DNA from: Eubacteriales bacterium
Lineage (GTDB): Bacteria > Bacillota > Clostridia > Lachnospirales > Lachnospiraceae
Direction: 5' to 3'
Assembly: GCA_030524745.1 (NCBI GenBank)
Contig: JAUNGC010000012.1
Coordinates: 1-64,000, forward strand
Length of the DNA stretch: 64,000 nucleotides
A program made the translations under genes and the position numbers. The notes below the pieces were generated by a model, which was given only the letters and a program-made list of their open reading frames with translations, was not told where the DNA came from and ran no database searches. Shown in pieces: positions 1 to 64,000 of this stretch (its first letter is position 1; every line of letters starts with the position of its first letter).

Positions 1-115
1 CTATAATAAATTTGAAAAATGAACAAGTGTATATTTGTGTGCGGATCGTGAATGGACACGGGAAAATCATGATGTTATGGGGCGTCCACAGAAAAAGGAA
101 AGAGAGGAAAACGCG

Positions 116-2692
116 TTGAGCAGCGTGCGAAATGAAAAAAAATTTTTTGAAAAACTTGCTACTTTTATTGTAGATAAAAGGAATCTGTTCTTTTTTCTTT
201 ATATTGTGATGCTGATCTTCTGCGTGATATCCACAGGATGGGTCAGCGTGTGCAACGACATTACGGCATATTTGTCGGATGAAACAGAGACGAAAAAGGG
301 ACTGAAGATCGTGGAGGAAGAACTGACCATGTACGGCACGGCCAGGGTCATGGTCTCCAATATCACGGCGGATATCGGGGAATCGCTGGCAGAGCAGATC
401 GGGGAGATCGAAGGCGTCAGCAGCGTGACGTTCGACAGGTCGGAGGAGCATTTTAAGGAATCCAGCGCGCTTTTTGACGTTACTTTTGCCGGAGAGACGG
501 CGGATGAGATCAGCGAAGAGGCGATGGTCGAAATGAAGGCCCTTTTGGAACCTTATACGGCCTACATAAACAGCGATGTCGGTTATTCCCTGGTGGATAT
601 GGTGGCATATGAGATGCTGGTCATTCTGATCGTGGCGGTTATTATCATTTTTCTTGTGCTTTTGATGACTTCCCGGTCTTATGCCGAACTGCCGGTGCTT
701 CTGATGACTTTTGGAGCGGCTGCGGTCATGAATATGGGTACGAACTACTGGTTCGGAGAGATTTCCTTTGTGTCCAATTCGGTGGCGGTGGTTTTACAAC
801 TGGCGCTGGCCATTGACTATGCGATCATTTTGTTGCATCGCTACATAGAAGAAAAGGCGACGCACGATACGAGGGAAGCATGTATTATTGCATTGGCGAA
901 TGCGATTCCTGCCATCTCCTCCAGCAGTCTGACCACAATTTCCGGATTGCTGGCCATGACGTTCATGCAGTTTAAGATCGGGTATGATCTGGGCATCGTG
1001 CTGATTAAAGCGATTTTTTTCAGTCTGCTTTCCGTTTTTACGCTGATGCCGGGACTTTTGATGTTGTTTGCCAACGCCATTGAAAAGACAAAACACAGAA
1101 GCTTTATCCCCAGGATTGACGCGTGGGGGAGATTTGTATATAAGACGCGCCGCATCGGCGTATGCGTGTTTCTGCTGCTTGTGGCGGGAGGCTTTTATTT
1201 TTCCATGAAGTGTCCCTTTTCCTACAGCTACAACAGCACGGTGACGGCCAGGATGAATGACAGTCAGGTTGCCCGGGTAAAAATTGAAGAATTGTTCGGC
1301 GCACAGAACATGATTGCAGTGCTGGTGCCGGGCGGGGATTATGAGAGTGAGAAGGCGCTGATTCGTCAACTGGAAGCTTACGATGAGGTGACCTCCGCCA
1401 TGGGCCTTGCCAGCATTGAGGCCATGGACGGCTATACGCTGACGGATAAGCTGACGCCGCGGCAGTTTTCTGAAATGACGGATATGGATTATGAAGTGGT
1501 GCAGCTCATTTATGCGGCCTATGCGGTCAACGATGAATCCTATGGCAAAATTATAGGAGGGCTTGACAGCTACGGCGTTCCGCTGATCGATATGTTTTTA
1601 TTCGTTTATGATCAGGTGCAGGACGGCGTGGTGACGCTGGACGGGGAAATGGGAAACGAACTGGATGAAATGTGCAGCCAGCTTATGAACGCGAAAAAGC
1701 AGATGCAGGGAGAAAATTATTCCTGCCTGGTGGCCTATCTGGATCTGCCGGAGGACAGCGAGGAAACCTTCGCTTTTCTGGACACGATTCATCGGGAAGC
1801 CGAAAAATATTATGATGCGGATCAGGTTTATCTGATGGGAAATTCCACCAGCGCATATGATCTGGCAAAGTCTTTTGAGCGGGATAACATTCTGGTGAGC
1901 GTGCTTTCCATCGTGTTCGTCATTATTGTGCTTTTAATTACGTTTCGGTCGGTAGGACTTCCGGTGCTGCTGATTCTGGTGATTCAGGGCAGTATCTGGC
2001 TGAACTTTTCCGTTCCGGCGCTGACCGATACGCCGCTGTTTTTCCTGGGGTATCTGATCGTGACGGCGATTCAGATGGGCGCTAACATCGACTATGCGAT
2101 CGTGATTTCCACCTGGTATGCGGAACTGAAAGAAAAAATGTCAAAAAAGGAAGCGATCATACAGACGCTGACGCTGTCCTTTCCCACGGTTATGACTTCG
2201 GGAGTGATCATGGCGTCTTCGGGGCTGCTGATCGGAATGATTACAACAGAGCCGGTCATTTCGGTGCTGGGCGTCTGCGTGGGAAGAGGAACCGTGATTT
2301 CTATGGTCATGGTTATGCTGATTTTGCCGCAGCTTTTGGTGCTTGGGGATGCGCTTGTGGAAAAGACGCGTTTTTCCATCAAAACGCCGGAACTTGTCAG
2401 AACCGGGAAAAATGTCGGTACCATGTTCGTAAACGGCCATGTGCGCGGAAAAATTTCGGGCGTAGTGGATGCTAATATGTACGGTGTGATTCATGGAGAA
2501 GTGTCTGCAATGATGGATATTGGCGCGGTATCGGAAGAAAACGGGCAGAAAAAAACTGCCGGGCCGCAGGAATCGGACAGCGCGGACAGGACGCAGGAAA
2601 CGGTTCATCAAAAGGAGCAGGACAGTGCAGCGCAGCAACAGGAGCAGTGCGGCGCGGCTAAGCGGCAGAGCAAAGAAGGAGACCGGCTATGA
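116..2692 (+). CDS. MMPL/RND-family membrane exporter
   Basis: An 858-residue polytopic membrane protein of the MMPL branch of the RND superfamily, expected to export lipids or hydrophobic compounds using the proton gradient. The layout is typical. One membrane helix lies near residues 23-42, followed by an extracytoplasmic domain, then a block of helices (about 160-320), a second extracytoplasmic domain starting near 370, and a second helix block (about 610-760). Both helix blocks carry the family-like sequences QLALAIDYAIILLHRY and QMGANIDYAIVISTWY, with a conserved Asp in the putative proton path. The last 90 or so residues are hydrophilic and Gln/Glu-rich. I place the start at TTG 116 because AGAGAGG ends 8 bases upstream and the protein then begins just before the first helix; ATG 77 is the alternative. 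Its stop overlaps the start of the next gene (ATGA), so the two products are probably made together. Confidence 0.88.
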   Translation: MSSVRNEKKFFEKLATFIVDKRNLFFFLYIVMLIFCVISTGWVSVCNDITAYLSDETETKKGLKIVEEELTMYGTARVMVSNITADIGESLAEQIGEIEGVSSVTFDRSEEHFKESSALFDVTFAGETADEISEEAMVEMKALLEPYTAYINSDVGYSLVDMVAYEMLVILIVAVIIIFLVLLMTSRSYAELPVLLMTFGAAAVMNMGTNYWFGEISFVSNSVAVVLQLALAIDYAIILLHRYIEEKATHDTREACIIALANAIPAISSSSLTTISGLLAMTFMQFKIGYDLGIVLIKAIFFSLLSVFTLMPGLLMLFANAIEKTKHRSFIPRIDAWGRFVYKTRRIGVCVFLLLVAGGFYFSMKCPFSYSYNSTVTARMNDSQVARVKIEELFGAQNMIAVLVPGGDYESEKALIRQLEAYDEVTSAMGLASIEAMDGYTLTDKLTPRQFSEMTDMDYEVVQLIYAAYAVNDESYGKIIGGLDSYGVPLIDMFLFVYDQVQDGVVTLDGEMGNELDEMCSQLMNAKKQMQGENYSCLVAYLDLPEDSEETFAFLDTIHREAEKYYDADQVYLMGNSTSAYDLAKSFERDNILVSVLSIVFVIIVLLITFRSVGLPVLLILVIQGSIWLNFSVPALTDTPLFFLGYLIVTAIQMGANIDYAIVISTWYAELKEKMSKKEAIIQTLTLSFPTVMTSGVIMASSGLLIGMITTEPVISVLGVCVGRGTVISMVMVMLILPQLLVLGDALVEKTRFSIKTPELVRTGKNVGTMFVNGHVRGKISGVVDANMYGVIHGEVSAMMDIGAVSEENGQKKTAGPQESDSADRTQETVHQKEQDSAAQQQEQCGAAKRQSKEGDRL

Positions 2693-5600
2693 GGAGAAGA
2701 AGAAAAAGTATGTATCAGGCGGCCGCGCTGGCGACAGCTTTCATCTGTGCCATGTACGGCCCGGTTTGCGCCGGGGCGGCAGGAACGGTATACGCGGCGG
2801 AAACAGAGACCGGCGAGCAGTTCTGGAAGAAGGATGCGTGCGCCGGTGAGGCCGTTGCTCAGGAGAGTATCGTCAAAATTCTGACGGTGGCGGATTTGGA
2901 ATCTCTGGCGCAGCAATGCACGCTGGATCAGTGGTCCGTGGGGAAATTTGTGGTTCTGGAGGCGGATCTCGATCTCACAGACAGCGATTTTGAATGTATT
3001 CCGACCTTTGGCGGGACCTTTGACGGAAACGGACATACGATATCCGGTTTTTCCATGACCGGAAGCGGAGATGTGAACGGATTTTTCCGTTATGTGCAGG
3101 AAAGCGGAACTGTAAAGAATCTCAGCGTTTCAGGCGAAGTGGCGCCGGAGGGGCACCGGGATATGACCGGAGGTCTGGTCGGAAACAACAAAGGAATGCT
3201 GAATAATTGCAGTTTTACGGGAACGGTGAAAGGAAAAAACAGGGCCGGCGGCATTGCAGGCATCAATGAGGCGCAGGGGAAGATTTATAACTGCAGTTTT
3301 GAGGGAGATTTGACCGGCGAACATTATGCGGGCGGAATCGTCGGAGAAAATCTGGGCAGCGTAGTTCGCTGCAGGAATCTTGGTACAGTCAATATCACAG
3401 AAGTGAAGGTGAGCAGCGAGATCAGCGAATTCGGGCTGGAAATGCTGGGACAGACCGATATGGTGAGCAACGTACCGGCCAGCACGGACGTGGGCGGCAT
3501 TGCCGGCGTCTCCAGCGGCATTTTACAGAGTTGTGAAAACGCCGGAGATGTGGGGTATCCCCATACGGGTTATAACGTGGGAGGAATTGCGGGACGGCAA
3601 TCCGGTTATCTGGATGGCTGTACCAATTCCGGAACGATCAATGGCCGTAAAGACGTTGGCGGCATTGTAGGGCAGTTTGAACCGGAGGTGACGCTCCAGT
3701 TTGAGCCGGGCATGCTGGGGGATCTTTTTACGGAACTGGAAGTGTTGCAGGGCTTGATCGATACGACGATTCAGGACGCGAAGGGAATCTCCTCTTCTAT
3801 ATCCGGCAGTATACAGGGATTGGCCGACAGTACGAAAAATGTCAAGAATGCCACGCAGGGACTGTCGGACAGCATGATCGGCTGGGCGGATGAAAATCTG
3901 GAAGCGATCAATGATTTCTCGGCGCGCCTTTCCTGGGCGATCGATCAGATGGTTCCGGCGGCGGACGATATGACGGATTCTCTGCATTCCATGAGCGATG
4001 CGGCGGGACTCCTTTCCGATGCAATAGGGGAAGGCAAAGACATGATCGGATCCGCGGGCGATGCGATGGCGGGAATTAAAGATGCGCTTGCGGAAGCGGG
4101 GGAAGCCGCAGAAGAGATGAATGCCGCGCTGAAGGAATTGGGAGAAACGATCGGTAATGATGAAGAAGTGCAGAAAATGATTGAGGCGCTCATCGCAAGC
4201 CTGATAAAGCAGGGCGATTCGTTTGCGGATTTGGGCGGGCTGATTGAGGACCTTGCAAAAAGCGGCGAATTCGATGAGGCGCAGGCAAAACGATTGAGCA
4301 ATTTGGGTCAGGCTTACAAAAACTTCGGCTCCGCTTTCAGGGATCTTGCGGATGTTCTGAAAGGAGTCACGGTGGAAAACGGCAAAATGACCGGGGCCGA
4401 AGGGCTGACGGCTGCGGCCGACCGGGTGGCACAGGCCGGGAAGGAACTTCAGATAGCGGGAGACGCCGCGGCAGGAGGTTTTGCGGCTGAAGAAAACGGA
4501 AGCGGCACGGAGGCGCTGGATGCCTATGCGCAGATGCAGAAAGAAACGGCGGAACTTGAAATAATGCTGCAGGAGGTATCTGATCTGTTTGAAGATCTGG
4601 AAGCGGCAGGGGAAAGCGGCGGGACGGCAGATACTATTTCAGAAAAACTGAATACGATACAGGAAAAAACGCAAGATATTACAAACATTCTGAATGAAGT
4701 AGAAGCGGCGGCGAAGAACGAGGAGGAAGACGGCAGCCTGCGAGAGGCGGCGGAAGAAGCGCGGCAGCAGCTTGCGTTGATCGAGCAGACGGCGGAGACG
4801 CTGGCGCAGCGGCTGTGCGAGGCGTCTGCAGGAAGCGAAGCGATGGCCGGATATGAAGAAGAACAGGAAAACGGGAGCAACGGCGGAGACGAAAATGCGG
4901 CCGCTTTGGAAGACGGGGCATATTTTGCATTGGAAAGCGTGACGGAAGGCGGACAGGATCCTGCGGAAGGCAGAGAAAACGGCGGGCAGGATAATCCGGA
5001 AGATCCGGATAATTCAGAAGAATCGGGCAAACCGGGAGATCCGGATAATTCAGAAGAACCGGGCAAACCAGAAGATCCGGACAATCCGCCAACGCTTGAT
5101 GATGTGAATTGGGATGTGATTTTGGAAAATATCCAGGGAGCCTGGAAGGATGCAAAAGAAAAGCTGGATCCGGCGATGGAAAAACTGCTTGGTTCTGTGG
5201 ATCGCATCGGTGAAAGTCTGGAAGATCTGATCGAGGCAGGAAATAAAGGAACTGCGGCGTTGGGAACGCTTTCCAAGGCTTCCGCAAAGATGAAAGACAG
5301 TTTCCGTTCCATGTCGTCCGCAGCGAATGCAATCCGGAGTACGCTGTCCGGGCTGGCCGGGAAGCCTGCGATTCAGTTTACACCGCTGGATTCCCGGATT
5401 ACGGTGCAAAAGGACGCGCTGGATGTTGCATTGGACGATATGACTGTCAAACTGGATCAACTCAACAATACGATGACGGTATCTTCGGACGTGATGCTCA
5501 GGGATATGGAAGCGATCAACCGGCAGTTCGGCGTGATTATACGCGTACTGAAACAGAGCAATGAGAAGGAGACAGAAGGGATTGAAGACCGCATTGTGGA

Positions 5601-6891
5601 CGTTTCCGATGAAGAAGAGATCGGAGAACAGGCGGAAGGCTGCGTGTCAGGCTCTGTAAATGCAGGAAGCATTTGCGGCGATGTGAATGTCGCGGGTATC
5701 GTCGGCGCGATGGCGATTGAATATGACTTTGATCCGGAAGATGATTTGACGAAAGTGGGAGAAAGTTCAACGGATTTTTCCTGGCTGACCAGCGCAGTGC
5801 TGTCCGGCTGTAAAAATACCGGCGAGATCACTGCGAAAAAGGACTGTGTCGGCGGCATTGTGGGCCGCATGGACATGGGGAAGGTGAACGATTGCGAAAA
5901 CTACGGCGAAGTGCAAAGCAGCGGCGGAAATTATGTGGGCGGCGTCGCCGGGGCTTCTTACGCGGCGATTCGGGACAGTTGGGCGAAGTGCGTTCTGTCC
6001 GGTACGGACTTTGTGGGCGGCATCGCCGGTCTGGGAACCACGATCACAAACTGCCATTCGCTGGTGGAAATTGCGGAAAGCAGTGCATTTACGGGAACGA
6101 TAGCCGGAAAACTTTCGGAAGACGGCGAACTTGCAGACAATACCTTTGTACATAAAAAACTGGCCGGGGTGGACGGTATCAGTTACGCCGGACAGGCGGA
6201 ACCGGTAGCGTATGACGAACTGCTTTCCGACAGCGGGACGCCGGAAAAATTTAAGGAATTTGAACTGACCTTTATGGCGGACGGTGAATTGGTATCCGTC
6301 GTGAAATTCCAGTATGGCAAGGGAATCTCAAGCCTGCCCGAGATTCCGGCAAAAGAGGGCTACTCTGCGAAATGGCCGGATCTGGACTATTCCTGCCTGA
6401 CCTTCAGCCAGATCGTGGAAGCGGAATATACAGCCTATGAATCGGCCCTTTCTGCCGGTGGTGAAATTCCGGAACTGCTGGTGGACGGAAGCTTCAGCAG
6501 CGAAGCCGTGATTGAAGATGAGACGCAGGAACTGACTGTTACGGACACAAAGGGAAGAGAGCATACGGGAACTGCAGTTACCGTGAGGGTGAAAGACCCT
6601 GTGCTGGAAGAAATCTCTTATACGGTGCATTACCGGCTGCCGGAAGACAAAAAGAACTATCGGCTCTGGGTAAAGACGCCGGAGGGATGGGAAAAGTGCG
6701 ATTATGATACGGACGGAGCATATCTGCTGTTAAAGCATGAAGGGGAGGAAGTCACTTTCCTTCTGGAAGCGTATCAGATCCCGTGGGGGATTGCGATCGC
6801 GCTGGCTGCAGCCGCGGCCGCGGTATTGTTTATTGTTGCGGTGCTGAGAATAAAAAAACGGAAGGCGGCAGGAAAGAGAAAAGAGAAATGA
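2689..6891 (+). CDS. Giant secreted membrane-anchored protein with GLUG repeats
   Basis: A 1400-residue surface protein. An N-terminal signal peptide (Arg-rich start, hydrophobic core, AGA/YAA cleavage region near residues 30-38) is followed by a first block of GLUG-type repeats (about 150-340; units such as GGLVGNNKGMLNNCSF and GGIAGINEAQGKIYNCSF). A long Ala/Glu/Lys-rich, probably coiled-coil region runs from about 345 to 985, broken by an acidic Pro/Asp/Asn linker. A second GLUG block follows (about 985-1155), then an InlB-type beta repeat (about 1187-1230) and a C-terminal membrane helix (about 1364-1388) ending in a Lys/Arg-rich tail. The long helical part resembles YhgE/Pip-like proteins that often sit beside MMPL exporters, which is recalled family knowledge and not a search result. 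The gene overlaps the exporter gene by 4 bases and has its own SD (AAGGAGA). A role as partner or surface adaptor of the exporter is inference. Confidence 0.8.
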   Translation: MRRRRKSMYQAAALATAFICAMYGPVCAGAAGTVYAAETETGEQFWKKDACAGEAVAQESIVKILTVADLESLAQQCTLDQWSVGKFVVLEADLDLTDSDFECIPTFGGTFDGNGHTISGFSMTGSGDVNGFFRYVQESGTVKNLSVSGEVAPEGHRDMTGGLVGNNKGMLNNCSFTGTVKGKNRAGGIAGINEAQGKIYNCSFEGDLTGEHYAGGIVGENLGSVVRCRNLGTVNITEVKVSSEISEFGLEMLGQTDMVSNVPASTDVGGIAGVSSGILQSCENAGDVGYPHTGYNVGGIAGRQSGYLDGCTNSGTINGRKDVGGIVGQFEPEVTLQFEPGMLGDLFTELEVLQGLIDTTIQDAKGISSSISGSIQGLADSTKNVKNATQGLSDSMIGWADENLEAINDFSARLSWAIDQMVPAADDMTDSLHSMSDAAGLLSDAIGEGKDMIGSAGDAMAGIKDALAEAGEAAEEMNAALKELGETIGNDEEVQKMIEALIASLIKQGDSFADLGGLIEDLAKSGEFDEAQAKRLSNLGQAYKNFGSAFRDLADVLKGVTVENGKMTGAEGLTAAADRVAQAGKELQIAGDAAAGGFAAEENGSGTEALDAYAQMQKETAELEIMLQEVSDLFEDLEAAGESGGTADTISEKLNTIQEKTQDITNILNEVEAAAKNEEEDGSLREAAEEARQQLALIEQTAETLAQRLCEASAGSEAMAGYEEEQENGSNGGDENAAALEDGAYFALESVTEGGQDPAEGRENGGQDNPEDPDNSEESGKPGDPDNSEEPGKPEDPDNPPTLDDVNWDVILENIQGAWKDAKEKLDPAMEKLLGSVDRIGESLEDLIEAGNKGTAALGTLSKASAKMKDSFRSMSSAANAIRSTLSGLAGKPAIQFTPLDSRITVQKDALDVALDDMTVKLDQLNNTMTVSSDVMLRDMEAINRQFGVIIRVLKQSNEKETEGIEDRIVDVSDEEEIGEQAEGCVSGSVNAGSICGDVNVAGIVGAMAIEYDFDPEDDLTKVGESSTDFSWLTSAVLSGCKNTGEITAKKDCVGGIVGRMDMGKVNDCENYGEVQSSGGNYVGGVAGASYAAIRDSWAKCVLSGTDFVGGIAGLGTTITNCHSLVEIAESSAFTGTIAGKLSEDGELADNTFVHKKLAGVDGISYAGQAEPVAYDELLSDSGTPEKFKEFELTFMADGELVSVVKFQYGKGISSLPEIPAKEGYSAKWPDLDYSCLTFSQIVEAEYTAYESALSAGGEIPELLVDGSFSSEAVIEDETQELTVTDTKGREHTGTAVTVRVKDPVLEEISYTVHYRLPEDKKNYRLWVKTPEGWEKCDYDTDGAYLLLKHEGEEVTFLLEAYQIPWGIAIALAAAAAAVLFIVAVLRIKKRKAAGKRKEK
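4996..5091 (+). repeat. 36-bp tandem repeat encoding a Pro/Asp/Asn/Glu linker
   Basis: Two full 36-bp units and a partial third encode 12-residue repeats of the form PEDPDNSEESGK / PGDPDNSEEPGK / PEDPDNPP. They form an acidic flexible linker between the helical region and the downstream domain of the GLUG protein. Such in-frame repeats can change copy number by slippage. Confidence 0.85.
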
Positions 6892-6958
6892 CGGATGCGG
6901 CATGCAAGAACCCGACCGGGAATTCATAGAATGAAGATAAAAAGCAGGCAGGAAATAT

Positions 6959-7138
6959 TTGAGCAATCTGGTTCATTATCTATGGAGAAATGATTACGCG
7001 TCGCAGGAGGAGTACGAAAAAGAGAAAGAACGATACAGACAGTACGGATTCCGGATAGTTACCTATCAGGATGGAGAAAAAAAGAATATTCATGAGGCGC
7101 TGAAAAAGGTCATGCAAAATCATCTGGAAGCGGACTGA
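6959..7138 (+). CDS. Small hypothetical protein (59 aa)
   Basis: A 59-codon frame starting at TTG 6959, with CAGGAA about 5 bases upstream and stop TGA at 7136-7138. The product is charged and soluble: an aromatic start (SNLVHYLWRND), a Glu/Lys-rich helix (EEYEKEKERYRQYGF), and a beta-like stretch (RIVTYQDGEKK) before a helix (IHEALKKVMQNH). The composition is protein-like and the frame ends just before the recombinase leader. I do not recognise the family. The gap to the GLUG gene is 67 bases, so it may be the last gene of that transcript. The TTG start makes it easy to miss. Confidence 0.55.
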   Translation: MSNLVHYLWRNDYASQEEYEKEKERYRQYGFRIVTYQDGEKKNIHEALKKVMQNHLEAD

Positions 7139-7178
7139 TAGAAATGTGCGCATCCGTATGAATGGATTCATGGGACAT

Positions 7179-7229
7179 ATCCCCCCTGGCGATATCATAT
7201 ATTTACATTGTGATATGGCTTGGGGGGAT
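7179..7229 (+). promoter_or_regulatory. Hairpin enclosing the recombinase ribosome-binding site
   Basis: ATCCCCCC (7179-7186) is complementary to GGGGGGAT (7222-7229), and the inner GATATCA pairs with TGATAT. The G-run is the only SD candidate for the recombinase ATG at 7236, so folding would hide it. It could be a translational switch or a trace of the element's attachment site. Confidence 0.5.
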
Positions 7230-7235
7230 TGTTGT

Positions 7236-9125
7236 ATGATCGCTGGGTATACACGCTTATCAAGGGACGATGACAGGCGCAATTATGTCTCCATTGAGAA
7301 CCAGAAGCTGATTATCTCTCAGTATGCGTCGCAGCAAGGAATAACGGTCGACCGGTGGTATGAAGACGACGGCGTTTCCGGCTATATTTTTGACAGACCC
7401 GGATTCTGTCAGATGATGAAAGATCTTGACCGGGAACTGGATACGGTTATTGTGAAAGACTTTTCGCGTTTGGGCCGTCACAATGCCAAAGTTCTCCTCC
7501 TGCTGGATGAATTTCAGGAAAGGGAGAAGCGCCTTATTGCGATCGACGATCGTTATGACTCGGAAAATCCGGAAGATGATACGATAGGCATAAAAACCTG
7601 GTTTAATGAAAAATATGTAAAGGATACCAGCAAAAAAATCCGGGCGGCGGTGGGAGCCAGGCAGAGGGCGGGAACGCTGCTGATGCAGCCGCCCTTCGGA
7701 TACAGGAGAAACAAAAAGAAGAAGGAAATCATAGAAATTGCGCCCAAAGAAGCGGAGTATGTCAGGATGATTTTCGACGTGTACATCGCAGGAGCGGGAT
7801 ATAGAAAAACGGCGGATTATCTGACGGAAAGCGGCATTCCCACTCCGTCCATGATACGGCTGGAAAACGATCTGGAAGAAGGCAGATGTACAAAGCGGCG
7901 CGTGGCGGATACGTGGTCAGCCGGGATGGTGAAAGACCTGCTGGATAATGATTTTTATACCGGCACCTTGCGGCTGCATAAGCGGGCCAGAACCACCGTT
8001 CACGGAAAAGACAGGCGGATTCCCAAAGAAGACCAGTATGTTTTTGAGAATCACCATCCGGCGATTGTGGATAGAACTACGTTCGATCTGGTGCAGGAAA
8101 TGAAGGAAAAGCGCGACAGAAACAGCTATCACGGAAGCAGAGGCAACTGGACGGGCGCGGACAATCCGAATCCGTTTGGCGGCTGTTTGTTCTGCAAAGA
8201 CTGCGGGAGCCGCCTGACGCCGATCAGGCGGCGGACGACGAAACAGGAACAGAAATATTATATTTGCAGCACATACAACAGGAAGGGACGCCGCTATTGC
8301 GCCGGCGCGCATCTGATTGAAGAGCGCGACTTGATGAAAGAAGTGATGAATTATCTGCGGTTGTGCAGAATTTGTATGCACAAGGAGATGGCGTCGTACG
8401 ATATGGAGAAACCGGGACATGAAAGAAAATCTGCGGAGAAAAAAAGGGAAGAACTCCAAAGCGCGGTCGAAGAGCAAAAAATTCTGTTAAAAACATTGCT
8501 CGCTCAGAAAATAAGAGACTTATCGGCGATGCCGGACAATCAGGAGCCGGTGAAAGAAAGCTACGATATTTTACAAAAAGAAATAACGGCCCGCATTCTG
8601 GGATTGGAAGAACGGCTTGAGCGGCTCAAAAACGCCGGACAAAAGGCGGGGTGTGAAAAAGAAGAGCCAAAGACGGCGTCCGGGGTCATGGACAGGATTC
8701 TTGAGGAGGGGACGCTGAACCGTAAAGATATGGAACTGCTGATCGAACGGATCACTGTCGATGAAAACGGCTTCCCGGAGATCGCATTGAGATATGGCCT
8801 GCCGGATTTGGCGCGGGAGACCCTGAAGACGGAACTTAACAGGGAAGAAAATGAAAGGATTCTGGCGGTCATGAGACTTGCGGCAAAGGAAAAGAGAGGC
8901 TTTCTGTCGGTGAAATCCCTGTCGGAAAAATTATCGGAAACAGGGCGTAAAAAAACGCAAAAATCGGTACTGCCTTATATCGGGATGATGCTGGACATGG
9001 GAATCATAGTGAAAAGCGATAATCCGCGCAGACCTTATACGATTGTAAAGAAAGCCGGCGAGATAGAACGGATCATGGAGGCATTTTGCAAAGACAACGG
9101 ACTATGCGCCGCACATAAGGATTGA
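7236..9125 (+). CDS. Large serine recombinase
   Basis: A 629-residue site-specific recombinase of the large serine family. The N-terminal resolvase domain begins IAGYTRLSRDD, with Ser9 as the expected nucleophile, and continues with VKDFSRLGRH. Next come the recombinase domain (about 165-290; QPPFGYRRNKKKK, YTGTLRLHKRARTT) and a zinc ribbon (CKDCGSRL ... YYICSTYNRKGRRYC). A Lys/Glu-rich coiled coil (about 390-480) precedes a C-terminal extension. ATG 7236 is chosen because the catalytic domain starts exactly there and a G-rich SD precedes it by 6 bases; frames open further upstream lack domain sequence. Such proteins move phages, Tn4451-like mobilizable elements and sporulation elements. No cargo or clear att pair was found. 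The gene abuts a broken transporter gene, which suggests it or its element inserted there. Confidence 0.9.
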   Translation: MIAGYTRLSRDDDRRNYVSIENQKLIISQYASQQGITVDRWYEDDGVSGYIFDRPGFCQMMKDLDRELDTVIVKDFSRLGRHNAKVLLLLDEFQEREKRLIAIDDRYDSENPEDDTIGIKTWFNEKYVKDTSKKIRAAVGARQRAGTLLMQPPFGYRRNKKKKEIIEIAPKEAEYVRMIFDVYIAGAGYRKTADYLTESGIPTPSMIRLENDLEEGRCTKRRVADTWSAGMVKDLLDNDFYTGTLRLHKRARTTVHGKDRRIPKEDQYVFENHHPAIVDRTTFDLVQEMKEKRDRNSYHGSRGNWTGADNPNPFGGCLFCKDCGSRLTPIRRRTTKQEQKYYICSTYNRKGRRYCAGAHLIEERDLMKEVMNYLRLCRICMHKEMASYDMEKPGHERKSAEKKREELQSAVEEQKILLKTLLAQKIRDLSAMPDNQEPVKESYDILQKEITARILGLEERLERLKNAGQKAGCEKEEPKTASGVMDRILEEGTLNRKDMELLIERITVDENGFPEIALRYGLPDLARETLKTELNREENERILAVMRLAAKEKRGFLSVKSLSEKLSETGRKKTQKSVLPYIGMMLDMGIIVKSDNPRRPYTIVKKAGEIERIMEAFCKDNGLCAAHKD

Positions 9126-9135
9126 AATTTACATT

Positions 9136-9720
9136 TTGGAGCGTCTGCCAGGCGGTATGCCGGAACTGGTTTTTGAATATATTTTAAAACAACACGGGAT
9201 CGATCCCAAAACAGATCTGGCGATCGACCAGAGCATTGATTTTGGCTCCACGGCGGCAGCTTTTTCCGGCGGGCAGGGAGATTTCACCGTGGAATTTGAG
9301 CCTCACGCCACAGCGCTGGAGCAAAAGGGAGACGGCTATGTGGTGGCGTCTTTGGGAGAAGATTCCGGTTATGTGCCCTACACCGCCTTTTCCGCGAAAA
9401 AGAGTTATATAGAGGAAAATCCCGAAGTGATTCAGGCGTTCACAAACGCGCTGCAAAAAGGAATGGACTATGTGGCGGAGCATACGCCGGAAGAAATTGC
9501 GGCCAGCATCCAGCCGCAGTTTGCGGAAACGGACATCGAAACATTGACGGCGATCGTGAGCCGGTATTACGAGCAGGACACCTGGAAAAAGGATTTGATT
9601 TTCCGGGAAGACGCTTTTACGTTGCTGGAAGATATTCTGGAAGAGGGCGGCGAACTTTCACAGCGGGTACCGTATGAAGAACTGGTGACAACCGAGTTTG
9701 CCGAAAAAGCGGCGGAATAA
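9136..9720 (+). pseudogene. 3' half of an ABC transporter substrate-binding protein gene (NMT1/SsuA-like)
   Basis: About 194 codons that read as the second half of a periplasmic-binding-fold lipoprotein of the NMT1/THI5/SsuA-like class. GGMPELVFEYILKQHGIDP is a typical mid-protein segment, followed by GQGDFTVEFEPHATALEQ and VPYTAFSAKKSYIEENPEVIQAFTN (shown here in parts). An intact protein would be about 320-340 residues with a signal peptide; here there is neither signal peptide nor N-terminal lobe. Homology starts within a few codons of the recombinase stop (9123-9125), so the break coincides with that junction. The missing 5' half is not found upstream. A short protein from TTG 9136 could be made but could not be secreted. 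No permease or ATPase gene is adjacent. Confidence 0.75.
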
Positions 9721-9819
9721 AACTGCAAAAGCATGACATAATAGAAATCATATCGGATAAACGAATGGCAGGTTTCTTTTGGGGTCAAAAAGGATGCCTG
9801 CCATATTTGAAGGAGTTGT

Positions 9820-10377
9820 ATGAAAAAAGAAGTCAGAATGTTTCTGATCGCAGGCTTTGTGTTTACCTGCATTGCAGGAACCGTTTTACATTTCGTATAT
9901 GACTGGAGCGGTCAAAATCCTGTCGCCGGTCTTTTTGCGCCAATAAACGAGTCTGTCTGGGAACATTTAAAGCTTTTGTTTTTTCCGGCTGCCATCTGGG
10001 CGGTCTTGGGAAAGCTTTTTATAAAAGACAGAGAGCCGGGGATACTGGCCGCCTGCACTGCGGGGATTTTAGCCGGACTGCTGTTCATTGTGTCTTTTTT
10101 TTATACCTATTCGGGAATATTGGGGACAAACTGGCTGCCGCTGGATTTGCTGACGTTTTTCGGAGGCGTGCTGACAGCTTTCCTGACGGCGGGAAAAAGG
10201 CTGAACAAGAGGGCGAACGGGAAACGCGCGCGGGACAAAACCGCGCTTTTTTTCCTGCTGCTGTTTGCATTCGTTTTTTTTCTGTTCACATACTGGCCGC
10301 CGCCATTGGGGGTGTTTGTGGATTACAGCCTGCTTAAAACAGGTTGTGTAATCTGCCCAAATCTGTTAAAATCGTAA
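9820..10377 (+). CDS. DUF6512-like integral membrane protein
   Basis: A 185-residue protein with about five hydrophobic helices (near residues 7-25, 50-65, 72-95, 103-122 and 140-158). The conserved-looking segment PINESVWEHLKLLFFP between helices 1 and 2 is characteristic of the family now called DUF6512, whose function is unknown. ATG 9820 is preceded by GAAGGAG. The last 20 residues after PPPLGVFVD look unlike the family end as I recall it, so the C-terminus may be altered by a late frameshift. The next gene, pcrA, starts 50 bases later and may share transcription. Confidence 0.65.
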   Translation: MKKEVRMFLIAGFVFTCIAGTVLHFVYDWSGQNPVAGLFAPINESVWEHLKLLFFPAAIWAVLGKLFIKDREPGILAACTAGILAGLLFIVSFFYTYSGILGTNWLPLDLLTFFGGVLTAFLTAGKRLNKRANGKRARDKTALFFLLLFAFVFFLFTYWPPPLGVFVDYSLLKTGCVICPNLLKS

Positions 10378-10427
10378 GGCAGATATGGAAGAAGAACAGT
10401 GACAAAAGAAGCAGAGAAAGAGGGAGC

Positions 10428-12896
10428 ATGAGCATTTACGATACTTTAAATGACAGACAAAGAGAGGCGGTATTTAAAACCAGGGGGCCGGTGCTGATTC
10501 TGGCGGGCGCGGGCAGCGGAAAGACCCGGGTTTTGACCCACAGAATCGCGTACCTGATCGGGCATGAGGAAGTGCGCCCGTGGAATATTCTGGCGATCAC
10601 CTTTACGAACAAGGCGGCGGGGGAAATGCGGGAGCGCGTGGATGATCTGATCGGACATGGAGCGGATCAGATCTGGGTTTCCACCTTTCATTCCACCTGC
10701 GTCCGGATTTTGCGCAGATACATAGACCGGCTGGGATACGATACGAATTTTACTATTTATGATGCGGACGACAGCAAGAATATCATCAAGGATGTGTGCA
10801 AAAAGCTTCAGGTGGATACGAAACTTTATAAGGAAAGAAGCCTGATGTCCGCTATTTCTTCCGCGAAGGATGAACTGGTGTCCCCCACGGAATATGAGCG
10901 GAGGGTCATGGGGGATTTCGGCAAACGAAAAATCGCCGGGGTCTATCAGGAATATCAAAAGGCGCTGAAGAAAAATAACGCGCTGGATTTTGACGATCTG
11001 ATCGTAAAGACGGTGGAACTGTTTAAAGCCTGTCCGGATGTGCTGGACTATTATCAGGAGCGGTTCCGGTATATCATGGTGGACGAGTATCAGGATACCA
11101 ATACGGCGCAGTTTGAACTGGTGCGCCTGCTTGCGGATAAATACCGCAACCTCTGTGTGGTGGGGGACGACGACCAGTCCATTTATAAATTCCGCGGCGC
11201 CAATATCAGCAATATTCTGGACTTTGAAAAGGTATTTCCGGAAGCGGCCGTGATCAAGCTGGAACAGAATTACCGCTCCACGCAGACGATTCTGGACGCG
11301 GCAAACGAGGTGATCCGCAACAACACGGAGCGGAAGGAAAAGGCCCTGTGGACGGAAAAAGGCGAGGGCAGCAGGATTCACTTCCGGCAGTTCGATACGG
11401 CTTATGAAGAAGCGGAATATATTGCGGATGAAATATCCCATAAGAAAAAAAGACAGGAGGCGGAGTTTAAGGATTGCGCGGTTTTATACCGGACCAACGC
11501 GCAGGCGCGCCTTTTGGAAGAGAAGTTTATATTGGAAGGAATCCCCTATGATGTGGTAGGCGGTGTGAACTTTTATGCCCGTAAGGAAATCAAAGATATG
11601 CTCGCTTATTTAAAGACGATTGATAACGGGCAGGATGACCTGCAGGTACGCCGCATTATCAACGTACCCAGAAGAGGAATCGGTGCGGCTACGATCAACA
11701 AAGTGCAGCTTTATGCGGATGAAAATGGGATTAGCTTTTACGATGCGCTCAGGCAGGCGGATCAGATTCCGGGACTGGGACGCAGCGTGAGCAAACTGGA
11801 TCCCTTTGTGACCATGATACAGTCTTTCCGGTCTAAACTGGAATATTACAGTCTGGAGCAATTGATGAATGATATCATTGAATCTACCGGTTATGTGAAG
11901 GAACTGCAGGATTCCGATGAAGAGGATGCGGAAGACCGTATCAATAATATCAATGAACTTGTCAGCAAGATCGTGGCGTTTGAAGCGTCTCATGAGGACG
12001 CCTCCCTGAGCGGATTTCTGGAAGAAGTGGCATTGGTGGCGGATATCGACGGGGTGGATTCTGACAATAACAAGGTGTTGCTGATGACGCTGCATTCCGC
12101 AAAAGGACTGGAATTTCCCATCGTATACCTGGCGGGCATGGAAGACGGTATTTTCCCAAGCTATATGAGCATTACGGCCGATGATCCCGGGGCGGTGGAA
12201 GAAGAGCGGCGGCTGGCTTACGTGGGCATTACCCGCGCAAAGGATGACCTGACGATCACCTATGCCCGTTCCCGCATGCTCCGGGGAGAAACACAATATA
12301 ATCCCGTCAGCCGTTTTGTGCGGGAGATCCCGGGGAATCTGATGGATAACCGCGTTCCCGGCGTGAAAAAATTCAGCTTCGGCGAGGAGAGCGGCGATGG
12401 CGGCGGCTACAGCGGATTTTCCGGTTTCTCCGGCTTTGACGGCGGGACAAAAAGCGGATCAAAAGGAGAGGGCGGCTTTGGCGGAGGATTTTCGGGCTTT
12501 GGCGGCTATAACAGTACAACGGGCGTTTCCGGAAACGGGGCGGGCGGCGCTTCTTCGAGCGGCTGGAACGGCGGTTTTGGGTCTGCCGCGGGCGCATACG
12601 CCGGATATGGCAGGCCAAAGGCCGTAGTGCGGCCCAAACGCACTGCCGCGGAGAATAAACCCTTTATCGCCAAAGGAATCGACAGTTTAAGCGGCGTAAA
12701 CGGATTGAAAAAGGGAAGTTCCAAGGAGAGCGCCCTGGAATATGGCGTGGGCGACCGGGTGCGGCATATCAAATTCGGCGACGGCACGGTGACGGCGATC
12801 GTGGACGATCCCAGAGATTATAAGGTTACAATCCAGTTTGACGGCGTGGGCCAGAAGATCATGTATGCCGCTTTTGCAAAACTGAAAAAAAAATAA
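10428..12896 (+). CDS. pcrA: ATP-dependent DNA helicase PcrA/UvrD
   Basis: An 822-residue superfamily 1A 3'-5' DNA helicase acting in repair and in clearing RecA or replication conflicts. Walker A is LAGAGSGKT (about residues 25-33). Motif Ia is FTNKAAGEMRERV, motif II VDEYQDTN, motif III VVGDDDQSIYKFRGA, motif IV EQNYRSTQ, and motif VI includes YVGITRAKDDL. The C-terminus carries the Tudor-like RNA-polymerase-binding segment (GDRVRHIKFGDGTVT) typical of PcrA. Between motor and tail is an unusual Gly/Ser/Phe-rich linker (about 652-720, SGFSGFSGFDGG-type repeats). ATG 10428 is chosen for its SD (AGAGGGAG) and the family-typical start MSIYDTLNDRQREAV. Confidence 0.96.
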   Translation: MSIYDTLNDRQREAVFKTRGPVLILAGAGSGKTRVLTHRIAYLIGHEEVRPWNILAITFTNKAAGEMRERVDDLIGHGADQIWVSTFHSTCVRILRRYIDRLGYDTNFTIYDADDSKNIIKDVCKKLQVDTKLYKERSLMSAISSAKDELVSPTEYERRVMGDFGKRKIAGVYQEYQKALKKNNALDFDDLIVKTVELFKACPDVLDYYQERFRYIMVDEYQDTNTAQFELVRLLADKYRNLCVVGDDDQSIYKFRGANISNILDFEKVFPEAAVIKLEQNYRSTQTILDAANEVIRNNTERKEKALWTEKGEGSRIHFRQFDTAYEEAEYIADEISHKKKRQEAEFKDCAVLYRTNAQARLLEEKFILEGIPYDVVGGVNFYARKEIKDMLAYLKTIDNGQDDLQVRRIINVPRRGIGAATINKVQLYADENGISFYDALRQADQIPGLGRSVSKLDPFVTMIQSFRSKLEYYSLEQLMNDIIESTGYVKELQDSDEEDAEDRINNINELVSKIVAFEASHEDASLSGFLEEVALVADIDGVDSDNNKVLLMTLHSAKGLEFPIVYLAGMEDGIFPSYMSITADDPGAVEEERRLAYVGITRAKDDLTITYARSRMLRGETQYNPVSRFVREIPGNLMDNRVPGVKKFSFGEESGDGGGYSGFSGFSGFDGGTKSGSKGEGGFGGGFSGFGGYNSTTGVSGNGAGGASSSGWNGGFGSAAGAYAGYGRPKAVVRPKRTAAENKPFIAKGIDSLSGVNGLKKGSSKESALEYGVGDRVRHIKFGDGTVTAIVDDPRDYKVTIQFDGVGQKIMYAAFAKLKKK

Positions 12897-13016
12897 AATT
12901 TGTATTTTTCATAGTAAAATTGTCAATTCGGTGGTATGATAACAATAACAGGCGGGTACATTTTACAAAACGTCTCAGCAGGATAAGGGAAAAGGACTTT
13001 ACGGAAAGGAAGGGTT

Positions 13017-13304
13017 ATGGATATGGCGAAATTGGACGAAGTTCTGGAACTGATTAAGAAAAACGAACTTTTGCGGAAGAAAGATGATGAGAAGAAAAAC
13101 TGCCTCGTTTGGATTCTGGCGATTGTAGGGGCTGTCGCAGTTATCGCAGCAATTGCATATGCGGTTTACCGTTATATGACGCCGGATTATCTGGATGACT
13201 TTGACGACGACTTTGAAGATGACGATCTGGACGAAGAGGCGGAAGCGGTATCCGCAGGTGAAGCGGAAGCTGCTGCAGAGCCGGTTTCCGGAACGGAAGA
13301 ATAA
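13017..13304 (+). CDS. Small DUF4366-like single-pass membrane protein
   Basis: A 95-residue protein with a charged N-terminal helix (KLDEVLELIKKNELLRKKDD), one membrane helix (about 30-50, VWILAIVGAVAVIAAIAYAV) and a very acidic Asp/Glu tail. It resembles the short DUF4366-like proteins common in Lachnospiraceae; the function is unknown. AAGGAAGG lies 4 bases before ATG 13017, and ATG 13023 is an equally plausible start. A terminator follows directly, so it is probably monocistronic. Confidence 0.75.
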   Translation: MDMAKLDEVLELIKKNELLRKKDDEKKNCLVWILAIVGAVAVIAAIAYAVYRYMTPDYLDDFDDDFEDDDLDEEAEAVSAGEAEAAAEPVSGTEE

Positions 13305-13323
13305 GTAAACAGGCAAACAGAGA

Positions 13324-13387
13324 GCGGGATGCCCTAAGATCGGCGGGATAATGATGATCCGCCGTGATCCGGGAAATCCCGCTTTTT
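13324..13387 (+). terminator. Rho-independent terminator after the DUF4366-like gene
   Basis: GCGGGAT (13324-13330) pairs with ATCCCGC (13376-13382), directly followed by TTTTT. An inner stem (CGGCGGGAT with ATCCGCCG) forms in the loop, giving a nested hairpin. Confidence 0.75.
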
Positions 13388-13500
13388 CTGTGGATAAAGC
13401 CGGTACGTCTGTTTTTCGGGGCACATTTAAAAGATGTGAAAGCGCCTTGCAGAGGATCAGACAACAGAATAACAATGGATTTCATATGAGGAGAGCGTGT

Positions 13501-14925
13501 GTGAAAAAAGGACAGATAAGAACAGGAATTGTAGAAAGCGTGAAATTTCCCAATAAGGCGCTGGTACGGCTTGAACCGTTGGAAACGTTGGAAACGGAAG
13601 GGCAGGAATACTGTGTGGTGAAGGGAGCGCTGCCGGGACAGCAGGTTTCTCTTGTGGTGACGAAGGTGAGGAAGGGAAAAGGCGAGGGCCGGCTGAAGGA
13701 AGTCATAAAAAAATCCCCTCTGGAGACAGCCGATATTTCCAAAGGGGAAGGCTGCAAACACTTCGGTATTTGCGGCGGCTGCACCTATCTTTCCATGCCC
13801 TATGAACAAAGCCTGAAAATCAAAGAACAACAGGTGCATGAACTGCTGCGGCCCGTTCTGGAAAAGCAGCAAGATCCCTGTGTGATGGAGCCGATCAAGG
13901 CAAGTCCGGTTTGTTTCGGATACCGCAACAAAATGGAATTTTCCTTCGGGGACGAAATCAAGGACGGTCCGCTGGCCCTTGGCATGCACAAAAAGGGCAG
14001 CTTTTATGATGTGGTGACGGTGGACGGCTGTCAGATCGTGGACAGCGATTACCGGCAGATACTGACGGGAACGCTGGATTATTTTACAAAAGAGAATGCG
14101 CCGTTTTTTCATCGCTATACCCATACCGGCTATCTGCGCCATCTGCTCGTGAGAAAGGCTTCCCGAACCGGGGAAATACTGATTGCGCTGGTAACCACGA
14201 CGCAGCGGCAGTGTGATCTGAACGAATGGAAGGAACTGCTTTTGAACCTGCCGCTGAAAGGGAAAATTGCGGGAATCCTTCATATTAAAAATGATTCCGT
14301 GGCGGATACGGTCAAAAGTGACGAAACTGAGATTTTATATGGACAGGATTTCTTCTATGAGGAATTATTGGGACTGAAATTTAAGATTTCCACTTTTTCC
14401 TTTTTTCAGACGAATACTTACAGCGCGGAAGTGCTGTATGAGACCGCGCGGGAATATGTGGGCAGCCTGCTGGATGAAAACGGACGGCCCGGCAGCGTGG
14501 TATACGATCTTTACAGCGGCACGGGCACGATCGCGCAGTTGATGGCTCCTGTTGCGAAGAAAGTCATCGGCGTGGAAATTGTGGAAGAAGCGGTGGAAGC
14601 CGCGAAAAAAAATGCGGAGTTGAATGGTTTACATAATTGCGAATTCCTTGCAGGAGATGTGCTGAAAGTGTTGGACGGAATTTCGGAAAAACCGGACTTC
14701 ATCATTCTGGATCCGCCCCGCGACGGCATCCATCCGAAGGCGCTGGCGAAAATTATCGCATACGGTGTGGAGAAGCTGGTCTATATTTCCTGCAAGCCTA
14801 CCAGTCTTGCGCGGGATCTGGAAGTATTTATTGAGAACGGGTATGAGGCGGTGAAGTGCGTGCCGGTGGACCAGTTTCCGTGGACGGCGAATATTGAAAG
14901 TATCGTGCTCTTGTCCCACAAATGA
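13501..14925 (+). CDS. rlmD: 23S rRNA (uracil-C5)-methyltransferase, RlmD/RumA family
   Basis: A 474-residue SAM-dependent tRNA/rRNA uracil-C5 methyltransferase of the TrmA/RlmD/RlmCD family. A TRAM-like beta domain (1-60) is followed by the [4Fe-4S] ligand set Cys85, Cys91, Cys94 and probably Cys138 (CKHFGICGGC ... VCFGYRNKMEF). The SAM fold starts at YDLYSGTGTIAQLM. DPPRDG and the catalytic Cys431 in VYISCKPTSLARD are intact. GTG 13501 is the best start: AGGAGAG ends 5 bases upstream, whereas ATG 13486 overlaps that SD and has none of its own. Which uracil(s) it modifies cannot be told from sequence. In-frame codons after the stop look like a lost C-terminal tail (see the next entry). Confidence 0.9.
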   Translation: MKKGQIRTGIVESVKFPNKALVRLEPLETLETEGQEYCVVKGALPGQQVSLVVTKVRKGKGEGRLKEVIKKSPLETADISKGEGCKHFGICGGCTYLSMPYEQSLKIKEQQVHELLRPVLEKQQDPCVMEPIKASPVCFGYRNKMEFSFGDEIKDGPLALGMHKKGSFYDVVTVDGCQIVDSDYRQILTGTLDYFTKENAPFFHRYTHTGYLRHLLVRKASRTGEILIALVTTTQRQCDLNEWKELLLNLPLKGKIAGILHIKNDSVADTVKSDETEILYGQDFFYEELLGLKFKISTFSFFQTNTYSAEVLYETAREYVGSLLDENGRPGSVVYDLYSGTGTIAQLMAPVAKKVIGVEIVEEAVEAAKKNAELNGLHNCEFLAGDVLKVLDGISEKPDFIILDPPRDGIHPKALAKIIAYGVEKLVYISCKPTSLARDLEVFIENGYEAVKCVPVDQFPWTANIESIVLLSHK

Positions 14926-15087
14926 CCAGACAGTGTTATTAATGTGAAAGTGGAATTGGGGCAAGGTGAAGGAAAAGCGCCATTGATTGAAGATGTGTGC
15001 AGCAGAATTGTGTCAGAGGATGAATTGTCACATTTTCTGAAGAAAGTATTTGTATGTATATCCTGGTTGCATGAAGACTTATATTGA
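14926..15087 (+). pseudogene. Relic of a C-terminal extension downstream of the rlmD stop
   Basis: Directly after the rlmD TGA the same frame stays open for 53 codons and reads PDSVINVKVELGQGEGKAPL and onward. This resembles the tail I recall from clostridial homologues (a segment like VEFGEGEGKVPL after LLSHKK). The similarity fades after about 20 residues, so it looks like a nonsense codon followed by decay. The evidence is family memory only. The rest of the gap to 15196 holds nothing I can name. Confidence 0.4.
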
Positions 15088-15196
15088 AGCATATCGGGAA
15101 ATGTGGAAAGATGAAGATAGTTATTCGGCAGAAATTCCTTAAAGGGAAAGAGGATAAGACGTTAAAAAATTATGATGGGAGAAGAGGTGAGCGTGT

Positions 15197-16054
15197 ATGG
15201 CGAAAATTGTAAAGGAAACTATCCATGCAAAAGGAATTGATATTGGCATCTATACCACAAATTTTGAAAATGAATTTATTTCTTTAACAGATATAGCAAA
15301 ATACCGTAATGAAGATGACCCAAGATTTGTAATTCAAAATTGGATGCGAAATAGAAATACGATTGAGTTTTTAGGTGTATGGGAAGAATTGCATAATCCA
15401 GAGTTTAACCGTGTGCAATTCGAGGCGGTTAAAAATGAGGCGGGTTTAAACCGTTTTGTTATGACACCGATGAAGTGGATTACACAAATGAATGCCATTG
15501 GTATTGTTTCAAAAGCAGGACGTTATGGCGGAACATATGCCCATAGCGATATTGCCATGTCTTTTGCAACTTGGATTTCTCCAGAGTTCCAGTTATATAT
15601 CATGAAGGATTACAGGAGGTTAAAGACAGATGAGAATAGTCGGTTATCTCTGAATTGGAATTTGAACAGGGAGATTTCTAAATTGAATTACAGGATACAT
15701 ACAGATGCGATAAAAGAAAATTTGATTCCGCCAGAATTAACTCCTGCGCAGATAGTCTATACATACGCCAATGAAGCAGATATGTTAAATGTTGTTCTGT
15801 TTGGAAAGACGGCTAAACAGTAGAAAGATGAAAATCCAACCACAAAAGAAAATATGAGAGATGCTGCAACTCTAAATCAGTTATTGGTGCTTGCAAATCT
15901 GGAAAGTTATAATGCGGTTTTAATTAATCAGGGGAAAAATCAAAAAGAACGAATGGAATTACTTCGGCAGTTGGCGGTACAACAGTTGCAGACATTGGAA
16001 GCTGTGAGTTCAAGCACCTTATCCCAATTAGGGATAGATTCACAAATGAATTAA
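15197..16054 (+). pseudogene. KilA-N domain protein gene interrupted by an amber codon
   Basis: A 285-codon frame is cut by TAG at 15821-15823. Upstream are 208 residues with a KilA-N DNA-binding domain typical of phage and mobile-element proteins (FISLTDIAKYRNEDDPRFVI, IQNWMRNRNTIEFLGVWEEL, shown in parts; GGTYAHSDIAMSFATWISPEF). Downstream, in the same frame, are 76 residues (ENMRDAATLNQLLVLANLES, NAVLINQG) that complete the usual protein. Homologues as I recall them have Trp in the motif TAKxW at this point, so a single TGG-to-TAG change explains it. The gene is clearly AT-richer than its neighbours and has a good SD (GAAGAGGTGAG), pointing to recent transfer. The truncated 208-residue form still contains the whole KilA-N domain and might function. 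Confidence 0.85.
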
Positions 16055-16141
16055 ATGGGAAGGCTTGACTTTATAGAGATCAGTCAAGAGAGCATTAAGA
16101 TTTTTTTAATCAGTTATCAGAAATCATAAAGAGGGCTATAC

Positions 16142-16255
16142 ATGAAATATAAATTGGCTCAAAATGCAATAAGTTCACTTAGCATTGCGATTGACATTTT
16201 TAAAAAATTTATATTGTTTTTCCTGAAAAACGCAGTTGACTCCTACGTTACGTAA
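16142..16255 (+). pseudogene. Truncated remnant of an AT-rich gene (37 codons)
   Basis: ATG 16142, preceded by AAAGAGGG, opens 37 codons starting MKYKLAQNAISSLSIAIDIF. This looks like the N-terminus of a larger Abi-like or HEPN-type protein that then runs into unrelated sequence. Its 3' end overlaps the MerR promoter. Probably the leftover of a gene carried with the KilA-N gene; I cannot name the family with confidence. Confidence 0.35.
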
Positions 16256-16266
16256 TAGTTTATAGT
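16236..16266 (+). promoter_or_regulatory. MerR-type promoter with 19-bp spacer
   Basis: TTGACT (16236-16241) and TATAGT (16261-16266) are separated by 19 bp that contain a near-palindrome around ACGTTACGTAA. An overlong spacer holding the operator is the hallmark of promoters activated by MerR-family proteins, so the next gene is probably autoregulated. Confidence 0.75.
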
Positions 16267-16296
16267 AACATTATCAGGCGAAAGGAGGAAATGCCA

Positions 16297-17043
16297 ATGA
16301 TGACAGTACACGAAGTGAGCAAGCTTGCCGGGGTGAGTATACGCACCCTGCAGTATTATGACAAGATCGGCCTTTTGCATCCGACGGGATACACCGATGC
16401 GGGATACAGACTGTATGACGATACAGATTTGGAACGCCTGCGGCACATCTTACTGTTTCGTGAGTTGGAATTTCCTTTGAAGGATATCAAAGCTATCATA
16501 AACAATCCGGGTTTCGATGGAGGAAAAGCTTTGGAGCAGCAGATCGAACTGCTAAAATTGAAGAAGGAGCATATCGAAAATCTGCTGAACTTCGCGCTTG
16601 GAATAAAATTGTTAGGAGTGAAGTATATGGATTTTAAGGCTTTTGACAGAAGCAAACTGGATGAATATTCCAGACAGGCAAAGGAACTTTACGGTAATAC
16701 ACCGGAATATAAAGAACTTGCAGAGAAACAGAAAAACCGAACAGAGGAAGAAGACAAACTTCTGGCGGACAGATTCATGCTGCTCTTCAAAGAGGCCGGT
16801 GAAATGAGAAGTAAGGATCCGGCATCATCTGAGGCACAGGATATTGTAAAGAGGATACAGGATTTCATTACGGAGAATCTGTATACCTGCAGCAACAGGA
16901 TACTCAGGGGACTTGGAAAGATGTATTCCGGAGGCGGAGATTTCACCAAAAATATTGACGAGTATGGCGGCGTGGGTACGGCAGAATTTGTCGATCAGGC
17001 GATTCAGATTTATTGCGATAAAAAAGACGCCGGTATGAATTAG
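16297..17043 (+). CDS. MerR-family regulator with TipAS effector domain
   Basis: A 248-residue activator. The N-terminal winged helix (MTVHEVSKLAGVSIRTLQYY, DKIGLLHP) is followed by the dimerization coiled coil (about 75-105) and a C-terminal TipAS-like domain (about 125-245; ELYGNTPEYKEL, then a helical bundle). That domain binds thiopeptide-type or hydrophobic ligands in TipA and Mta relatives. ATG 16297 is preferred over ATG 16291 because AGGAGG (16283-16288) is 8 bases away instead of 2. It lies behind a promoter of MerR type and is followed 81 bases later by an AraC/GyrI-like regulator, so both may respond to small toxic molecules. A close paralogue lies at 29502. Confidence 0.92.
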   Translation: MMTVHEVSKLAGVSIRTLQYYDKIGLLHPTGYTDAGYRLYDDTDLERLRHILLFRELEFPLKDIKAIINNPGFDGGKALEQQIELLKLKKEHIENLLNFALGIKLLGVKYMDFKAFDRSKLDEYSRQAKELYGNTPEYKELAEKQKNRTEEEDKLLADRFMLLFKEAGEMRSKDPASSEAQDIVKRIQDFITENLYTCSNRILRGLGKMYSGGGDFTKNIDEYGGVGTAEFVDQAIQIYCDKKDAGMN

Positions 17044-17124
17044 GACAAAAGTGAGCAGTTATTGTCGGGAAACCTCCGGGTGAGAACGCTATACTGAAGT
17101 TACAATCAAGTTGGAGGTGACCGG

Positions 17125-17979
17125 ATGAACTGGGTAAAGATCATTGAAGATGCCATTGATTACATTGAAGGGAACATAACCGAAGATCTGACGGTGGGCA
17201 GGATTGCCGAGGAAGTGAATATATCCGCATTTTACTTCCAGAGAGGCTTTTCCATGCTTTGCGGATATACCGTTGGAGAATATGTCCGCATGAGAAGATT
17301 ATCTATCGCCGGTGAGGAACTTCTTTCATCGGATGGGACGGTGATCGACATTGCAATGAAATATGGTTATGATTCTCCGGATAGCTTTACCAGGGCATTT
17401 ACACGATTCCACGGAAATACTCCAACTGATGTGAGGCGAGGCGGTGCGATGCTGAAATCATTTGCTCCGCTGCATATTAAATTAACATTAGACGGAGGTA
17501 GTACAATGGAGTACAGAATCGAAAAGAAACCGGCGTTTCGGGTTATGGGCGTTGCGAAGAATTTCTCCTATGAGAAGGCAAATGCGGAAGTGCCGCAGTT
17601 CTGGAATGAAGTCTTTATGCAGTCAGAAGAAAGACCTGTGATGGGAATGTACGGCGTGTGCTTTGACGAAGAGATGGCCGGCAATGAGTTCCGCTACATG
17701 ATCGCGGATGATTATGACGCAGGGCAGGCTGCGGCTAAAAAGCTGGATGTGCATGAAATCAGGGAGCATACCTGGGCAGTATTTCCGTGCCGCGGGCCGA
17801 TGCCGCTTCCGTTGCAGGAAGTAAACCGCAGGATTTTTTCAGAGTGGCTGCCGGCAAGTTCCTATGAGATTGCCGAAGGATACAATATCGAGTATTACAG
17901 CAATCCGGAAGATTTCAGGATGGGGACGCAGGATCCGGAATATTATGCGGAAGTGTGGATTCCTGTTAAAGAAAAGTGA
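17125..17979 (+). CDS. AraC-family regulator with GyrI-like effector-binding domain
   Basis: A 284-residue protein. Two helix-turn-helix motifs form the N-terminal AraC/XylS DNA-binding domain (about 8-105; LTVGRIAEEVNISAFYFQRG in part, IDIAMKYGYDSPDSFTRAFT). A GyrI-like/BmrR-type small-molecule domain follows (about 125-282; EYRIEKKPAFRVMGVA, YNIEYYSNPEDF). This architecture (Rob/SoxS-like) commonly controls multidrug or stress genes. GGAGGTGA lies 5 bases before ATG 17125. The gene ends in a strong terminator shared with the convergent XRE gene. The target is unknown; it may act on its own transcript or on the MerR gene upstream. Confidence 0.9.
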   Translation: MNWVKIIEDAIDYIEGNITEDLTVGRIAEEVNISAFYFQRGFSMLCGYTVGEYVRMRRLSIAGEELLSSDGTVIDIAMKYGYDSPDSFTRAFTRFHGNTPTDVRRGGAMLKSFAPLHIKLTLDGGSTMEYRIEKKPAFRVMGVAKNFSYEKANAEVPQFWNEVFMQSEERPVMGMYGVCFDEEMAGNEFRYMIADDYDAGQAAAKKLDVHEIREHTWAVFPCRGPMPLPLQEVNRRIFSEWLPASSYEIAEGYNIEYYSNPEDFRMGTQDPEYYAEVWIPVKEK

Positions 17980-17992
17980 AAAGGCGTTGAGT

Positions 17993-18060
17993 AAACGGGC
18001 TTTGACCGCTATCAATCCGGCTGTGCCGGGGTGATGAAGATTGCGGTCAAAGCCCGTTTT
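17993..18060. terminator. Strong terminator between convergent genes
   Basis: AAACGGGCTTTGACCGC and GCGGTCAAAGCCCGTTT form a perfect 17-bp stem, followed by T on the + strand. It lies between the AraC gene and the convergent XRE gene and probably works in both directions. Confidence 0.85.
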
Positions 18061-18069
18061 ACGGCCCGA

Positions 18070-18408
18070 TTATTTTTGCAGCGCGAAGGCTTCCAACAAT
18101 TTCAGGACAATTTCTCTGACAATCTGATATTGCTCCGGGGGCAACTGCTCCAAACGGATGCTCAAGTCTGACACATCATTTTTTTCCATTTCTCCAAAAA
18201 GAATCTGATCGCTGGGAATCGACAATACGGAACATATTCTTTTAAGCGTGGTAAGGGAAATTCCGACCGTACCACGTTCCAGCGCAGAGACGCTTTTGGG
18301 ACCTAATTCAATCAGCTCCGAGAATCTCTCCTGCGTCAATCCCGCCCGTTCTCTGGCATTTTTGATTCGCAGTCCAATTTCAACATTTATTTCTTTCCGT
18401 TCCTGCAT
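18070..18408 (-). CDS. XRE-family helix-turn-helix regulator
   Basis: A 112-residue DNA-binding protein and the only minus-strand gene in the window. The HTH (about 8-65) reads GLRIKNARERAGLTQERFSE, then IELGPKSVSALERGTVGISL and TTLKRICSVLSIPSDQILFG. A short C-terminal helix (QYQIVREIVLKLLEAF) probably dimerizes. Start 18408 is preferred because AAAGGTGG lies about 10 bases upstream; an in-frame ATG at 18432 has no SD. It is divergent from the Sel1-repeat gene with about 140 bases between them, so it could regulate both promoters there. Confidence 0.85.
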   Translation of the reverse strand: MQERKEINVEIGLRIKNARERAGLTQERFSELIELGPKSVSALERGTVGISLTTLKRICSVLSIPSDQILFGEMEKNDVSDLSIRLEQLPPEQYQIVREIVLKLLEAFALQK

Positions 18409-18548
18409 AACGACAACACCACCTTTTACCATTAGTTTAAGTAATGTTATTGTTGACCGAAACGCATTATTAGATGTATAATAAGTCGTATTGTTAATGC
18501 GATATTGCGTAATGCAAATAGTTGGACGTAAAGAAAGGAAGGGGAAAC

Positions 18549-20123
18549 ATGTTGAAAATTATTATTGTCGCAGCAGTGATTGCATTTATTCTTTTTCAGG
18601 TAAAAAAGCACAAAGAAGAAAAGGCCTGTGAGCAGCAGAAAGCGGAAGAACGTGCAAGGACTTATGCAGAGCGAAAAAAAAGCGGGAACCCATCAGTAAG
18701 CACAGCGGTGCCGGAGGGGGCTGCCGCACATGCAAAGAGCGAAGGAGCGGGTTCGATAGTCGGAGCGGACGGGAAAGAATATCCTGACTCCAGCTACTAT
18801 CTCGACCATGTGGCGCTTAAGTATCTGTCGGAATCGCCTTATAATGACGAAAAATATGAGTATAGCCCGATTTACGAAATGCTGGCATTGGAGTATTATC
18901 TGAGCAAATTTGAGGAAAGAATCCGGAAGCTTGACGTTTTGAATGACACCGATGTGGATTATGCATTTAAAGGCATTTACGAACTGGCAGAAAATTACTA
19001 TTATCCCAGTGCGGGGGACGACGATCTGACTCATTTCATGCATTATGAAGTCCGCTATAAGAAAGACTGGCTTCGCGCCATGAAAGGAAACGGTTATTAC
19101 CAGAACGCTTATCATATTTCGCTGGATGCTTCTAAAGCGCTGGAGTGGTATGAATTGTCTGACGCATGGTTTTCCAAATACGGGAAAAAGGTTGTGGGAA
19201 AGGGAGAAACTACCGTGATTAAGATGGCGCGGTGTAAACTCCAGGCGGCGCATATTCTCTCGGCGGGGCTGTACGGCGTCGCAAGGGACACCAAAAAAGC
19301 ATTGGGATTGTACGGTCAGACATTCCAGTTGGCGGCACATTATTCGCAGGAGGAGATATCTGCCGAAGTGATCTGCGCGTTGATTCAGGGATACCCAAGA
19401 AATCCGGAGGACTACGTTACAAGCGCTGTAAATATGCTGGCGGACTGGGCCTGCCGCAGCAATCTGGGACTTGCCATGCTGATAGAATATACACAGTACG
19501 CCTCCGGGCTTGACAAAAGCTTATTGGCGCAAAGCCCGGAGAGCGTGGCGCGGCTCTGCCGGAGCAAAGGCGAAGAAAATATTTATGCGGGATACCTGCT
19601 TGGCATGGCGATGATTTCCGGTTATGGAACAGACTGTAATCCGGATGCAGGAATGAAGATTCTTGAGGCGGCTGCCGAAGCAGGAAGCGTTTTTGCCGCA
19701 TATGCGTTGTGGAATCTTGCTTCTGATGATAAAGAGAAGCAGACGATTCGCAAAAAGGCGCTGGATGATCTTTTGACGGAGGTTTGTGCAGCAAACGGAC
19801 ATATCCGGACACAGTTGGAGGCGGAAGGAAAGAATCTTACGGCTGTTCAGAATATAAAGATAAAAGAACAGGTTAAAGAATATGTGGAAAATGAGAGAAA
19901 AAAAGCGCGCGAGAAGTATATAAAGATGCTGGAGGATATGGAACAGGAGCAGGGCTTCTCATTCCCTGCCGTCATACATGACGCAGAAATGAATCGTTGG
20001 GAATTGAGAGATATTTCCGCCGGTCTGGCGAGGTATGAGTGTATGGAAACAGGAGAAATCAGAACTTTGGACAGATTGGATATAGAACGCCTCGGGGCAA
20101 CGCAGGGTATTTGGTTTGAGTAA
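18549..20123 (+). CDS. Membrane-anchored Sel1-repeat protein
   Basis: A 524-residue protein. A single N-terminal helix (about 2-19, LKIIIVAAVIAFILFQV) is followed by a charged coiled coil (KKHKEEKACEQQKAEER) and a long alpha-helical body. The body contains Sel1-like units, for example LYGVARDTKKALGLYGQTF near 240 and YGTDCNPDAGMKILEAAAEA near 360. The last 60 residues look beta-rich and separate. Sel1 repeats normally mediate protein-protein contacts; no enzyme motif is visible. The start at ATG 18549 follows GGAAGGGG. A strong terminator follows, so it is probably transcribed alone or under the divergent XRE protein. Confidence 0.7.
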   Translation: MLKIIIVAAVIAFILFQVKKHKEEKACEQQKAEERARTYAERKKSGNPSVSTAVPEGAAAHAKSEGAGSIVGADGKEYPDSSYYLDHVALKYLSESPYNDEKYEYSPIYEMLALEYYLSKFEERIRKLDVLNDTDVDYAFKGIYELAENYYYPSAGDDDLTHFMHYEVRYKKDWLRAMKGNGYYQNAYHISLDASKALEWYELSDAWFSKYGKKVVGKGETTVIKMARCKLQAAHILSAGLYGVARDTKKALGLYGQTFQLAAHYSQEEISAEVICALIQGYPRNPEDYVTSAVNMLADWACRSNLGLAMLIEYTQYASGLDKSLLAQSPESVARLCRSKGEENIYAGYLLGMAMISGYGTDCNPDAGMKILEAAAEAGSVFAAYALWNLASDDKEKQTIRKKALDDLLTEVCAANGHIRTQLEAEGKNLTAVQNIKIKEQVKEYVENERKKAREKYIKMLEDMEQEQGFSFPAVIHDAEMNRWELRDISAGLARYECMETGEIRTLDRLDIERLGATQGIWFE

Positions 20124-20147
20124 ATAGAAAAACAGATTTCAGAGTGA

Positions 20148-20184
20148 GCATCTGCCGGTTAAAATACTGGCGGATGCTTTTTTT
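20148..20184 (+). terminator. Rho-independent terminator after the Sel1-repeat gene
   Basis: GCATCTGCC and GGCGGATGC form the stem, followed by seven T. It separates the Sel1 gene from the GNAT gene. Confidence 0.85.
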
Positions 20185-20320
20185 ACTTCAGAACGATGCC
20201 GGGCGGTACGTCACTAATTTTTTTAATCTGTTATAGGTCAATGCTTATGCGATGTGTTATACTGGTTAAATACAGGAGCATCCATCGTTTCCGTAAAAAT
20301 ATAGAAATACAGGAGTTATG

Positions 20321-20791
20321 ATGAATATGGAATTTGTTTATAAGAAAGCGGGTATGGAGGACATAGAACTGCTGGTTAAAACAAGGATTGAAGTATTGCG
20401 TGCGGCGAACCGTCTGAGCGGCGATACGGAGATGACGCTTGTAGAGCGGCAGTCGAGGGAATATTACGAAGAGTGCCTGCCGGCAGGAACACATATCGCA
20501 TATCTTGTCTTTGAGGAAGAGCGGTGTATCGGTGCAGGAGGAGTCAGCTTTTTCAGGGTAATGCCTACCTATCATAATCCGACGGGATGGAAAGCATATA
20601 TCATGAATATGTATACGAATCCGGACTACAGGCGAAAGGGGATTGCCTACCATACGTTGGAACTTTTGATAGAAGAAGCGAAGAATAAAAATATAAAGCA
20701 TATTTCCCTGGAGGCAACGGATATGGGAAGAAGGTTGTATGAACGTTACGGTTTTGTGAACATGAAAAACGAGATGGAATTGCCGGAATAA
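20321..20791 (+). CDS. GNAT-family N-acetyltransferase
   Basis: A 156-residue acetyl-CoA-dependent transferase. The acetyl-CoA pyrophosphate loop is visible as NPDYRRKGIAYHTLELLIEE (about 106-125), preceded by the central beta strands (IAYLVFEEERCIGAGGVSFF). A C-terminal GRRLYERYGFVNMKNEM completes the fold. The substrate is unknown. AGGAG (20311-20315) is 5 bases before ATG 20321 and only 2 before ATG 20318, so 20321 is chosen. Isolated between a terminator and the sugar operon. Confidence 0.88.
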   Translation: MNMEFVYKKAGMEDIELLVKTRIEVLRAANRLSGDTEMTLVERQSREYYEECLPAGTHIAYLVFEEERCIGAGGVSFFRVMPTYHNPTGWKAYIMNMYTNPDYRRKGIAYHTLELLIEEAKNKNIKHISLEATDMGRRLYERYGFVNMKNEMELPE

Positions 20792-20855
20792 AACGGGCGG
20801 CGGAAAAGATTATAAACGTACCATAATAAAGGGTGAAATATCAGAGGATGGATAA

Positions 20856-22883
20856 ATGAAGGAACTTCTTTTCGGAGCGGCTTATTATGACGAATATATG
20901 CCCTGCGAACGTCTGGAGAAAGACGTTGCCATGATGAAAAAGGCGGGGATCAACACGGTGCGGATTGCAGAGTCAACATGGAGCACCTGCGAGCCGCAGG
21001 ACGGCGTATTTGATTTTTCTCATGTGGAGCGCGTCATGGATGCGATGGAGAGGGCGGACATCCATGTCGTCATCGGTACGCCCACCTATGCGGTACCGGC
21101 ATGGATGATTAAAGCCCATCCTGATATTCTGGCCACTACGATAAAGGGACGGGGCATTTACGGAGCGCGTCAGATCATGGACATTACCCATCCGGCATAC
21201 CGTTTTTACGGGGAACGCGTGATCCGAGAACTTTTGAAGCGCACCGCACACCGCAAATGCGTGATTGGCTTTCAACTGGATAATGAGACGAAATACTATG
21301 GAACTGCGGGAAAAAACGTACAGGAAAGATTTGTGAAGTATCTGCGGAAGAAATTCCGGGATGATCCGGACGCCATGAATCGTGAGTTTGGCCTGGATTA
21401 TTGGAGCAATCGAATCAATTCCTGGGAGGATTTTCCGGATGTCAGGGGGACGATTAACGGAAGCCTGGGCGCGGAATTTGAAAAATTCCAGCGGACGCTG
21501 GTGGAGGAATTTCTAAGCTGGCAGGCGGATATTGTGAACGAGTATCGGCGGGAGGACCAGTTTGTCACCCACAATCTGGATTTTGAATGGCGCGGATATT
21601 CCTACGGCGTGCAGCCGGACGTAAACCATTATCAGGTGGCAAAAACGCTGAGCATTGCCGGAGTGGATATTTATCATCCCACACAGGACGAACTGACTGG
21701 GGCGGAGATCGCTTTTGGCGGTGATATGACAAGGTCTCTGAAACAGGACAACTATCTGGTTCTGGAGACACAGGCGCAGGGATATCCCGGATGGACGCCT
21801 TATAAGGGACAATTGCGTTTACAGGCATACAGTCATATTGCGTCCGGAGCCAACAGCGTGATGTACTGGCACTGGCATTCCATCCATAATTCTTTTGAGA
21901 CTTACTGGAAAGGGCTTCTTGGCCATGATTTTCAGGAAAATGACACATATCGGGAAGGCTGTGTCATCGGGCGGGAGTTTTTAGAGATCGGCAGTCATCT
22001 GGTAAATCTGAAAAAGAAAAATGACGTGGCGGTTCTGGTCAGCAACGAGGCGCTGATCGGGCTGAAATGGTTTGGAATTGAGGCGACGGCAGCCGGGAAT
22101 AACGGCATTGGCTACAATGATGTTGTGCGCTGGATTTATGATACTCTGTACCAAATGAATGTGGAGTGCGACTTCATCTGGCCGGAATCGGAAAATCTTG
22201 ACCGGTATAAAGTGATTGTGGCGCCGGCCCTTTATGCCGCGCCGGATGCTTTGCTGGAAAAACTAAACCGGTATGTATACGCTGGCGGAACGCTGGTTGC
22301 CACCTTTAAAACGGCGTTTGCCAATGAAAATGTGAAAGTCAGCCATGAAATACAGCCGCATATTTTAAGGGATTGTCTCGGAGTGAGATATCATCAGTTT
22401 ACATTTCCCCAAAATGTCGGGTTATCCGGTGATATGATCGGAGAGGCAAAAGGGAAGGAAGCCAAAACCTTCATGGAGTTATTAATTCCGGAGGGCGCAG
22501 AGGTGCTGGCCGCCTATGACCATTATAACTGGAACGGATATGCGGCTGTCACGAAAAACAGATATGGCAGGGGAACTGCCGTTTATATCGGCTGTATGAC
22601 GGACAGAGAAGTTCTGGAAAGAATACTGCGCAGCGTTCTTGAGGAGACGATGACGGAAACGGCAAAAGAAAGCTTTCCTGTTATTGTGCGAAAGGGAACG
22701 AACGATTTTGGAAAGACCGTGCGGTTTTATCTGAACTATTCGGCAAAAAGGCGGATGCAGCAGTACCGGTTTTTGGACGGCGTGGAATTGCTGAGCGGGG
22801 CGGAGATTCAAAATGGGGATATGATTTGCCTGGAGCCCTGGGGCGTAACAATAATAGAGGAAAGACAGGAGGTTGGGATATGA
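20856..22883 (+). CDS. Glycoside hydrolase family 42 (beta-galactosidase / alpha-L-arabinopyranosidase type)
   Basis: A 675-residue cytoplasmic enzyme of GH42. The TIM barrel opens with [19 protein letters not shown]. The acid/base is expected at Glu144 (QLDNET) and the nucleophile at about Glu304 (VLETQAQG). It is followed by the trimerization domain (about 395-600; [17 protein letters not shown]) and a small beta domain. There is no signal peptide, so it acts on imported oligosaccharides. Most GH42 members cleave beta-D-galactosides, and some cleave alpha-L-arabinopyranosides. The directly coupled FGGY kinase and AraD downstream make an arabinose-releasing role attractive. SD AGAGGATG precedes ATG 20856. 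The stop overlaps the kinase start (ATGA). Confidence 0.9.
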
Positions 22884-24487
22884 GCAGGGAAGAGATCAAA
22901 AGTGCAATACGGGAAGGAAAAACGGCACTGGGCATTGAATTCGGATCCACGCGTATTAAGGCGGTGCTGATCGATGAGAACCATGTGCCTGTGGCGTCCG
23001 GCAGCCATGAGTGGGAAAACCGTCTGGAAAACGGTATTTGGACGTATCGTCCTGAGGATATCTGGACCGGACTGCAGGACTGCTATCAAAAGCTGGCGGC
23101 GGATGTGGAAGCGCAATATCAGGAAACGCTGACGACGGCCGGCGCGATCGGCTTTTCCGCCATGATGCACGGCTATATGGCATTTGATGAAAAGGGCGAA
23201 CTGCTGGCGCCGTTTCGCACCTGGCGCAATACGATTACGGAAGAAGCGGCGTCCGCGCTTTCTAAGGAGTTTCAGTTTAATATTCCCCAGCGGTGGAGCG
23301 TCGCCCATCTGTATCAGGCGGTTTTAAACGGAGAGGAACATGTGGAAAGGATCGCTTATCTGAGCACGCTGGCCTGCTATATCCACTGGAAGCTGACCGG
23401 GCAGAAGGCGGCTGGCATCGGAGAGGCTTCCGGCATGTTCCCCATCGATTCTGCGACGAAAGATTACGATGCCGGCATGCTGGAAAAATTTGATGCTCTT
23501 GTGGCTCATAAGAACTATCCGTGGAAGTTAAAGGAGATTTTGCCCAAAGTGCTTACGGCGGGAGAAGAAGCGGGCAGGCTGACGGAGGAAGGGGCGAAGC
23601 TTCTGGACGTATCCGGCAGACTGAAAGCGGGCATTCCCCTGTGTCCGCCGGAGGGAGACGCGGGAACGGGCATGGCGGCGACGAAGAGCGTTGCGCCCCG
23701 CACCGGCAACGTATCGGCGGGCACCAGCGTGTTTGCCATGATCGTTTTGGAAAAAGCGCTTTCCGGGATGTATCCGGAAATTGATATGGTGACCACGCCC
23801 TCCGGCGATCCGGTGGCGATGGTGCACTGCAACAACTGCACGTCCGATTTGAATGCGTGGGTGAATCTGTTCGGGGAATTTGCAGTCTGCTATGGGATGG
23901 AAACGGATAAGGACAGGCTGTTCTCCGTTCTTTACAACAAGGCGCTGGAGGGCGACAGGGACTGCGGCGGCCTGATGGCTTACAACTATTTTTCAGGGGA
24001 GCCCGTCACCGGTCTGGAGGAAGGGCGTCCGCTCTTTGTCCGCCGTCCTGACAGCAATTTCACGCTGGCTAATTTCATGCGCGCGCATCTTTACAGCGCT
24101 CTTGCCACGCTCAAAATCGGTCTGGATATCCTGTTAAAGCAGGAGGAAGTGCGGATCGACTCTGTGACCGGGCACGGCGGCCTGTTTAAGACAAAGGGCG
24201 TCGGACAGCGCATACTGGCGGCGGCCATGAACGCGCCGATTTCCGTGATGGAGACTGCCGGGGAAGGCGGCGCCTGGGGGATCGCGCTGCTGGCGGCTTA
24301 TATGATTCATAGAGCGGAGGGCGAGAGCCTGGACCGCTATCTGGAAGAGAAAGTATTTGGGGATATGAGAGTCGAGACGGTAGAACCGGACGGCGCGGAT
24401 GCGGAGGGCTTCGACGCTTTTCTTGCGCAGTATCAAAATGGCCTGCCGGTGGAAAAAGCTGCAGTGGACTCCCTGCCCCTGGCGTAG
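22880..24487 (+). CDS. FGGY-family carbohydrate kinase (probable L-ribulokinase)
   Basis: A 535-residue sugar kinase of the FGGY family. The N-terminal phosphate loop is [15 protein letters not shown]. The second ATPase half contains [20 protein letters not shown] and [20 protein letters not shown]. It overlaps the GH42 gene by 4 bases and has an AGGAGG SD. Its neighbour is L-ribulose-5-phosphate 4-epimerase, so phosphorylating L-ribulose is the most likely reaction; xylulose is the alternative. No L-arabinose isomerase (AraA) gene is in the window, so that step must be encoded elsewhere. Confidence 0.82.
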
Positions 24488-24585
24488 CGCCGCGCCGGGA
24501 TGACGGCGGATGGGCAGGCGGGATTGCGGCTTGCCCGTTGACAGGAAAGCAAACCGCCGTCTGAGAGAAAGGAAGAAGGAAAGAG

Positions 24586-25287
24586 ATGCTGGAAGAATTA
24601 AAAAAAGCGGTATATGAGGCCAATATGGAATTGCCCCGGTACGGTCTGGTCACGTTTACCTGGGGAAATGTCAGCGGGATCGACAGAAAAAGCGGCCTGT
24701 TTGTGATCAAACCAAGCGGCGTGGACTATGAGAAGCTGACGCCAAAGGATATGGTGGTGATGGATTTAAACGGCAATCGTGTGGAAGGAGCCTATAAGCC
24801 TTCCTCCGATACGGCAACCCATATCGAGATTTATAAGGCATTTTTGGAGGTGGGCGGCATCGTTCATACCCATTCCTCCTATGCCACGAGCTGGGCCCAG
24901 GCCGGGCGGGGCATTCCCTGTTACGGCACGACTCATGCGGATTATATGTACGGGGAAATTCCCTGTCTGCGCTGTCTGACAGAGGAGGAAATTGAGGACG
25001 CCTATGAGGAAAATACAGGACATCTGATCGTGAATGAATTTATGCGGATGGGCAAAGATCCGATGGCGGTACCGGCCGTATTGTGTAAAAATCACGGTCC
25101 TTTTGCATGGGGAAAGGATGCGAAGGAAGCGGTACATAATGCGGTGGTTCTGGAAGAAGTGGCGAAGATGGCTTACCGTGCGGAGGTCATCAATCCGCAG
25201 ATTCAGCCTGCGCCCCAGCCACTTCAGGATAAGCACTATTACCGCAAGCACGGCGCAAACGCCTACTATGGGCAGGAGTCGAAATAG
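24586..25287 (+). CDS. araD: L-ribulose-5-phosphate 4-epimerase
   Basis: A 233-residue class II aldolase-fold enzyme converting L-ribulose 5-phosphate to D-xylulose 5-phosphate. The zinc ligands His94 and His96 lie in [14 protein letters not shown] and the third at about His170 in [10 protein letters not shown]. The phosphate-binding region is [19 protein letters not shown]. Length and the pattern [14 protein letters not shown] fit AraD/UlaF/SgaE. It lies 98 bases behind the kinase gene, and that gap contains a small hairpin without a T-tract. GAAAGGAAG precedes ATG 24586. Confidence 0.93.
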
Positions 25288-25379
25288 CGGATGAGCGGAA
25301 ACTGCGGATAAGTGAAAATGGCGGATGAACAGAAACGGAAAGGACCGGATGGCGGTAACAGGAAAAGGGCCGGAATGCG

Positions 25380-26390
25380 ATGGAAAATAAACGGGTGAGA
25401 ATTTCCGATATTGCGGAGGAACTGGGCCTGAGTACGGCCACGGTTTCCAATGTGATTCATGGAAAGACGAAAAAAATATCGGATGAGACGGTGCGGCGGG
25501 TGCAGCAGCTTCTGGAAGAGAGGCAGTATATTCCGAGCATGGCGGGGATTTTGCTGGCGCAGAACAATTCCAGAATTATCGGCGTGATTATTAACGATCA
25601 TCCGAAATACGAGGGGCATGTGCTGGAGGATCCTTTTATCGCATCTTCGCTGAACGGTCTTTCAAGGGAAATCGATCGTTCCGGGCAGTTCATGATGGTA
25701 AAGGTCACAACAGAACTGGACAGCATCATCAAATTCGCGTCCATGTGGAATATGGACGGCATGGTGCTGATCGGCTTCTGCGAGCAGGATTACAAGACGC
25801 TCCGGGCGTTCATGCGGGTTCCCTTTGTGGTATACGAGGGCTATTTTTGCGAAGCAGGAGGCATCTGCAACCTGACCATTGATAACCGGGACGGCGGCTT
25901 TCAGGTCGGACAGTATTTTAAGCGGCTGGGACATAAACGGGCTTTGTGCGTTGCGGATAACCATATCTGCATGGATTGGGAACGGTATCAGGGATTTCTG
26001 GAAGGATTCGGCACGGATGGCGCAGACTTCATGGAGGTTGCGTTTGAGGAAGAAAAGCGGCGGAATTTTTATGAGCAGAATCTGGAAAAAATCAAAACCT
26101 ATTCGGCCGTTTTTGCAGTTTCGGATCGCTATGCGGTGGAACTGATGCGGTTTCTGACAGAGCGGGGCGTGCGCATACCGGAAGAAATATCCATTGTCGG
26201 TTTTGACGATTCTCCGATTTGCCAGCAGGTCACGCCGGCGCTGACTTCGGTCCGGCAGGAGGAGAAGGAGCGGGCAAGGCTGGCGGTGGAAAAGCTGAAA
26301 CTGCTGAAAGAAAACCGGCAGGAGGAAACGGAAGTGAAGCTGGGCGTTTCTCTGGTGGAACGGGACAGTTCTGCGCCCTTCGGACGCTAG
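25380..26390 (+). CDS. LacI-family transcriptional regulator of the sugar operon
   Basis: A 336-residue repressor. The HTH and hinge (VRISDIAEELGLSTATVSNV ... IPSMAGILLAQNNSRIIGVI, quoted in parts) are followed by a periplasmic-binding-like ligand domain (about 60-330; SIVGFDDSPICQQVTPALTS). It lies 92 bases downstream of araD in the same direction and probably closes the operon, sensing its sugar. The SD is weak (GGAATG). A TATAAACGTACCATAATA stretch before the GH42 gene is a possible operator half-palindrome, but I could not confirm it. Confidence 0.88.
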   Translation: MENKRVRISDIAEELGLSTATVSNVIHGKTKKISDETVRRVQQLLEERQYIPSMAGILLAQNNSRIIGVIINDHPKYEGHVLEDPFIASSLNGLSREIDRSGQFMMVKVTTELDSIIKFASMWNMDGMVLIGFCEQDYKTLRAFMRVPFVVYEGYFCEAGGICNLTIDNRDGGFQVGQYFKRLGHKRALCVADNHICMDWERYQGFLEGFGTDGADFMEVAFEEEKRRNFYEQNLEKIKTYSAVFAVSDRYAVELMRFLTERGVRIPEEISIVGFDDSPICQQVTPALTSVRQEEKERARLAVEKLKLLKENRQEETEVKLGVSLVERDSSAPFGR

Positions 26391-26487
26391 CGTCAGGAAA
26401 ATGACAACAATTCAGGCAAGTCAGAAATTTTATTAAAAATACACAAATTTAACTGCACATTTTTGGCACGGGTTATGCGTTTAACCT

Positions 26488-26516
26488 TTGCCTTTCAAAA
26501 TCCTCTTTCGTATAAT
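26488..26516 (+). promoter_or_regulatory. Sigma-A-type promoter of the MATE gene
   Basis: TTGCCT (26488-26493) and TATAAT (26511-26516) are 17 bp apart, 27 bases before the SD/ATG region. Confidence 0.75.
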
Positions 26517-26543
26517 GTTTGTGAGACGAAGGAGGATTTTCAG

Positions 26544-27884
26544 ATGATGAAAGAACGTTCATTTTTGAAAGCCGTTTGCAATATCGCCATTCCCATTACG
26601 CTGCAATCCATGCTGCAGGCTTCCTTCAGCGTTGTGGATCAGATCATGATCGGACAGCTTGGCAGCGTCAGCATTGCAGGAATCGGTCTGGCCGGAAAGT
26701 TTTCATCCGTTTATTCGGTGCTTCTTTCTGCAGTAGCGACAATTGCCGGAATCATGATCGCGCAGTATATCGGACAGAAGGATGAAGCGGAAGTGAGGCG
26801 CAGCTTTTTAGTCAATCTCATTGTGGCGCTGGCCACAGCGGTTCTCTTTTTCCTGTTGTGTCTGTGTTTTCCGGGTCGGATTATGGGACTTTACACTTCG
26901 GAAACGGCAACTGCGCAGGCCGCTGCAGGCTATCTTCGGATCGTGTCCGCAACATTTCTTCCCATGGCGGGAGCGACGCTTTTGTCCACCGTGCTGCGGT
27001 GCAGGGAGAAAGCGGATGATCCGCTCTATGCGGGTATTGCGGCTGCGCTTGTCAATACCGGATTAAATTATGCGCTCATTTTCGGAAAAATGGGATTTCC
27101 CGCGCTGGGCGTCAGCGGAGCGGCTCTGGCGACTGTGATCGCACAGTTTGTCAATTTCGGACTGATTTTTGCCATGTACTGCCGCCATGGAAAAAGGAGC
27201 GGCGCGGTAGCGCCGGCAGAAATGCCGCAGAAAAAAGCGTTTGATTTCCGGCAATATGCGGCTATGCTGCTTCCTATTCTGATCACGGAGTTTATGTGGA
27301 GTCTTGGCGAAAATGTGTATGCCATGATCTACGGGAAACTGGGAACGCAGTCCTGCGCAGCCATGACGCTGCTCAATCCGATCCAGAGCCTGACGATCGG
27401 GGCCTTAAGCGGGCTTTCCGCAGCCGCCAGCATTATTATCGGAAAGTCGCTGGGAGAAGGGGACAACGACAGGGCATACCGGGAATCGGTGAAACTGATG
27501 CTCTACGGACTTTGTGGCAGCGCCTTCCTTTCCGCGCTGCTGCTGGTCACAGGAAAATATTATGTGCGGTTGTATCAGGTGGAAGAACAGGTGCGTCTGA
27601 CGGCTTTGCAGATTCTGGTGGCTTATGCGTTGATTTCTCCGGTTAAGGTCCAGAACATGATTGTGGGCGGAGGCGTTTTGCGCAGCGGCGGAAAGACGAA
27701 GTATATCATGTGGATCGATATTGTCGGAACCTGGGTGTTCGGCGTGCCGCTGGGGCTGTGCGCGGCGTTTTGGTGGAAGCTTTCCATCCCGTATGTTTAT
27801 TTCATTCTGTCGCTGGAAGAATGCGTCAGATTGGGAATATCGCTGCTGATCTTCCGGAAAAGAGGCTGGATGCAGCGGATATAA
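26544..27884 (+). CDS. MATE-family multidrug/cation efflux transporter
   Basis: A 446-residue, 12-helix transporter in two six-helix halves, with the expected family segments IPITLQSMLQASFSVVDQIM and ALSGLSAAASIIIGKSLGEG. It exports organic cations or drugs in exchange for Na+ or H+. ATG 26544 is 8 bases after AAGGAGG; ATG 26547 is also possible. It has its own promoter. The stop codon TAA lies inside the ATAA direct repeat flanking the palindromic element that follows. Confidence 0.93.
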   Translation: MMKERSFLKAVCNIAIPITLQSMLQASFSVVDQIMIGQLGSVSIAGIGLAGKFSSVYSVLLSAVATIAGIMIAQYIGQKDEAEVRRSFLVNLIVALATAVLFFLLCLCFPGRIMGLYTSETATAQAAAGYLRIVSATFLPMAGATLLSTVLRCREKADDPLYAGIAAALVNTGLNYALIFGKMGFPALGVSGAALATVIAQFVNFGLIFAMYCRHGKRSGAVAPAEMPQKKAFDFRQYAAMLLPILITEFMWSLGENVYAMIYGKLGTQSCAAMTLLNPIQSLTIGALSGLSAAASIIIGKSLGEGDNDRAYRESVKLMLYGLCGSAFLSALLLVTGKYYVRLYQVEEQVRLTALQILVAYALISPVKVQNMIVGGGVLRSGGKTKYIMWIDIVGTWVFGVPLGLCAAFWWKLSIPYVYFILSLEECVRLGISLLIFRKRGWMQRI

Positions 27885-28124
27885 GCGGAGGGGAAACGTA
27901 TCGTTTGGCCGATAGTCTGTGGACCGCCCGCGCCCCGTTTCCGGCGGCACATATATCCTTTCCGGACACGCTTTCGCTCGAAAAACGCGTAGCAGTACAT
28001 AGGGCTGCACAGGACGCAGCCCAAATACTGACGCGTTTTTAACGGTCCGGGAAATGATATATGTGCCGCCGGAAACGGGGCGCGGGCGGAATTCAGGTTG
28101 TCGGCGGACTGATACGTTTTCCGC
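27885..28124. mobile_element. MITE-like long palindromic element
   Basis: A 240-bp imperfect palindrome. The 34-bp core arms at 27924-27957 and 28056-28089 are perfectly complementary. Outer arms match at GCGGA and AAACGTATC, and the centre forms a nested hairpin (27981-28040). It is flanked by ATAA on both sides (27881-27884 and 28125-28128), a possible target duplication. No protein is encoded. It fills most of the 408-base gap between the MATE and hydrolase genes. Confidence 0.6.
27981..28040. terminator. Central hairpin of the palindrome, probably a bidirectional terminator
   Basis: AAAAACGCGT pairs with ACGCGTTTTT, CAGTA with TACTG, and GGGCTGC with GCAGCCC around a 7-base loop. T-runs on both strands suit bidirectional termination, here for the MATE gene. 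Confidence 0.6.
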
Positions 28125-28193
28125 ATAAGAGAAAAATCATTGGCAGCAGTTCAGTCGGGTCTGCGCAGACCGTGGAGGTAAAGGTCTGCGTTC

Positions 28194-28222
28194 TTGACGG
28201 AATGATGACTGGTTGGTATAAT
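28194..28222 (+). promoter_or_regulatory. Promoter of the hydrolase gene
   Basis: TTGACG (28194-28199) and TATAAT (28217-28222) are 17 bp apart, 71 bases before the chosen start. Confidence 0.8.
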
Positions 28223-28292
28223 GAGTTAGAGAGGACTAACAAAAAGAGGATAAGACCGAATATATTGCTTGCGGAAGGCTGGGAAGATTGTT

Positions 28293-29222
28293 ATGCGATT
28301 GAAGAAGATAGAAACGAATTTGGAGAAGGATGGTTTTTCGGGAATCTATTATCCGGCGCGGGAGAGGACGGATCGGACCATGCTGGTGATGCTGGGGGAC
28401 AGCAATACCGACCGGTTGGTGACAAGCGCCGCGAAATATTTGCACCAAAAGGGCTGTAACGTGCTCAGTCTGTGCGCAGTGCAGAAAGACGGGGATGATA
28501 CAGGATATCATAATTTTCCGATGGAGCATTGTGAGGCGGCGGTGCATTGGGCGCTGAAAAACGGGAGCAGGAAGGTGGGAATTGCGGGCGGTTCCACGAG
28601 CGGGATGCTGGCATTAATCGCCGGATCGCTGATTCCGGAATTATCCATGATACTGGCCTTCGCTCCGTCGGATTTTGTGATGCAGGGGTTTTACCAGGGC
28701 AATAAAGACGGAATGAAGGAATGGCCTGCCGCAGGGCAGTCCACAGTGAGTTGGCGGGGCAGGCCGCTGCCTTATCAGCCTTTTTATGTGGAAGAGCGGG
28801 AATATTGGGATATTTTTCATGGTGACAGCAAAAAATATCGGGAAATCAATTCCCTGAGACTGTTTCGTCACAGCGAAGAAGCGAAGCCTATTTCGGAGGA
28901 AGCATATATCCGGGTGGAGAATATCCGGGGCACAATCGTCCTGACGGCGGCTGAGGATGACAGTCTGTGGGAAACTGCTAAATATTGCCGCCGGATGCAA
29001 AAACGTTTGAGTGAGAAAGGTTTTTCCTATCCGGTAAAATTCTGGATCTATCCGGTCGGCACCCATTTTGTGTTTCCGCAGGGGATGATGAAGGAGTTTC
29101 TGCCGATTGCGCCCAATCTGCTTTCGCTCCTGTTTGTCTCCGGGAGAAAGCACCCGAAGGAGTGCAGAAATGTGCGGCTCGATATTGACCGGAAGCTGAC
29201 AGAGGTGCTTAAAACGTGGTAA
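28293..29222 (+). CDS. Alpha/beta hydrolase, acyl-thioester hydrolase (BAAT C-terminal)-like
   Basis: A 309-residue serine hydrolase. The nucleophile elbow is GGSTSG (near residue 102), and a likely catalytic His lies in VGTHFVFP near 253. A candidate acid is the Asp in TAAEDDSLW. The lid region YVEEREYWDIFHGDSKKYRE and overall layout resemble the C-terminal catalytic domain of bile acid-CoA:amino acid N-acyltransferase/acyl-CoA thioesterases, without the N-terminal immunoglobulin-like domain. The substrate is unknown. GGAAG lies upstream of ATG 28293, and the gene has its own promoter and terminator. Confidence 0.75.
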   Translation: MRLKKIETNLEKDGFSGIYYPARERTDRTMLVMLGDSNTDRLVTSAAKYLHQKGCNVLSLCAVQKDGDDTGYHNFPMEHCEAAVHWALKNGSRKVGIAGGSTSGMLALIAGSLIPELSMILAFAPSDFVMQGFYQGNKDGMKEWPAAGQSTVSWRGRPLPYQPFYVEEREYWDIFHGDSKKYREINSLRLFRHSEEAKPISEEAYIRVENIRGTIVLTAAEDDSLWETAKYCRRMQKRLSEKGFSYPVKFWIYPVGTHFVFPQGMMKEFLPIAPNLLSLLFVSGRKHPKECRNVRLDIDRKLTEVLKTW

Positions 29223-29307
29223 GACAGAGGAGAAATTAACAGTCTTATGGAGGAGAAGAAAAAAGAGTTAAAAGAGTTCAGTGACTTTTTAAAGAAGTAA
29301 TGCCGGG

Positions 29308-29339
29308 CAGGGAATCTGAAAACAGGTTTCCTGTTTTTT
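29308..29339 (+). terminator. Terminator after the hydrolase gene
   Basis: CAGGGAATCTG and CAGGTTTCCTG pair over 11 bp (two G-U) around AAAA, followed by six T. Confidence 0.8.
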
Positions 29340-29404
29340 GGTCTAAACCGGATGAATATGTGACGGAAGTGTGTTATCCTGTAAAAAAGAAATGAGAAAA
29401 GGTC

Positions 29405-29435
29405 TTGACCCTCACGGAACGTCATAGCTTATTCT
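29405..29435 (+). promoter_or_regulatory. Second MerR-type promoter with 19-bp spacer
   Basis: TTGACC (29405-29410) and TATTCT (29430-29435) flank a 19-bp spacer reading CTCACGGAACGTCATAGCT. Spacing and placement match the promoter of the first MerR gene, supporting autoregulation by a similar protein. Confidence 0.75.
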
Positions 29436-29501
29436 GAATTTACCGGGAGTCCATTGGCTGCAGACAATGGAAACGTTCCGGTCAGAAAAGGAGGACGCGG
29501 G

Positions 29502-30362
29502 ATGAAAACGGTAAAAGAAGTCTCCAGCCTGACAGGAATCAGCGTGCGTACGCTTCACTATTATGATGAGATCGGTCTGTTAAAGCCGGCACAATGTAGC
29601 GGGGCGGGATATCGCCTTTACGATGAAAAAACGTTGGAAACGTTGCAGCAGATATTGTTTTTCCGTGAATTTGATATGCCGCTGAAGGAAATAAAATCCA
29701 TCCTGGAAAATCCTGAACTGGACAGAAAACGGATTTTATTGAGTCAGAGAAAAATGCTGGTAGCGAAAAAAGAACGACTGGAGCGTCTGATCGCCAGCAT
29801 GGATGACATTCTGAAAGGAGAAAACAAGATGGATTTTGAAGTGTTTAGCAAAGACGAAGTGGCGGAAATATATCGGGAAATGGTACGGAATATGTCACCG
29901 GAATACAGGGAAAGGATTATCGAAAAATTCGGGGGCATGGAGGAATACGAGAGACTTTTTCTGGAGAGAGCTGCAGAGCAAAAAGCACAGCGGAATTTTG
30001 CGAAACTGGTGGAATGGTACGGAGATAAAAAACGCGTGAAAGATATGCTGGAGCATCCCGGGAATGTAAAGGAAGGAATTGCGGTGGTGGAGGCGTATCA
30101 GAAGAGAATCGATGCAGTGATGGAGAAGCTTGCAGCGAAAAAAGGAACGGATGTCCATTCTTTTGAAGTGAAAGAGATTGTCGGCGAGTATGATTTTGTA
30201 ACGAAGCAGTTGTATCAAATGGATGATCTGACGGCGTTCATGCTGGATCTGGCGAAGGAATACCGGGAAAATCTCCGATTACAGGAAGCGCAGGATAAAG
30301 TATATGGAATCGGGACAACGCAGTATATCGGAGAGGCCCTGGAAGCGTTTTATAGACGGTGA
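29502..30362 (+). CDS. MerR-family regulator with TipAS effector domain (second copy)
   Basis: A 286-residue paralogue of the regulator at 16297. The winged helix reads KTVKEVSSLTGISVRTLHYY, then DEIGLLKPAQ. A dimerization coiled coil follows (about 80-108), then a TipAS-like helical domain ending YGIGTTQYIGEALEAFY. AAGGAGG lies 8 bases before ATG 29502. A MerR-type promoter precedes it. No target gene is obvious: the next gene has its own upstream region, so the regulator may mainly control itself or distant genes. Confidence 0.92.
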   Translation: MKTVKEVSSLTGISVRTLHYYDEIGLLKPAQCSGAGYRLYDEKTLETLQQILFFREFDMPLKEIKSILENPELDRKRILLSQRKMLVAKKERLERLIASMDDILKGENKMDFEVFSKDEVAEIYREMVRNMSPEYRERIIEKFGGMEEYERLFLERAAEQKAQRNFAKLVEWYGDKKRVKDMLEHPGNVKEGIAVVEAYQKRIDAVMEKLAAKKGTDVHSFEVKEIVGEYDFVTKQLYQMDDLTAFMLDLAKEYRENLRLQEAQDKVYGIGTTQYIGEALEAFYRR

Positions 30363-30544
30363 AAACCGGTAAAATAGCGCCTGTCAATCCAAAGTTTACA
30401 TGAAATTCCGCAAAAGCAACACAAAATTGGTGTAAGTTTACACGGCGCGCCCGTATGATGAGATAAAGAAACAGCCGGCAGCGGCGGACGGATTTCGCTG
30501 TTGCCGGGAGATTTCCGTTACAAAGCGAAGGGAGAAAATAAAAA

Positions 30545-31450
30545 ATGAATTTTGCAGAGAATTTGAAAGCGCTGCGGGAAAAAAACGCCATGACTCAGGA
30601 ACAGCTTGCGGAGAAGATGGAGGTATCCAGGCAGACCGTGTCAAAGTGGGAATCCGGGGCGAGTTTTCCCGAGATGGAAAAACTGGTACAGTTGACAGAA
30701 CTGTTCGGCTGTACCATGGATGGAATGCTCAAAGGCAACATGCTGCAGGCGAACCGGGATGAGGCGAAAGTGTACGACGAACATGGAAACTGGGTTGCAA
30801 GGACAGGCGCAGCCGCCACCTGCATCTGTATCCTGAGTTTGGCGGCGCAGATGCTGGGAGAGTATATCAGCCCTTCCCTTCTGGGAGAAAGCGGAATTCT
30901 GTTTCTTTTGTGCGCTCTGATCGGAGCGTTGCTTTGGATCAGATTGGGGATGGCATCTTCTCATTTCAGGAAAAAGCATCCTTATGTGGAACCTTTTTAT
31001 ACGGAAGAACAGAAGGAAGCGTTTCATCACAAATATATGTCCTTTATCATTACAGGAGTGGGCATTTTGATCGCAGCGCTGATTGTGGTAGCGGCGATTG
31101 GTACGGTGTGGCAGCAGAAAGACGCTCGCATGGAACTGGTAGCAGAGATTCTATTTTTTATTTTAGTGGCGGCAGGCGTGACGCCTATTGTATATATCGC
31201 CCTGCAGGCATCCAAATATAATGTGGAAGGATATAATGCGGACAATGCCTGGGATATGTCGGAAGAAGGAAAGGAAAACGGCAGACGTATCGGAAAAGCC
31301 TGCGGCATCATCCTGCTAATCGCGGTGATTTGCTGCGTCATGATTCATGAACTGACTGGCAGCAGCGCGCGCGTTGCCGGGATTCCGCTGGTGATCGGAG
31401 GAATTCTGTGCGGTGTGGCAAGCATGATATTGAACCGGAGAAAAGATTGA
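30545..31450 (+). CDS. XRE-family regulator with C-terminal membrane domain
   Basis: A 301-residue protein. The N-terminal HTH (about 4-60) contains LKALREKNAMTQEQLAEKME and VSRQTVSKWESGASFPEMEK. Four or more hydrophobic helices follow (about 85-104, 112-135, 160-185, 200-222, 255-290). Membrane-bound XRE regulators of this layout probably sense envelope or ion stress; the signal is unknown. GAAGGGAG precedes ATG 30545, and the 180-base leader holds a GC-rich hairpin near 30474-30508. The last 60 bases of the gene are the left edge of the segmental repeat that reappears near 50314. Confidence 0.85.
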   Translation: MNFAENLKALREKNAMTQEQLAEKMEVSRQTVSKWESGASFPEMEKLVQLTELFGCTMDGMLKGNMLQANRDEAKVYDEHGNWVARTGAAATCICILSLAAQMLGEYISPSLLGESGILFLLCALIGALLWIRLGMASSHFRKKHPYVEPFYTEEQKEAFHHKYMSFIITGVGILIAALIVVAAIGTVWQQKDARMELVAEILFFILVAAGVTPIVYIALQASKYNVEGYNADNAWDMSEEGKENGRRIGKACGIILLIAVICCVMIHELTGSSARVAGIPLVIGGILCGVASMILNRRKD

Positions 31451-31488
31451 TTGACCCAAAGGGATATAAACAGATGTAGTTACATCGG

Positions 31489-31513
31489 AAAGGCCGCGTT
31501 AGCGGCCTTTCTT
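31489..31513 (+). terminator. Terminator of the XRE membrane regulator
   Basis: AAAGGCCGC and GCGGCCTTT form a perfect 9-bp stem around GTTA, followed by CTT. Confidence 0.75.
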
Positions 31514-31522
31514 AAATAAAAC

Positions 31523-31550
31523 TTGTATTTTGCCCGGAAACTGATATACT
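31523..31550 (+). promoter_or_regulatory. Promoter of the rpn remnant
   Basis: TTGTAT and TATACT are 16 bp apart. The same promoter occurs at 50445-50472. Confidence 0.55.
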
Positions 31551-31709
31551 GATTTTAACACCTGTATTGCAGGATGGAATCTGAATCTTTGGAAATTCTG
31601 TTACGCCGGAAGTCATTACATGATGCAATTCCGCGCTTCGTTGATCTTCACCGGGAATTCACCCGTATTTCCAATTTATTCAGGAAAAATTCAATAAGGA
31701 GGGCGATGA

Positions 31710-32056
31710 ATGGGGAAGAAGAACAATGTTCTTGCCTGGTATCTGAACGTTTTTGTAATATGGACGAAGATACTTACGATCTTTTATGTACTATGCTGGA
31801 TTTGAAATCCATATCGGTGAAAAAGAAATTATACAGAAATGCAGAGAAGGAGACGGTGGATATGTGTAAAGCATTTGACGATTTGGTAAAAGAGGGCGAA
31901 AAGCGTGGAGAAAAGCGCGGAGAAAAGCGCGGTGAGGAGAAACTTGCCAGCCTGATTGAAAAATTAGTGCAGGAGGGCAGAACGGCCGATATCTTAGTTG
32001 TATCCCAGAATGTGAAGAAGCGTAAAAAAATGTATCAGGAATATGGCATTTTATGA
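31710..32056 (+). pseudogene. Rpn-family nuclease gene with large internal deletion
   Basis: The start (ATG 31710 after AAGGAGGGCG; first codons MGKKNNVLAWYLN) and the 3' end (FCNMDEDTYDLLCTMLDL ... KKMYQEYGIL) match the intact gene at 50632. The middle, including the whole PD-(D/E)XK nuclease core, is missing. The junction is at a GAAC tetranucleotide present at both edges in the intact copy, which fits a microhomology-mediated deletion. The fusion is out of frame for the native start. A frame opening at ATG 31574 happens to read through the 3' part but begins in the untranslated leader. The KRGE tandem repeats of the tail are retained. Confidence 0.88.
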
Positions 32057-32118
32057 TAATCTGAGGATAGAGCAGATAAATGTGGCATATGTCCTGTGCC
32101 AGAAAAGGAGAAAAGCGT

Positions 32119-32832
32119 ATGAAAAGTTTGACTGAAATGACAATAGAGCGGAAGAAAATGATTGCAGCGCTGCTGTGCGGCGTGCTGGGATGTATCTGCA
32201 TGGGTTCGGGCGACTGGCTGATGCTTTACGGCGATACCGCATATGAAGGAAATGTGTACTGGATGACGCGGGGGGCGGCACAGATCGAACCATGGAGAAA
32301 TGCTCTGGCGATGCTGGTCGCTTTTCCTGCTGTAATACTCTATGGAATTGCATTGTTTTCAATAGAAAAATTTCTGAAGGGGGAAAAGCAGAGAAGCATT
32401 TATCACTATCTGACCGCTTTTGGCCTGACACCGTGGCTTTGCCTTCATTTATTTTACGTCATGATATTATATGTGTTTGCATGGATGAGCGCAAACGGAT
32501 ACGGGGAGGCGGCGCTTCTTGTGCCGGAAGCGATGTTTGCGCATCTGGCGTGGGTTGTGATTGTCAGCGAGGCCATGATGCTGCCGCCGTTTCTTTACTG
32601 GTTCTGGCTGGTGGTCAGAGGGAAAAGTGTATTTTCCCGGTGGATGGCAGTTTCTAATCCATTGGTATTTTATGCGGTTTTGTATCTGGTAAAAAGCTTT
32701 ATGCCGGACAGCGCGTTCAGGATCGGTTTTACGAATGGACTGATGAGCGAGAGTATGGTGATCTGGTTTGCGACTATGATCGTGTGGAGTTGCTGCAAAT
32801 GGTCAGCCGGCTGTGACAGAAAGAACAGGTGA
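32119..32832 (+). CDS. DUF6796-like polytopic membrane protein
   Basis: A 237-residue protein with about seven hydrophobic helices. GSGDWLMLYGDTAYEGNVYW after helix 1 and WRNALAMLVAFPAVILYGIA fit a family I recall as DUF6796, of unknown function. ATG 32119 follows AAAGGAGA. It ends 7 bases before the macro-domain gene, so the two are probably cotranscribed. Confidence 0.65.
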   Translation: MKSLTEMTIERKKMIAALLCGVLGCICMGSGDWLMLYGDTAYEGNVYWMTRGAAQIEPWRNALAMLVAFPAVILYGIALFSIEKFLKGEKQRSIYHYLTAFGLTPWLCLHLFYVMILYVFAWMSANGYGEAALLVPEAMFAHLAWVVIVSEAMMLPPFLYWFWLVVRGKSVFSRWMAVSNPLVFYAVLYLVKSFMPDSAFRIGFTNGLMSESMVIWFATMIVWSCCKWSAGCDRKNR

Positions 32833-32839
32833 TGCGTTT

Positions 32840-33871
32840 ATGCCTTTGTATATTGTAAAAAAAGAGATCGGGGATATGCGGGTAGACGCGCTGGTACATT
32901 TTGAAAATCCGGCTTCCTTCATCAGTTCCGGAACGGATTGGAGAATTTACCGGGAAGCGGGGCATGAGTTATTGGAAGCGCGCAAAAAGATTGGTAATAT
33001 CAGGCAGGGGCATGCCGCCGTAACGCCCGGATTTTCTTTGCCTGTAAAGTATGTGATCCATACGGTTATGCCCGCCCGGCAGGGTGGGAAGGGCAGAAAA
33101 GAAAGCAGCTTGGAGGAATGTATCAGGGAAGTTCTGAAACTTGCCCGAAAACATAAATGCGGGAGCGTTGCTGTTTTAGAGAGCAACGGGTTTTCCGGCC
33201 TTTCTGTCCGTCAGACCGTCCTGAATGCGATCCGGAATTTCCTCATGAAGAAGGATATGACAGTTTATCTGGTAGAATCCGGCGGGGGCGTTTGGAACTT
33301 ACCCGAGAATAGGATGCGGGAACTTAACGGCTATCTCGCGTTACATTATATTCGGGAAGAGACGGACAGGGCGGAAGGAAGCCGCTTCTTGCGGGGAAAA
33401 ATGTATCGGGAAAAACAAGCCGTCCCCGAACAGTTTGCTTTTCCAGCCAGCGGCGCTGCGTCGGCGGCGGTATTGAAGCAGAAGCCGGAAAGGGGAGCAA
33501 ACAGCGCGTTGGAAGCTTTGCTGGAGAGGACGGACGCAGGTTTCTCCGATACTCTGTTGAAACTGATCGACCATATGGGAAAGAAAGATTCGGAAATCTA
33601 TAAGCGGGCGAACGTGGATAGAAAGCTTTTTTCCAAGATCCGCACGAATCCCGATTATAGACCCTCCAAGCCGACTGCCGTAGCCTTTGCGATTGCGCTG
33701 GAACTGGATCTGGAGGAAACAAAGGATCTGATTGCCCGTGCAGGTTATGCGCTCTCTCATAGCAGTAAGTTCGATATTATTATCGAGTATTTTATTATCC
33801 GGAAAGAGTATAATATCGATATTATCAATGAAACGCTGTTTTATTTTGACCAGACATTGCTGGGTACATAA
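32840..33871 (+). CDS. Degenerate macro-domain protein with C-terminal HTH-like domain
   Basis: A 343-residue two-domain protein. The N-terminal half (about 1-165) has the macro-domain order: VDALVHFENP, then YREAGHELLEARKKIGNIRQ, then ITV-type strands and KYVIHTVMP. The ADP-ribose-binding NAAN motif is replaced by HFEN and the GGG-V loop by SSGTD, so it may bind another ligand or none. After a linker, the C-terminal domain (about 240-340; DHMGKKDSEIYKRANVDRKL, PTAVAFAIALELDLEETKDL, IARAGYALSHSSKFD) is the HTH-like module seen in many clostridial conflict or regulatory proteins. AGGTGA is 8 bases before ATG 32840. Confidence 0.72.
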   Translation: MPLYIVKKEIGDMRVDALVHFENPASFISSGTDWRIYREAGHELLEARKKIGNIRQGHAAVTPGFSLPVKYVIHTVMPARQGGKGRKESSLEECIREVLKLARKHKCGSVAVLESNGFSGLSVRQTVLNAIRNFLMKKDMTVYLVESGGGVWNLPENRMRELNGYLALHYIREETDRAEGSRFLRGKMYREKQAVPEQFAFPASGAASAAVLKQKPERGANSALEALLERTDAGFSDTLLKLIDHMGKKDSEIYKRANVDRKLFSKIRTNPDYRPSKPTAVAFAIALELDLEETKDLIARAGYALSHSSKFDIIIEYFIIRKEYNIDIINETLFYFDQTLLGT

Positions 33872-33961
33872 ATGTCGCCTGTCAGGCGACCAAATGATCT
33901 GAAAAACCTTCTATAATGTGGTTGTAAACGAAAACGACCCATGACAGGAGGTTTTAATTTT

Positions 33962-34606
33962 ATGAATGAAAATTTGACAGAATTAATATTTATACTGGAC
34001 AGAAGCGGTTCCATGGCGGGCCTGGAAGCGGATACCATCGGCGGTTTTAATTCCATGATTGAGAAGCAGCGCAGGGAACCGGGAGAGGCTTTGATCTCCA
34101 CAATCCTGTTTGACACTACCAGTCAGATTATTCATGACCGGCTTCCTCTCAATCAGGTTCCCCGAATCACGGAGAAGGAGTATTGCGTGCGGGGCTGTAC
34201 CGCCCTGCTGGATGCGGTGGGCGGCGCAATCTCTCACATCAGCAGCATTCATAAATATGCGAGGAAAGAGGATCTTCCGGCAAAAACAATGTTTATCATT
34301 ACTACCGACGGTATGGAAAATGCCAGCCGCCAGTATGATTACGGACAGGTTAAGGCTATGATTGAACAGCAGAAGGAAGCCTGCGGCTGGGAATTTTTGT
34401 TTTTGGGCGCGAATATTGATGCGATAAAAGAAGCGGCCCGTTTTGGCATCAGCGCGGACCGTGCGGCAAATTTTCACAGTGATTCGGCGGGCACATCTCT
34501 GAATTATGAGGTTCTGGACGAGACGGTGGCGGCCTTCCGATCCGCAAAACCTTTGGGCGCAAACTGGAAGGCGCGCATTGAAAAGGATTTCAAAAGAAGA
34601 AAATGA
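33962..34606 (+). CDS. von Willebrand factor A (VWA) domain protein
   Basis: A 214-residue cytoplasmic VWA protein. The metal-ion-dependent adhesion site is intact: ILDRSGSM (Asp13, Ser15, Ser17), a Thr in RGCTALLDAVGG, and an Asp in MFIITTDGMENAS. There is no signal or membrane segment. In bacteria such stand-alone VWA proteins often work with AAA+ ATPases or in TerY-like stress systems. Its position between the macro-domain gene and an AAA+/chaperone cluster is suggestive. ATG 33962 follows GGAGG with a 10-base spacing. A small GTCGCC/GGCGAC hairpin (33874-33890) separates it from the macro gene. Confidence 0.88.
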   Translation: MNENLTELIFILDRSGSMAGLEADTIGGFNSMIEKQRREPGEALISTILFDTTSQIIHDRLPLNQVPRITEKEYCVRGCTALLDAVGGAISHISSIHKYARKEDLPAKTMFIITTDGMENASRQYDYGQVKAMIEQQKEACGWEFLFLGANIDAIKEAARFGISADRAANFHSDSAGTSLNYEVLDETVAAFRSAKPLGANWKARIEKDFKRRK

Positions 34607-34635
34607 GTTTTTTGGGGCTTCGCAATAGATACTCC

Positions 34636-34664
34636 TTGAACAATCTGTTTTTATAATATATAAT
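34636..34664 (+). promoter_or_regulatory. Promoter of the radical SAM cluster
   Basis: TTGAAC (34636-34641) and TATAAT (34659-34664) are 17 bp apart in an AT-rich patch that contrasts with the neighbouring genes. It lies 63 bases before the radical SAM start. No other good promoter was seen before 50.4 kb. Confidence 0.7.
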
Positions 34665-34726
34665 TTACTAAAAAAATATGATAAAATGAGATTATATTAT
34701 CAAAAATTACCAAAACGAGGCGGATT

Positions 34727-36052
34727 ATGATGCGATTGATAGATGGCGCATATTTCTTTGAATGTGAAGATATGGTGTATCTTCGTAATGTGAATGACGG
34801 ACATGATTATATTTTTAACTCCATCGTCTCTGATATTCTCCGGTTTATCAAAGAGACTCCTGATTGCAGCGAGGAGATGCTTTGCGACCATCTGAAAGAA
34901 CTGTACGAGGTGGAGGATGGAGAAGAGTTTCGGCAGGACATTCATGCTTTCCTGGCGGAATTGATGGACAGCGGCCTGATCGGGTCTGAACAGTCCGCGT
35001 CCCCGTCAGATGATTCCGTCGTCGGGCAGGTAGAGCGGTTGTATGAGAAAAATGGCATGGTTTATTCCGCCGCCTTTGAACTGACATACCGCTGCAGTGA
35101 AAAGTGCATCCATTGCTATGTGGACGACGATTGTTCCGCGGCGGCGGCTCAGGAACTGACCGTTGAAGAATATAAGGATATTCTGCATCAATTAAAAGAA
35201 ATGGGATGTGTCAAACTTCTGCTCACCGGCGGAGAGGTTTGTCTGCGCCGGGATATGGCGGACATTGCAGGATATGCCGTAAAGCTTGGCTTTCTGGTGG
35301 ATATATATACCAACGGCATCAGCATGACGGACGATCAGTTCGGGGCGCTTTGCAACATGAAACTCAATAGCGTATCGTTCAGCCTCTATAGCGGTGATCC
35401 CGGGGTACACGACGCCATCACGCAGGTTCCCGGTTCCTTTGAAAAAACCCTGAAGAGAGCGATGATGTTTAAATGCGCGGGAGTGGATACCTTTATCAAA
35501 ACCGTGGTCATCCGGCAGAATCTGGATACGCTGGAAGAACTTTTCCGGCTGGGAGAGAGGCTTCATATTGATGTAACTCCCGCCACTTCCATTTCCAATA
35601 CCCATCTGGGAAGATCGGCGCAGACATTCCGTCTGGATACGCCCAAACTGCGCGGGCAGGCACTGCAAATTCTGAAAAAGTTCGGATATAAGCCCGCGCC
35701 CTCTGCGCAGCGGGATCTGGACGGGAGTGTCTGCAAGGCGGGCATTACCAGCCTTTCGATCGACCCTTACGGCGGCGTCCATCCCTGTCTGGCGTTTACC
35801 GCTCCCATCGGTAACGTGAGGGAAACTCCTCTGGAAAGGATCTGGCAGGAAAATGAATTCTTGAAATCGTTGCGTTCCTTCCGCTTTCGGGATCTTACAC
35901 CGGAATGCGCAACCTGCAGCTATCGGAATCATTGCGCGGTATGTCTGGGGGACGCCTATGAAGAATCGGGCGGCAGGTTCGGTCCCGGATGCGATAGCTG
36001 CCATTGGGCAAAGTCCTGTTATGAAGCCCTCTGGAATCCGGCGTGCGATTAA
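34727..36052 (+). CDS. Radical SAM/SPASM peptide maturase
   Basis: A 441-residue enzyme of the class that modifies ribosomal peptides. The N-terminal 90 residues resemble a PqqD-type precursor-recognition domain. The radical SAM [4Fe-4S] motif is Cys123-xxx-Cys127-xx-Cys130 (YRCSEKCIHCY), followed by LLTGGEVCLRRDM and the barrel. The C-terminal SPASM domain (about 335-441) has the Cys pattern for auxiliary clusters: CKAGITSLSIDPYGGVHPC, then CATCSYRNHCAVC and GPGCDSC. The GAGGCGG SD precedes ATG 34727. A 39-residue Cys-containing peptide gene follows 101 bases later and is the likely substrate. A thioether (sacti/ranthi-type) link is the most common chemistry for this architecture, but the product here is unknown. 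Confidence 0.9.
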   Translation: MMRLIDGAYFFECEDMVYLRNVNDGHDYIFNSIVSDILRFIKETPDCSEEMLCDHLKELYEVEDGEEFRQDIHAFLAELMDSGLIGSEQSASPSDDSVVGQVERLYEKNGMVYSAAFELTYRCSEKCIHCYVDDDCSAAAAQELTVEEYKDILHQLKEMGCVKLLLTGGEVCLRRDMADIAGYAVKLGFLVDIYTNGISMTDDQFGALCNMKLNSVSFSLYSGDPGVHDAITQVPGSFEKTLKRAMMFKCAGVDTFIKTVVIRQNLDTLEELFRLGERLHIDVTPATSISNTHLGRSAQTFRLDTPKLRGQALQILKKFGYKPAPSAQRDLDGSVCKAGITSLSIDPYGGVHPCLAFTAPIGNVRETPLERIWQENEFLKSLRSFRFRDLTPECATCSYRNHCAVCLGDAYEESGGRFGPGCDSCHWAKSCYEALWNPACD

Positions 36053-36153
36053 CGGATCTGGCAGAGGAAAGGGTACAGGGCGGCAATGGATTACCAGGAT
36101 TATACCGTCAAGGAACGTGAGGTATAAAATAAATATGTGAAAGGAGACTCCCT

Positions 36154-36273
36154 ATGAAAAAGACTTATGTAAAGCCGGTTATGACGGCAAAAGAACAGCG
36201 TGTGGCCAGCATGGGCGCATGCGGCAAGTCGAAGGCTTCCGGCTGCGGAGCATTGGTTCTGAAAACTTCCTGA
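36154..36273 (+). CDS. Candidate RiPP precursor peptide (39 aa)
   Basis: A short gene directly behind the radical SAM maturase. AAAGGAGA lies 7 bases before ATG 36154. The product starts MKKTYVKPVM, a leader-like start common in clostridial precursor peptides, continues with TAKEQRVASM, and ends in a Gly/Ala/Ser/Cys-rich core, GACGKSKASGCGALVLKTS. It has two Cys seven positions apart and no membrane segment. Position, SD strength and composition support a real substrate of the maturase. Whether the Cys residues are cross-linked, and whether it is secreted or kept in the cell, is open. No ABC exporter is adjacent, but a peptidase cluster follows. Confidence 0.75.
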   Translation: MKKTYVKPVMTAKEQRVASMGACGKSKASGCGALVLKTS

Positions 36274-36299
36274 TCCGCGGTCTGAACTGACGATCCGGA

Positions 36300-36330
36300 C
36301 GGGGACTTCGGCAAAACGCCGAAGTCCCCG
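36300..36330 (+). promoter_or_regulatory. Strong hairpin between the precursor and the peptidase cluster
   Basis: CGGGGACTTCGGC pairs with GCCGAAGTCCCCG (13 bp, five-base loop AAAAC). No T-tract follows, so it may be a partial attenuator or a 3' stabilizer that keeps precursor mRNA abundant relative to downstream genes. Confidence 0.65.
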
Positions 36331-36403
36331 CCGGAGAAATTGACGAAAAACCTTCCTGCTCTGCCCGGCTGTCCGGGCGGAATTATGATAGATGGAGGCG
36401 TAT

Positions 36404-37234
36404 ATGGAAAAACGAATCATTCTCAAAGGGCTTCGGGTGGAAGAATTCATTCATCCCAGAGAAGTACAACTGCAGGATTCTGTCATCAACAGTCCGACGG
36501 TCCGAAAGCTGATCGAGTCGGTTGGCGATGTGAATCTCCGGATCAATAAAACGCGGATTCAGGGCACGTACATCCAGTTGTATCCCCATACCGCGCCCCG
36601 TGTGTTTGCAATTTTGAAAGATGTCTGCCGTATTCTGGACCATTCCGATATTCCGGAGTTATATGTATGGAAAAGCATGAATAACAGCATTATGCCCTGT
36701 ACGGCGGAGAAGGATTATCTGATTCTGTCCGATTACGTGCTGGAACAGTATGACGACGGGATGCTTTACTATGGTTTTGGCAATGCCATCGCCATGATCC
36801 GTGCGGGACATGTGAAGCTGACTACTGCCGCAGCCTATATGGGCTGCAATATCTGGACGGTTCTTCCGCAGATGAAATTCAAGGAATATCTCCATGCCGC
36901 CGACGCCACCTCGGACCGCGGGGGCCTGCTGGCCTGTCAGTCCCTTGCGGCAGCGGCGCGGTGCCATTTCCTGGAACTGGGTATGCCTCCTGCCGTGAGC
37001 CGTACCATGTTTGCCACGGATGAGGAAGCGGCGGATTATATCGAGCGCTATCTGTTCTCCGTGGCAGAGGAAAATGACCGTCAGCGCCTGACCACCCGCC
37101 TTGGCGAGATGTGGCAGTCGGCGGTTTACTTTGAGGCGGCCGCCAATCTGATGCTTGCCGATATGTACGTGTGGTATCGGAAGGAATATAAGCCGCTGCT
37201 GGAGAAATACCGTCGGGAGGGGGGATATCTGTGA
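36404..37234 (+). CDS. M48-like pseudopeptidase, first of three paralogues
   Basis: A 276-residue protein aligning with the M48 peptidase two genes downstream. LYVWKSMNNSIMPCTAEKDY, then LILSDYVLEQYDDGMLYYGF, corresponds to the segment leading into the active helix. The zinc motif is gone: where the third paralogue has GHELAHIRYGH, this one has GNAIAMIRAGH, so both His ligands and the catalytic Glu are missing. A downstream TSDRGGLLACQS matches the ADRGAA segment. It cannot be a zinc peptidase and may be a scaffold or substrate-binding partner. GGAGG is 5 bases before ATG 36404 (ATG 36392 overlaps the SD). It overlaps the next gene by 4 bases. Confidence 0.75.
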   Translation: MEKRIILKGLRVEEFIHPREVQLQDSVINSPTVRKLIESVGDVNLRINKTRIQGTYIQLYPHTAPRVFAILKDVCRILDHSDIPELYVWKSMNNSIMPCTAEKDYLILSDYVLEQYDDGMLYYGFGNAIAMIRAGHVKLTTAAAYMGCNIWTVLPQMKFKEYLHAADATSDRGGLLACQSLAAAARCHFLELGMPPAVSRTMFATDEEAADYIERYLFSVAEENDRQRLTTRLGEMWQSAVYFEAAANLMLADMYVWYRKEYKPLLEKYRREGGYL

Positions 37235-38031
37235 TAATTATGCCGGAACAATATCAGTTGGAAGAGGACAGCAGACTGATAGAGAAGATCGTAAATCACG
37301 AAGTGGCTGTTAAGATTTTTGACTGGATCAAATCGGAACATTTGGATGAAATTTACAATACCGTTTATGATTCCTCCTTTCTGAGGCTGAACGATACCGT
37401 TGCGCCGGCGCTGATGCAGCAGCTTCGCCGTGCCTGCGAGTTGTTCGGCCTGGAGGAGGTTCCGCCCGTATATGTGCTGCGGGATTTTGATGACACCATC
37501 AGCATCGGCGGCATTTCAACTCCCTTTCTGATCATTGCCGACCGCTATCTGGAAATGCTGGAGAGGGAGCGGCCGGAACTTTTGCTGGGCGTTTTGGCCG
37601 CTCAGGTCGGCGCGATTCAGGCGGGACACCACAGGGGACTGATTTTGTCCTGGCTGCTATCTTCCGTCGCGTCTCAGCTTCCGATCCCCGGCTTCATCCT
37701 GGGCGCGCTGGACGGCTTAATCAATGACTGGAAGCGCTGCAGGCTGTTTACCTGCGACAGGGCCATGTATCTGGCCGTGAGGGATTACCCTCTGGCGTTG
37801 CGGGGCATTCTGGCGGGGACGGTTCCCACCGATATTCTGGACAATATGGCGCTGGGTACCAAAAAGGATGCTTATCAGGCCCAGGTGAGGACTTTTATGG
37901 AAAACGGAGCGCTGGATGGACTCATCAATATGGCGAACTCTTTTCTTTCCGACACCAGTTGGCTGCCTCCCCGCTGTCATGCATTAGAAGAGTTTGCAAA
38001 TTCTCAAAGGAGGGTGTCGAATGGCTGCTGA
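37231..38031 (+). CDS. M48-like pseudopeptidase, second paralogue
   Basis: A 266-residue paralogue of the flanking genes. VPPVYVLRDFDDTISIGG and FLIIADRYLEMLERERPELL match the M48 pattern. The active helix reads LAAQVGAIQAGH, so HExxH is lost here too; LFTCDRAMYLA matches the later Asp-Arg segment. A hydrophobic stretch (about 128-150, LILSWLLSSVASQLPIPGFI) may contact the membrane. GTG 37231 is chosen: it overlaps the previous stop (GTGA) and lies behind GGAGGGGGG, whereas ATG 37240 is too far from the SD. Confidence 0.72.
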   Translation: MIIMPEQYQLEEDSRLIEKIVNHEVAVKIFDWIKSEHLDEIYNTVYDSSFLRLNDTVAPALMQQLRRACELFGLEEVPPVYVLRDFDDTISIGGISTPFLIIADRYLEMLERERPELLLGVLAAQVGAIQAGHHRGLILSWLLSSVASQLPIPGFILGALDGLINDWKRCRLFTCDRAMYLAVRDYPLALRGILAGTVPTDILDNMALGTKKDAYQAQVRTFMENGALDGLINMANSFLSDTSWLPPRCHALEEFANSQRRVSNGC

Positions 38032-39646
38032 TTTCAGACATGAGCAGGAACGGATGGCATGGGGCCTGCTGGAAAAGAATTCCGTGGTTCGTTTTGTGGT
38101 GGATGCCTACCAGGAATTTGTACAGGACCTGACTACCAACGCTTCCGCAAAAGGGCGCAATTTCCCGGTCACGCAGGAGACGGCGCCGCGGCTGTACCGG
38201 CTTTATCGTCTTGCGGCGGAACGGGTGGGAGTGAGCGAGCCGGTGCCGCTATATTTACAGATGGAATACAATCTGCAGGCAAAAACGGCAGGTACCGATG
38301 GGGACTGCGCTATTTTCGTTGACAGCGCCTGCATCGAGCAATATTCCGACACCCGCCTGCTTGCTTTGTTCGGGCATGAATTGGCCCATATCCGCTACGG
38401 ACATGTCCGGATGCTGAATATCAATGAAATGATGGACCAGGTGCTGACCTGGATCCCTTTTGGAGGCGTGGCTGCGGAGACGTTTAAGGCAACTCTGCTG
38501 GAATGGCGCAGGTTTGCAGATTATACCGCAGACAGAGGCGCAGCCATCGCGGCAGGCAGCGCAGACGCGGTTTTACAGAACCTGAGTCAAAGCATGGGAA
38601 GAGAACTGGACAGTGAAGGTGTGGATGCCGTGCTTCGGGAGGTTCCCGATGAAAAAGATCTGAAAATGGGCGTGACGGGTACGGCGCTGTTTCAGATCAT
38701 GATAAATTCCATTCAGGTACCCTACGGCGTTTGGCGCATGAAGCAGTTGAAGCAGTGGTGCGCGTCGGAGACCTGCCGGCAGACATTTCCGACCGTTTAC
38801 TATGGGACGCGCTCCGGATTCGGCCTGGAAGATGCGGATGATGGCGCGGCGCTGTATGAACAGTTCCGGGAAATGTGGGAAAAAAACAGGAAACGGGCGC
38901 TTGCTCTTCTGCATGCCGCGGCGGACTGCGGAAATATGCGCGCCAATACCCGGCTGGGCCGGTATTACTTAAACGGTATGGACGGCCTGAGAAAGGATGC
39001 GCACAATGGCCTGCTGCTTCTGCGGACGGCGGCATTGGCAGGTGATCCCGAAGCCTGGTACATACTGGCGGGGTGTTTTGAAACGGGATGCGGCAGTTTA
39101 CTGCCGCAGGATTCGGAGCGTTCAGCCTGGCTGTACTGTCTGGCGGCGTCTTCCGGCTACGGAGAGGGCGGCGACGGGAATTTAAGGCAGCTGCCTGCGA
39201 TCAGTCCCAAAAGCATGGAGAGCCTGATGAACTGGTTTACCGAAAATTTTTATGGAGGTCCTGCCATTTTCAATGAACTGGCGCCGGCGGAGGGATTGAA
39301 TTCCGATTGCTGTCCCGATATCGACGCCCTGCGGACCTGGCTCTGGATTCCCGGAAATGAGACTGTCTATATGACAGAGTTCGATATGGAGCAAAACGGG
39401 GGATTTTGCAGGGCAATTGCGATTGCAGCGACCGGCATTTATGTATTTGACGGTCAGGGACTGCCGTTTCGCCTGCCCTGGAAAAAGTTGAAAAGCTGCA
39501 GGATAGACGCGCGGAAAAAAGGGGAGAGAGTTACCCTGTTTCTGAATGAAAAGCCTCTTTGCAGCTACAACGCAAAACCGCCTGAACGTGCGGTAGGCGT
39601 CATGCTGGTTAAGATCAGAAAGATTCTGAACCCACAGAAATCATAG
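38021..39646 (+). CDS. M48-family zinc metallopeptidase with Sel1 repeats and PH-like tail
   Basis: A 541-residue protein, the only one of the three paralogues with an intact zinc motif: LFGHELAHIRYGHVRM (near residues 114-129). The third ligand position reads RFADYTADRGAA, so Asp replaces the usual Glu, which is unusual. Sel1-type repeats follow (about 285-385; MRANTRLGRYYLNGM, DPEAWYILAGCFETGCG). The C-terminal domain (about 455-541, IAATGIYVFDGQGLPFRLPW) resembles a bacterial PH-like fold. There is no signal peptide. AAGGAGGGTG precedes ATG 38021, inside the end of the previous gene. It is a natural candidate for cleaving a peptide or a protein partner of the cluster. Confidence 0.82.
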   Translation: MAADFRHEQERMAWGLLEKNSVVRFVVDAYQEFVQDLTTNASAKGRNFPVTQETAPRLYRLYRLAAERVGVSEPVPLYLQMEYNLQAKTAGTDGDCAIFVDSACIEQYSDTRLLALFGHELAHIRYGHVRMLNINEMMDQVLTWIPFGGVAAETFKATLLEWRRFADYTADRGAAIAAGSADAVLQNLSQSMGRELDSEGVDAVLREVPDEKDLKMGVTGTALFQIMINSIQVPYGVWRMKQLKQWCASETCRQTFPTVYYGTRSGFGLEDADDGAALYEQFREMWEKNRKRALALLHAAADCGNMRANTRLGRYYLNGMDGLRKDAHNGLLLLRTAALAGDPEAWYILAGCFETGCGSLLPQDSERSAWLYCLAASSGYGEGGDGNLRQLPAISPKSMESLMNWFTENFYGGPAIFNELAPAEGLNSDCCPDIDALRTWLWIPGNETVYMTEFDMEQNGGFCRAIAIAATGIYVFDGQGLPFRLPWKKLKSCRIDARKKGERVTLFLNEKPLCSYNAKPPERAVGVMLVKIRKILNPQKS

Positions 39647-39670
39647 ATATGATACAGGAGGGGATATGTT

Positions 39671-40066
39671 ATGGATAGCAATTTTATGATCGCCACATTA
39701 ACTGCGGCGGCAGCGGTCGGCGTTTTTGCGGCGGTGAAGAACGGACGGAAAAAGAAAACAGACTGGGCCGCCATACAAATTGTAGTCGAGGTATTTGGCG
39801 CGGCGCAGGCAAAAGACTGGTTTGAAGAAAAAACAGGAGGAGAGACGAAGGGCATGCGCCTGCTGACGGCTTATCTGACCCCTGAAATTCTTCGGGAATT
39901 GTCTGTCGACAGGGAAATTCCGGATCCGGCGCACTATCTTGTGCTGGGCGTTCTGGATGAAAGGAATCAGGTTCTGGACTATCAGTTTGTGAATTTTGAG
40001 CGATTGGAAGAAGGCTTCCGGAAGCTGCTGGACGATAACGGCGGAAGAGTCGTGATTACCTATTGA
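39671..40066 (+). CDS. Small cluster protein with N-terminal membrane segment
   Basis: A 131-residue protein I do not recognise. A hydrophobic segment (about 4-22, NFMIATLTAAAAVGVFAAV) precedes a basic patch (KNGRKKK) and a soluble domain. The C-terminus (LVLGVLDERNQVLDYQFVNF ... GGRVVITY) resembles that of the protein at 40956 (LLFGIDEKGEIKDIEFVEAE ... NNIIRICS), suggesting a shared fold. AGGAGGGG precedes ATG 39671. Confidence 0.7.
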   Translation: MDSNFMIATLTAAAAVGVFAAVKNGRKKKTDWAAIQIVVEVFGAAQAKDWFEEKTGGETKGMRLLTAYLTPEILRELSVDREIPDPAHYLVLGVLDERNQVLDYQFVNFERLEEGFRKLLDDNGGRVVITY

Positions 40067-40137
40067 TGAATGCGAAAGAACGGCTGCGGAAGTTTATATT
40101 CTGATTTTTATGGAGAAGCAAAAAGGAGGCGGCAAAT

Positions 40138-40500
40138 ATGGGTACCACATTGGAGGTCGCTGTGCAGTTGGTTTCCGCTGTGATCGAAGAAGGAAAAAAG
40201 GAACTGGAATTTATTGAAAACACAGTGGTGCCAAAGCTGCGGGCAAAAGTTGCCGGATGTCTGAATCGAAGCAATATCGGCCGGGCTGTACTGCAGGTTA
40301 TCCGGAAGGCCAAAATCAAACTCAAAGAAGACCGGCTGAAGCTGGCGATACAGGAAATGGTGGACCTGGAAGGCGTTCCGGTTATCACAGTGGATGTGCT
40401 GGACGAAATGATGGATGAGATTCAGCTTGAAATTGAACTGGAATGCGAACAGGTCGGCCCGGATCTGCGGCCGGGTGATATCATTTATGAACAGGTGTAA
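40138..40500 (+). CDS. Hypothetical cluster protein (120 aa)
   Basis: A soluble protein of mixed helices and strands, not recognised. It starts MGTTLEVAVQLVSAVIEEGK, has a basic middle (IRKAKIKLKEDRLKLAI) and an acidic C-terminus (DEMMDEIQLEIELECEQVG). AGGAGGCGG precedes ATG 40138. The strong SD and tight spacing to its neighbours mark it as part of the operon. Confidence 0.7.
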   Translation: MGTTLEVAVQLVSAVIEEGKKELEFIENTVVPKLRAKVAGCLNRSNIGRAVLQVIRKAKIKLKEDRLKLAIQEMVDLEGVPVITVDVLDEMMDEIQLEIELECEQVGPDLRPGDIIYEQV

Positions 40501-40520
40501 ATTGGTCGGGGAGGATGTCA

Positions 40521-40925
40521 ATGATATACGATTTTGAGTCGGGCTATTCAGAAAAGACAGAAAAACCTCAAATTGTCAGGAAGGACAGCGCCCTGGATGC
40601 GATACAGCGGAAACTCTATGAGGCGTTGGAAAAGGAGAAATCCGTCAGGGTATTTACGATGCAGGACGCAAAGTTGTATTTTTTGCAGATGCGGGAAAAA
40701 AATCCGGCGGCATATAAGTGTCTGGTGCATATTGAAAGCAGCGGGCAAGGGCATGAGATCATCCAGATTCTGCTGGGGGAAAGCGGAGAACCTTTGTATT
40801 CTACCAGCAAGGAAGTTTATGGACGAAAGCTTCGCGCCGATGCATTGGAACAGGCGGTTGTCGACCGCCTGGCGGGCAGAACCGGCTTTATTATGGAATG
40901 CGGGAAGCCGGAAGAAGCTTTGTAA
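40521..40925 (+). CDS. Hypothetical cluster protein (134 aa)
   Basis: A soluble protein, not recognised. The first half is charged and helical (ALDAIQRKLYEALEKEKSVR, VFTMQDAKLYFLQMREKNPA) and the second half beta-rich (YKCLVHIESSGQGHEIIQIL). ATG 40521 is chosen because the SD GGGGAGG ends at 40514, directly against ATG 40515. Confidence 0.68.
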   Translation: MIYDFESGYSEKTEKPQIVRKDSALDAIQRKLYEALEKEKSVRVFTMQDAKLYFLQMREKNPAAYKCLVHIESSGQGHEIIQILLGESGEPLYSTSKEVYGRKLRADALEQAVVDRLAGRTGFIMECGKPEEAL

Positions 40926-40955
40926 ATTACATTCAGAGATAAAGGAGAGAAAATT

Positions 40956-41306
40956 ATGGATCCGATTACATGGGGGCTGTTTCTCATCGCAATAGCGGCT
41001 GCGGCGTACGGGATTACAAAACTGGTTATTCTTACGGCGACCTGGCTTAAAACAAAGCTGAAAAAAATTCTGAGCGGAAAGAAAGAGGTTGTCGGCATTA
41101 ACGGCGATAAACTCAAAAGCATTCTTGCGGACATTGCCGAGGAAACGGAAGCGATTTCCGTAGATGATCTGGATATGCTGCTGTTTGGGATCGACGAGAA
41201 GGGTGAAATCAAAGATATCGAATTTGTGGAAGCTGAAGAGGGGCTGGATTCGGCCGCCGCTGCATTTATGGACAGAAATAATAATATCATCCGCATTTGC
41301 AGCTGA
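40956..41306 (+). CDS. Small cluster protein with N-terminal membrane segment (116 aa)
   Basis: A hydrophobic N-terminal helix (about 3-28, PITWGLFLIAIAAAAYGITK) is followed by a basic stretch (KTKLKKILSGKKEVV) and a small soluble domain whose end resembles that of the 131-residue protein at 39671. The two are probably divergent paralogues. AAGGAGAG precedes ATG 40956. Confidence 0.7.
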   Translation: MDPITWGLFLIAIAAAAYGITKLVILTATWLKTKLKKILSGKKEVVGINGDKLKSILADIAEETEAISVDDLDMLLFGIDEKGEIKDIEFVEAEEGLDSAAAAFMDRNNNIIRICS

Positions 41307-41320
41307 AAGGAGTGCAGAAT

Positions 41321-42628
41321 ATGAAACTTGCAGTGCTTTTTTCCGCGTCCAGCCGGCCTTTGTCCGGCGGCAGCGATTGGGAAACGATCCGTGATGCAGT
41401 GAAAGAGTGTTTTATTCAGGCATACGGCACAGATTCTGATCTGCAAATCGGATTTGGAGAGGCGAATGCGCCCGGGTACGACGTAGTGCTTGCCTTTGAC
41501 GCATACCCGAATATCGGCTTTAACCCCATCCAGAAGCGCAACCAGTTCCGGGACGGGGTAGCCCGGCGGCTGTATGAACTGCTGCCCCGGGAATCCGGCT
41601 ATGCAGGCAGAGTGGCTGTCTGCCTGGAAAAAGAGATCAGACGTGCGGCCCCGCAGTCTGCCGGTACGGCAAAGCCTTCGCAGGAGCCGGGCCCGCAGGA
41701 AGAATACCGCAGTTTCGCCCGGGAATTTACGGCGGAGGAACCGAAATTTACCTTTGACCGCCTTGTTCTGGCAGAGGATGTGCGACAGCGCATCCTGGAA
41801 CAGATCTGCATCCTGGAAAACCGGGATAAGCTGTTTCGGGAATGGGGGCTTGCCGCCATTGCCAGTCCTTCCGTGCTTCTGAATCTTTACGGCGATTCCG
41901 GAACCGGCAAATCCATGGCGGCAGAGGCGATAGCGAACCGCCTGGGCAAAAAGATTCTGCGGGTTTCTTATGCGGACATTGAGAGCAAATATCATGGGGA
42001 AGGCCCAAAGCGTCTGAAGGGGATTTTCCTGGCGGCCACTGAGCAGGACGCCGTGCTGTTCATCGATGAGGCGGACTCCCTGCTTTCCGCGCGCCTGAGC
42101 AATGTCACGCAGGGTTCCGAACAGGCGATCAATTCCATGCGCAGCCAGCTGCTCATCAGCCTGGAAAATCACGACGGTATTGTAATTTTTGCCACGAATC
42201 TGATTGAGAATTATGATAAGGCTTTTCGCACCCGTCTGCTCAGCGTGGAGATGAAGCGTCCGGACGCCGCCCAGCGACGGCAGATCTGGTACAATCATTT
42301 GTATCCTGTGGGAGAGGGCCGCATCCGGCTGAATATTCCGCTGGCGCAGGACATAGATCTGGAAAAACTGGCCGGCTTTGATTTTTGCGGCCGGGATATC
42401 CGCAACGCGGTGAAGCAGGCGTGTGTCGCGGTAGTGGTCCGGGGCGGGAATATTGTCTGCCAGGAGGATCTGATGTGCGCCTGTGAACGCATTGAAGCGG
42501 AACTAAAGGCATTGGCCCGCGCCTCTGCAAAAGTCAATCCCGGGATCAGGCCTCTGGCGGAAGAGGAGGAAAATAAGATTACGCAGCAGCTTAAGCAGAA
42601 GCTGGCGGGAAAGAAAGCGGAATTATAG
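41321..42628 (+). CDS. AAA+ ATPase of the cluster
   Basis: A 435-residue protein. The N-terminal 120 residues are specific to this family (LAVLFSASSRPLSGGSDWET; ANAPGYDVVLAFDAYPNIGF). A Pro/Gln-rich linker leads into one classic AAA+ module: Walker A GDSGTGKS (about 191-198), Walker B AVLFIDEADSLLS, sensor 1 GIVIFATNL and an arginine-finger region AFRTRLLSVE. It resembles FtsH/Spastin-type unfoldase motors that remodel proteins or feed proteases. AAAGGAG is 7 bases before ATG 41321. Its neighbours suggest it powers a protein-handling machine together with the M48 and Hsp70-like proteins. Confidence 0.88.
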   Translation: MKLAVLFSASSRPLSGGSDWETIRDAVKECFIQAYGTDSDLQIGFGEANAPGYDVVLAFDAYPNIGFNPIQKRNQFRDGVARRLYELLPRESGYAGRVAVCLEKEIRRAAPQSAGTAKPSQEPGPQEEYRSFAREFTAEEPKFTFDRLVLAEDVRQRILEQICILENRDKLFREWGLAAIASPSVLLNLYGDSGTGKSMAAEAIANRLGKKILRVSYADIESKYHGEGPKRLKGIFLAATEQDAVLFIDEADSLLSARLSNVTQGSEQAINSMRSQLLISLENHDGIVIFATNLIENYDKAFRTRLLSVEMKRPDAAQRRQIWYNHLYPVGEGRIRLNIPLAQDIDLEKLAGFDFCGRDIRNAVKQACVAVVVRGGNIVCQEDLMCACERIEAELKALARASAKVNPGIRPLAEEEENKITQQLKQKLAGKKAEL

Positions 42629-42657
42629 TTTTTCTTTCGATAAAAGGAGGAAACGGT

Positions 42658-43815
42658 ATGATGGAATTTACAGAGGAGCAAAGAACTCTGTTGATAGAAC
42701 AGGCCCGGCAATGTCTGGAACAGGCAGAACAGGGACAATCAACCCGCGATATTATGGCCCGGATTTATATGGACGGACTGGATCATAAGACGTTGGAACA
42801 GGGACAGATGATGGCGGAAGCCATTCTGGAAGGTGTAAACGCATTTGACAGCAATTTCGCCGCGGCGAAGGATGATCTGGAACGCTGGCTGGACAAAACC
42901 CTTTCCAAAATGGCGGCCGGCAAATCGCCCCGGGAGCGCTGTGCCTGTTGGTTAAAGGTTACCGCCGCTGTCAATGCGGTATCGGCTTTGGATAATTTGC
43001 AGCTTGACGAAGCGGAGAAAGACAGGATACTGGCAGAATTGGATGCGATTACGATCAGCGAAGAGGAAGCCACCCCTGAACTGGAGTCAGAGCTTTATAA
43101 GGGGGTAAAAGCTGCTCTGGAAAACTCCGGCGTGATGTTCTGTGCGCTGGTTGGCCAGCAGGAGTTATTTCGGGGGATGGAAAATATAAGCGACGCCGCT
43201 GAGGTGCTGCTGGATTTCGGCAGCCGGGAGATCAATTTCCGCGCGGTGGCATCCATGATCGCTTATACCAATGTCAAGAACGGTACTTTTGATAATATTC
43301 CGGCGGACATGAAACCGGAACAGATCACCGTCATGGTATGCGCGCAGATCGAACAGATGCGGATAATGGATGCGGTCAGAAGAAAGCAAATGACGATGGA
43401 AACCGCAGCGCTGCTTTTGAAAATTCTGGGCGCTGTCTCTATGACCGTGCTGGCGTTAGAGACTTCAGCGCTGATCGGCATATTGGCGATGAAGCTGCAG
43501 TTTGGCATTCTTTCCATTCCGATCGCCCTGTTTATGGGATTGGCTTTCGGCCATTTTCTGACCGGCGGTTTTGAAGAATGGTGCAGAGCGAGCGACGAAG
43601 CGGTGGATTTCTGCAGTGTTCCTGTTCAGGCGCTGGTTGTTGCGGCGGACAATCTGGCCGACTATATGCGGGAAAATGTCTGGCCGGAGTTTTGCCGGAT
43701 CGTCAGTTCCGTAGGGGACCGTCTGAAGCAGTATGCCGCAGGAATTGCCGGCAGAAAGACAGAACCGATGGAAGAAAGCGCTGTCGGGATGACATTGGAG
43801 CCGATTCCGGATTAA
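42658..43815 (+). CDS. Membrane protein of the cluster (385 aa)
   Basis: Not recognised. A helical, acidic cytoplasmic part (1-240) is followed by two hydrophobic segments (about 245-270 and 275-300, LLLKILGAVSMTVLALETSA; LSIPIALFMGLAFGHFLTGG) and a C-terminal helical part. It could anchor the AAA+ and Hsp70-like partners at the membrane. AGGAGG lies 7 bases before ATG 42658. Confidence 0.72.
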   Translation: MMEFTEEQRTLLIEQARQCLEQAEQGQSTRDIMARIYMDGLDHKTLEQGQMMAEAILEGVNAFDSNFAAAKDDLERWLDKTLSKMAAGKSPRERCACWLKVTAAVNAVSALDNLQLDEAEKDRILAELDAITISEEEATPELESELYKGVKAALENSGVMFCALVGQQELFRGMENISDAAEVLLDFGSREINFRAVASMIAYTNVKNGTFDNIPADMKPEQITVMVCAQIEQMRIMDAVRRKQMTMETAALLLKILGAVSMTVLALETSALIGILAMKLQFGILSIPIALFMGLAFGHFLTGGFEEWCRASDEAVDFCSVPVQALVVAADNLADYMRENVWPEFCRIVSSVGDRLKQYAAGIAGRKTEPMEESAVGMTLEPIPD

Positions 43816-43839
43816 GTTGTGACAAAAAGGAAGATGGAT

Positions 43840-45237
43840 ATGCAAAAACTCCATATTTTAAAAATAAACGGCCATGCGGTGCTGAATTTTCTGGATCTGC
43901 AGGAACATTTCTCGCCCTGGGCGATCTGGGAACAGCAGGAAGCTTACGCTTCCTTTGTACGGGTGCACAGTTTGCCTCTGACGGTCTGGCAGGTCAGAGA
44001 AAACGGCGTGCTCCAGCCGCTTCAATATGCGGGTAAGGAATTCTGGATGGATTTACTGGAAAAAAATCTGTGCGGCGCGGCATTTCCTGCCGGAAGAGAC
44101 GCGTCGGAATGTCTGGATGCTTTGCTCCGCGGGAAATACAAAGATGAACTTCTCAAAGAGAACGCATCCGGACTTCTGGAGCAGGAACGTCTGGCGCAGC
44201 GGATTGATGAGAAACTTCGGTATATTATGTCCGGCGCCAGACTGAAGGAGACTCCGGAGGATATCAAAACGGCCATTTTGCTGCTGGCAATCTGTCAATT
44301 GGCTGAGATGGATGCTGAAAAGCAGGATTTCCAGAGATGGACAGAGACGCTGCAGAGCGATACAACAAAAACTGCGTCCGGGGAGAAGGAGGAAAAAAGT
44401 CAGGATCATTCTGTCTCCGGGACCGCAAGCCGGACGGAGACAGCAGCGGCGGAGCAGGACATTAATGATTTCCCGCAGGCGGACAGAGTTGCCCTGAAGG
44501 CGCGGACGCAGCCCTATTGCTATTGGTATCATACCGAAGACAGGCTGACCGGTAAAAAGATCAGGACTGTTCGGATAGAGGCGATATCCGGCGAACAGGG
44601 CGACGGGCGGGTCACGCTTTTGTTTTACCGTCCGGACGGAAGTCAGGCGCAGAAAGTGGAATTACTGGCGGGAGAATACCGGGACTGCACGGTATCCGGG
44701 GGCAGGCTGATCGGTTTTCTTCCGACTATGAGCATCAGCGAAACGTTGTGTATGGCGCGCAGTAACTACCATTCTTCGGAAATCCGAATTATTCCCCGCA
44801 ACGCCAGCGAGTGGATTCTTAATGCAGACGCGGAAACCGCCCGCAAGATCACCAGCTTTTCTGCCGGCGACAATACCAGAGACGGATTCTTATATATCCG
44901 AAATGGCAGGCTGATAAAAGCTTACTATAAGCCTGCTGAAAACTACACCATCCGCCAGAAGCTGGATTTGATCGATGACCGGCTTGTGGAGGTTCGTCTG
45001 ATACCGGAGGGCTATATCCTGCTGACAGAGTATGGCGAGGTTATTTCAAGCGATCCTGAATGGAACGGCCGTACCGGCGTGATAACCCTGTATCCCCGGA
45101 ATAAAGCGGCGTGGCCGGCCAGTCTGGAAGCTGATCCGGAAAATATGCGGGAGTTTGCCCGGGATGAGAGCGGCGGGAATTTTGCGGTTCGGACTGCGGA
45201 CGACAGGGTGCTTTGCTGCTGGCAGAAAGGAGAGTAA
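43840..45237 (+). CDS. Hypothetical cluster protein (465 aa)
   Basis: Not recognised. An N-terminal domain (1-170, starting MQKLHILKINGHAVLNFLDL) is helical. A low-complexity Thr/Ser/Glu/Ala linker follows (about 178-215). The C-terminal half is beta-rich, with several Tyr/Gly strand pairs (GFLYIRNGRLIKAYYKP; VEVRLIPEGYILLTEYGEVI), suggesting a beta-sandwich or partial propeller. GGAAG is suitably spaced for ATG 43840; in-frame starts at 43819 and 43834 are less well placed. It ends one base before the next start. Confidence 0.68.
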   Translation: MQKLHILKINGHAVLNFLDLQEHFSPWAIWEQQEAYASFVRVHSLPLTVWQVRENGVLQPLQYAGKEFWMDLLEKNLCGAAFPAGRDASECLDALLRGKYKDELLKENASGLLEQERLAQRIDEKLRYIMSGARLKETPEDIKTAILLLAICQLAEMDAEKQDFQRWTETLQSDTTKTASGEKEEKSQDHSVSGTASRTETAAAEQDINDFPQADRVALKARTQPYCYWYHTEDRLTGKKIRTVRIEAISGEQGDGRVTLLFYRPDGSQAQKVELLAGEYRDCTVSGGRLIGFLPTMSISETLCMARSNYHSSEIRIIPRNASEWILNADAETARKITSFSAGDNTRDGFLYIRNGRLIKAYYKPAENYTIRQKLDLIDDRLVEVRLIPEGYILLTEYGEVISSDPEWNGRTGVITLYPRNKAAWPASLEADPENMREFARDESGGNFAVRTADDRVLCCWQKGE

Positions 45238-45238
45238 T

Positions 45239-46150
45239 ATGGAGAAATATTCATTTCGGCATCAGGGGGATCAGGGGCAGAGAGGGCAGAATGTTTCGTC
45301 CGGAGCCGTAACGGCTTCCTCTCAATTCAATCAGAGAGATGTTTTGCTGAGACGTAAGAAAGAAGTCTCCAAAATGATAAAAGGATTGGATGCAGCCCAG
45401 GAAAAAAACATGGCGGATTACAGGTATGCGTTGAGAAGCTGCAGTGCGCAGTGGAAAGAACTGCGTTGCTGTCAGCCGGAGTATAAAAAACAAAATCTGG
45501 TGCTGGAAGCTTATTACCAGAGAGGAAAGCTGATGGATTATCTGGAAGAGGTCGTGAAATACGCTTATGCGGACGTCCGTCCCGCAGATACGGCGGAAAA
45601 GCTGGCTGTGAAGGGTTACAGCAATTACCTTTTCGTTCTGAAAAGCCTCTTTGATGGACTGCGGGAAAAATATGACGCTTTTGAAGAACCCGGGGAACAG
45701 GAAGATAAAACGCCGATTCAAAGCTTTCTGATGAATGAGTGCAGAAGCAATCCTTTTTATGACGAGTGGTTCGCGCTCACAGACAGGATACGGGAGTTGC
45801 TTGAAAAGGGGAAAATACGTCCCTTAAGCGCCCAGGAGTGCGCGCCGGTTTTCGGAGAACTGGATGTGACGGAATATACGCTGAGACGGGATCACGAAAA
45901 ACTGACCGTATATCTTCGGGAAAAACAGCGCGCCATCCGTAACAGGATCGTAAAAATGAAGCAGGAGAGCGAACGCGGAAAAGCGCTGTATGAAGCCCTT
46001 TTACAGGTATTGACGCCGGAATTGTTTGATAAGATGGATCCGGATACGCTCGAAGCGGAGCAAATGAGCATAGAACAGATCCGGGACCAATACCGTGCTC
46101 TTGCAGACCGGATCAATGAAACAATTCTGCTCCGGTTTCCCAGAGCATAA
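45239..46150 (+). CDS. Hypothetical coiled-coil cluster protein (303 aa)
   Basis: Not recognised. The start is Gln/Gly/Arg-rich and polar (YSFRHQGDQGQRGQN). The rest is almost entirely helical and charged, with a likely coiled coil near 200-250 (HEKLTVYLREKQRAIRNRIV). A conserved Cys pair (SCSAQWKELRCCQPEY) is visible near 68-80. AAAGGAGAG precedes ATG 45239, which is one base after the previous stop, so translation is coupled. Possibly a co-chaperone or adaptor for the Hsp70-like protein encoded next. Confidence 0.68.
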   Translation: MEKYSFRHQGDQGQRGQNVSSGAVTASSQFNQRDVLLRRKKEVSKMIKGLDAAQEKNMADYRYALRSCSAQWKELRCCQPEYKKQNLVLEAYYQRGKLMDYLEEVVKYAYADVRPADTAEKLAVKGYSNYLFVLKSLFDGLREKYDAFEEPGEQEDKTPIQSFLMNECRSNPFYDEWFALTDRIRELLEKGKIRPLSAQECAPVFGELDVTEYTLRRDHEKLTVYLREKQRAIRNRIVKMKQESERGKALYEALLQVLTPELFDKMDPDTLEAEQMSIEQIRDQYRALADRINETILLRFPRA

Positions 46151-46190
46151 CGTCGGAAAGCACAGATAGAAAAGGCAGGAGGTAATTATC

Positions 46191-48173
46191 ATGCAAAAAA
46201 CATTGGGGCTGGATTTTGGACACTGCGAAGTAGCCATGTCTTTGACAATGGAGGGAAAGAAACCGGAAAATCTGATCCTTGACGGCAATAAAGAAAAAGT
46301 GATACCTGCGCAGATTGCTTTGACAGATGCTCAGATTCATATGTTGGCTGAGGGAAAATGGGACTGCCAGACGTTGGAAAAACTGGGCGAGATCGCAATT
46401 GGTAATGAGGCTGATCCGAAAAACGATGAGAATATGGATTCCTGCACCTTTATGTACTTCAAAAAAGCCCCGGCGTTTTTTCAGGAGATTTTTGAGAACA
46501 AGGTGCCGCGCGGCGCGTTGATGGCGGCTTATCTTTATCAGTTGATGAAACAGGTATTTGACTATAATCCTGATTATCTCGATCCGGAAGACCGCGGGAA
46601 TATCAGCCTGGTGGTTGGATGTCCCACAACACGGGAATGGACCGGCGAGGAGGAAATGAGACAATATAAGGATCTGATCTGCAGCGCCGTCGGGATTTCC
46701 AACGTCAGCATTATTCCGGAGTCCCGTGCCGCCATGTTCAGCAGCATTGAAAGCACCCAGTCCTGCATTTCGGCCGGCAACGGCGCGGTGGTTTTCGACT
46801 TTGGTTCCTCCACTGCCGACTGTACTTACATGCTTGCCGGACGCCGGTGCATTGAATATAGCTGGCGTTTGGGCGCGCAGGAAATTGAGTCCCAGATGGC
46901 AAACGTTGCATTTGAAGGGCAGAAACCCTCGCTTCGTTCCCGGATTTATGTCACCAGCCAGTTGCGCAGACAGAAAGAATTATATTATAACGGTTCCTTC
47001 GGTCCGAAAGGACAGCGCCTTTTTTATGATACGGTAGATCGGGACGGACAGGATATCGAGGCATATATCCGTGTCAATGACGAGCAGATGGGGCAGGTCG
47101 TCAACGGAGAGGAACATGAGATCGGGATTCTCTGTGACAGCGATCAATTCCGGGCAGGCACCTGGATGCAGCTATGCCGTGAATTTTTCCGGACGGCAAA
47201 GGAGATCATGGACGAGGAAGAACTTCCCTGCGCCAATATCGTTCTTACCGGCGGAGCCAGCAAGATGGCGTTTGTCCGGAATTTGTGCCGCGAAATTTTC
47301 GGGGAGAACGTTAAGATCCATGTGGAAAAAAATCCGAGTTTCAGCGTCGCCAACGGCTTAGGGTGGGTCAGCGCCATTGATGCGCGGGTGCCCGCCATAG
47401 CGGGCAAGACAGAGACGGAAATTTTGTCAAACCGTAATATTGCGGTGGAAAGTCTGGTGCAGAACATCGCTGCGGAACTGCAGAAGGTGGTGGCGGAAGT
47501 TATTTCCCAGACAGCAGATAAATGGGCGGCAGAACCGGGTGAACATTCCGTGTCCGAACTGATTGAAATGGCGAAGGCGGAGATGGATACCGGGGAGAGA
47601 AGAGAGCAAATTAAGAAGATCATAGACAGTCAACTCAATTCCTGGCGGAATTCTTTCCAGGAGGCGGTGCAGAAATGCGTGAATGCAAACAGCGGCGAAC
47701 TGATGACGGATAAGATTGCTGAGGGCGTCGTTTTGACGAAGGATGTCTGGAAATATATCAGCGACGATTCGCTTTACGGCAGCGTCAGCCTGGACGACCT
47801 TTTAAAAGGCATTAATATGAACGGTCTGCTGAACAAGACGCTTCAGGTGGTAGCCGGATACCTCACGATGTGCATCCTTCTTGTGGCCCTGCCGGGTATC
47901 GGTCTCTTTGCCTTGCTGGCCGCCTGGCTTGCGGGAAAACTCACAGGCGACTTTTTAAATCGCCGGAGTATCACGCAGCTTAGGGATCAGGCGCACCGCG
48001 AAAGCATGAAGCCCAAGATCAAGAGTTCCGTCAGCAACGGGAAAGTCCTGAAAGAACTGACGAAATCCGTTTCCGAGCAGTTTAAAGAAATGGAGAAAAA
48101 CTATTCTGAAATGGTCGGCAATACTGTTCGGATCGCTTATGAGGTCGTGACCCTGAAGCATTTTCAAATATGA
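46191..48173 (+). CDS. Hsp70/actin-fold ATPase with C-terminal membrane segment
   Basis: A 660-residue protein. The actin/Hsp70 nucleotide fold is clear: phosphate loop 1 GLDFGHCEVA (about 6-15), phosphate loop 2 VVFDFGSSTADCTYM (about 199-213), and the adenosine motif IVLTGGASKMAFVRNL (about 349-364). Unlike DnaK there is no beta-sandwich substrate domain. The C-terminal 270 residues are helical and include a hydrophobic hairpin (about 550-583, YLTMCILLVALPGIGLFALL) near the end. This suggests a membrane-associated ATPase that uses its helical tail to bind partners. AGGAGG precedes ATG 46191. Its place between the coiled-coil protein and the Ycf46-like ATPase supports a shared complex. Confidence 0.82.
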   Translation: MQKTLGLDFGHCEVAMSLTMEGKKPENLILDGNKEKVIPAQIALTDAQIHMLAEGKWDCQTLEKLGEIAIGNEADPKNDENMDSCTFMYFKKAPAFFQEIFENKVPRGALMAAYLYQLMKQVFDYNPDYLDPEDRGNISLVVGCPTTREWTGEEEMRQYKDLICSAVGISNVSIIPESRAAMFSSIESTQSCISAGNGAVVFDFGSSTADCTYMLAGRRCIEYSWRLGAQEIESQMANVAFEGQKPSLRSRIYVTSQLRRQKELYYNGSFGPKGQRLFYDTVDRDGQDIEAYIRVNDEQMGQVVNGEEHEIGILCDSDQFRAGTWMQLCREFFRTAKEIMDEEELPCANIVLTGGASKMAFVRNLCREIFGENVKIHVEKNPSFSVANGLGWVSAIDARVPAIAGKTETEILSNRNIAVESLVQNIAAELQKVVAEVISQTADKWAAEPGEHSVSELIEMAKAEMDTGERREQIKKIIDSQLNSWRNSFQEAVQKCVNANSGELMTDKIAEGVVLTKDVWKYISDDSLYGSVSLDDLLKGINMNGLLNKTLQVVAGYLTMCILLVALPGIGLFALLAAWLAGKLTGDFLNRRSITQLRDQAHRESMKPKIKSSVSNGKVLKELTKSVSEQFKEMEKNYSEMVGNTVRIAYEVVTLKHFQI

Positions 48174-48184
48174 GGTGAGAGTTT

Positions 48185-49996
48185 ATGGCACAAAATGTGG
48201 TGGAAAAGGTGCTGCGGCGCTGTGAAAGCGCCCTGCGTGCCCGCATTCCGATCATTTATATTAAGACGGATTCTGACAGGCTGATTCAGCAGATCGTGGA
48301 TTCCGACCGGCTGGTGCTGCGCATCCGCAAATTCGGCGCCATGGGAAAACGTCCGGAACGTGAATACCGGACGGATGAAAACTATGTCAGAGAAAAGCCG
48401 GCGAATCATCTGACGGAGGACATTGGTCTGAAAAAGTCCTGGCTGCTCTGGGATTATCCGCGGATTTGTACATACAAGGTGCCGAAGGAGTGGAAAAATC
48501 AGGAAGGCTATGAAGCTTATATTATGGCCCATGAGGATCCGTGCAGCCGGCAATATGAGATTTTGCAGAACAGCGTAGTTATTCTCTATTCCTCCCAGGT
48601 ACAACTGTCACCCATGATGCAGGCATATACAGAGATCATCGAGGTGGATTATCCCGGCGCGGAAGAAATCCGCAACCTGATTCTGAATATGGCGAAGCTT
48701 TTCGGTGACGATTATCTGGAAATAGACGAGATGTATCAGAGCCGTCTTTGCAGCGAATTTTCCGGACTGACCACGGATGAGATCGACGTTACCATGCGCA
48801 GAATCCTTTCTGTGCCCACGCAGACGCCGTCGGCTTCTCCGCTGCTTGACGAGGCGGCAGTGATGGACATCATCCGCCGGCGGAAGGAGCAGAAGATGGA
48901 AACCAGCGTGCTGGAACTGTGCAAACAGCCCGGCAGCAGCATCGGCGGGATGGATAAACTCCGCAATTGGCTCAGCGCACAGAAATCCGCGCTGGAAAAC
49001 GCGGAAATACTGCGCCGCAGGAAAGGCATTCTTCCGCCCAAGGGCGTGCTGCTGTGCGGTATTCCGGGCTGCGGAAAGTCCGAAGCCGCCAAGCTTACCG
49101 CCCAGGAATTCGGCCTGCCGCTTCTGAAAATGGACATGGGAAGGCTGATGGATAAATATCAGGGAGAATCAGAGCGGAATATGACGGAAGCCCTGCGCAT
49201 GGCGGAAGCTATGTCTCCGTGCGTGTTGTGGATTGATGAATTGGAAAAGGGGTTTGGCGGAGCCGGAACCGACAATGACTCTTCCTCTTTCAAGCGGATG
49301 TTTGCCACAATGCTGGGCTGGATGCAGGACAATACCAGGCCGGTATTCATTTTTGCAACGGCAAATAACATTGGAGGACTGCCGAAAGAGTTTTTCAGGA
49401 GCGGCCGGTTTGACGCTCTTTTTGCGGTGTATCTTCCGCTGATGCAGGAGTGTGTGCAGATTTTTAAAGCATGTATGAACCGTTATAAATTGGAGAGCGG
49501 AGAATCCCTGTTTGAACCCGGTTGCGATGACGATGACCTTTTGGAGTATGTGATCGATACCTGCCTGGTATCCCCGAAACGTCCCCGTATTGTTGTCGGG
49601 GCGGATATTCAGAAGATCGTGAATATTACTGTCCGTGGGCTGGGCGGCCAGGAACGGATCAGCCGGAAGCAGTGGCGAACCGCTTTGATCCGCACATGCA
49701 GCGATCCTGATGTAGGGGTATACGGGGACGGGGAAGAAAATGTGGACAGCATTGCCGTCAGTTATTGCAGAATGCTGCGAAAGGGTTTGCAGTCAACCTC
49801 CGATCGGGTCTTGTTTTCCACAGAGGATTATCAGCCCCGGAATGCGAAAGATAAGAAGAATATTCTGGTGAAGTCTGACTCCGACAGCTTTACCAATGCC
49901 TATGACAGAGCGGTGTATGATATGCTGCTGGAACGGATCAACGAGATGGCCCCGGAAGTGGAGGAAATGGAACGCAGACAGGTGCTGATGAGGTGA
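48185..49996 (+). CDS. Ycf46-like AAA+ ATPase
   Basis: A 603-residue protein. The N-terminal 250 residues resemble the divergent first domain of Ycf46-type proteins (RARIPIIYIKTDSDRLIQQI; ENSVVILYSSQVQLSPMMQA). The AAA+ module has Walker A GIPGCGKS (about 292-299), the family-typical LPLLKMDMGRLMDKYQGESE, Walker B CVLWIDELEKGFGG, and sensor 1/arginine region PVFIFATANNI and FFRSGRFD. Ycf46 relatives are poorly understood ATPases; some regulate carbon metabolism. It starts 11 bases after the Hsp70-like gene with GAGGTGAGAG as SD. It is the second AAA+ motor of the cluster. Confidence 0.87.
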   Translation: MAQNVVEKVLRRCESALRARIPIIYIKTDSDRLIQQIVDSDRLVLRIRKFGAMGKRPEREYRTDENYVREKPANHLTEDIGLKKSWLLWDYPRICTYKVPKEWKNQEGYEAYIMAHEDPCSRQYEILQNSVVILYSSQVQLSPMMQAYTEIIEVDYPGAEEIRNLILNMAKLFGDDYLEIDEMYQSRLCSEFSGLTTDEIDVTMRRILSVPTQTPSASPLLDEAAVMDIIRRRKEQKMETSVLELCKQPGSSIGGMDKLRNWLSAQKSALENAEILRRRKGILPPKGVLLCGIPGCGKSEAAKLTAQEFGLPLLKMDMGRLMDKYQGESERNMTEALRMAEAMSPCVLWIDELEKGFGGAGTDNDSSSFKRMFATMLGWMQDNTRPVFIFATANNIGGLPKEFFRSGRFDALFAVYLPLMQECVQIFKACMNRYKLESGESLFEPGCDDDDLLEYVIDTCLVSPKRPRIVVGADIQKIVNITVRGLGGQERISRKQWRTALIRTCSDPDVGVYGDGEENVDSIAVSYCRMLRKGLQSTSDRVLFSTEDYQPRNAKDKKNILVKSDSDSFTNAYDRAVYDMLLERINEMAPEVEEMERRQVLMR

Positions 49997-50014
49997 TAAT
50001 ATTATGTTAGTGAA

Positions 50015-50299
50015 ATGAAAAATCTGAGCCCCAAGGTGCGCAGGTGGGTCATGGACTGGTATTTCGGCGCCGGATATCCTGCAGATATCATAGAAGGCGT
50101 AACCGTGCAAATGCTTGTGGAAGAAGCAGGGTTAAAGCCGATGAATGCCTTTATTGCGATGGATTGGCTGATGAAGGATCCGGAAGCGGCGAAGTTTGCG
50201 CTGACCCATGTGAAATCCTCTGCAATAGAGGAGGCGGAAAACACAACGGACATACTCCCGGAAGACTCCGTTCCGGATGAGGCGATTGAGGATGTTTGA
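50015..50299 (+). CDS. Last gene of the cluster, hypothetical (94 aa)
   Basis: A small helical protein, not recognised (LSPKVRRWVMDWYFGAGYPA; an acidic tail follows). ATG 50015 has no SD of its own. A four-codon minicistron (ATG 50004, behind AGGTGA, encoding MLVK) ends in a TGA that overlaps this ATG, so the gene is probably translated by termination-reinitiation. The repeat copy 2 starts about 15 bases after its stop. Confidence 0.62.
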   Translation: MKNLSPKVRRWVMDWYFGAGYPADIIEGVTVQMLVEEAGLKPMNAFIAMDWLMKDPEAAKFALTHVKSSAIEEAENTTDILPEDSVPDEAIEDV

Positions 50300-50410
50300 C
50301 AGGGGTTTTGCCGATGATCAGAGGAATTCTACGCGGCGGGCAAGTATGATATTGAACCGAAGAAAAGATTCATTGACCAAAAGGAACATAAACAGATGCA
50401 GTTACATCAG

Positions 50411-50435
50411 GAAGGCCGCGTTAGCGGTCTTTTTT
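50411..50435 (+). terminator. Terminator downstream of the cluster
   Basis: AAGGCCGC and GCGGTCTT pair (one G-U) around GTTA, followed by a T-run. It is the copy-2 version of the XRE terminator and now ends the long operon. Confidence 0.75.
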
Positions 50436-50444
50436 AATTAAAAC

Positions 50445-50472
50445 TTGTATTTTGCCCGGAAACTGATATACT
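50445..50472 (+). promoter_or_regulatory. Promoter of the intact rpn gene
   Basis: TTGTAT and TATACT are 16 bp apart, about 160 bases before the start, giving a long leader shared with copy 1. Confidence 0.6.
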
Positions 50473-50631
50473 GATTTTAATACCTGTTTTACAGGATGGA
50501 ATCTGAATCTTTGGAAATTCTGTTACGCCGGAAATCATGACATGATCTAATTCCGCGCTTCGTTGATCTTCACCGGGCATTCACCCGTATTTCCAATTCG
50601 TTCAGGAAAAATTCAATAAGGAGGGCGATGA

Positions 50632-51633
50632 ATGGGGAAGAAGAACAATGTTCTTGCCTGGTATCTGAACAAGCCGTCGGTATTTGCGGACTTTTGTAAT
50701 GGCTGTTTATATGAAGGAGAGAAAACGGTGCTGCCGGAAGAACTGGCGGAAGTTCAAAAGGCAAATGACGAGGTAATGCGTGACCGGAACGGTAGGCTGT
50801 TGAAAAAGGGGCGCGAGAGGGATGTCGTAAAACTGCTGCGTAAAAATCATCATTTTGTGATGATTGCAGTGGAAAATCAGGACAAGATCAATTACTGTAT
50901 GCCGCTGCGGTGTATGGAGTACGATGTTGCGGATTTCGTAAAACAGCTTCGGAGACTTAAGAACCGCCATAAGGAGGAGGGTGGTCTGGAAACGGCGGAG
51001 GAATATTTATCGGGAATGAAAGAGACGGACAGGCTGATCCCGATTGTGACGATTCTTTTTTATCATGGAAAAGGAAAATGGAACGCGGCCATGCGGTTGA
51101 AAGATATGCTGGATCCGATTGGTATGGACCAGAGACTGCGGCGGCTTGCGACGGATTACCGGATGAGGGTAGTGAATCTGGAGGATCTGAAAGAAGAATA
51201 CTTTGAAACGGGCCTACGGGAACTGATCGGAATGATGAAGCGCAGGGAAAGTAAGGAAGAAATGAGGAAGTATTATGAGAATAACAGGGAACGTTTTTGT
51301 AATATGGACGAAGATACTTACGATTTACTTTGTACCATGCTGGATCTCAGGTCGTTGTCGGGGAAAAAGAAAATATACAGAGATGCAGAGAAGGAGACGG
51401 TGGATATGTGTAAAGCATTTGACGATTTGGTAAAAGAAAGCGAAATGCGTGGAGAGGAGCGCGGAAAAAGGCTTGGAGAAAAGCAAGGGGAAAAACGAGG
51501 GGAAAAGCGTGGTGAGGAGAAACTCGCCAGCCTGATAGAAAAATTAGTGCAGGACGGCAGAATGGCCGATATTTTAGCTGTATCCCAAAATGCGCAGAAG
51601 CGTAAAAAAATGTATCAGGAATATGGAATCTGA
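50632..51633 (+). CDS. Rpn-family recombination-promoting nuclease / putative transposase
   Basis: A 333-residue PD-(D/E)XK-type nuclease of the Rpn (YhgA-like) family, whose members stimulate RecA-independent recombination. The core contains GRERDVVKLLRKNHHFVMIA and VENQDKINYCMPLRCMEYDV, with the expected acidic and Gln residues. The middle contains IPIVTILFYHGKGKWNAAMR. The C-terminus ends in GEKR/GEER tandem repeats and the tail KKMYQEYGI. AAGGAGGGCG precedes ATG 50632. It is the complete version of the remnant at 31710. Confidence 0.88.
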   Translation: MGKKNNVLAWYLNKPSVFADFCNGCLYEGEKTVLPEELAEVQKANDEVMRDRNGRLLKKGRERDVVKLLRKNHHFVMIAVENQDKINYCMPLRCMEYDVADFVKQLRRLKNRHKEEGGLETAEEYLSGMKETDRLIPIVTILFYHGKGKWNAAMRLKDMLDPIGMDQRLRRLATDYRMRVVNLEDLKEEYFETGLRELIGMMKRRESKEEMRKYYENNRERFCNMDEDTYDLLCTMLDLRSLSGKKKIYRDAEKETVDMCKAFDDLVKESEMRGEERGKRLGEKQGEKRGEKRGEEKLASLIEKLVQDGRMADILAVSQNAQKRKKMYQEYGI

Positions 51634-51830
51634 AGTATGAGAAGGGGAAGATATTCGGATACCGGCGTTTAGGCTGAAACGGAATCTCGAAACGGAGATA
51701 AGCGCTCTTGGCATTTGTTTATGGCAATCGAGGGTACTTTATGTTATACTCATTACAGAGCCGGCGCACAGCCATAAATAGCCCTGCAAAATCATATACT
51801 TAGTAAGATGGAACGAATAAGGAATATGAT

Positions 51831-53165
51831 ATGCAGTTGGTAAACAGGGTGGTGCAGATACTGTGCGATTTTTTGTGGAGTTTCCCCATGCTCGTGCTTT
51901 TGATGGGAACGCATTTGTACTTTACGATTCGTCTCGGATTCATCCAGAGAAAAGTGCCGCAGGGAATCCGGATGAGTTTTTCAAAAGAGAACAGGGACGG
52001 CGAAGGATTTTCGCCATATGCGGCGCTGGCGACGGCGTTGGCCGCCACGATCGGAACCGGAAATATCGTCGGTATTTCCACGGCGATTGCCATTGGCGGG
52101 CCGGGCGCTTTGTTCTGGTGCTGGATCAGCGGACTTTTCGGAATGGCGACCTGCTATGCGGAATGCTTTCTGTCGGCAAAGTATCGGGTGCGCGGACCGC
52201 AGGGAATGCTGAGCGGGGGTCCGATGTATGTGATGGAGCATGTGCTGCACCGGAAGGGCATGGCGGTTCTGTTTGCATTTTTCGCGGTGGTCGCAGCGCT
52301 CAGTGTGGGAAGCAGCGTGCAGGCCCATGCGCTGACTGCGGCGGTGACAGAGCATATTGACGTATCTCCTCATCTGGTGGGGATTCTGGCAGCGATGCTC
52401 GCAGGGAGCGTACTGGTGGGCGGCGCGAAGAAGACGGCAAAGGTGTGTACTTATCTGGTGCCTGTCATGAGCCTGATTTATCTGGGCGGCTGCTTTTATG
52501 TGATTGTGAAAAATGTTTCATATCTGCCGCAGACTTTTCTGGCGATTCTGGGATCGGCTTTTTCTTCCCGATCCTTCATCGGTGGCGTGGCCGGAACGGC
52601 GGTAATGACCGGCATACGGGTGGGAATGGCGAAGGGACTGTTCACCAATGAAGCGGGCATGGGTTCCATGCCGATGACTGCGGCGGCAGCGGACGCGGCT
52701 TCTCCGGTGAAGCAGGGCGTTGTTTCCATGACAGGGATTTTCTGGGACACCATCGTGATGTGCGCGATCACGGGCATTGCAATTTTAAGCGATATGATCC
52801 GGAATCCGGCGCCGTACCGCTATGCGTCTGCGGATGAATACTGCTTTGTGGCTTTTATGGGACTGCCTTTCGCGGGGGATAAGATGCTTTCCGTCTGTCT
52901 GGTGCTGTTTGCGTTTGCGACCATCATCGGATGGAGTTTTTATGGGGAATGTGCGGCGCGCTATTTGTGGGGAGAGAGAGGAACCAGAGTCTTTGAAGTG
53001 GTCTATATGGTTTTTGTGTATCTGGGCTCGGTGCTGTCCCTGCAACTGGTCTGGAATCTGTCGGATCTGGCAAACGCCTGTATGGCCATACCCAACCTCA
53101 TTTGTCTGTGGATGCTTCGCAAGGTGATCACGGCGCAGACCCGCGGGAGTGATAAAATAAAGTGA
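51831..53165 (+). CDS. Alanine/glycine:sodium symporter (AGCS family)
   Basis: A 444-residue transporter with about ten helices. The family signature region ATALAATIGTGNIVGISTAI is near residues 65-84, and GGPGALFWCWISGLFGMATC follows. The later segments NEAGMGSMPMTAAAADAASP and FATIIGWSFYGECAARYLWG fit AGCS proteins that import alanine or glycine with Na+. The SD before ATG 51831 is modest (AAGGAAT). A short A/T-rich terminator follows. A possible -10 (TATACT near 51753) lies upstream, but no good -35 is seen. Confidence 0.93.
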   Translation: MQLVNRVVQILCDFLWSFPMLVLLMGTHLYFTIRLGFIQRKVPQGIRMSFSKENRDGEGFSPYAALATALAATIGTGNIVGISTAIAIGGPGALFWCWISGLFGMATCYAECFLSAKYRVRGPQGMLSGGPMYVMEHVLHRKGMAVLFAFFAVVAALSVGSSVQAHALTAAVTEHIDVSPHLVGILAAMLAGSVLVGGAKKTAKVCTYLVPVMSLIYLGGCFYVIVKNVSYLPQTFLAILGSAFSSRSFIGGVAGTAVMTGIRVGMAKGLFTNEAGMGSMPMTAAAADAASPVKQGVVSMTGIFWDTIVMCAITGIAILSDMIRNPAPYRYASADEYCFVAFMGLPFAGDKMLSVCLVLFAFATIIGWSFYGECAARYLWGERGTRVFEVVYMVFVYLGSVLSLQLVWNLSDLANACMAIPNLICLWMLRKVITAQTRGSDKIK

Positions 53166-53180
53166 AAAGCTTTATTTTTT
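53154..53180 (+). terminator. Terminator overlapping the symporter stop
   Basis: AAAATAAAG pairs with CTTTATTTT, followed by T. The stem begins within the last codons of the symporter gene. Confidence 0.65.
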
Positions 53181-53226
53181 CGGAAAAATGGTAACGATAA
53201 GAAAAAAGATAAAGGAGAGAAAAATT

Positions 53227-53535
53227 ATGGCAAAACAATTTACGGCAGCAAATTTTGAAACAGAGGTATTACAGGCGGCGGGGCCTGTATTGGTGGACTT
53301 CTGGGCAACCTGGTGTATGCCCTGCAGGATGCAGGGGCCTGCGATCGATAAGCTTGCGGCGGAAGGCTACAACGTCGGGAAAGTGAATGTGGATGAAGAA
53401 AATGAATTGGCGGCTCAGTTTCATGTTATGAACATTCCGACTCTGATCATCTTCAAGGGCGGCAAAGAGGTTGACCGCATGGTGGGCACGCAGAGCAGGG
53501 ATGTTCTGGCGCAGAAGCTGGACAGTTATAAGTAA
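53227..53535 (+). CDS. trxA: Thioredoxin with CMPC active site
   Basis: A 102-residue thioredoxin. The active site is Cys30-Met-Pro-Cys33 (FWATWCMPCRM) in place of the usual CGPC; a bulky residue at that site usually shifts redox potential or partner choice. The cis-Pro loop NIPTLIIFKGGK is intact. AAAGGAGAG precedes ATG 53227. It lies 45 bases before the CbiG-like gene and may be cotranscribed with it. Confidence 0.93.
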   Translation: MAKQFTAANFETEVLQAAGPVLVDFWATWCMPCRMQGPAIDKLAAEGYNVGKVNVDEENELAAQFHVMNIPTLIIFKGGKEVDRMVGTQSRDVLAQKLDSYK

Positions 53536-53580
53536 AAGTAAAACGGGAAGATAAAGGCGGTTGCAGCGGGGGATTCGGAC

Positions 53581-54612
53581 ATGAAAATCAGCGTCATTTC
53601 ATTCACAAGAGCCGGTGCTGTCAAAAATCTGGAACTTGTCAGAATTTTGCAGGAGAATCATCACCAGGCGGTGAGTTATAGCTGGCATAAATATACGGGA
53701 AGAAGGTTGATCCCGTTTAAGTCACTGAAGCTTTTGTTTCAGGACCTTTGGGAGAATCAGGAAGTCTTTCTGTTTTTATGGGATATGGAGCATGTAGCCG
53801 GCGCCGTGATGCCGTGGCTGAAGGAAAAGGGGCAGGGACCTGCGGTTTTTGTGATGGACGAGGACGGTAAGTTTGTGATCCCCTTTTCCATGGGAAAAAC
53901 GGAAGGAATGCAGGAATGGTGTACCTGGTTTGCCCGTCTCGTGAATGCGGCCGCCGTTATTACTTCGCCCCTTCAAAGGGAGGAACGCTTTCTGGCGGAT
54001 GTGTTTGCGCGGAAAAATCAGCTTCATATACAGGATATTTTCCGGATCCGCACGATCGCAGAGAAACTTTTTTTAAAAGAACCCGTGGGCATTTACAGCG
54101 ATTATCCGATTGACGGCGTACTGCCGGAAGGGCTGGTCGGAGTGGGTTCTGTGATGAATGGGGATAAGCCGGGGATAACGCCGGATTTGGAAGTCGGAAT
54201 TTCCATCACGGACGATTGGGAAGCACCTCATTTTGCAAAGGAATGCAGGATGTTTCCCTGCAATCTGGTGCTGGGAATTGTCTGTCCGGAAGATGTAGAA
54301 GTTCAGAACCTGCAGCGTTTTGCGGTCAGCGTGCTGGCGCAAAATCACCTGTCAAAGGAGCGGGTCTGCGGTCTGTTTTCGGTTCGGGAATTAGCGGATG
54401 AAAAAGGACTTCGGATGCTGGCGGACCGGTTGGATATTCCCTTTTTTACATATAAAAAGGAACAAATGTCTTCAGAAAAGCAGGAGTTGTCAGAAATGTG
54501 CGAAAGCTGCGCTTCTCTGGGAAGCGGCCGGGGAAAGAAGCTTGTGGGATGCCGGGAACAGGACGGCGTCTATCTGGCTGTATACGAAAAGGATGCAAAA
54601 CTCAGCTTCTGA
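53581..54612 (+). CDS. CbiG-like cobalamin biosynthesis protein
   Basis: A 343-residue protein resembling cobalt-precorrin-5A hydrolase. The N-terminal part (KISVISFTRAGAVKNLELVR ... VFLFLWDMEHVAGAVMPWLK) matches the CbiG start. The middle contains AAVITSPLQREERF. The C-terminal domain (about 220-290; NLVLGIVCPEDVEVQNLQRF, then VCGLFSVRELADEKGLRMLA) resembles CobE/CbiG-C, although its glycine-rich start is altered. No other cobalamin gene is nearby. It could be a relic or a specialised paralogue. The SD before ATG 53581 is weak (GGGGGA). Confidence 0.68.
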   Translation: MKISVISFTRAGAVKNLELVRILQENHHQAVSYSWHKYTGRRLIPFKSLKLLFQDLWENQEVFLFLWDMEHVAGAVMPWLKEKGQGPAVFVMDEDGKFVIPFSMGKTEGMQEWCTWFARLVNAAAVITSPLQREERFLADVFARKNQLHIQDIFRIRTIAEKLFLKEPVGIYSDYPIDGVLPEGLVGVGSVMNGDKPGITPDLEVGISITDDWEAPHFAKECRMFPCNLVLGIVCPEDVEVQNLQRFAVSVLAQNHLSKERVCGLFSVRELADEKGLRMLADRLDIPFFTYKKEQMSSEKQELSEMCESCASLGSGRGKKLVGCREQDGVYLAVYEKDAKLSF

Positions 54613-54669
54613 GAAATACAGGAAAGGAACGGGGCGGAAAGCGGCGGCTGTTCTGCCTGCGGTAATGAT

Positions 54670-55566
54670 ATGACAAAACTGGGAATCAATACGGATTTTG
54701 CAGGAGAGTTTGAGAAAATCGAAGATATCAGGCGGTGTCTGGGGCAGATCGCAAACGCCGGTTTTTCCCATATGCACTGGTGTTTTGAGTGGGACGGCGA
54801 TTACCTGTATGCGGTGTCCGAAATGCAGCAGATCAGGGAATGGATGGAAGAGTATGGCCTGAAGGCGAAGTCTCTGCATGCCAGCAAAGGCAGCCGCCGA
54901 AAGGAGGTCTGCAGGATTGCGTCGCATTACCGGAAAGACTATACTTCTGCGATAGAGTATAACAGAATCGCGGGCGTGGAACTGATTAAAAACCGGATAG
55001 AACTGGCAAATGTGCTGCGGGCCACGGAAATTGTGCTGCATATGTATCTGCCTTACCTTGATTTTGCGAAGTTCCCGGATGCGAAAGAGACTTTTTACGG
55101 GCAGGTTTACCGTTCGCTGGATGAACTTTGCGATTTTTGCAGGGAGAAAAATGTCCGCATTTGTATCGAAAATCTTTTTGAAGCGCCGGGAGAATTGCAG
55201 ATCGAACAATTTGACAGGCTTTTTTTGCGTTATCCCGCAGATTTTCTGGGATTGTGTCTGGATACCGGACATGCAAATCTTGTCGGCGGAGACGCTTTTT
55301 TAGCGGAACTGACCGGGCGGTTTCAGAGCAGGCTGTATTCCATTCATATGCACGACAACAATGGATGGGGCGTAGAGCATGGCTGCAACGATGCTCATAT
55401 GCTGCCGGGCGAGGGAAGCATTGACTGGCCTGCGCTGATGAAAAGACTGCGCGGTTCGGCCTATGAAGCGCCCTGGGTGCTGGAAGTCAACAAGCCTGCG
55501 GACGAGGATGCGGAAAGCTTTTTGAGACGGGCGCATCAGGCGGGAGAGTGGATGGCCGGTTTGTGA
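54670..55566 (+). CDS. Sugar phosphate isomerase/epimerase-like TIM-barrel protein
   Basis: A 298-residue xylose-isomerase-like/AP-endonuclease-2 fold. Likely metal ligands are the Glu in [13 protein letters not shown], the Asp/His in [15 protein letters not shown], the His in SIHMHDNNG, and the Glu in [14 protein letters not shown]. No DNA-repair-specific feature is seen, so a sugar isomerase or epimerase is more likely than endonuclease IV. The SD is poor (GCGGTAATG); translation may depend on the gene before it, 57 bases upstream. A uridine phosphorylase gene follows 19 bases later. Confidence 0.8.
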
Positions 55567-55585
55567 CGGCAGAAACGAGGCAAAA

Positions 55586-56353
55586 ATGAAATATGCAGAA
55601 GAAGGAATGCAGTACCATTTGCAGATTCGCAATGGAGAAGTGGGGAAGTATGTGATCCTGCCCGGAGATCCGAAACGATGTGAAAAGATCGCGCGGTATT
55701 TTGACGATCCGGTTCTGGTTGCCGACAGCAGGGAATTTATCACTTATAACGGTTATCTGGAAGGGGTAAAGGTCAGCGTGACCTCCACCGGAATCGGCGG
55801 CCCTTCCGCGGCCATCGCAATGGAAGAACTGGTGAAGGCGGGCGCGCATACCTTTATCCGGGTGGGAACCTGCGGCGGCATGGATACCGAAGTCAAAAGC
55901 GGGGATTTAGTCATTGCCACCGGCGCGATCCGTGCGGAAGGAACCAGCAGGGAATATGCCCCCATCGAGTTTCCGGCGGTGGCAGATCCTGATCTGGTGA
56001 TCGCGCTGCGGAATGCGGCACAGAAACTGGGTGCGCCCTGTCATGTGGGAATCGTGCAGTGCAAAGATTCCTTTTACGGGCAGCACGAACCGGAGATTAT
56101 GCCGGTGGATTACGATTTAAAACAGAAATGGAGCGCCTGGATGCGGCTTGGCTGCAAAGCTTCCGAAATGGAATCGGCCGCGCTGTTCGTGGTGGCCAGT
56201 TATCTTCGCGTGCGTTGCGGCAGCGTTTTTCTGGCGGTTGCCAATCAGGAGAGGGAAAAGGCCGGTCTTTTTAATCCCGTGGTCCACGATACGGACCTGG
56301 CAATCCGCACAGGCGTGGAAGCGCTCAAAGAGCTGATCCGAAAGGAAAAATAA
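55586..56353 (+). CDS. udp: Uridine phosphorylase
   Basis: A 255-residue nucleoside phosphorylase that splits uridine with phosphate in pyrimidine salvage. The N-terminal [17 protein letters not shown], the phosphate/nucleoside loops [16 protein letters not shown] and RVGTCGGMD, and the later [20 protein letters not shown] are typical of UdP/NP-I enzymes. Purine specificity is less likely given length and motifs. ATG 55586 follows CGAGG. The stop is 4 bases before addB. Confidence 0.88.
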
Positions 56354-56357
56354 AAAG

Positions 56358-59300
56358 ATGTCTCTGCGTTTTATCATCGGTGCGTCCGGCGCCGGAAAAA
56401 GCACTTATATTTATCGGGAAATCATAGAGCGGTCCATAAAAGAGCCGTCCGGGAAATATTTTATCATTGTGCCGGATCAGTTCACGATGCAGACGCAGAT
56501 GGATCTGGTGACGATGCATGAAAAAAAGGGCATTATGAACATCGACGTCTTAAGTTTCGGACGTCTGACGCACCGGATCTTTGAAGAACTGGGCGGCGCA
56601 GAGCGGCCTATGCTGGACGATACGGGAAAGAGCCTCATCATCCGCAAGGTGGCGGCAGGATTGAAAGAGGAAATGCCCCTGATCGGCGGAAACTTAAGCA
56701 AAACCGGCTATGTGCATGAGGTGAAGTCCGCCCTGTCGGAATTCATGCAGTATGGCGTAGGCCTTGCGGAACTGGAAGAACTGGCCGATTTTTCCCAAAA
56801 ACGCGGACAGCTTTATCAGAAGCTGAAGGATCTGCAGGTGATTTACGGCGGCTTTCTGGATTATATCCATGACAAATTCCTGACGGTGGAGGAATCTTTG
56901 GAGGTCCTTTCTTCGATTTTGCCCAAATCTGCCCTGATGAAAGACAGCGTGATCGTATTCGACGGATTTACCGGATTTACGCCGGTTCAGAATAAGGTGA
57001 TCGAAAGGCTGCTGGGCCTTGCAAAAGAAGTGATCGTGACGATCACGGCGGACGGGAGAGCCTTTCCGGAAGGAAAAGCAGAAAATCCAAAACGCCCGGT
57101 CAACGAACAGGATCTGTTCGCCATGAGCTCCAAAATGATTTTTTCCCTCTGTAAACTGGCCGAAGAAGCGCAGACGCAGCGGGGAGAGGACGTTGTTCTG
57201 GCGCCGAAGCGGATACCCCGTTTTGCAAAATCGTCCGCACTGGCGCATCTGGAACGGTATTTATTCCGCTATCCGGCGAAGGCGTTTGACGGTGAGACGA
57301 AACAGCTGCGGATTCTGGAAGCATCCACCCAGCGGGAGGAAGTGCGGCAGATCTGTATTGCGATCCGCCGTCTGGTGCGCGAGGAAGGTTATTGCTACCG
57401 GGACATCGCCGTGATCTGTGGGGATTTCAACGCTTATGCAAGCTGCATGGAGCAGGAATTTTCGGCATATGACATTCCGGTTTATATGGACCGGACACGG
57501 GGAATCGTGCTGAATCCCTTCATTGAATATATCAAGAGCGCGCTGCAGGTGCGGGTGCAGAATTACAGCTATGAGGCGGTTTTTCACTATTTGAGAAGCG
57601 GCTTGGCGGATTTTGTGCCGGAGGATGTGGACAGGCTGGAGGTGTATGTCCGCTCGCTGGGTATCCGGGGAAGGAAAAAGTGGGAGACCATGTTCGTCTA
57701 CCGCTTGGAGGATATGACGGATCCGGTAAAAGAACTGGAAGAGCTCAACGCTCTGCGGGAAAAGCTGGTGGCCCAGATGGAACCGCTGTACGGCAATTAC
57801 AAAAAGACGGAGGAATTTGCCGCTGGGCTTTACCGCTTTATCGCCGAAAATCAGGTGCAGCAAAAACTCAAGCGATTTGAAGAGAACTTTGAGGCGACAA
57901 ACGACCCGGTGCGCGCCCGGGAGTATGCGCAGATTTACCGGCTGGTCATGGATCTTCTGGATCAGATCGTCAGCCTGATCGGAGAGGAAGCGTCAAAGCC
58001 GGAAGAGTTTGCCAAAATACTGGAAGCGGGTTTTGAAGAAATCCAGGTCGGCACGATTCCCCAGAATGTGGACCGGGTCGTGGTGGGAGATATGGAGCGC
58101 ACCCGCTTAAAGCAGGTGAAGGCCCTGTTTTTTGCGGGGGTGAACGACAGCTATATTCCCAAAAACGCGGGAAAAGGCGGCATCATTTCCGATCTGGACC
58201 GGGAATTTTTATCCGGTTCGGGGAAAGAACTTGCGCCAACGCCCAGACAGCAGATGTACATTCAGAAATTTTATCTGTATTTGAATATGACCAAGCCCTC
58301 CGAAGGGCTTGTGCTTTCCTATGCCCGCATGAGCGCGGAAGGCAAGGCGATGCGTCAAAGCTTTCTGATCGGCCAGATGCAGCGGCTGTTTCCTGCGCTT
58401 TTTGTGGAACAGCCGGAAAAGGAGCCGGTTCTTTCCCAAATGCAGTCCTTAAAGGACGGGCGGGAATATCTGGTATCCTCTCTGCGCAGCTATGCGGATA
58501 CGACGCTGCCGAAAGAAGAAGAACGGACGTTTTTTACCCTGTATCATCTGTATCACAGGGACGATGTGTACAGGGTGTGGTCGGGAAAGCTGACGGACAC
58601 CGCATTTTTCCGTTATCGGGAGTCGTCTCTGGGACGGGCGGTGGCGCTGGCTTTGTACGGGCAGACGCTGCAGGGGAGCGTGAGCCGCTTAGAGCAGTAC
58701 GCGGCGTGCGCTTACGCTCATTTTCTGCGCTACGGACTGAAACTGAAGGAGCAGGGAGAGTTCAGCTTTGAAGCGGTAGACCTGGGAAATATTTTTCACG
58801 GCGTGCTGGAAATTTTTGCGGAAAAGCTGAAGGAAAATCATTATACTTGGTTTGACTTTCCAAAGGAAGAGGGGGAGCGGCTGATCGAAGAAGCGGTGGA
58901 CGCTTACGCCGTGACCTATCACAATACGGTGCTTTTTGACAGCGCCCGCAACGCCTATATGATTACGCGGATCAAGCGGATTTTAAAGCGCACCGTGGAG
59001 ACGATGCAGTATCAGTTAAAGAAGGGCAGCTTTGTGCCGGAGCAGTTTGAAGTATCTTTTTCGGTACTGGAGGAACTGGACAGCGTCAACATCGCGCTGT
59101 CGGAACATGAAAAAATGCGGCTTCGGGGCAGGATCGACCGGATGGATGTGAAAGAGGATGAAAAGCACGTTTATGTGAAGGTCATGGATTATAAGTCGGG
59201 AAGTAAGGATTTTTCCCTGGCGGCCCTGTATTATGGGCTGCAGTTGCAGCTGGTGGTATATCTGAACGCGGCCATGGAGATTGCGGCAAAAAAACATCCG

Positions 59301-59816
59301 GACAAGGAGATCGTGCCCGCCGCTATGTTGTATTACCGGGTGCAGGACCCGGTGATCGAAGCTGTGTCTGAGGAAGCGGGGCCGGAAGAAATCAACCGGC
59401 AGATTTTAAAGGCGCTGCGCACTACGGGCGTGGTGAATGCGTCGGAAAATGTGGTGCAGGGGCTGGATGCCGCGTTTACGGACCGGTCCGACGTGGTGCC
59501 CGTGGAGCGTAAAAAAGACGGCAGCTACAGCGCCCGCGCCAGCGTCATGACAGAAGAGGATTTTAAAACGGTTTCCGACTATGTCAATCAGAAGATCCGG
59601 CAGTCCGGAAGACAGATTTTAGACGGAAGGATCGCGCTGGATCCTTATACGCAGGGCAATCAGAGCGCCTGTGATTTTTGCGCCTACAAAAAGGTCTGCG
59701 GATTTGATAAAAAGATCGACGGTTTTGCTTTGCGGGAACTGGAAAATCTGCCGGATGACGAAGCGATTTCGCGCATCAGAGAGGAGGTAGCCCATGGCGA
59801 TGAAGTTCACACCTGA
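56358..59816 (+). CDS. addB: AddAB helicase-nuclease subunit B
   Basis: An 1152-residue subunit of the AddAB complex that resects double-strand breaks and loads RecA at Chi. Walker A is GASGAGKS (8-15). The C-terminal nuclease domain has VMDYKSGSKDF. The Fe-S cluster Cys set is visible as Cys784 (QYAACAYAHF) plus Cys1105, Cys1108 and Cys1114 (CDFCAYKKVC). No good SD precedes ATG 56358 (AAAAGATG), which fits coupling to the udp gene 4 bases upstream. It overlaps addA by 23 bases. Confidence 0.96.
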   Translation: MSLRFIIGASGAGKSTYIYREIIERSIKEPSGKYFIIVPDQFTMQTQMDLVTMHEKKGIMNIDVLSFGRLTHRIFEELGGAERPMLDDTGKSLIIRKVAAGLKEEMPLIGGNLSKTGYVHEVKSALSEFMQYGVGLAELEELADFSQKRGQLYQKLKDLQVIYGGFLDYIHDKFLTVEESLEVLSSILPKSALMKDSVIVFDGFTGFTPVQNKVIERLLGLAKEVIVTITADGRAFPEGKAENPKRPVNEQDLFAMSSKMIFSLCKLAEEAQTQRGEDVVLAPKRIPRFAKSSALAHLERYLFRYPAKAFDGETKQLRILEASTQREEVRQICIAIRRLVREEGYCYRDIAVICGDFNAYASCMEQEFSAYDIPVYMDRTRGIVLNPFIEYIKSALQVRVQNYSYEAVFHYLRSGLADFVPEDVDRLEVYVRSLGIRGRKKWETMFVYRLEDMTDPVKELEELNALREKLVAQMEPLYGNYKKTEEFAAGLYRFIAENQVQQKLKRFEENFEATNDPVRAREYAQIYRLVMDLLDQIVSLIGEEASKPEEFAKILEAGFEEIQVGTIPQNVDRVVVGDMERTRLKQVKALFFAGVNDSYIPKNAGKGGIISDLDREFLSGSGKELAPTPRQQMYIQKFYLYLNMTKPSEGLVLSYARMSAEGKAMRQSFLIGQMQRLFPALFVEQPEKEPVLSQMQSLKDGREYLVSSLRSYADTTLPKEEERTFFTLYHLYHRDDVYRVWSGKLTDTAFFRYRESSLGRAVALALYGQTLQGSVSRLEQYAACAYAHFLRYGLKLKEQGEFSFEAVDLGNIFHGVLEIFAEKLKENHYTWFDFPKEEGERLIEEAVDAYAVTYHNTVLFDSARNAYMITRIKRILKRTVETMQYQLKKGSFVPEQFEVSFSVLEELDSVNIALSEHEKMRLRGRIDRMDVKEDEKHVYVKVMDYKSGSKDFSLAALYYGLQLQLVVYLNAAMEIAAKKHPDKEIVPAAMLYYRVQDPVIEAVSEEAGPEEINRQILKALRTTGVVNASENVVQGLDAAFTDRSDVVPVERKKDGSYSARASVMTEEDFKTVSDYVNQKIRQSGRQILDGRIALDPYTQGNQSACDFCAYKKVCGFDKKIDGFALRELENLPDDEAISRIREEVAHGDEVHT

Positions 59817-62800
59817 CCAGCAGCGGGTTATCGATCTGAGAAACTGCAATATTCTGGTATCGGCTGCAGCCGGCTCCGGCAAAACCGCGGTGCTGGTGGA
59901 ACGGATTACCGAATTGGTGAGCGCCCCCGAAAACCGGACGGATATCGACAAATTGCTGGTGGTGACCTTTACCAACGCCGCGGCTGCTCAGATGCGGGAA
60001 AGGCTGGCAAAGGCGCTGTCTGAAAGGGCGGAACTGGACCCGGAAAACCAGCATTTGCAGCGGCAGCTCACCTTGATTCACAATGCCCAGATTACAACGA
60101 TAGACAGTTTTTGTATGTATCTGATCCGGAATCATTTCAACGACATCGGGCTGGATCCGGATTTTCGGACGGCGGATGAAGGGGAAATGAAGCTTTTATT
60201 CCAGGATGTTTTAAAACAGCTTCTGGAAGAAAAATTCGAGCAGAAAGACCCGGATTTTTTACATTGCGTGGAATGCTTTGTGCCCGGCGGCAGGGAGAGC
60301 AGGCTGGAAGAACTGATTTTGCAGATTCATGCGTTTTCCATGAGTTATCCCTGGCCGAAGGAGTGGCTGAACCGCCATCGGGCGGATTATGATATCGCTT
60401 CCGTGGAAGAACTGGAACAGACGGAATGGTTTGAAGGCATGAAAGAGACGGTAGCGGGGGTGCTTTGCGAGTGCGGGCAGCAGTTAAGGAAGACGCTGCA
60501 GCTGTGCGCACAGCCTGACGGCCCTTACATGTATGCGGCGGCGCTGGAAGCGGATCTGGAACTGACAGAGCAGCTTGAAAAGGCCGCCGGACAGGCACAG
60601 GACGGCTGGGCGGAGACGCTTTATGCCCGGCTTTCGGCGCTTTCCTTCCCGAAGCTGGGCGTAAAAAAGGACCCGTCTGTTTCAGCAGAGAAGCGGGAGC
60701 AGGCGAAGAAGGAGCGGGAGCGGGTCAAAACCATGCTCACAGCGCTGAAAGAGAAGTATTTTTACGCCCCGCCTCAAAAGTGGGTGGAAGAAATGCAGAA
60801 AGCCGCGCCTGCGCTGCACGCGCTGGTGGATCTGGCGCTTTTGTTTCAGGAAAAGCTGGCGGAAAAGAAGCGGGAAAAAAATCTCCTGGACTTTTCGGAT
60901 ATGGAACATATGGCGCTGCAGATTTTGCTGAACTTCGATGAGGACGGCAATCCGGTTCCGTCAAAGACGGCGCTGGAATACAGGGAGCAGTTTGGGGAAA
61001 TTCTGATCGACGAATATCAGGACTCCAATCTGGTACAGGAACTTTTGTTACAGAGCATTTCCGGCGAGGATGACAAAAAGTTCAACCGCTTTATGGTGGG
61101 GGATGTGAAGCAGAGCATTTACAAATTCCGGCTGGCGCGTCCGGAACTTTTCATGGAAAAATTTGACTGCTATGAGAAGGAGGACGGCGATTGCGTCCGG
61201 GTGGATTTGAAGCAGAACTTCAGAAGCCGCCGGGAAGTGACGGACTGCGTCAACGATGTCTTCTTACAGGTGATGCATAAGGGTCTGGGCGGCGTGGAAT
61301 ATGACAGCGACGCCGCGCTCTATCCCGCGGCTGAATTCCCGCAGCAGGAGAAAGCTGGCGAAGAAATGAGAACGTCCGGGGAAGCCGCCGGAGAAGCGCC
61401 GCAGCCAGAGAACGCGGATGTGTCCCCTTACGAGCCGGAATTTCTGATTGCTTTAGAGGACGGCAGGGAGAGCGGCAAAGAACTGGAAGCGCGCATGATC
61501 GCGGACCGGATCCGCAGTCTGGTGGGAACGCTGCAGGTCCGGGACCCTGAAACGAAAGAAATGCGGCCTGCTTCTTATCGGGATATCGTCATTTTGCTGC
61601 GCACCACTTCCGGATGGGACGAAACCTTTAAAAAAATTCTGGAGGAAGCCGGGATTCCTGTCCATGTGACTTCCCGGACCGGCTATTTCGCGGCCACCGA
61701 GGTGCAGAATGTGTTGAATTTCCTGCGGGTTTTAAACAATCCGCTGCAGGACATTCCGCTGTTTGGCGTGCTGCATTCCGGCATCGGAGATTTTTCGGAT
61801 GAGGAAATCGCGGCGCTTCGGGCCATGGATGAAAACGGAAAAAGAAAGCTCTACGACTGCATGAAGCTGGCGGCGCAGAAAGAAGAGAATGCGGAAACAG
61901 AGGAGAATGCGCAAACAGAGGTGAAAGCGCAGAAAGAGGAGAAGGCGCCGGGCGCAAAGTGCCGGGTCTTTCTGGATTTTTTGCAGCGCTTCCGGGAATA
62001 TGCGGTATATCTGCCGATCCATGATCTGATCGGACGTTTCCTGGAGGAAACGGGATATTTGTATACAGTGAGCGCGCTGCCGGGAGGCGGCCAGCGCAGG
62101 GCCAATGTGGAAATGCTTCTGGCAAGGGCGGAAAGCTTTGAAAAAACCAGCTATTCCGGCCTGTTCCATTTCATCCGCTATATCGAGCAGATGGAAAAGT
62201 ATGATGTGGACTATGGGGAAAGCGGCACAATGGATGAAAACGCGGACGTGGTGCGCATTATGAGCATTCATAAAAGCAAGGGGCTGGAGTTTCCGATCTG
62301 CTTTGTGTCGGGGCTTTCCAAGCGGTTTAACCGTCAGGATACGGTGCAGCCTGTTATCATGGACATGGATATGGGGCTGGCGCTGGATTGTGTGGACCCT
62401 GTGGCCCGCACGAAGCGGACGACGCTGAAAAAGAATGTGTTGGCCCGCAAGCTTTTAGCCGACAGTATGGGAGAGGAACTGCGGGTGCTGTATGTGGCGA
62501 TGACGAGAGCGGAGGAAAAACTCATCCTGACCGCGTCCTGCAAGACGGAAAAAGCACCGGAGCAGGAAAAATTACCGGACAGTGCAGAACTGCCGGCGGT
62601 GTCCCCCGTCCGTCTGATGGAGGCGTCCTGCTTTTATGATATCCTGCTTCCGGCCTGGCAGACGGCAAAAAGACAGGTGCGCTGTGTGGGAGTAGAGGAT
62701 TTTGCGGCACAGGAACTGACGCAGCTTGCCGCACAGGGAAATTTAAGACAGCGTCTGGAAGTTTCCGATCCGGCAGAATATCTGGATACGGACGCCTGCC

Positions 62801-63519
62801 GCGCCCTGCTGGGACGCATCCAAAGCAGCTATGCCCATGAAAATCTGGCGGAACTGTTTGTGAAGACGACGGTTTCGGAACTGAAAAAGGCAGGCATGCA
62901 GGAGACGGAGGAAAACAGCGCGCATCTGTTTGAGGAAGAGGAGATCATTCCCTATCTGCCCCGGTTCGTGCAAAAAGAAGAGGGAAACGTGACCGGTACG
63001 ACGAGAGGCAGCGCCTATCACCGTCTGCTGGAACTGTTTCCGATTGAAAAGAAGGAAAACACCGCAGACTGGACGGCGGAAGAAGTCCGGGATATCATTG
63101 CCAAAAAAAGAGAGAGTAAAGAACTGACGGAAGAATATGCCGCGGTGATCAACCCGCACAAAATTGCAGTATTTTTGCGTTCTGCGCTGGCAGGGCGCAT
63201 GCGGCGGGCGCAGCTTGGCGGGAGGTTAAGACGAGAGCAGCCCTTTGTGCTGGGAATACCGGCCAGTCAGTTAAAACCATCGCTGCCAAAGGAGGAGACG
63301 GTGCTGATTCAGGGAATTATTGACGTTTTCTTTGAGGAGGACGGCGCTCTGGTGGTGGCGGATTACAAGACGGACGCCGTGAAAGAGGCGCAGGAACTGG
63401 TGCGCCGCTATCAGGTGCAGTTGGATTATTATGCGCAGGCGCTGGAAAGGCTGACAGGGAAGGATGTGAAGGAAAAGATCATCTATTCCTTTGCGCTGGA
63501 GCAGGAAATTGTGTTGTAA
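59794..63519 (+). CDS. addA: AddAB helicase-nuclease subunit A
   Basis: A 1241-residue UvrD-like 3'-5' helicase with C-terminal RecB-type nuclease. Walker A is AAGSGKT (25-31). Other motifs are FTNAAAAQMRERL, IDEYQDSN, GDVKQSIYKFRLARPE, IMSIHKSKGLEFPICFVSGL and VAMTRAEEKL. The nuclease residues lie in LVVADYKTDAV. AGGAGG is 6 bases before ATG 59794, inside the end of addB, so the subunits are translationally coupled. A four-unit hexapeptide repeat lies near residues 694-717. Confidence 0.96.
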   Translation: MAMKFTPDQQRVIDLRNCNILVSAAAGSGKTAVLVERITELVSAPENRTDIDKLLVVTFTNAAAAQMRERLAKALSERAELDPENQHLQRQLTLIHNAQITTIDSFCMYLIRNHFNDIGLDPDFRTADEGEMKLLFQDVLKQLLEEKFEQKDPDFLHCVECFVPGGRESRLEELILQIHAFSMSYPWPKEWLNRHRADYDIASVEELEQTEWFEGMKETVAGVLCECGQQLRKTLQLCAQPDGPYMYAAALEADLELTEQLEKAAGQAQDGWAETLYARLSALSFPKLGVKKDPSVSAEKREQAKKERERVKTMLTALKEKYFYAPPQKWVEEMQKAAPALHALVDLALLFQEKLAEKKREKNLLDFSDMEHMALQILLNFDEDGNPVPSKTALEYREQFGEILIDEYQDSNLVQELLLQSISGEDDKKFNRFMVGDVKQSIYKFRLARPELFMEKFDCYEKEDGDCVRVDLKQNFRSRREVTDCVNDVFLQVMHKGLGGVEYDSDAALYPAAEFPQQEKAGEEMRTSGEAAGEAPQPENADVSPYEPEFLIALEDGRESGKELEARMIADRIRSLVGTLQVRDPETKEMRPASYRDIVILLRTTSGWDETFKKILEEAGIPVHVTSRTGYFAATEVQNVLNFLRVLNNPLQDIPLFGVLHSGIGDFSDEEIAALRAMDENGKRKLYDCMKLAAQKEENAETEENAQTEVKAQKEEKAPGAKCRVFLDFLQRFREYAVYLPIHDLIGRFLEETGYLYTVSALPGGGQRRANVEMLLARAESFEKTSYSGLFHFIRYIEQMEKYDVDYGESGTMDENADVVRIMSIHKSKGLEFPICFVSGLSKRFNRQDTVQPVIMDMDMGLALDCVDPVARTKRTTLKKNVLARKLLADSMGEELRVLYVAMTRAEEKLILTASCKTEKAPEQEKLPDSAELPAVSPVRLMEASCFYDILLPAWQTAKRQVRCVGVEDFAAQELTQLAAQGNLRQRLEVSDPAEYLDTDACRALLGRIQSSYAHENLAELFVKTTVSELKKAGMQETEENSAHLFEEEEIIPYLPRFVQKEEGNVTGTTRGSAYHRLLELFPIEKKENTADWTAEEVRDIIAKKRESKELTEEYAAVINPHKIAVFLRSALAGRMRRAQLGGRLRREQPFVLGIPASQLKPSLPKEETVLIQGIIDVFFEEDGALVVADYKTDAVKEAQELVRRYQVQLDYYAQALERLTGKDVKEKIIYSFALEQEIVL
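61873..61944 (+). repeat. 18-bp tandem repeat inside addA
   Basis: Four units encode AQKEEN, AETEEN, AQTEVK and AQKEEK, a charged insertion in the AddA 2B-like region. The copy number may vary between strains. Confidence 0.75.
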
Positions 63520-63634
63520 GCGCGGACCTGTCCGGCACCCTTTCGGCGGGGATACTGTTCCTTCCCTGTCCCGTCGGCGGCGGGACAGGGAAGGAACGGT
63601 ATCCCCGCCGAAAGGGTGCCGGACAGGTCTGCGC
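63520..63634. repeat. Near-perfect 49-bp-stem palindrome after addA
   Basis: Left arm 63525-63573 and right arm 63581-63629 are complementary over 49 bp with a single T-G mismatch, around a 7-base loop. GCGC at 63520-63523 and 63631-63634 extend the stem past one unpaired pair. It begins at the base after the addA stop. There is no T-tract, so it is not a standard terminator. Confidence 0.9.
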
Positions 63635-63740
63635 CAGGGGAGGTTGTGGATGCCTGCCGGGAAAAGGAAAGGGTTGGCAGCTTGACCGGAAATGGGAGAA
63701 TGGAGGAAAGCAATATAGGAACTTTTTTAGAATAGAAAAT

Positions 63741-64000
63741 ATGTCTTCTGCTTCTATTTTCAAAGGCATGTTATTAAACTTCCATCATTATCAGGTCATT
63801 CATCAAAAGTACACGAATATAAATGGCAGATGGAAAATTACAAATGTACATGAATTGCGGGAGTGGAATGCTGAAAAAAGAATATGGATTACAAAATATC
63901 TTTGCGAGCAGATCGCGCGCGGCGGTTCGCTTGTTGGAGCATATTTCTGCTTTTTGTAGATGATGAATGGAAGAGAAAAGGTGTGGGAAAGGCATTATTT
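63741..64000 (+). pseudogene. GNAT acetyltransferase gene, frameshifted and cut by the window edge
   Basis: The frame from 63741 (or ATG 63768, MLLNFHHYQVIHQKYTNING) to 63959 reads like the start of a GNAT protein: GRWKITNVHELREWNAEKRI, then EQIARGGSLVGAYF. It then stops. In the +2-shifted frame the sequence continues as FVDDEWKRKGVGKALF, the acetyl-CoA-binding motif. The beta strands normally found between these parts are missing, so a deletion plus frameshift is likely. The rest lies beyond the window. Confidence 0.65.

Follow-up and report, generated by a model that had tools for sequence, protein, structure and literature searches.

Membrane-linked ATPase genes that recur as an apparently undescribed set, here with an optional radical-SAM peptide arm, in a clostridial bacterium

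In a clostridial bacterium, 16 open reading frames follow one another on the forward (+) strand at positions 34727-50299 of the window, by which we mean the whole stretch of 64,000 nucleotides that was analysed. With the start codons chosen, neighbouring genes are -11 to +130 bases apart (alternative starts are possible for g03, g05, g10 and g13), in agreement with the 15 or 16 co-directional genes with overlaps or short gaps of the initial annotation. The cluster is a composite of a core (g11-g16), a RiPP arm (g01-g05) and a third module (g06-g10). A promoter-like site (34636-34664, +; TTGAAC-17-TATAAT, 10 of 12 positions matching) precedes the radical SAM gene, but to call it a clear promoter was too strong, as such sites are no commoner in the window than in shuffled sequences (20 found, 16.8 +/- 4.4 expected). 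The single terminator proposed behind the run is found as an intrinsic-terminator-like hairpin followed by a U-stretch (50409-50434, +; z -5.1), and it sits within a 300-nt direct repeat (31417-31716 and 50339-50638, 93%) that brackets the region. A consensus scan missed this hairpin. Nothing in the window matched Rfam at the gathering score, one sub-threshold match being taken as chance, and no tRNA was found there.

Upstream of the run lie a gene for a macro domain with a C-terminal HTH-type domain (32813..33871, +; PF01661, 7.2e-18) and, adjoining it, an accessory gene for a VWA protein (33941..34606, +), the PF05762 match of which (2.1e-4, 21.2 bits) stays under the cut-off of 26.4. The same pair is present at another locus, L138 (VWA 2e-81, macro 1e-53). 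Because the promoter-like site lies between the macro gene and position 34727, the claim made here is one of linkage and not of co-transcription.

Within the core, g14 (46191..48173, +) encodes an ATPase of 660 residues that carries an Hsp70-type nucleotide-binding domain, the predicted fold covering about residues 1-400. Compared with Hsp70/DnaK, a helical C-terminus and a hydrophobic stretch replace the substrate-binding domain: the model has no strands after residue 378 and no beta-sandwich substrate-binding domain, the blocks at 521-600 being of low confidence, and one hydrophobic stretch comprises about 36 residues (549-584). The Hsp70 fold that had been read from the sequence thus holds, and the membrane hairpin ascribed to it is likely only, since the model has two low-confidence helices at this stretch. 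The next gene, g15 (48185..49996, +; PF00004, 9.3e-27), encodes an AAA+ ATPase that we take to be Ycf46-like, and together with g10 of the third module it accounts for the two AAA+ proteins expected. For both of them PF00004 is far ahead in the scans against Pfam, which presumably includes a MoxR model. Among PHROGs, g15 matches several AAA families, and the matches of g13, g14 and the macro protein are weak. A helical membrane protein is encoded by g11 (42658..43815, +), with hydrophobic windows at 247-303; its structure model is all-helical and of low confidence (mean pLDDT 65), and as nothing in the PDB was matched below E 0.45, the result does not tell whether the fold is new or known. For g12 (43819..45237, +) no Pfam or PDB relative was found, and g13 (45239..46150, +) is mostly helical and weakly conserved, with phmmer matches at L029 (5e-7 and 3e-5) and L030 (3e-8) and relatives that are 7-22% identical to the window protein in the alignment. 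Profile searches of the PDB with g11, g12 and g13 gave nothing with an E below 0.1, and these three, together with the small protein g16 (50015..50299, +), are four recurring families that reach no Pfam family.

Most core genes, meaning g11-g16 and the HTH-type domain, recur in shuffled order elsewhere in Bacillota and Synergistota, at no fewer than 12 loci besides that of the window, which were drawn from the best 80 of 141 relatives. Relatives of g11 are found at L028-L031, L033-L035 and L038, those of g15 (30-46% identical) at L028-L035 and L038, and those of g16 follow a gene for a zincin with HExxH at L029-L031, L033, L034 and L038. The HTH-type domain, which in the window forms the C-terminal end of the macro protein encoded upstream, corresponds at most other core loci to small proteins of about 180-210 residues, with phmmer matches of the window gene at L029, L030, L031, L032, L033, L035 and L101. 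At L028 there is no g13 match and the HTH-type match is fragmentary. Loci that were included in models match these by construction, so that independent support comes from the other searches; at L035, the position of the genes served to assign g12 and g13, which were also included in models, and the L034 genes that overlap long antisense reading frames were read by tblastn. L016 and L038 are one contig and count once, and L039, with only HTH-type protein, g14 and g12, is excluded. For a second subtype (L023, L055, L101), the tie to the window consists of g14, g15 and the HTH-type domain, while its g11 is linked via L016 and its g12 and g13 via models containing L101; as L055 and L101 rank low among the best 80 of 141 relatives, more loci may exist. 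The g14 tree has long branches at L028, L035, L036 and L038. Relatives of g14 occur in 13 of 397 genomes of the family. A g15 profile matched the own genome and nine others among 361 genomes of the class, and g14 is absent from all nine of these other stretches.

The RiPP arm begins with g01 (34727..36052, +), a radical SAM/SPASM protein with a PqqD-like N-terminus, as had been read from the sequence: all three Pfam domains are over their cut-offs (PF04055 1.4e-21, SPASM 3.5e-11, PqqD 2.8e-7). Its CX3CX2C motif, its SPASM cysteines and the PqqD-like domain are features of radical-SAM RiPP enzymes, and the CX3CX2C and SPASM-part cysteines are invariant among the three orthologues. The 39-residue cysteine peptide that had been proposed as its partner (g02; 36154..36273, +) ends in CG-x6-CG-x-LV, and a candidate peptide with the C-terminal pattern CG-x(4-6)-CG-x-LV lies in the same gap between radical SAM and M48-like genes at all three loci with this enzyme, i.e. 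the window, L031 and L033. Downstream of it, g03 (36404..37234, +), g04 (37231..38031, +) and g05 (38021..39646, +) encode the three paralogues announced as M48-like. Their mutual similarity (phmmer E 1e-9 to 2.8e-7) bears out the relationship; only g05 passes Pfam M48 (PF01435, 1.3e-7) and has an intact zinc site (HELAH), besides a Sel1-like stretch (1.4e-4, under its cut-off). In g03 and g04 HExxH is lost, and all six M48-like paralogues at L031 and L033 lack it as well, so that g05 is the exception among nine. With HExxH missing from eight of the nine, the membrane-linked unfoldase/peptidase complex that the initial annotation envisaged stays hypothetical. The absence of an adjacent peptide exporter was confirmed insofar as Pfam scans of all 16 genes gave no transporter family.

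Is this arm then a part of the system? Among the loci from the best 80 of 141 relatives, 12 core loci are informative, and three of them have it; its gene order takes two forms there, and the loci fall on two branches of the g14 tree. The other nine have no radical SAM cassette, which means that the core exists without the peptide; L032, which stops after g14, was left out of this count. At E<=1e-50, the radical SAM protein was found in 2 of 12 searched core-carrying genomes, those of L031 and L033, and at strict cut-offs the 397 family and 391 class genomes yielded no further orthologue, these wide searches having scored only the best few candidates per genome. M48-like relatives without the radical SAM protein are present in 4 of 368 family genomes (E<=1e-15), and IMG/VR contains three radical SAM matches with 23-26% identity. 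The gene neighbourhoods thus support that the cassette of radical SAM protein, peptide and M48-like proteins is tied to the Hsp70-like/AAA+ core. The single system of peptide and machinery that had been suggested stands in that the cassette adjoins the core at L031 and L033, but that it is indivisible is not supported. As to whether the two are routinely found apart, the core often lacks the radical SAM protein, while none of the searched genomes had an orthologue of the latter and lacked the core.

The stretch in between (39671-42628), judged by sequence comparison a third module that is partly matched on a Planktothrix plasmid, was not seen at other core loci. It comprises the small proteins g06 (39671..40066, +) and g09 (40956..41306, +), which each have an N-terminal hydrophobic segment and are weakly similar to each other (0.0026), g07 (40138..40500, +) and g08 (40515..40925, +), and the AAA+ ATPase g10 (41297..42628, +; PF00004, 1.4e-24), the start codon of which is uncertain. 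On the Planktothrix plasmid, genes matching this stretch adjoin an Hsp70-type protein. Its ATPase matches g10 with 43% over 70% of the g10 length, and in a search of 12 proteins g08 matched L144_4363 (4.2e-7), which itself resembles a part of the Hsp70/TPR protein there, and g09 weakly matched L144_4756 (1.3e-3). A tblastn search of plasmids with g08 gave nothing at E 0.01, and the small neighbours of a g10 relative on a Synechococcus plasmid had no match to the small-protein models.

A term search of the open literature found no gene set like this one, which had looked undescribed from the sequence. The FtsH- and VMAP-ternary conflict systems described by Kaur et al. (2020, PMC7159879), which are built on MoxR and vWA proteins and also on an AAA+ protein with a double FtsH unit, share with the locus NTP-dependent chaperone-type ATPases, a zincin, a radical SAM(-SPASM) protein, further helical proteins and a small peptide that is variable but keeps a conserved C-terminus. 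By gene content alone, their peptide-processing set of radical SAM-SPASM protein, zincin and small peptide is thus present here, but the candidate peptide has no FxSxx motif, no MoxR family was matched by the two AAA+ proteins in the Pfam scans, and the vWA protein does not belong to the recurring core: besides the upstream gene of the window, it was matched at one (L040) of 17 loci listed, which include L028-L035, L038, L055 and L101. In the same paper, GAP1-N2 GTPase-centric systems are predicted to be membrane-associated conflict systems with an Hsp70 lacking the peptide-binding domain, as g14 does in its model; unlike them, the cluster gave no GTPase, tubulin, GrpE or DnaJ family in Pfam scans. 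A cassette of Clostridia (L119-L122) has a Ycf46-like AAA+ architecture together with a g11-like membrane protein, as here (phmmer-type g11 matches at L119 and L120; profile comparison 86%, E 5.6e-6), but no Hsp70-like gene in the stretches examined. A link of the g12 N-terminus to that cassette is unsupported (4%). In case of IetAS, g10 scores 83.9 bits against the PADLOC IetA model, but it stays at 76.4 against an NCBIfam cut-off of 510, and no subtilase family appeared in the Pfam scans. The closest type to g01 is presumably that of the PqqD-fused radical SAM/SPASM maturases of sactipeptides and ranthipeptides, with which it shares the domain order PqqD-rSAM-SPASM and the adjoining cysteine peptide, but not the M48-like partners, the lack of a transporter family and the scores below NCBIfam cut-offs.

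PADLOC gave no convincing system match for any of 10 scanned proteins, and the flanks of the core loci, judged by eye, are mostly unlike defence islands, exceptions being a protein behind the core at L035 that matches a restriction-enzyme model (6e-21), and L033 with a UvrD-type helicase and GajB models. A reading of the flanks as defence islands is therefore weak. No g14 relative was found in IMG/VR or phage records, and tblastn against plasmids gave one distant relative (Calothrix).

We tentatively favour a membrane NTPase machine whose radical-SAM peptide arm is optional. The likeliest role would be in defence or stress, as a conflict system; a device for stress or self-defence is plausible. 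Its core parts would be g14, the motor g15, the helical partner g13, g11, g12, the HTH-type protein, g16 and often a zincin. With the hydrophobic segment of g14 as a probable membrane hairpin, g14 and g15 may assemble and remodel a complex at the membrane that is switched by a trigger, and position and sequence character suggest g12 as adaptor or sensor and g13 as partner. In the window and at the two other loci, g01 would modify the short peptide with its two CG pairs, the M48-like proteins, mostly dead by motif and with only the g05 site intact, may bind or trim it, and the modified peptide may be an effector or signal. A bolder version, which we regard as possible and rather doubtful, is a new class of conflict machine in which the membrane Hsp70-fold ATPase and the Ycf46-like motor store, and on a trigger release, a modified peptide held by M48-fold pseudo-peptidases, the arm being exchangeable and other members using a zincin, small membrane proteins or dynamin-like GTPases.

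Membrane protein quality control, in which the Hsp70-like and AAA+ proteins would pull membrane proteins out or unfold them for a zincin or M48 peptidase and the peptide would regulate the protease, is unlikely. AAA+ protein, zinc peptidase and Hsp70 fold are its parts list, and active-site motifs are there in the zincins beside the core and in g05, but g14 has no substrate-binding domain in its model, eight of the nine M48-like proteins at the radical SAM loci have lost HExxH, Pfam scans of the cluster gave no J-domain or GrpE family, and the patchy spread of g14 is unlike housekeeping. Still less probable is a sactipeptide-like peptide-antibiotic cluster with ATPases for export or self-protection: a PqqD-like radical SAM/SPASM protein does adjoin a short cysteine peptide, but the enzyme is missing at the nine informative core loci and, at E<=1e-50, in 10 of 12 core genomes, the 16 genes contain no transporter family, and g01 stays under the cut-off of each of 25 NCBIfam models among 67 listed (best TIGR04545, 137.8 against 500 bits). 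That unrelated modules merely lie side by side between mobile-element copies, with the core alone as the system, fits the bracketing repeats and the g06-g10 module, not found at the other core loci and partly matched on the Planktothrix plasmid, and is the least probable reading, as the radical SAM, peptide and three M48-like genes lie beside the core also in another order and on another g14 branch, and the Planktothrix plasmid matches, too, adjoin an Hsp70-type protein.

With the membrane NTPase machine as the preferred reading, the core is apparently an undescribed, recurring set of membrane-linked ATPase genes, in which an Hsp70 ATPase domain with no client-binding domain seems to act at the membrane. 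Hsp70/AAA+ machinery is seldom seen together with the maturation of peptides by radical SAM enzymes, and the locus offers a defined gene set for the question of what role peptide-processing arms have in NTPase-centred bacterial systems.

The sixteen genes at 34727-50299 of the plus strand do lie as one same-strand series, as the initial annotation had it, with intergenic distances of -11 to +130 bases, and a promoter-like site does precede the gene of the radical SAM (rSAM) protein g01, but the promoter cannot be called clear, as claimed, since shuffled sequences contain as many such sites. The proposed terminator was recovered as a hairpin of terminator type at 50409-50434; this hairpin lies within a direct repeat (31417-31716 and 50339-50638, 93% identical) on either side of the region, the other copy of which precedes the region. 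The reading frames borne by the repeats (31574-32056 and 50632-51633) are parts of one gene, which we take to be an Rpn-type element, and the island looks as if it had a copy of a mobile element on each side; the GC content of the cluster (0.51) nearly equals that of the flanks (0.49 and 0.52). Over the longer span of 31417-32049 and 50339-51629 the repeats are 86-93% identical, one of them bearing a longer copy of the gene than the other.

The core comprises the membrane protein g11, g12, g13, the Hsp70-fold ATPase g14, the Ycf46-like AAA+ protein g15 and g16. Relatives of g14 occur in 13 of 397 same-family genomes, its own counted, and two of the 12 others (L016, L023) have the core, which is absent from ten. 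From a GTDB contig scan with g14, the best 80 of 141 relatives were retained as loci, and in all the core is found at at least 13 loci, the window included. At the closest relatives among these 80 (L028-L035, E 1e-79 to 3e-38), the neighbours of g14, identified by searching with the proteins of the window itself, are g12, g15 and g11 (L028, L031), g11, g12, g13, g15 and g16 (L030, and L029 with g11 twice), g12 and g15 up to the contig end (L032), g12, g15, g16 and g11 (L033), g11, g16, g12 (3e-5) and g15 (L034), and g11 and g15 (L035), the order of core genes being shuffled between loci. A zincin of about 210-230 aa precedes g16 at L029, L030, L031, L033, L034 and L038, and relatives of the macro/HTH-type protein encoded upstream of g01 are found at L029-L033, L035 and L101 with the window protein as query and also at L028, L034 and L055 by tblastn with relatives as queries; L023, L055 and L101 form a second core subtype. 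L029:9980-16604 and L030:4687-11899 each hold at least two g14 copies, one at L029 fragmented. Immediately after the L035 core (14661-17908) stands a pair that is Mcr-like by eye, the first protein matching a restriction-enzyme model (6.1e-21) and the second giving no match. In Clostridia, a cassette at L119-L122 encodes a regulator judged WYL-like by eye and a small protein, together with a Ycf46-like AAA+ protein and a g11-like membrane protein of 500 aa; at L122 it is followed downstream by genes resembling ubiquitin-like and E1-like ones (by eye).

The core is one part of a wide g14 family, because 68 of the best 80 loci, mostly labelled cyanobacterial, have g14-family proteins and two weak AAA+ matches and nothing else of the core, L039 among them being a partial case. 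A second g14-family type without the core occurs in the same bacterial family (L017-L022, L024-L027), eight members sharing a conserved C-terminal tail in alignment A1, and a distant relative lies on contig L082, binned as Klebsiella pneumoniae, possibly in error. In the g14 tree the window has as its sister L028, a locus from Synergistota (support 99/97, long branch), and this suggests transfer between phyla.

The RiPP arm consists of g01, the candidate peptide g02 and the M48-like proteins g03-g05. Among 12 core-carrier genomes only those of L031 and L033 have the rSAM at E<=1e-50 (40-42% identity to g01), each with three M48-like genes, and no orthologue was found in any other of 397 family (E<=1e-70) and 391 class genomes (E<=1e-60; overlapping samples). 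The gap between rSAM and M48-like genes holds a small ORF at both loci (ribosome site judged by eye), and these two peptides and that of the window have P, A, CG, CG and LV in common, in the pattern CG-x(4-6)-CG-x-LV; when 15 sources (14 loci) were searched for small ORFs with CG-CG near the end, these three came up together with one match at L023, an ORF in an overlapping frame. None of the M48-like proteins at L031 and L033, six in all, has HExxH. The L032 genome has no rSAM, but the contig with its core is 12.5 kb long and stops after g14. The window is separate from the L031-L033 clade in the g14 tree and outside it, at a position without exact resolution, in the g15 tree. With L032 left out, the arm stands on two branches, and it either joined the core twice or joined once and was lost several times. 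Of 368 family genomes, four others have M48-like relatives of g03/g04, which stand by themselves at L137, close to a macro and VWA pair at L138 and adjoining dynamin-like GTPases (by eye) at L139 and L140, L140 having also an HTH-type and a weak g14-like match. Dynamin-like GTPases (by eye) adjoin M48-like or HTH-type genes at L139, L140 and L031:18409-20325, the last protein matching LeoA (1.4e-7); g14 matches LeoBC across its helical part (3.3e-6).

For the third module (small proteins g06-g09 and AAA+ ATPase g10), the best match of g10 among plasmids comes from p1 of Planktothrix agardhii (43% over 70% of the length of g10). The genes in a row there encode an Hsp70 and TPR protein (PF00012, 2e-18), five small proteins (103-125 aa) and the AAA+ protein. 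In a search of 12 proteins, g08 matches one of the small proteins (4.2e-7) and g09 one weakly (1.3e-3); g06 and g07 have no match on this plasmid. The g08-like protein resembles part of the neighbouring Hsp70/TPR protein (1e-30), which is matched also by a two-row g08-family model, though this model includes the Planktothrix row. Because this row of genes holds their matches, at least g08 and g10 are part of a cassette that accompanies an Hsp70-type ATPase elsewhere too.

In term searches of the open-licence PMC literature no paper with this gene set was found, and the set may overlap with the lists of PMC7159879. Predicted NTP-dependent conflict systems, some with an rSAM, a zincin and a small peptide, have been described (PMC7159879), but their MoxR-vWA pair does not occur in the cluster, which is why we say only that the cluster may work like these systems and not that it is one of them. 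Gene content, the predicted fold of g14, recurrence and linkage being established, we infer that g14 and g15 would power assembly at the membrane, that sensing or relay would fall to g12 and the HTH-type protein, and that the peptide would be modified and serve as effector or signal.
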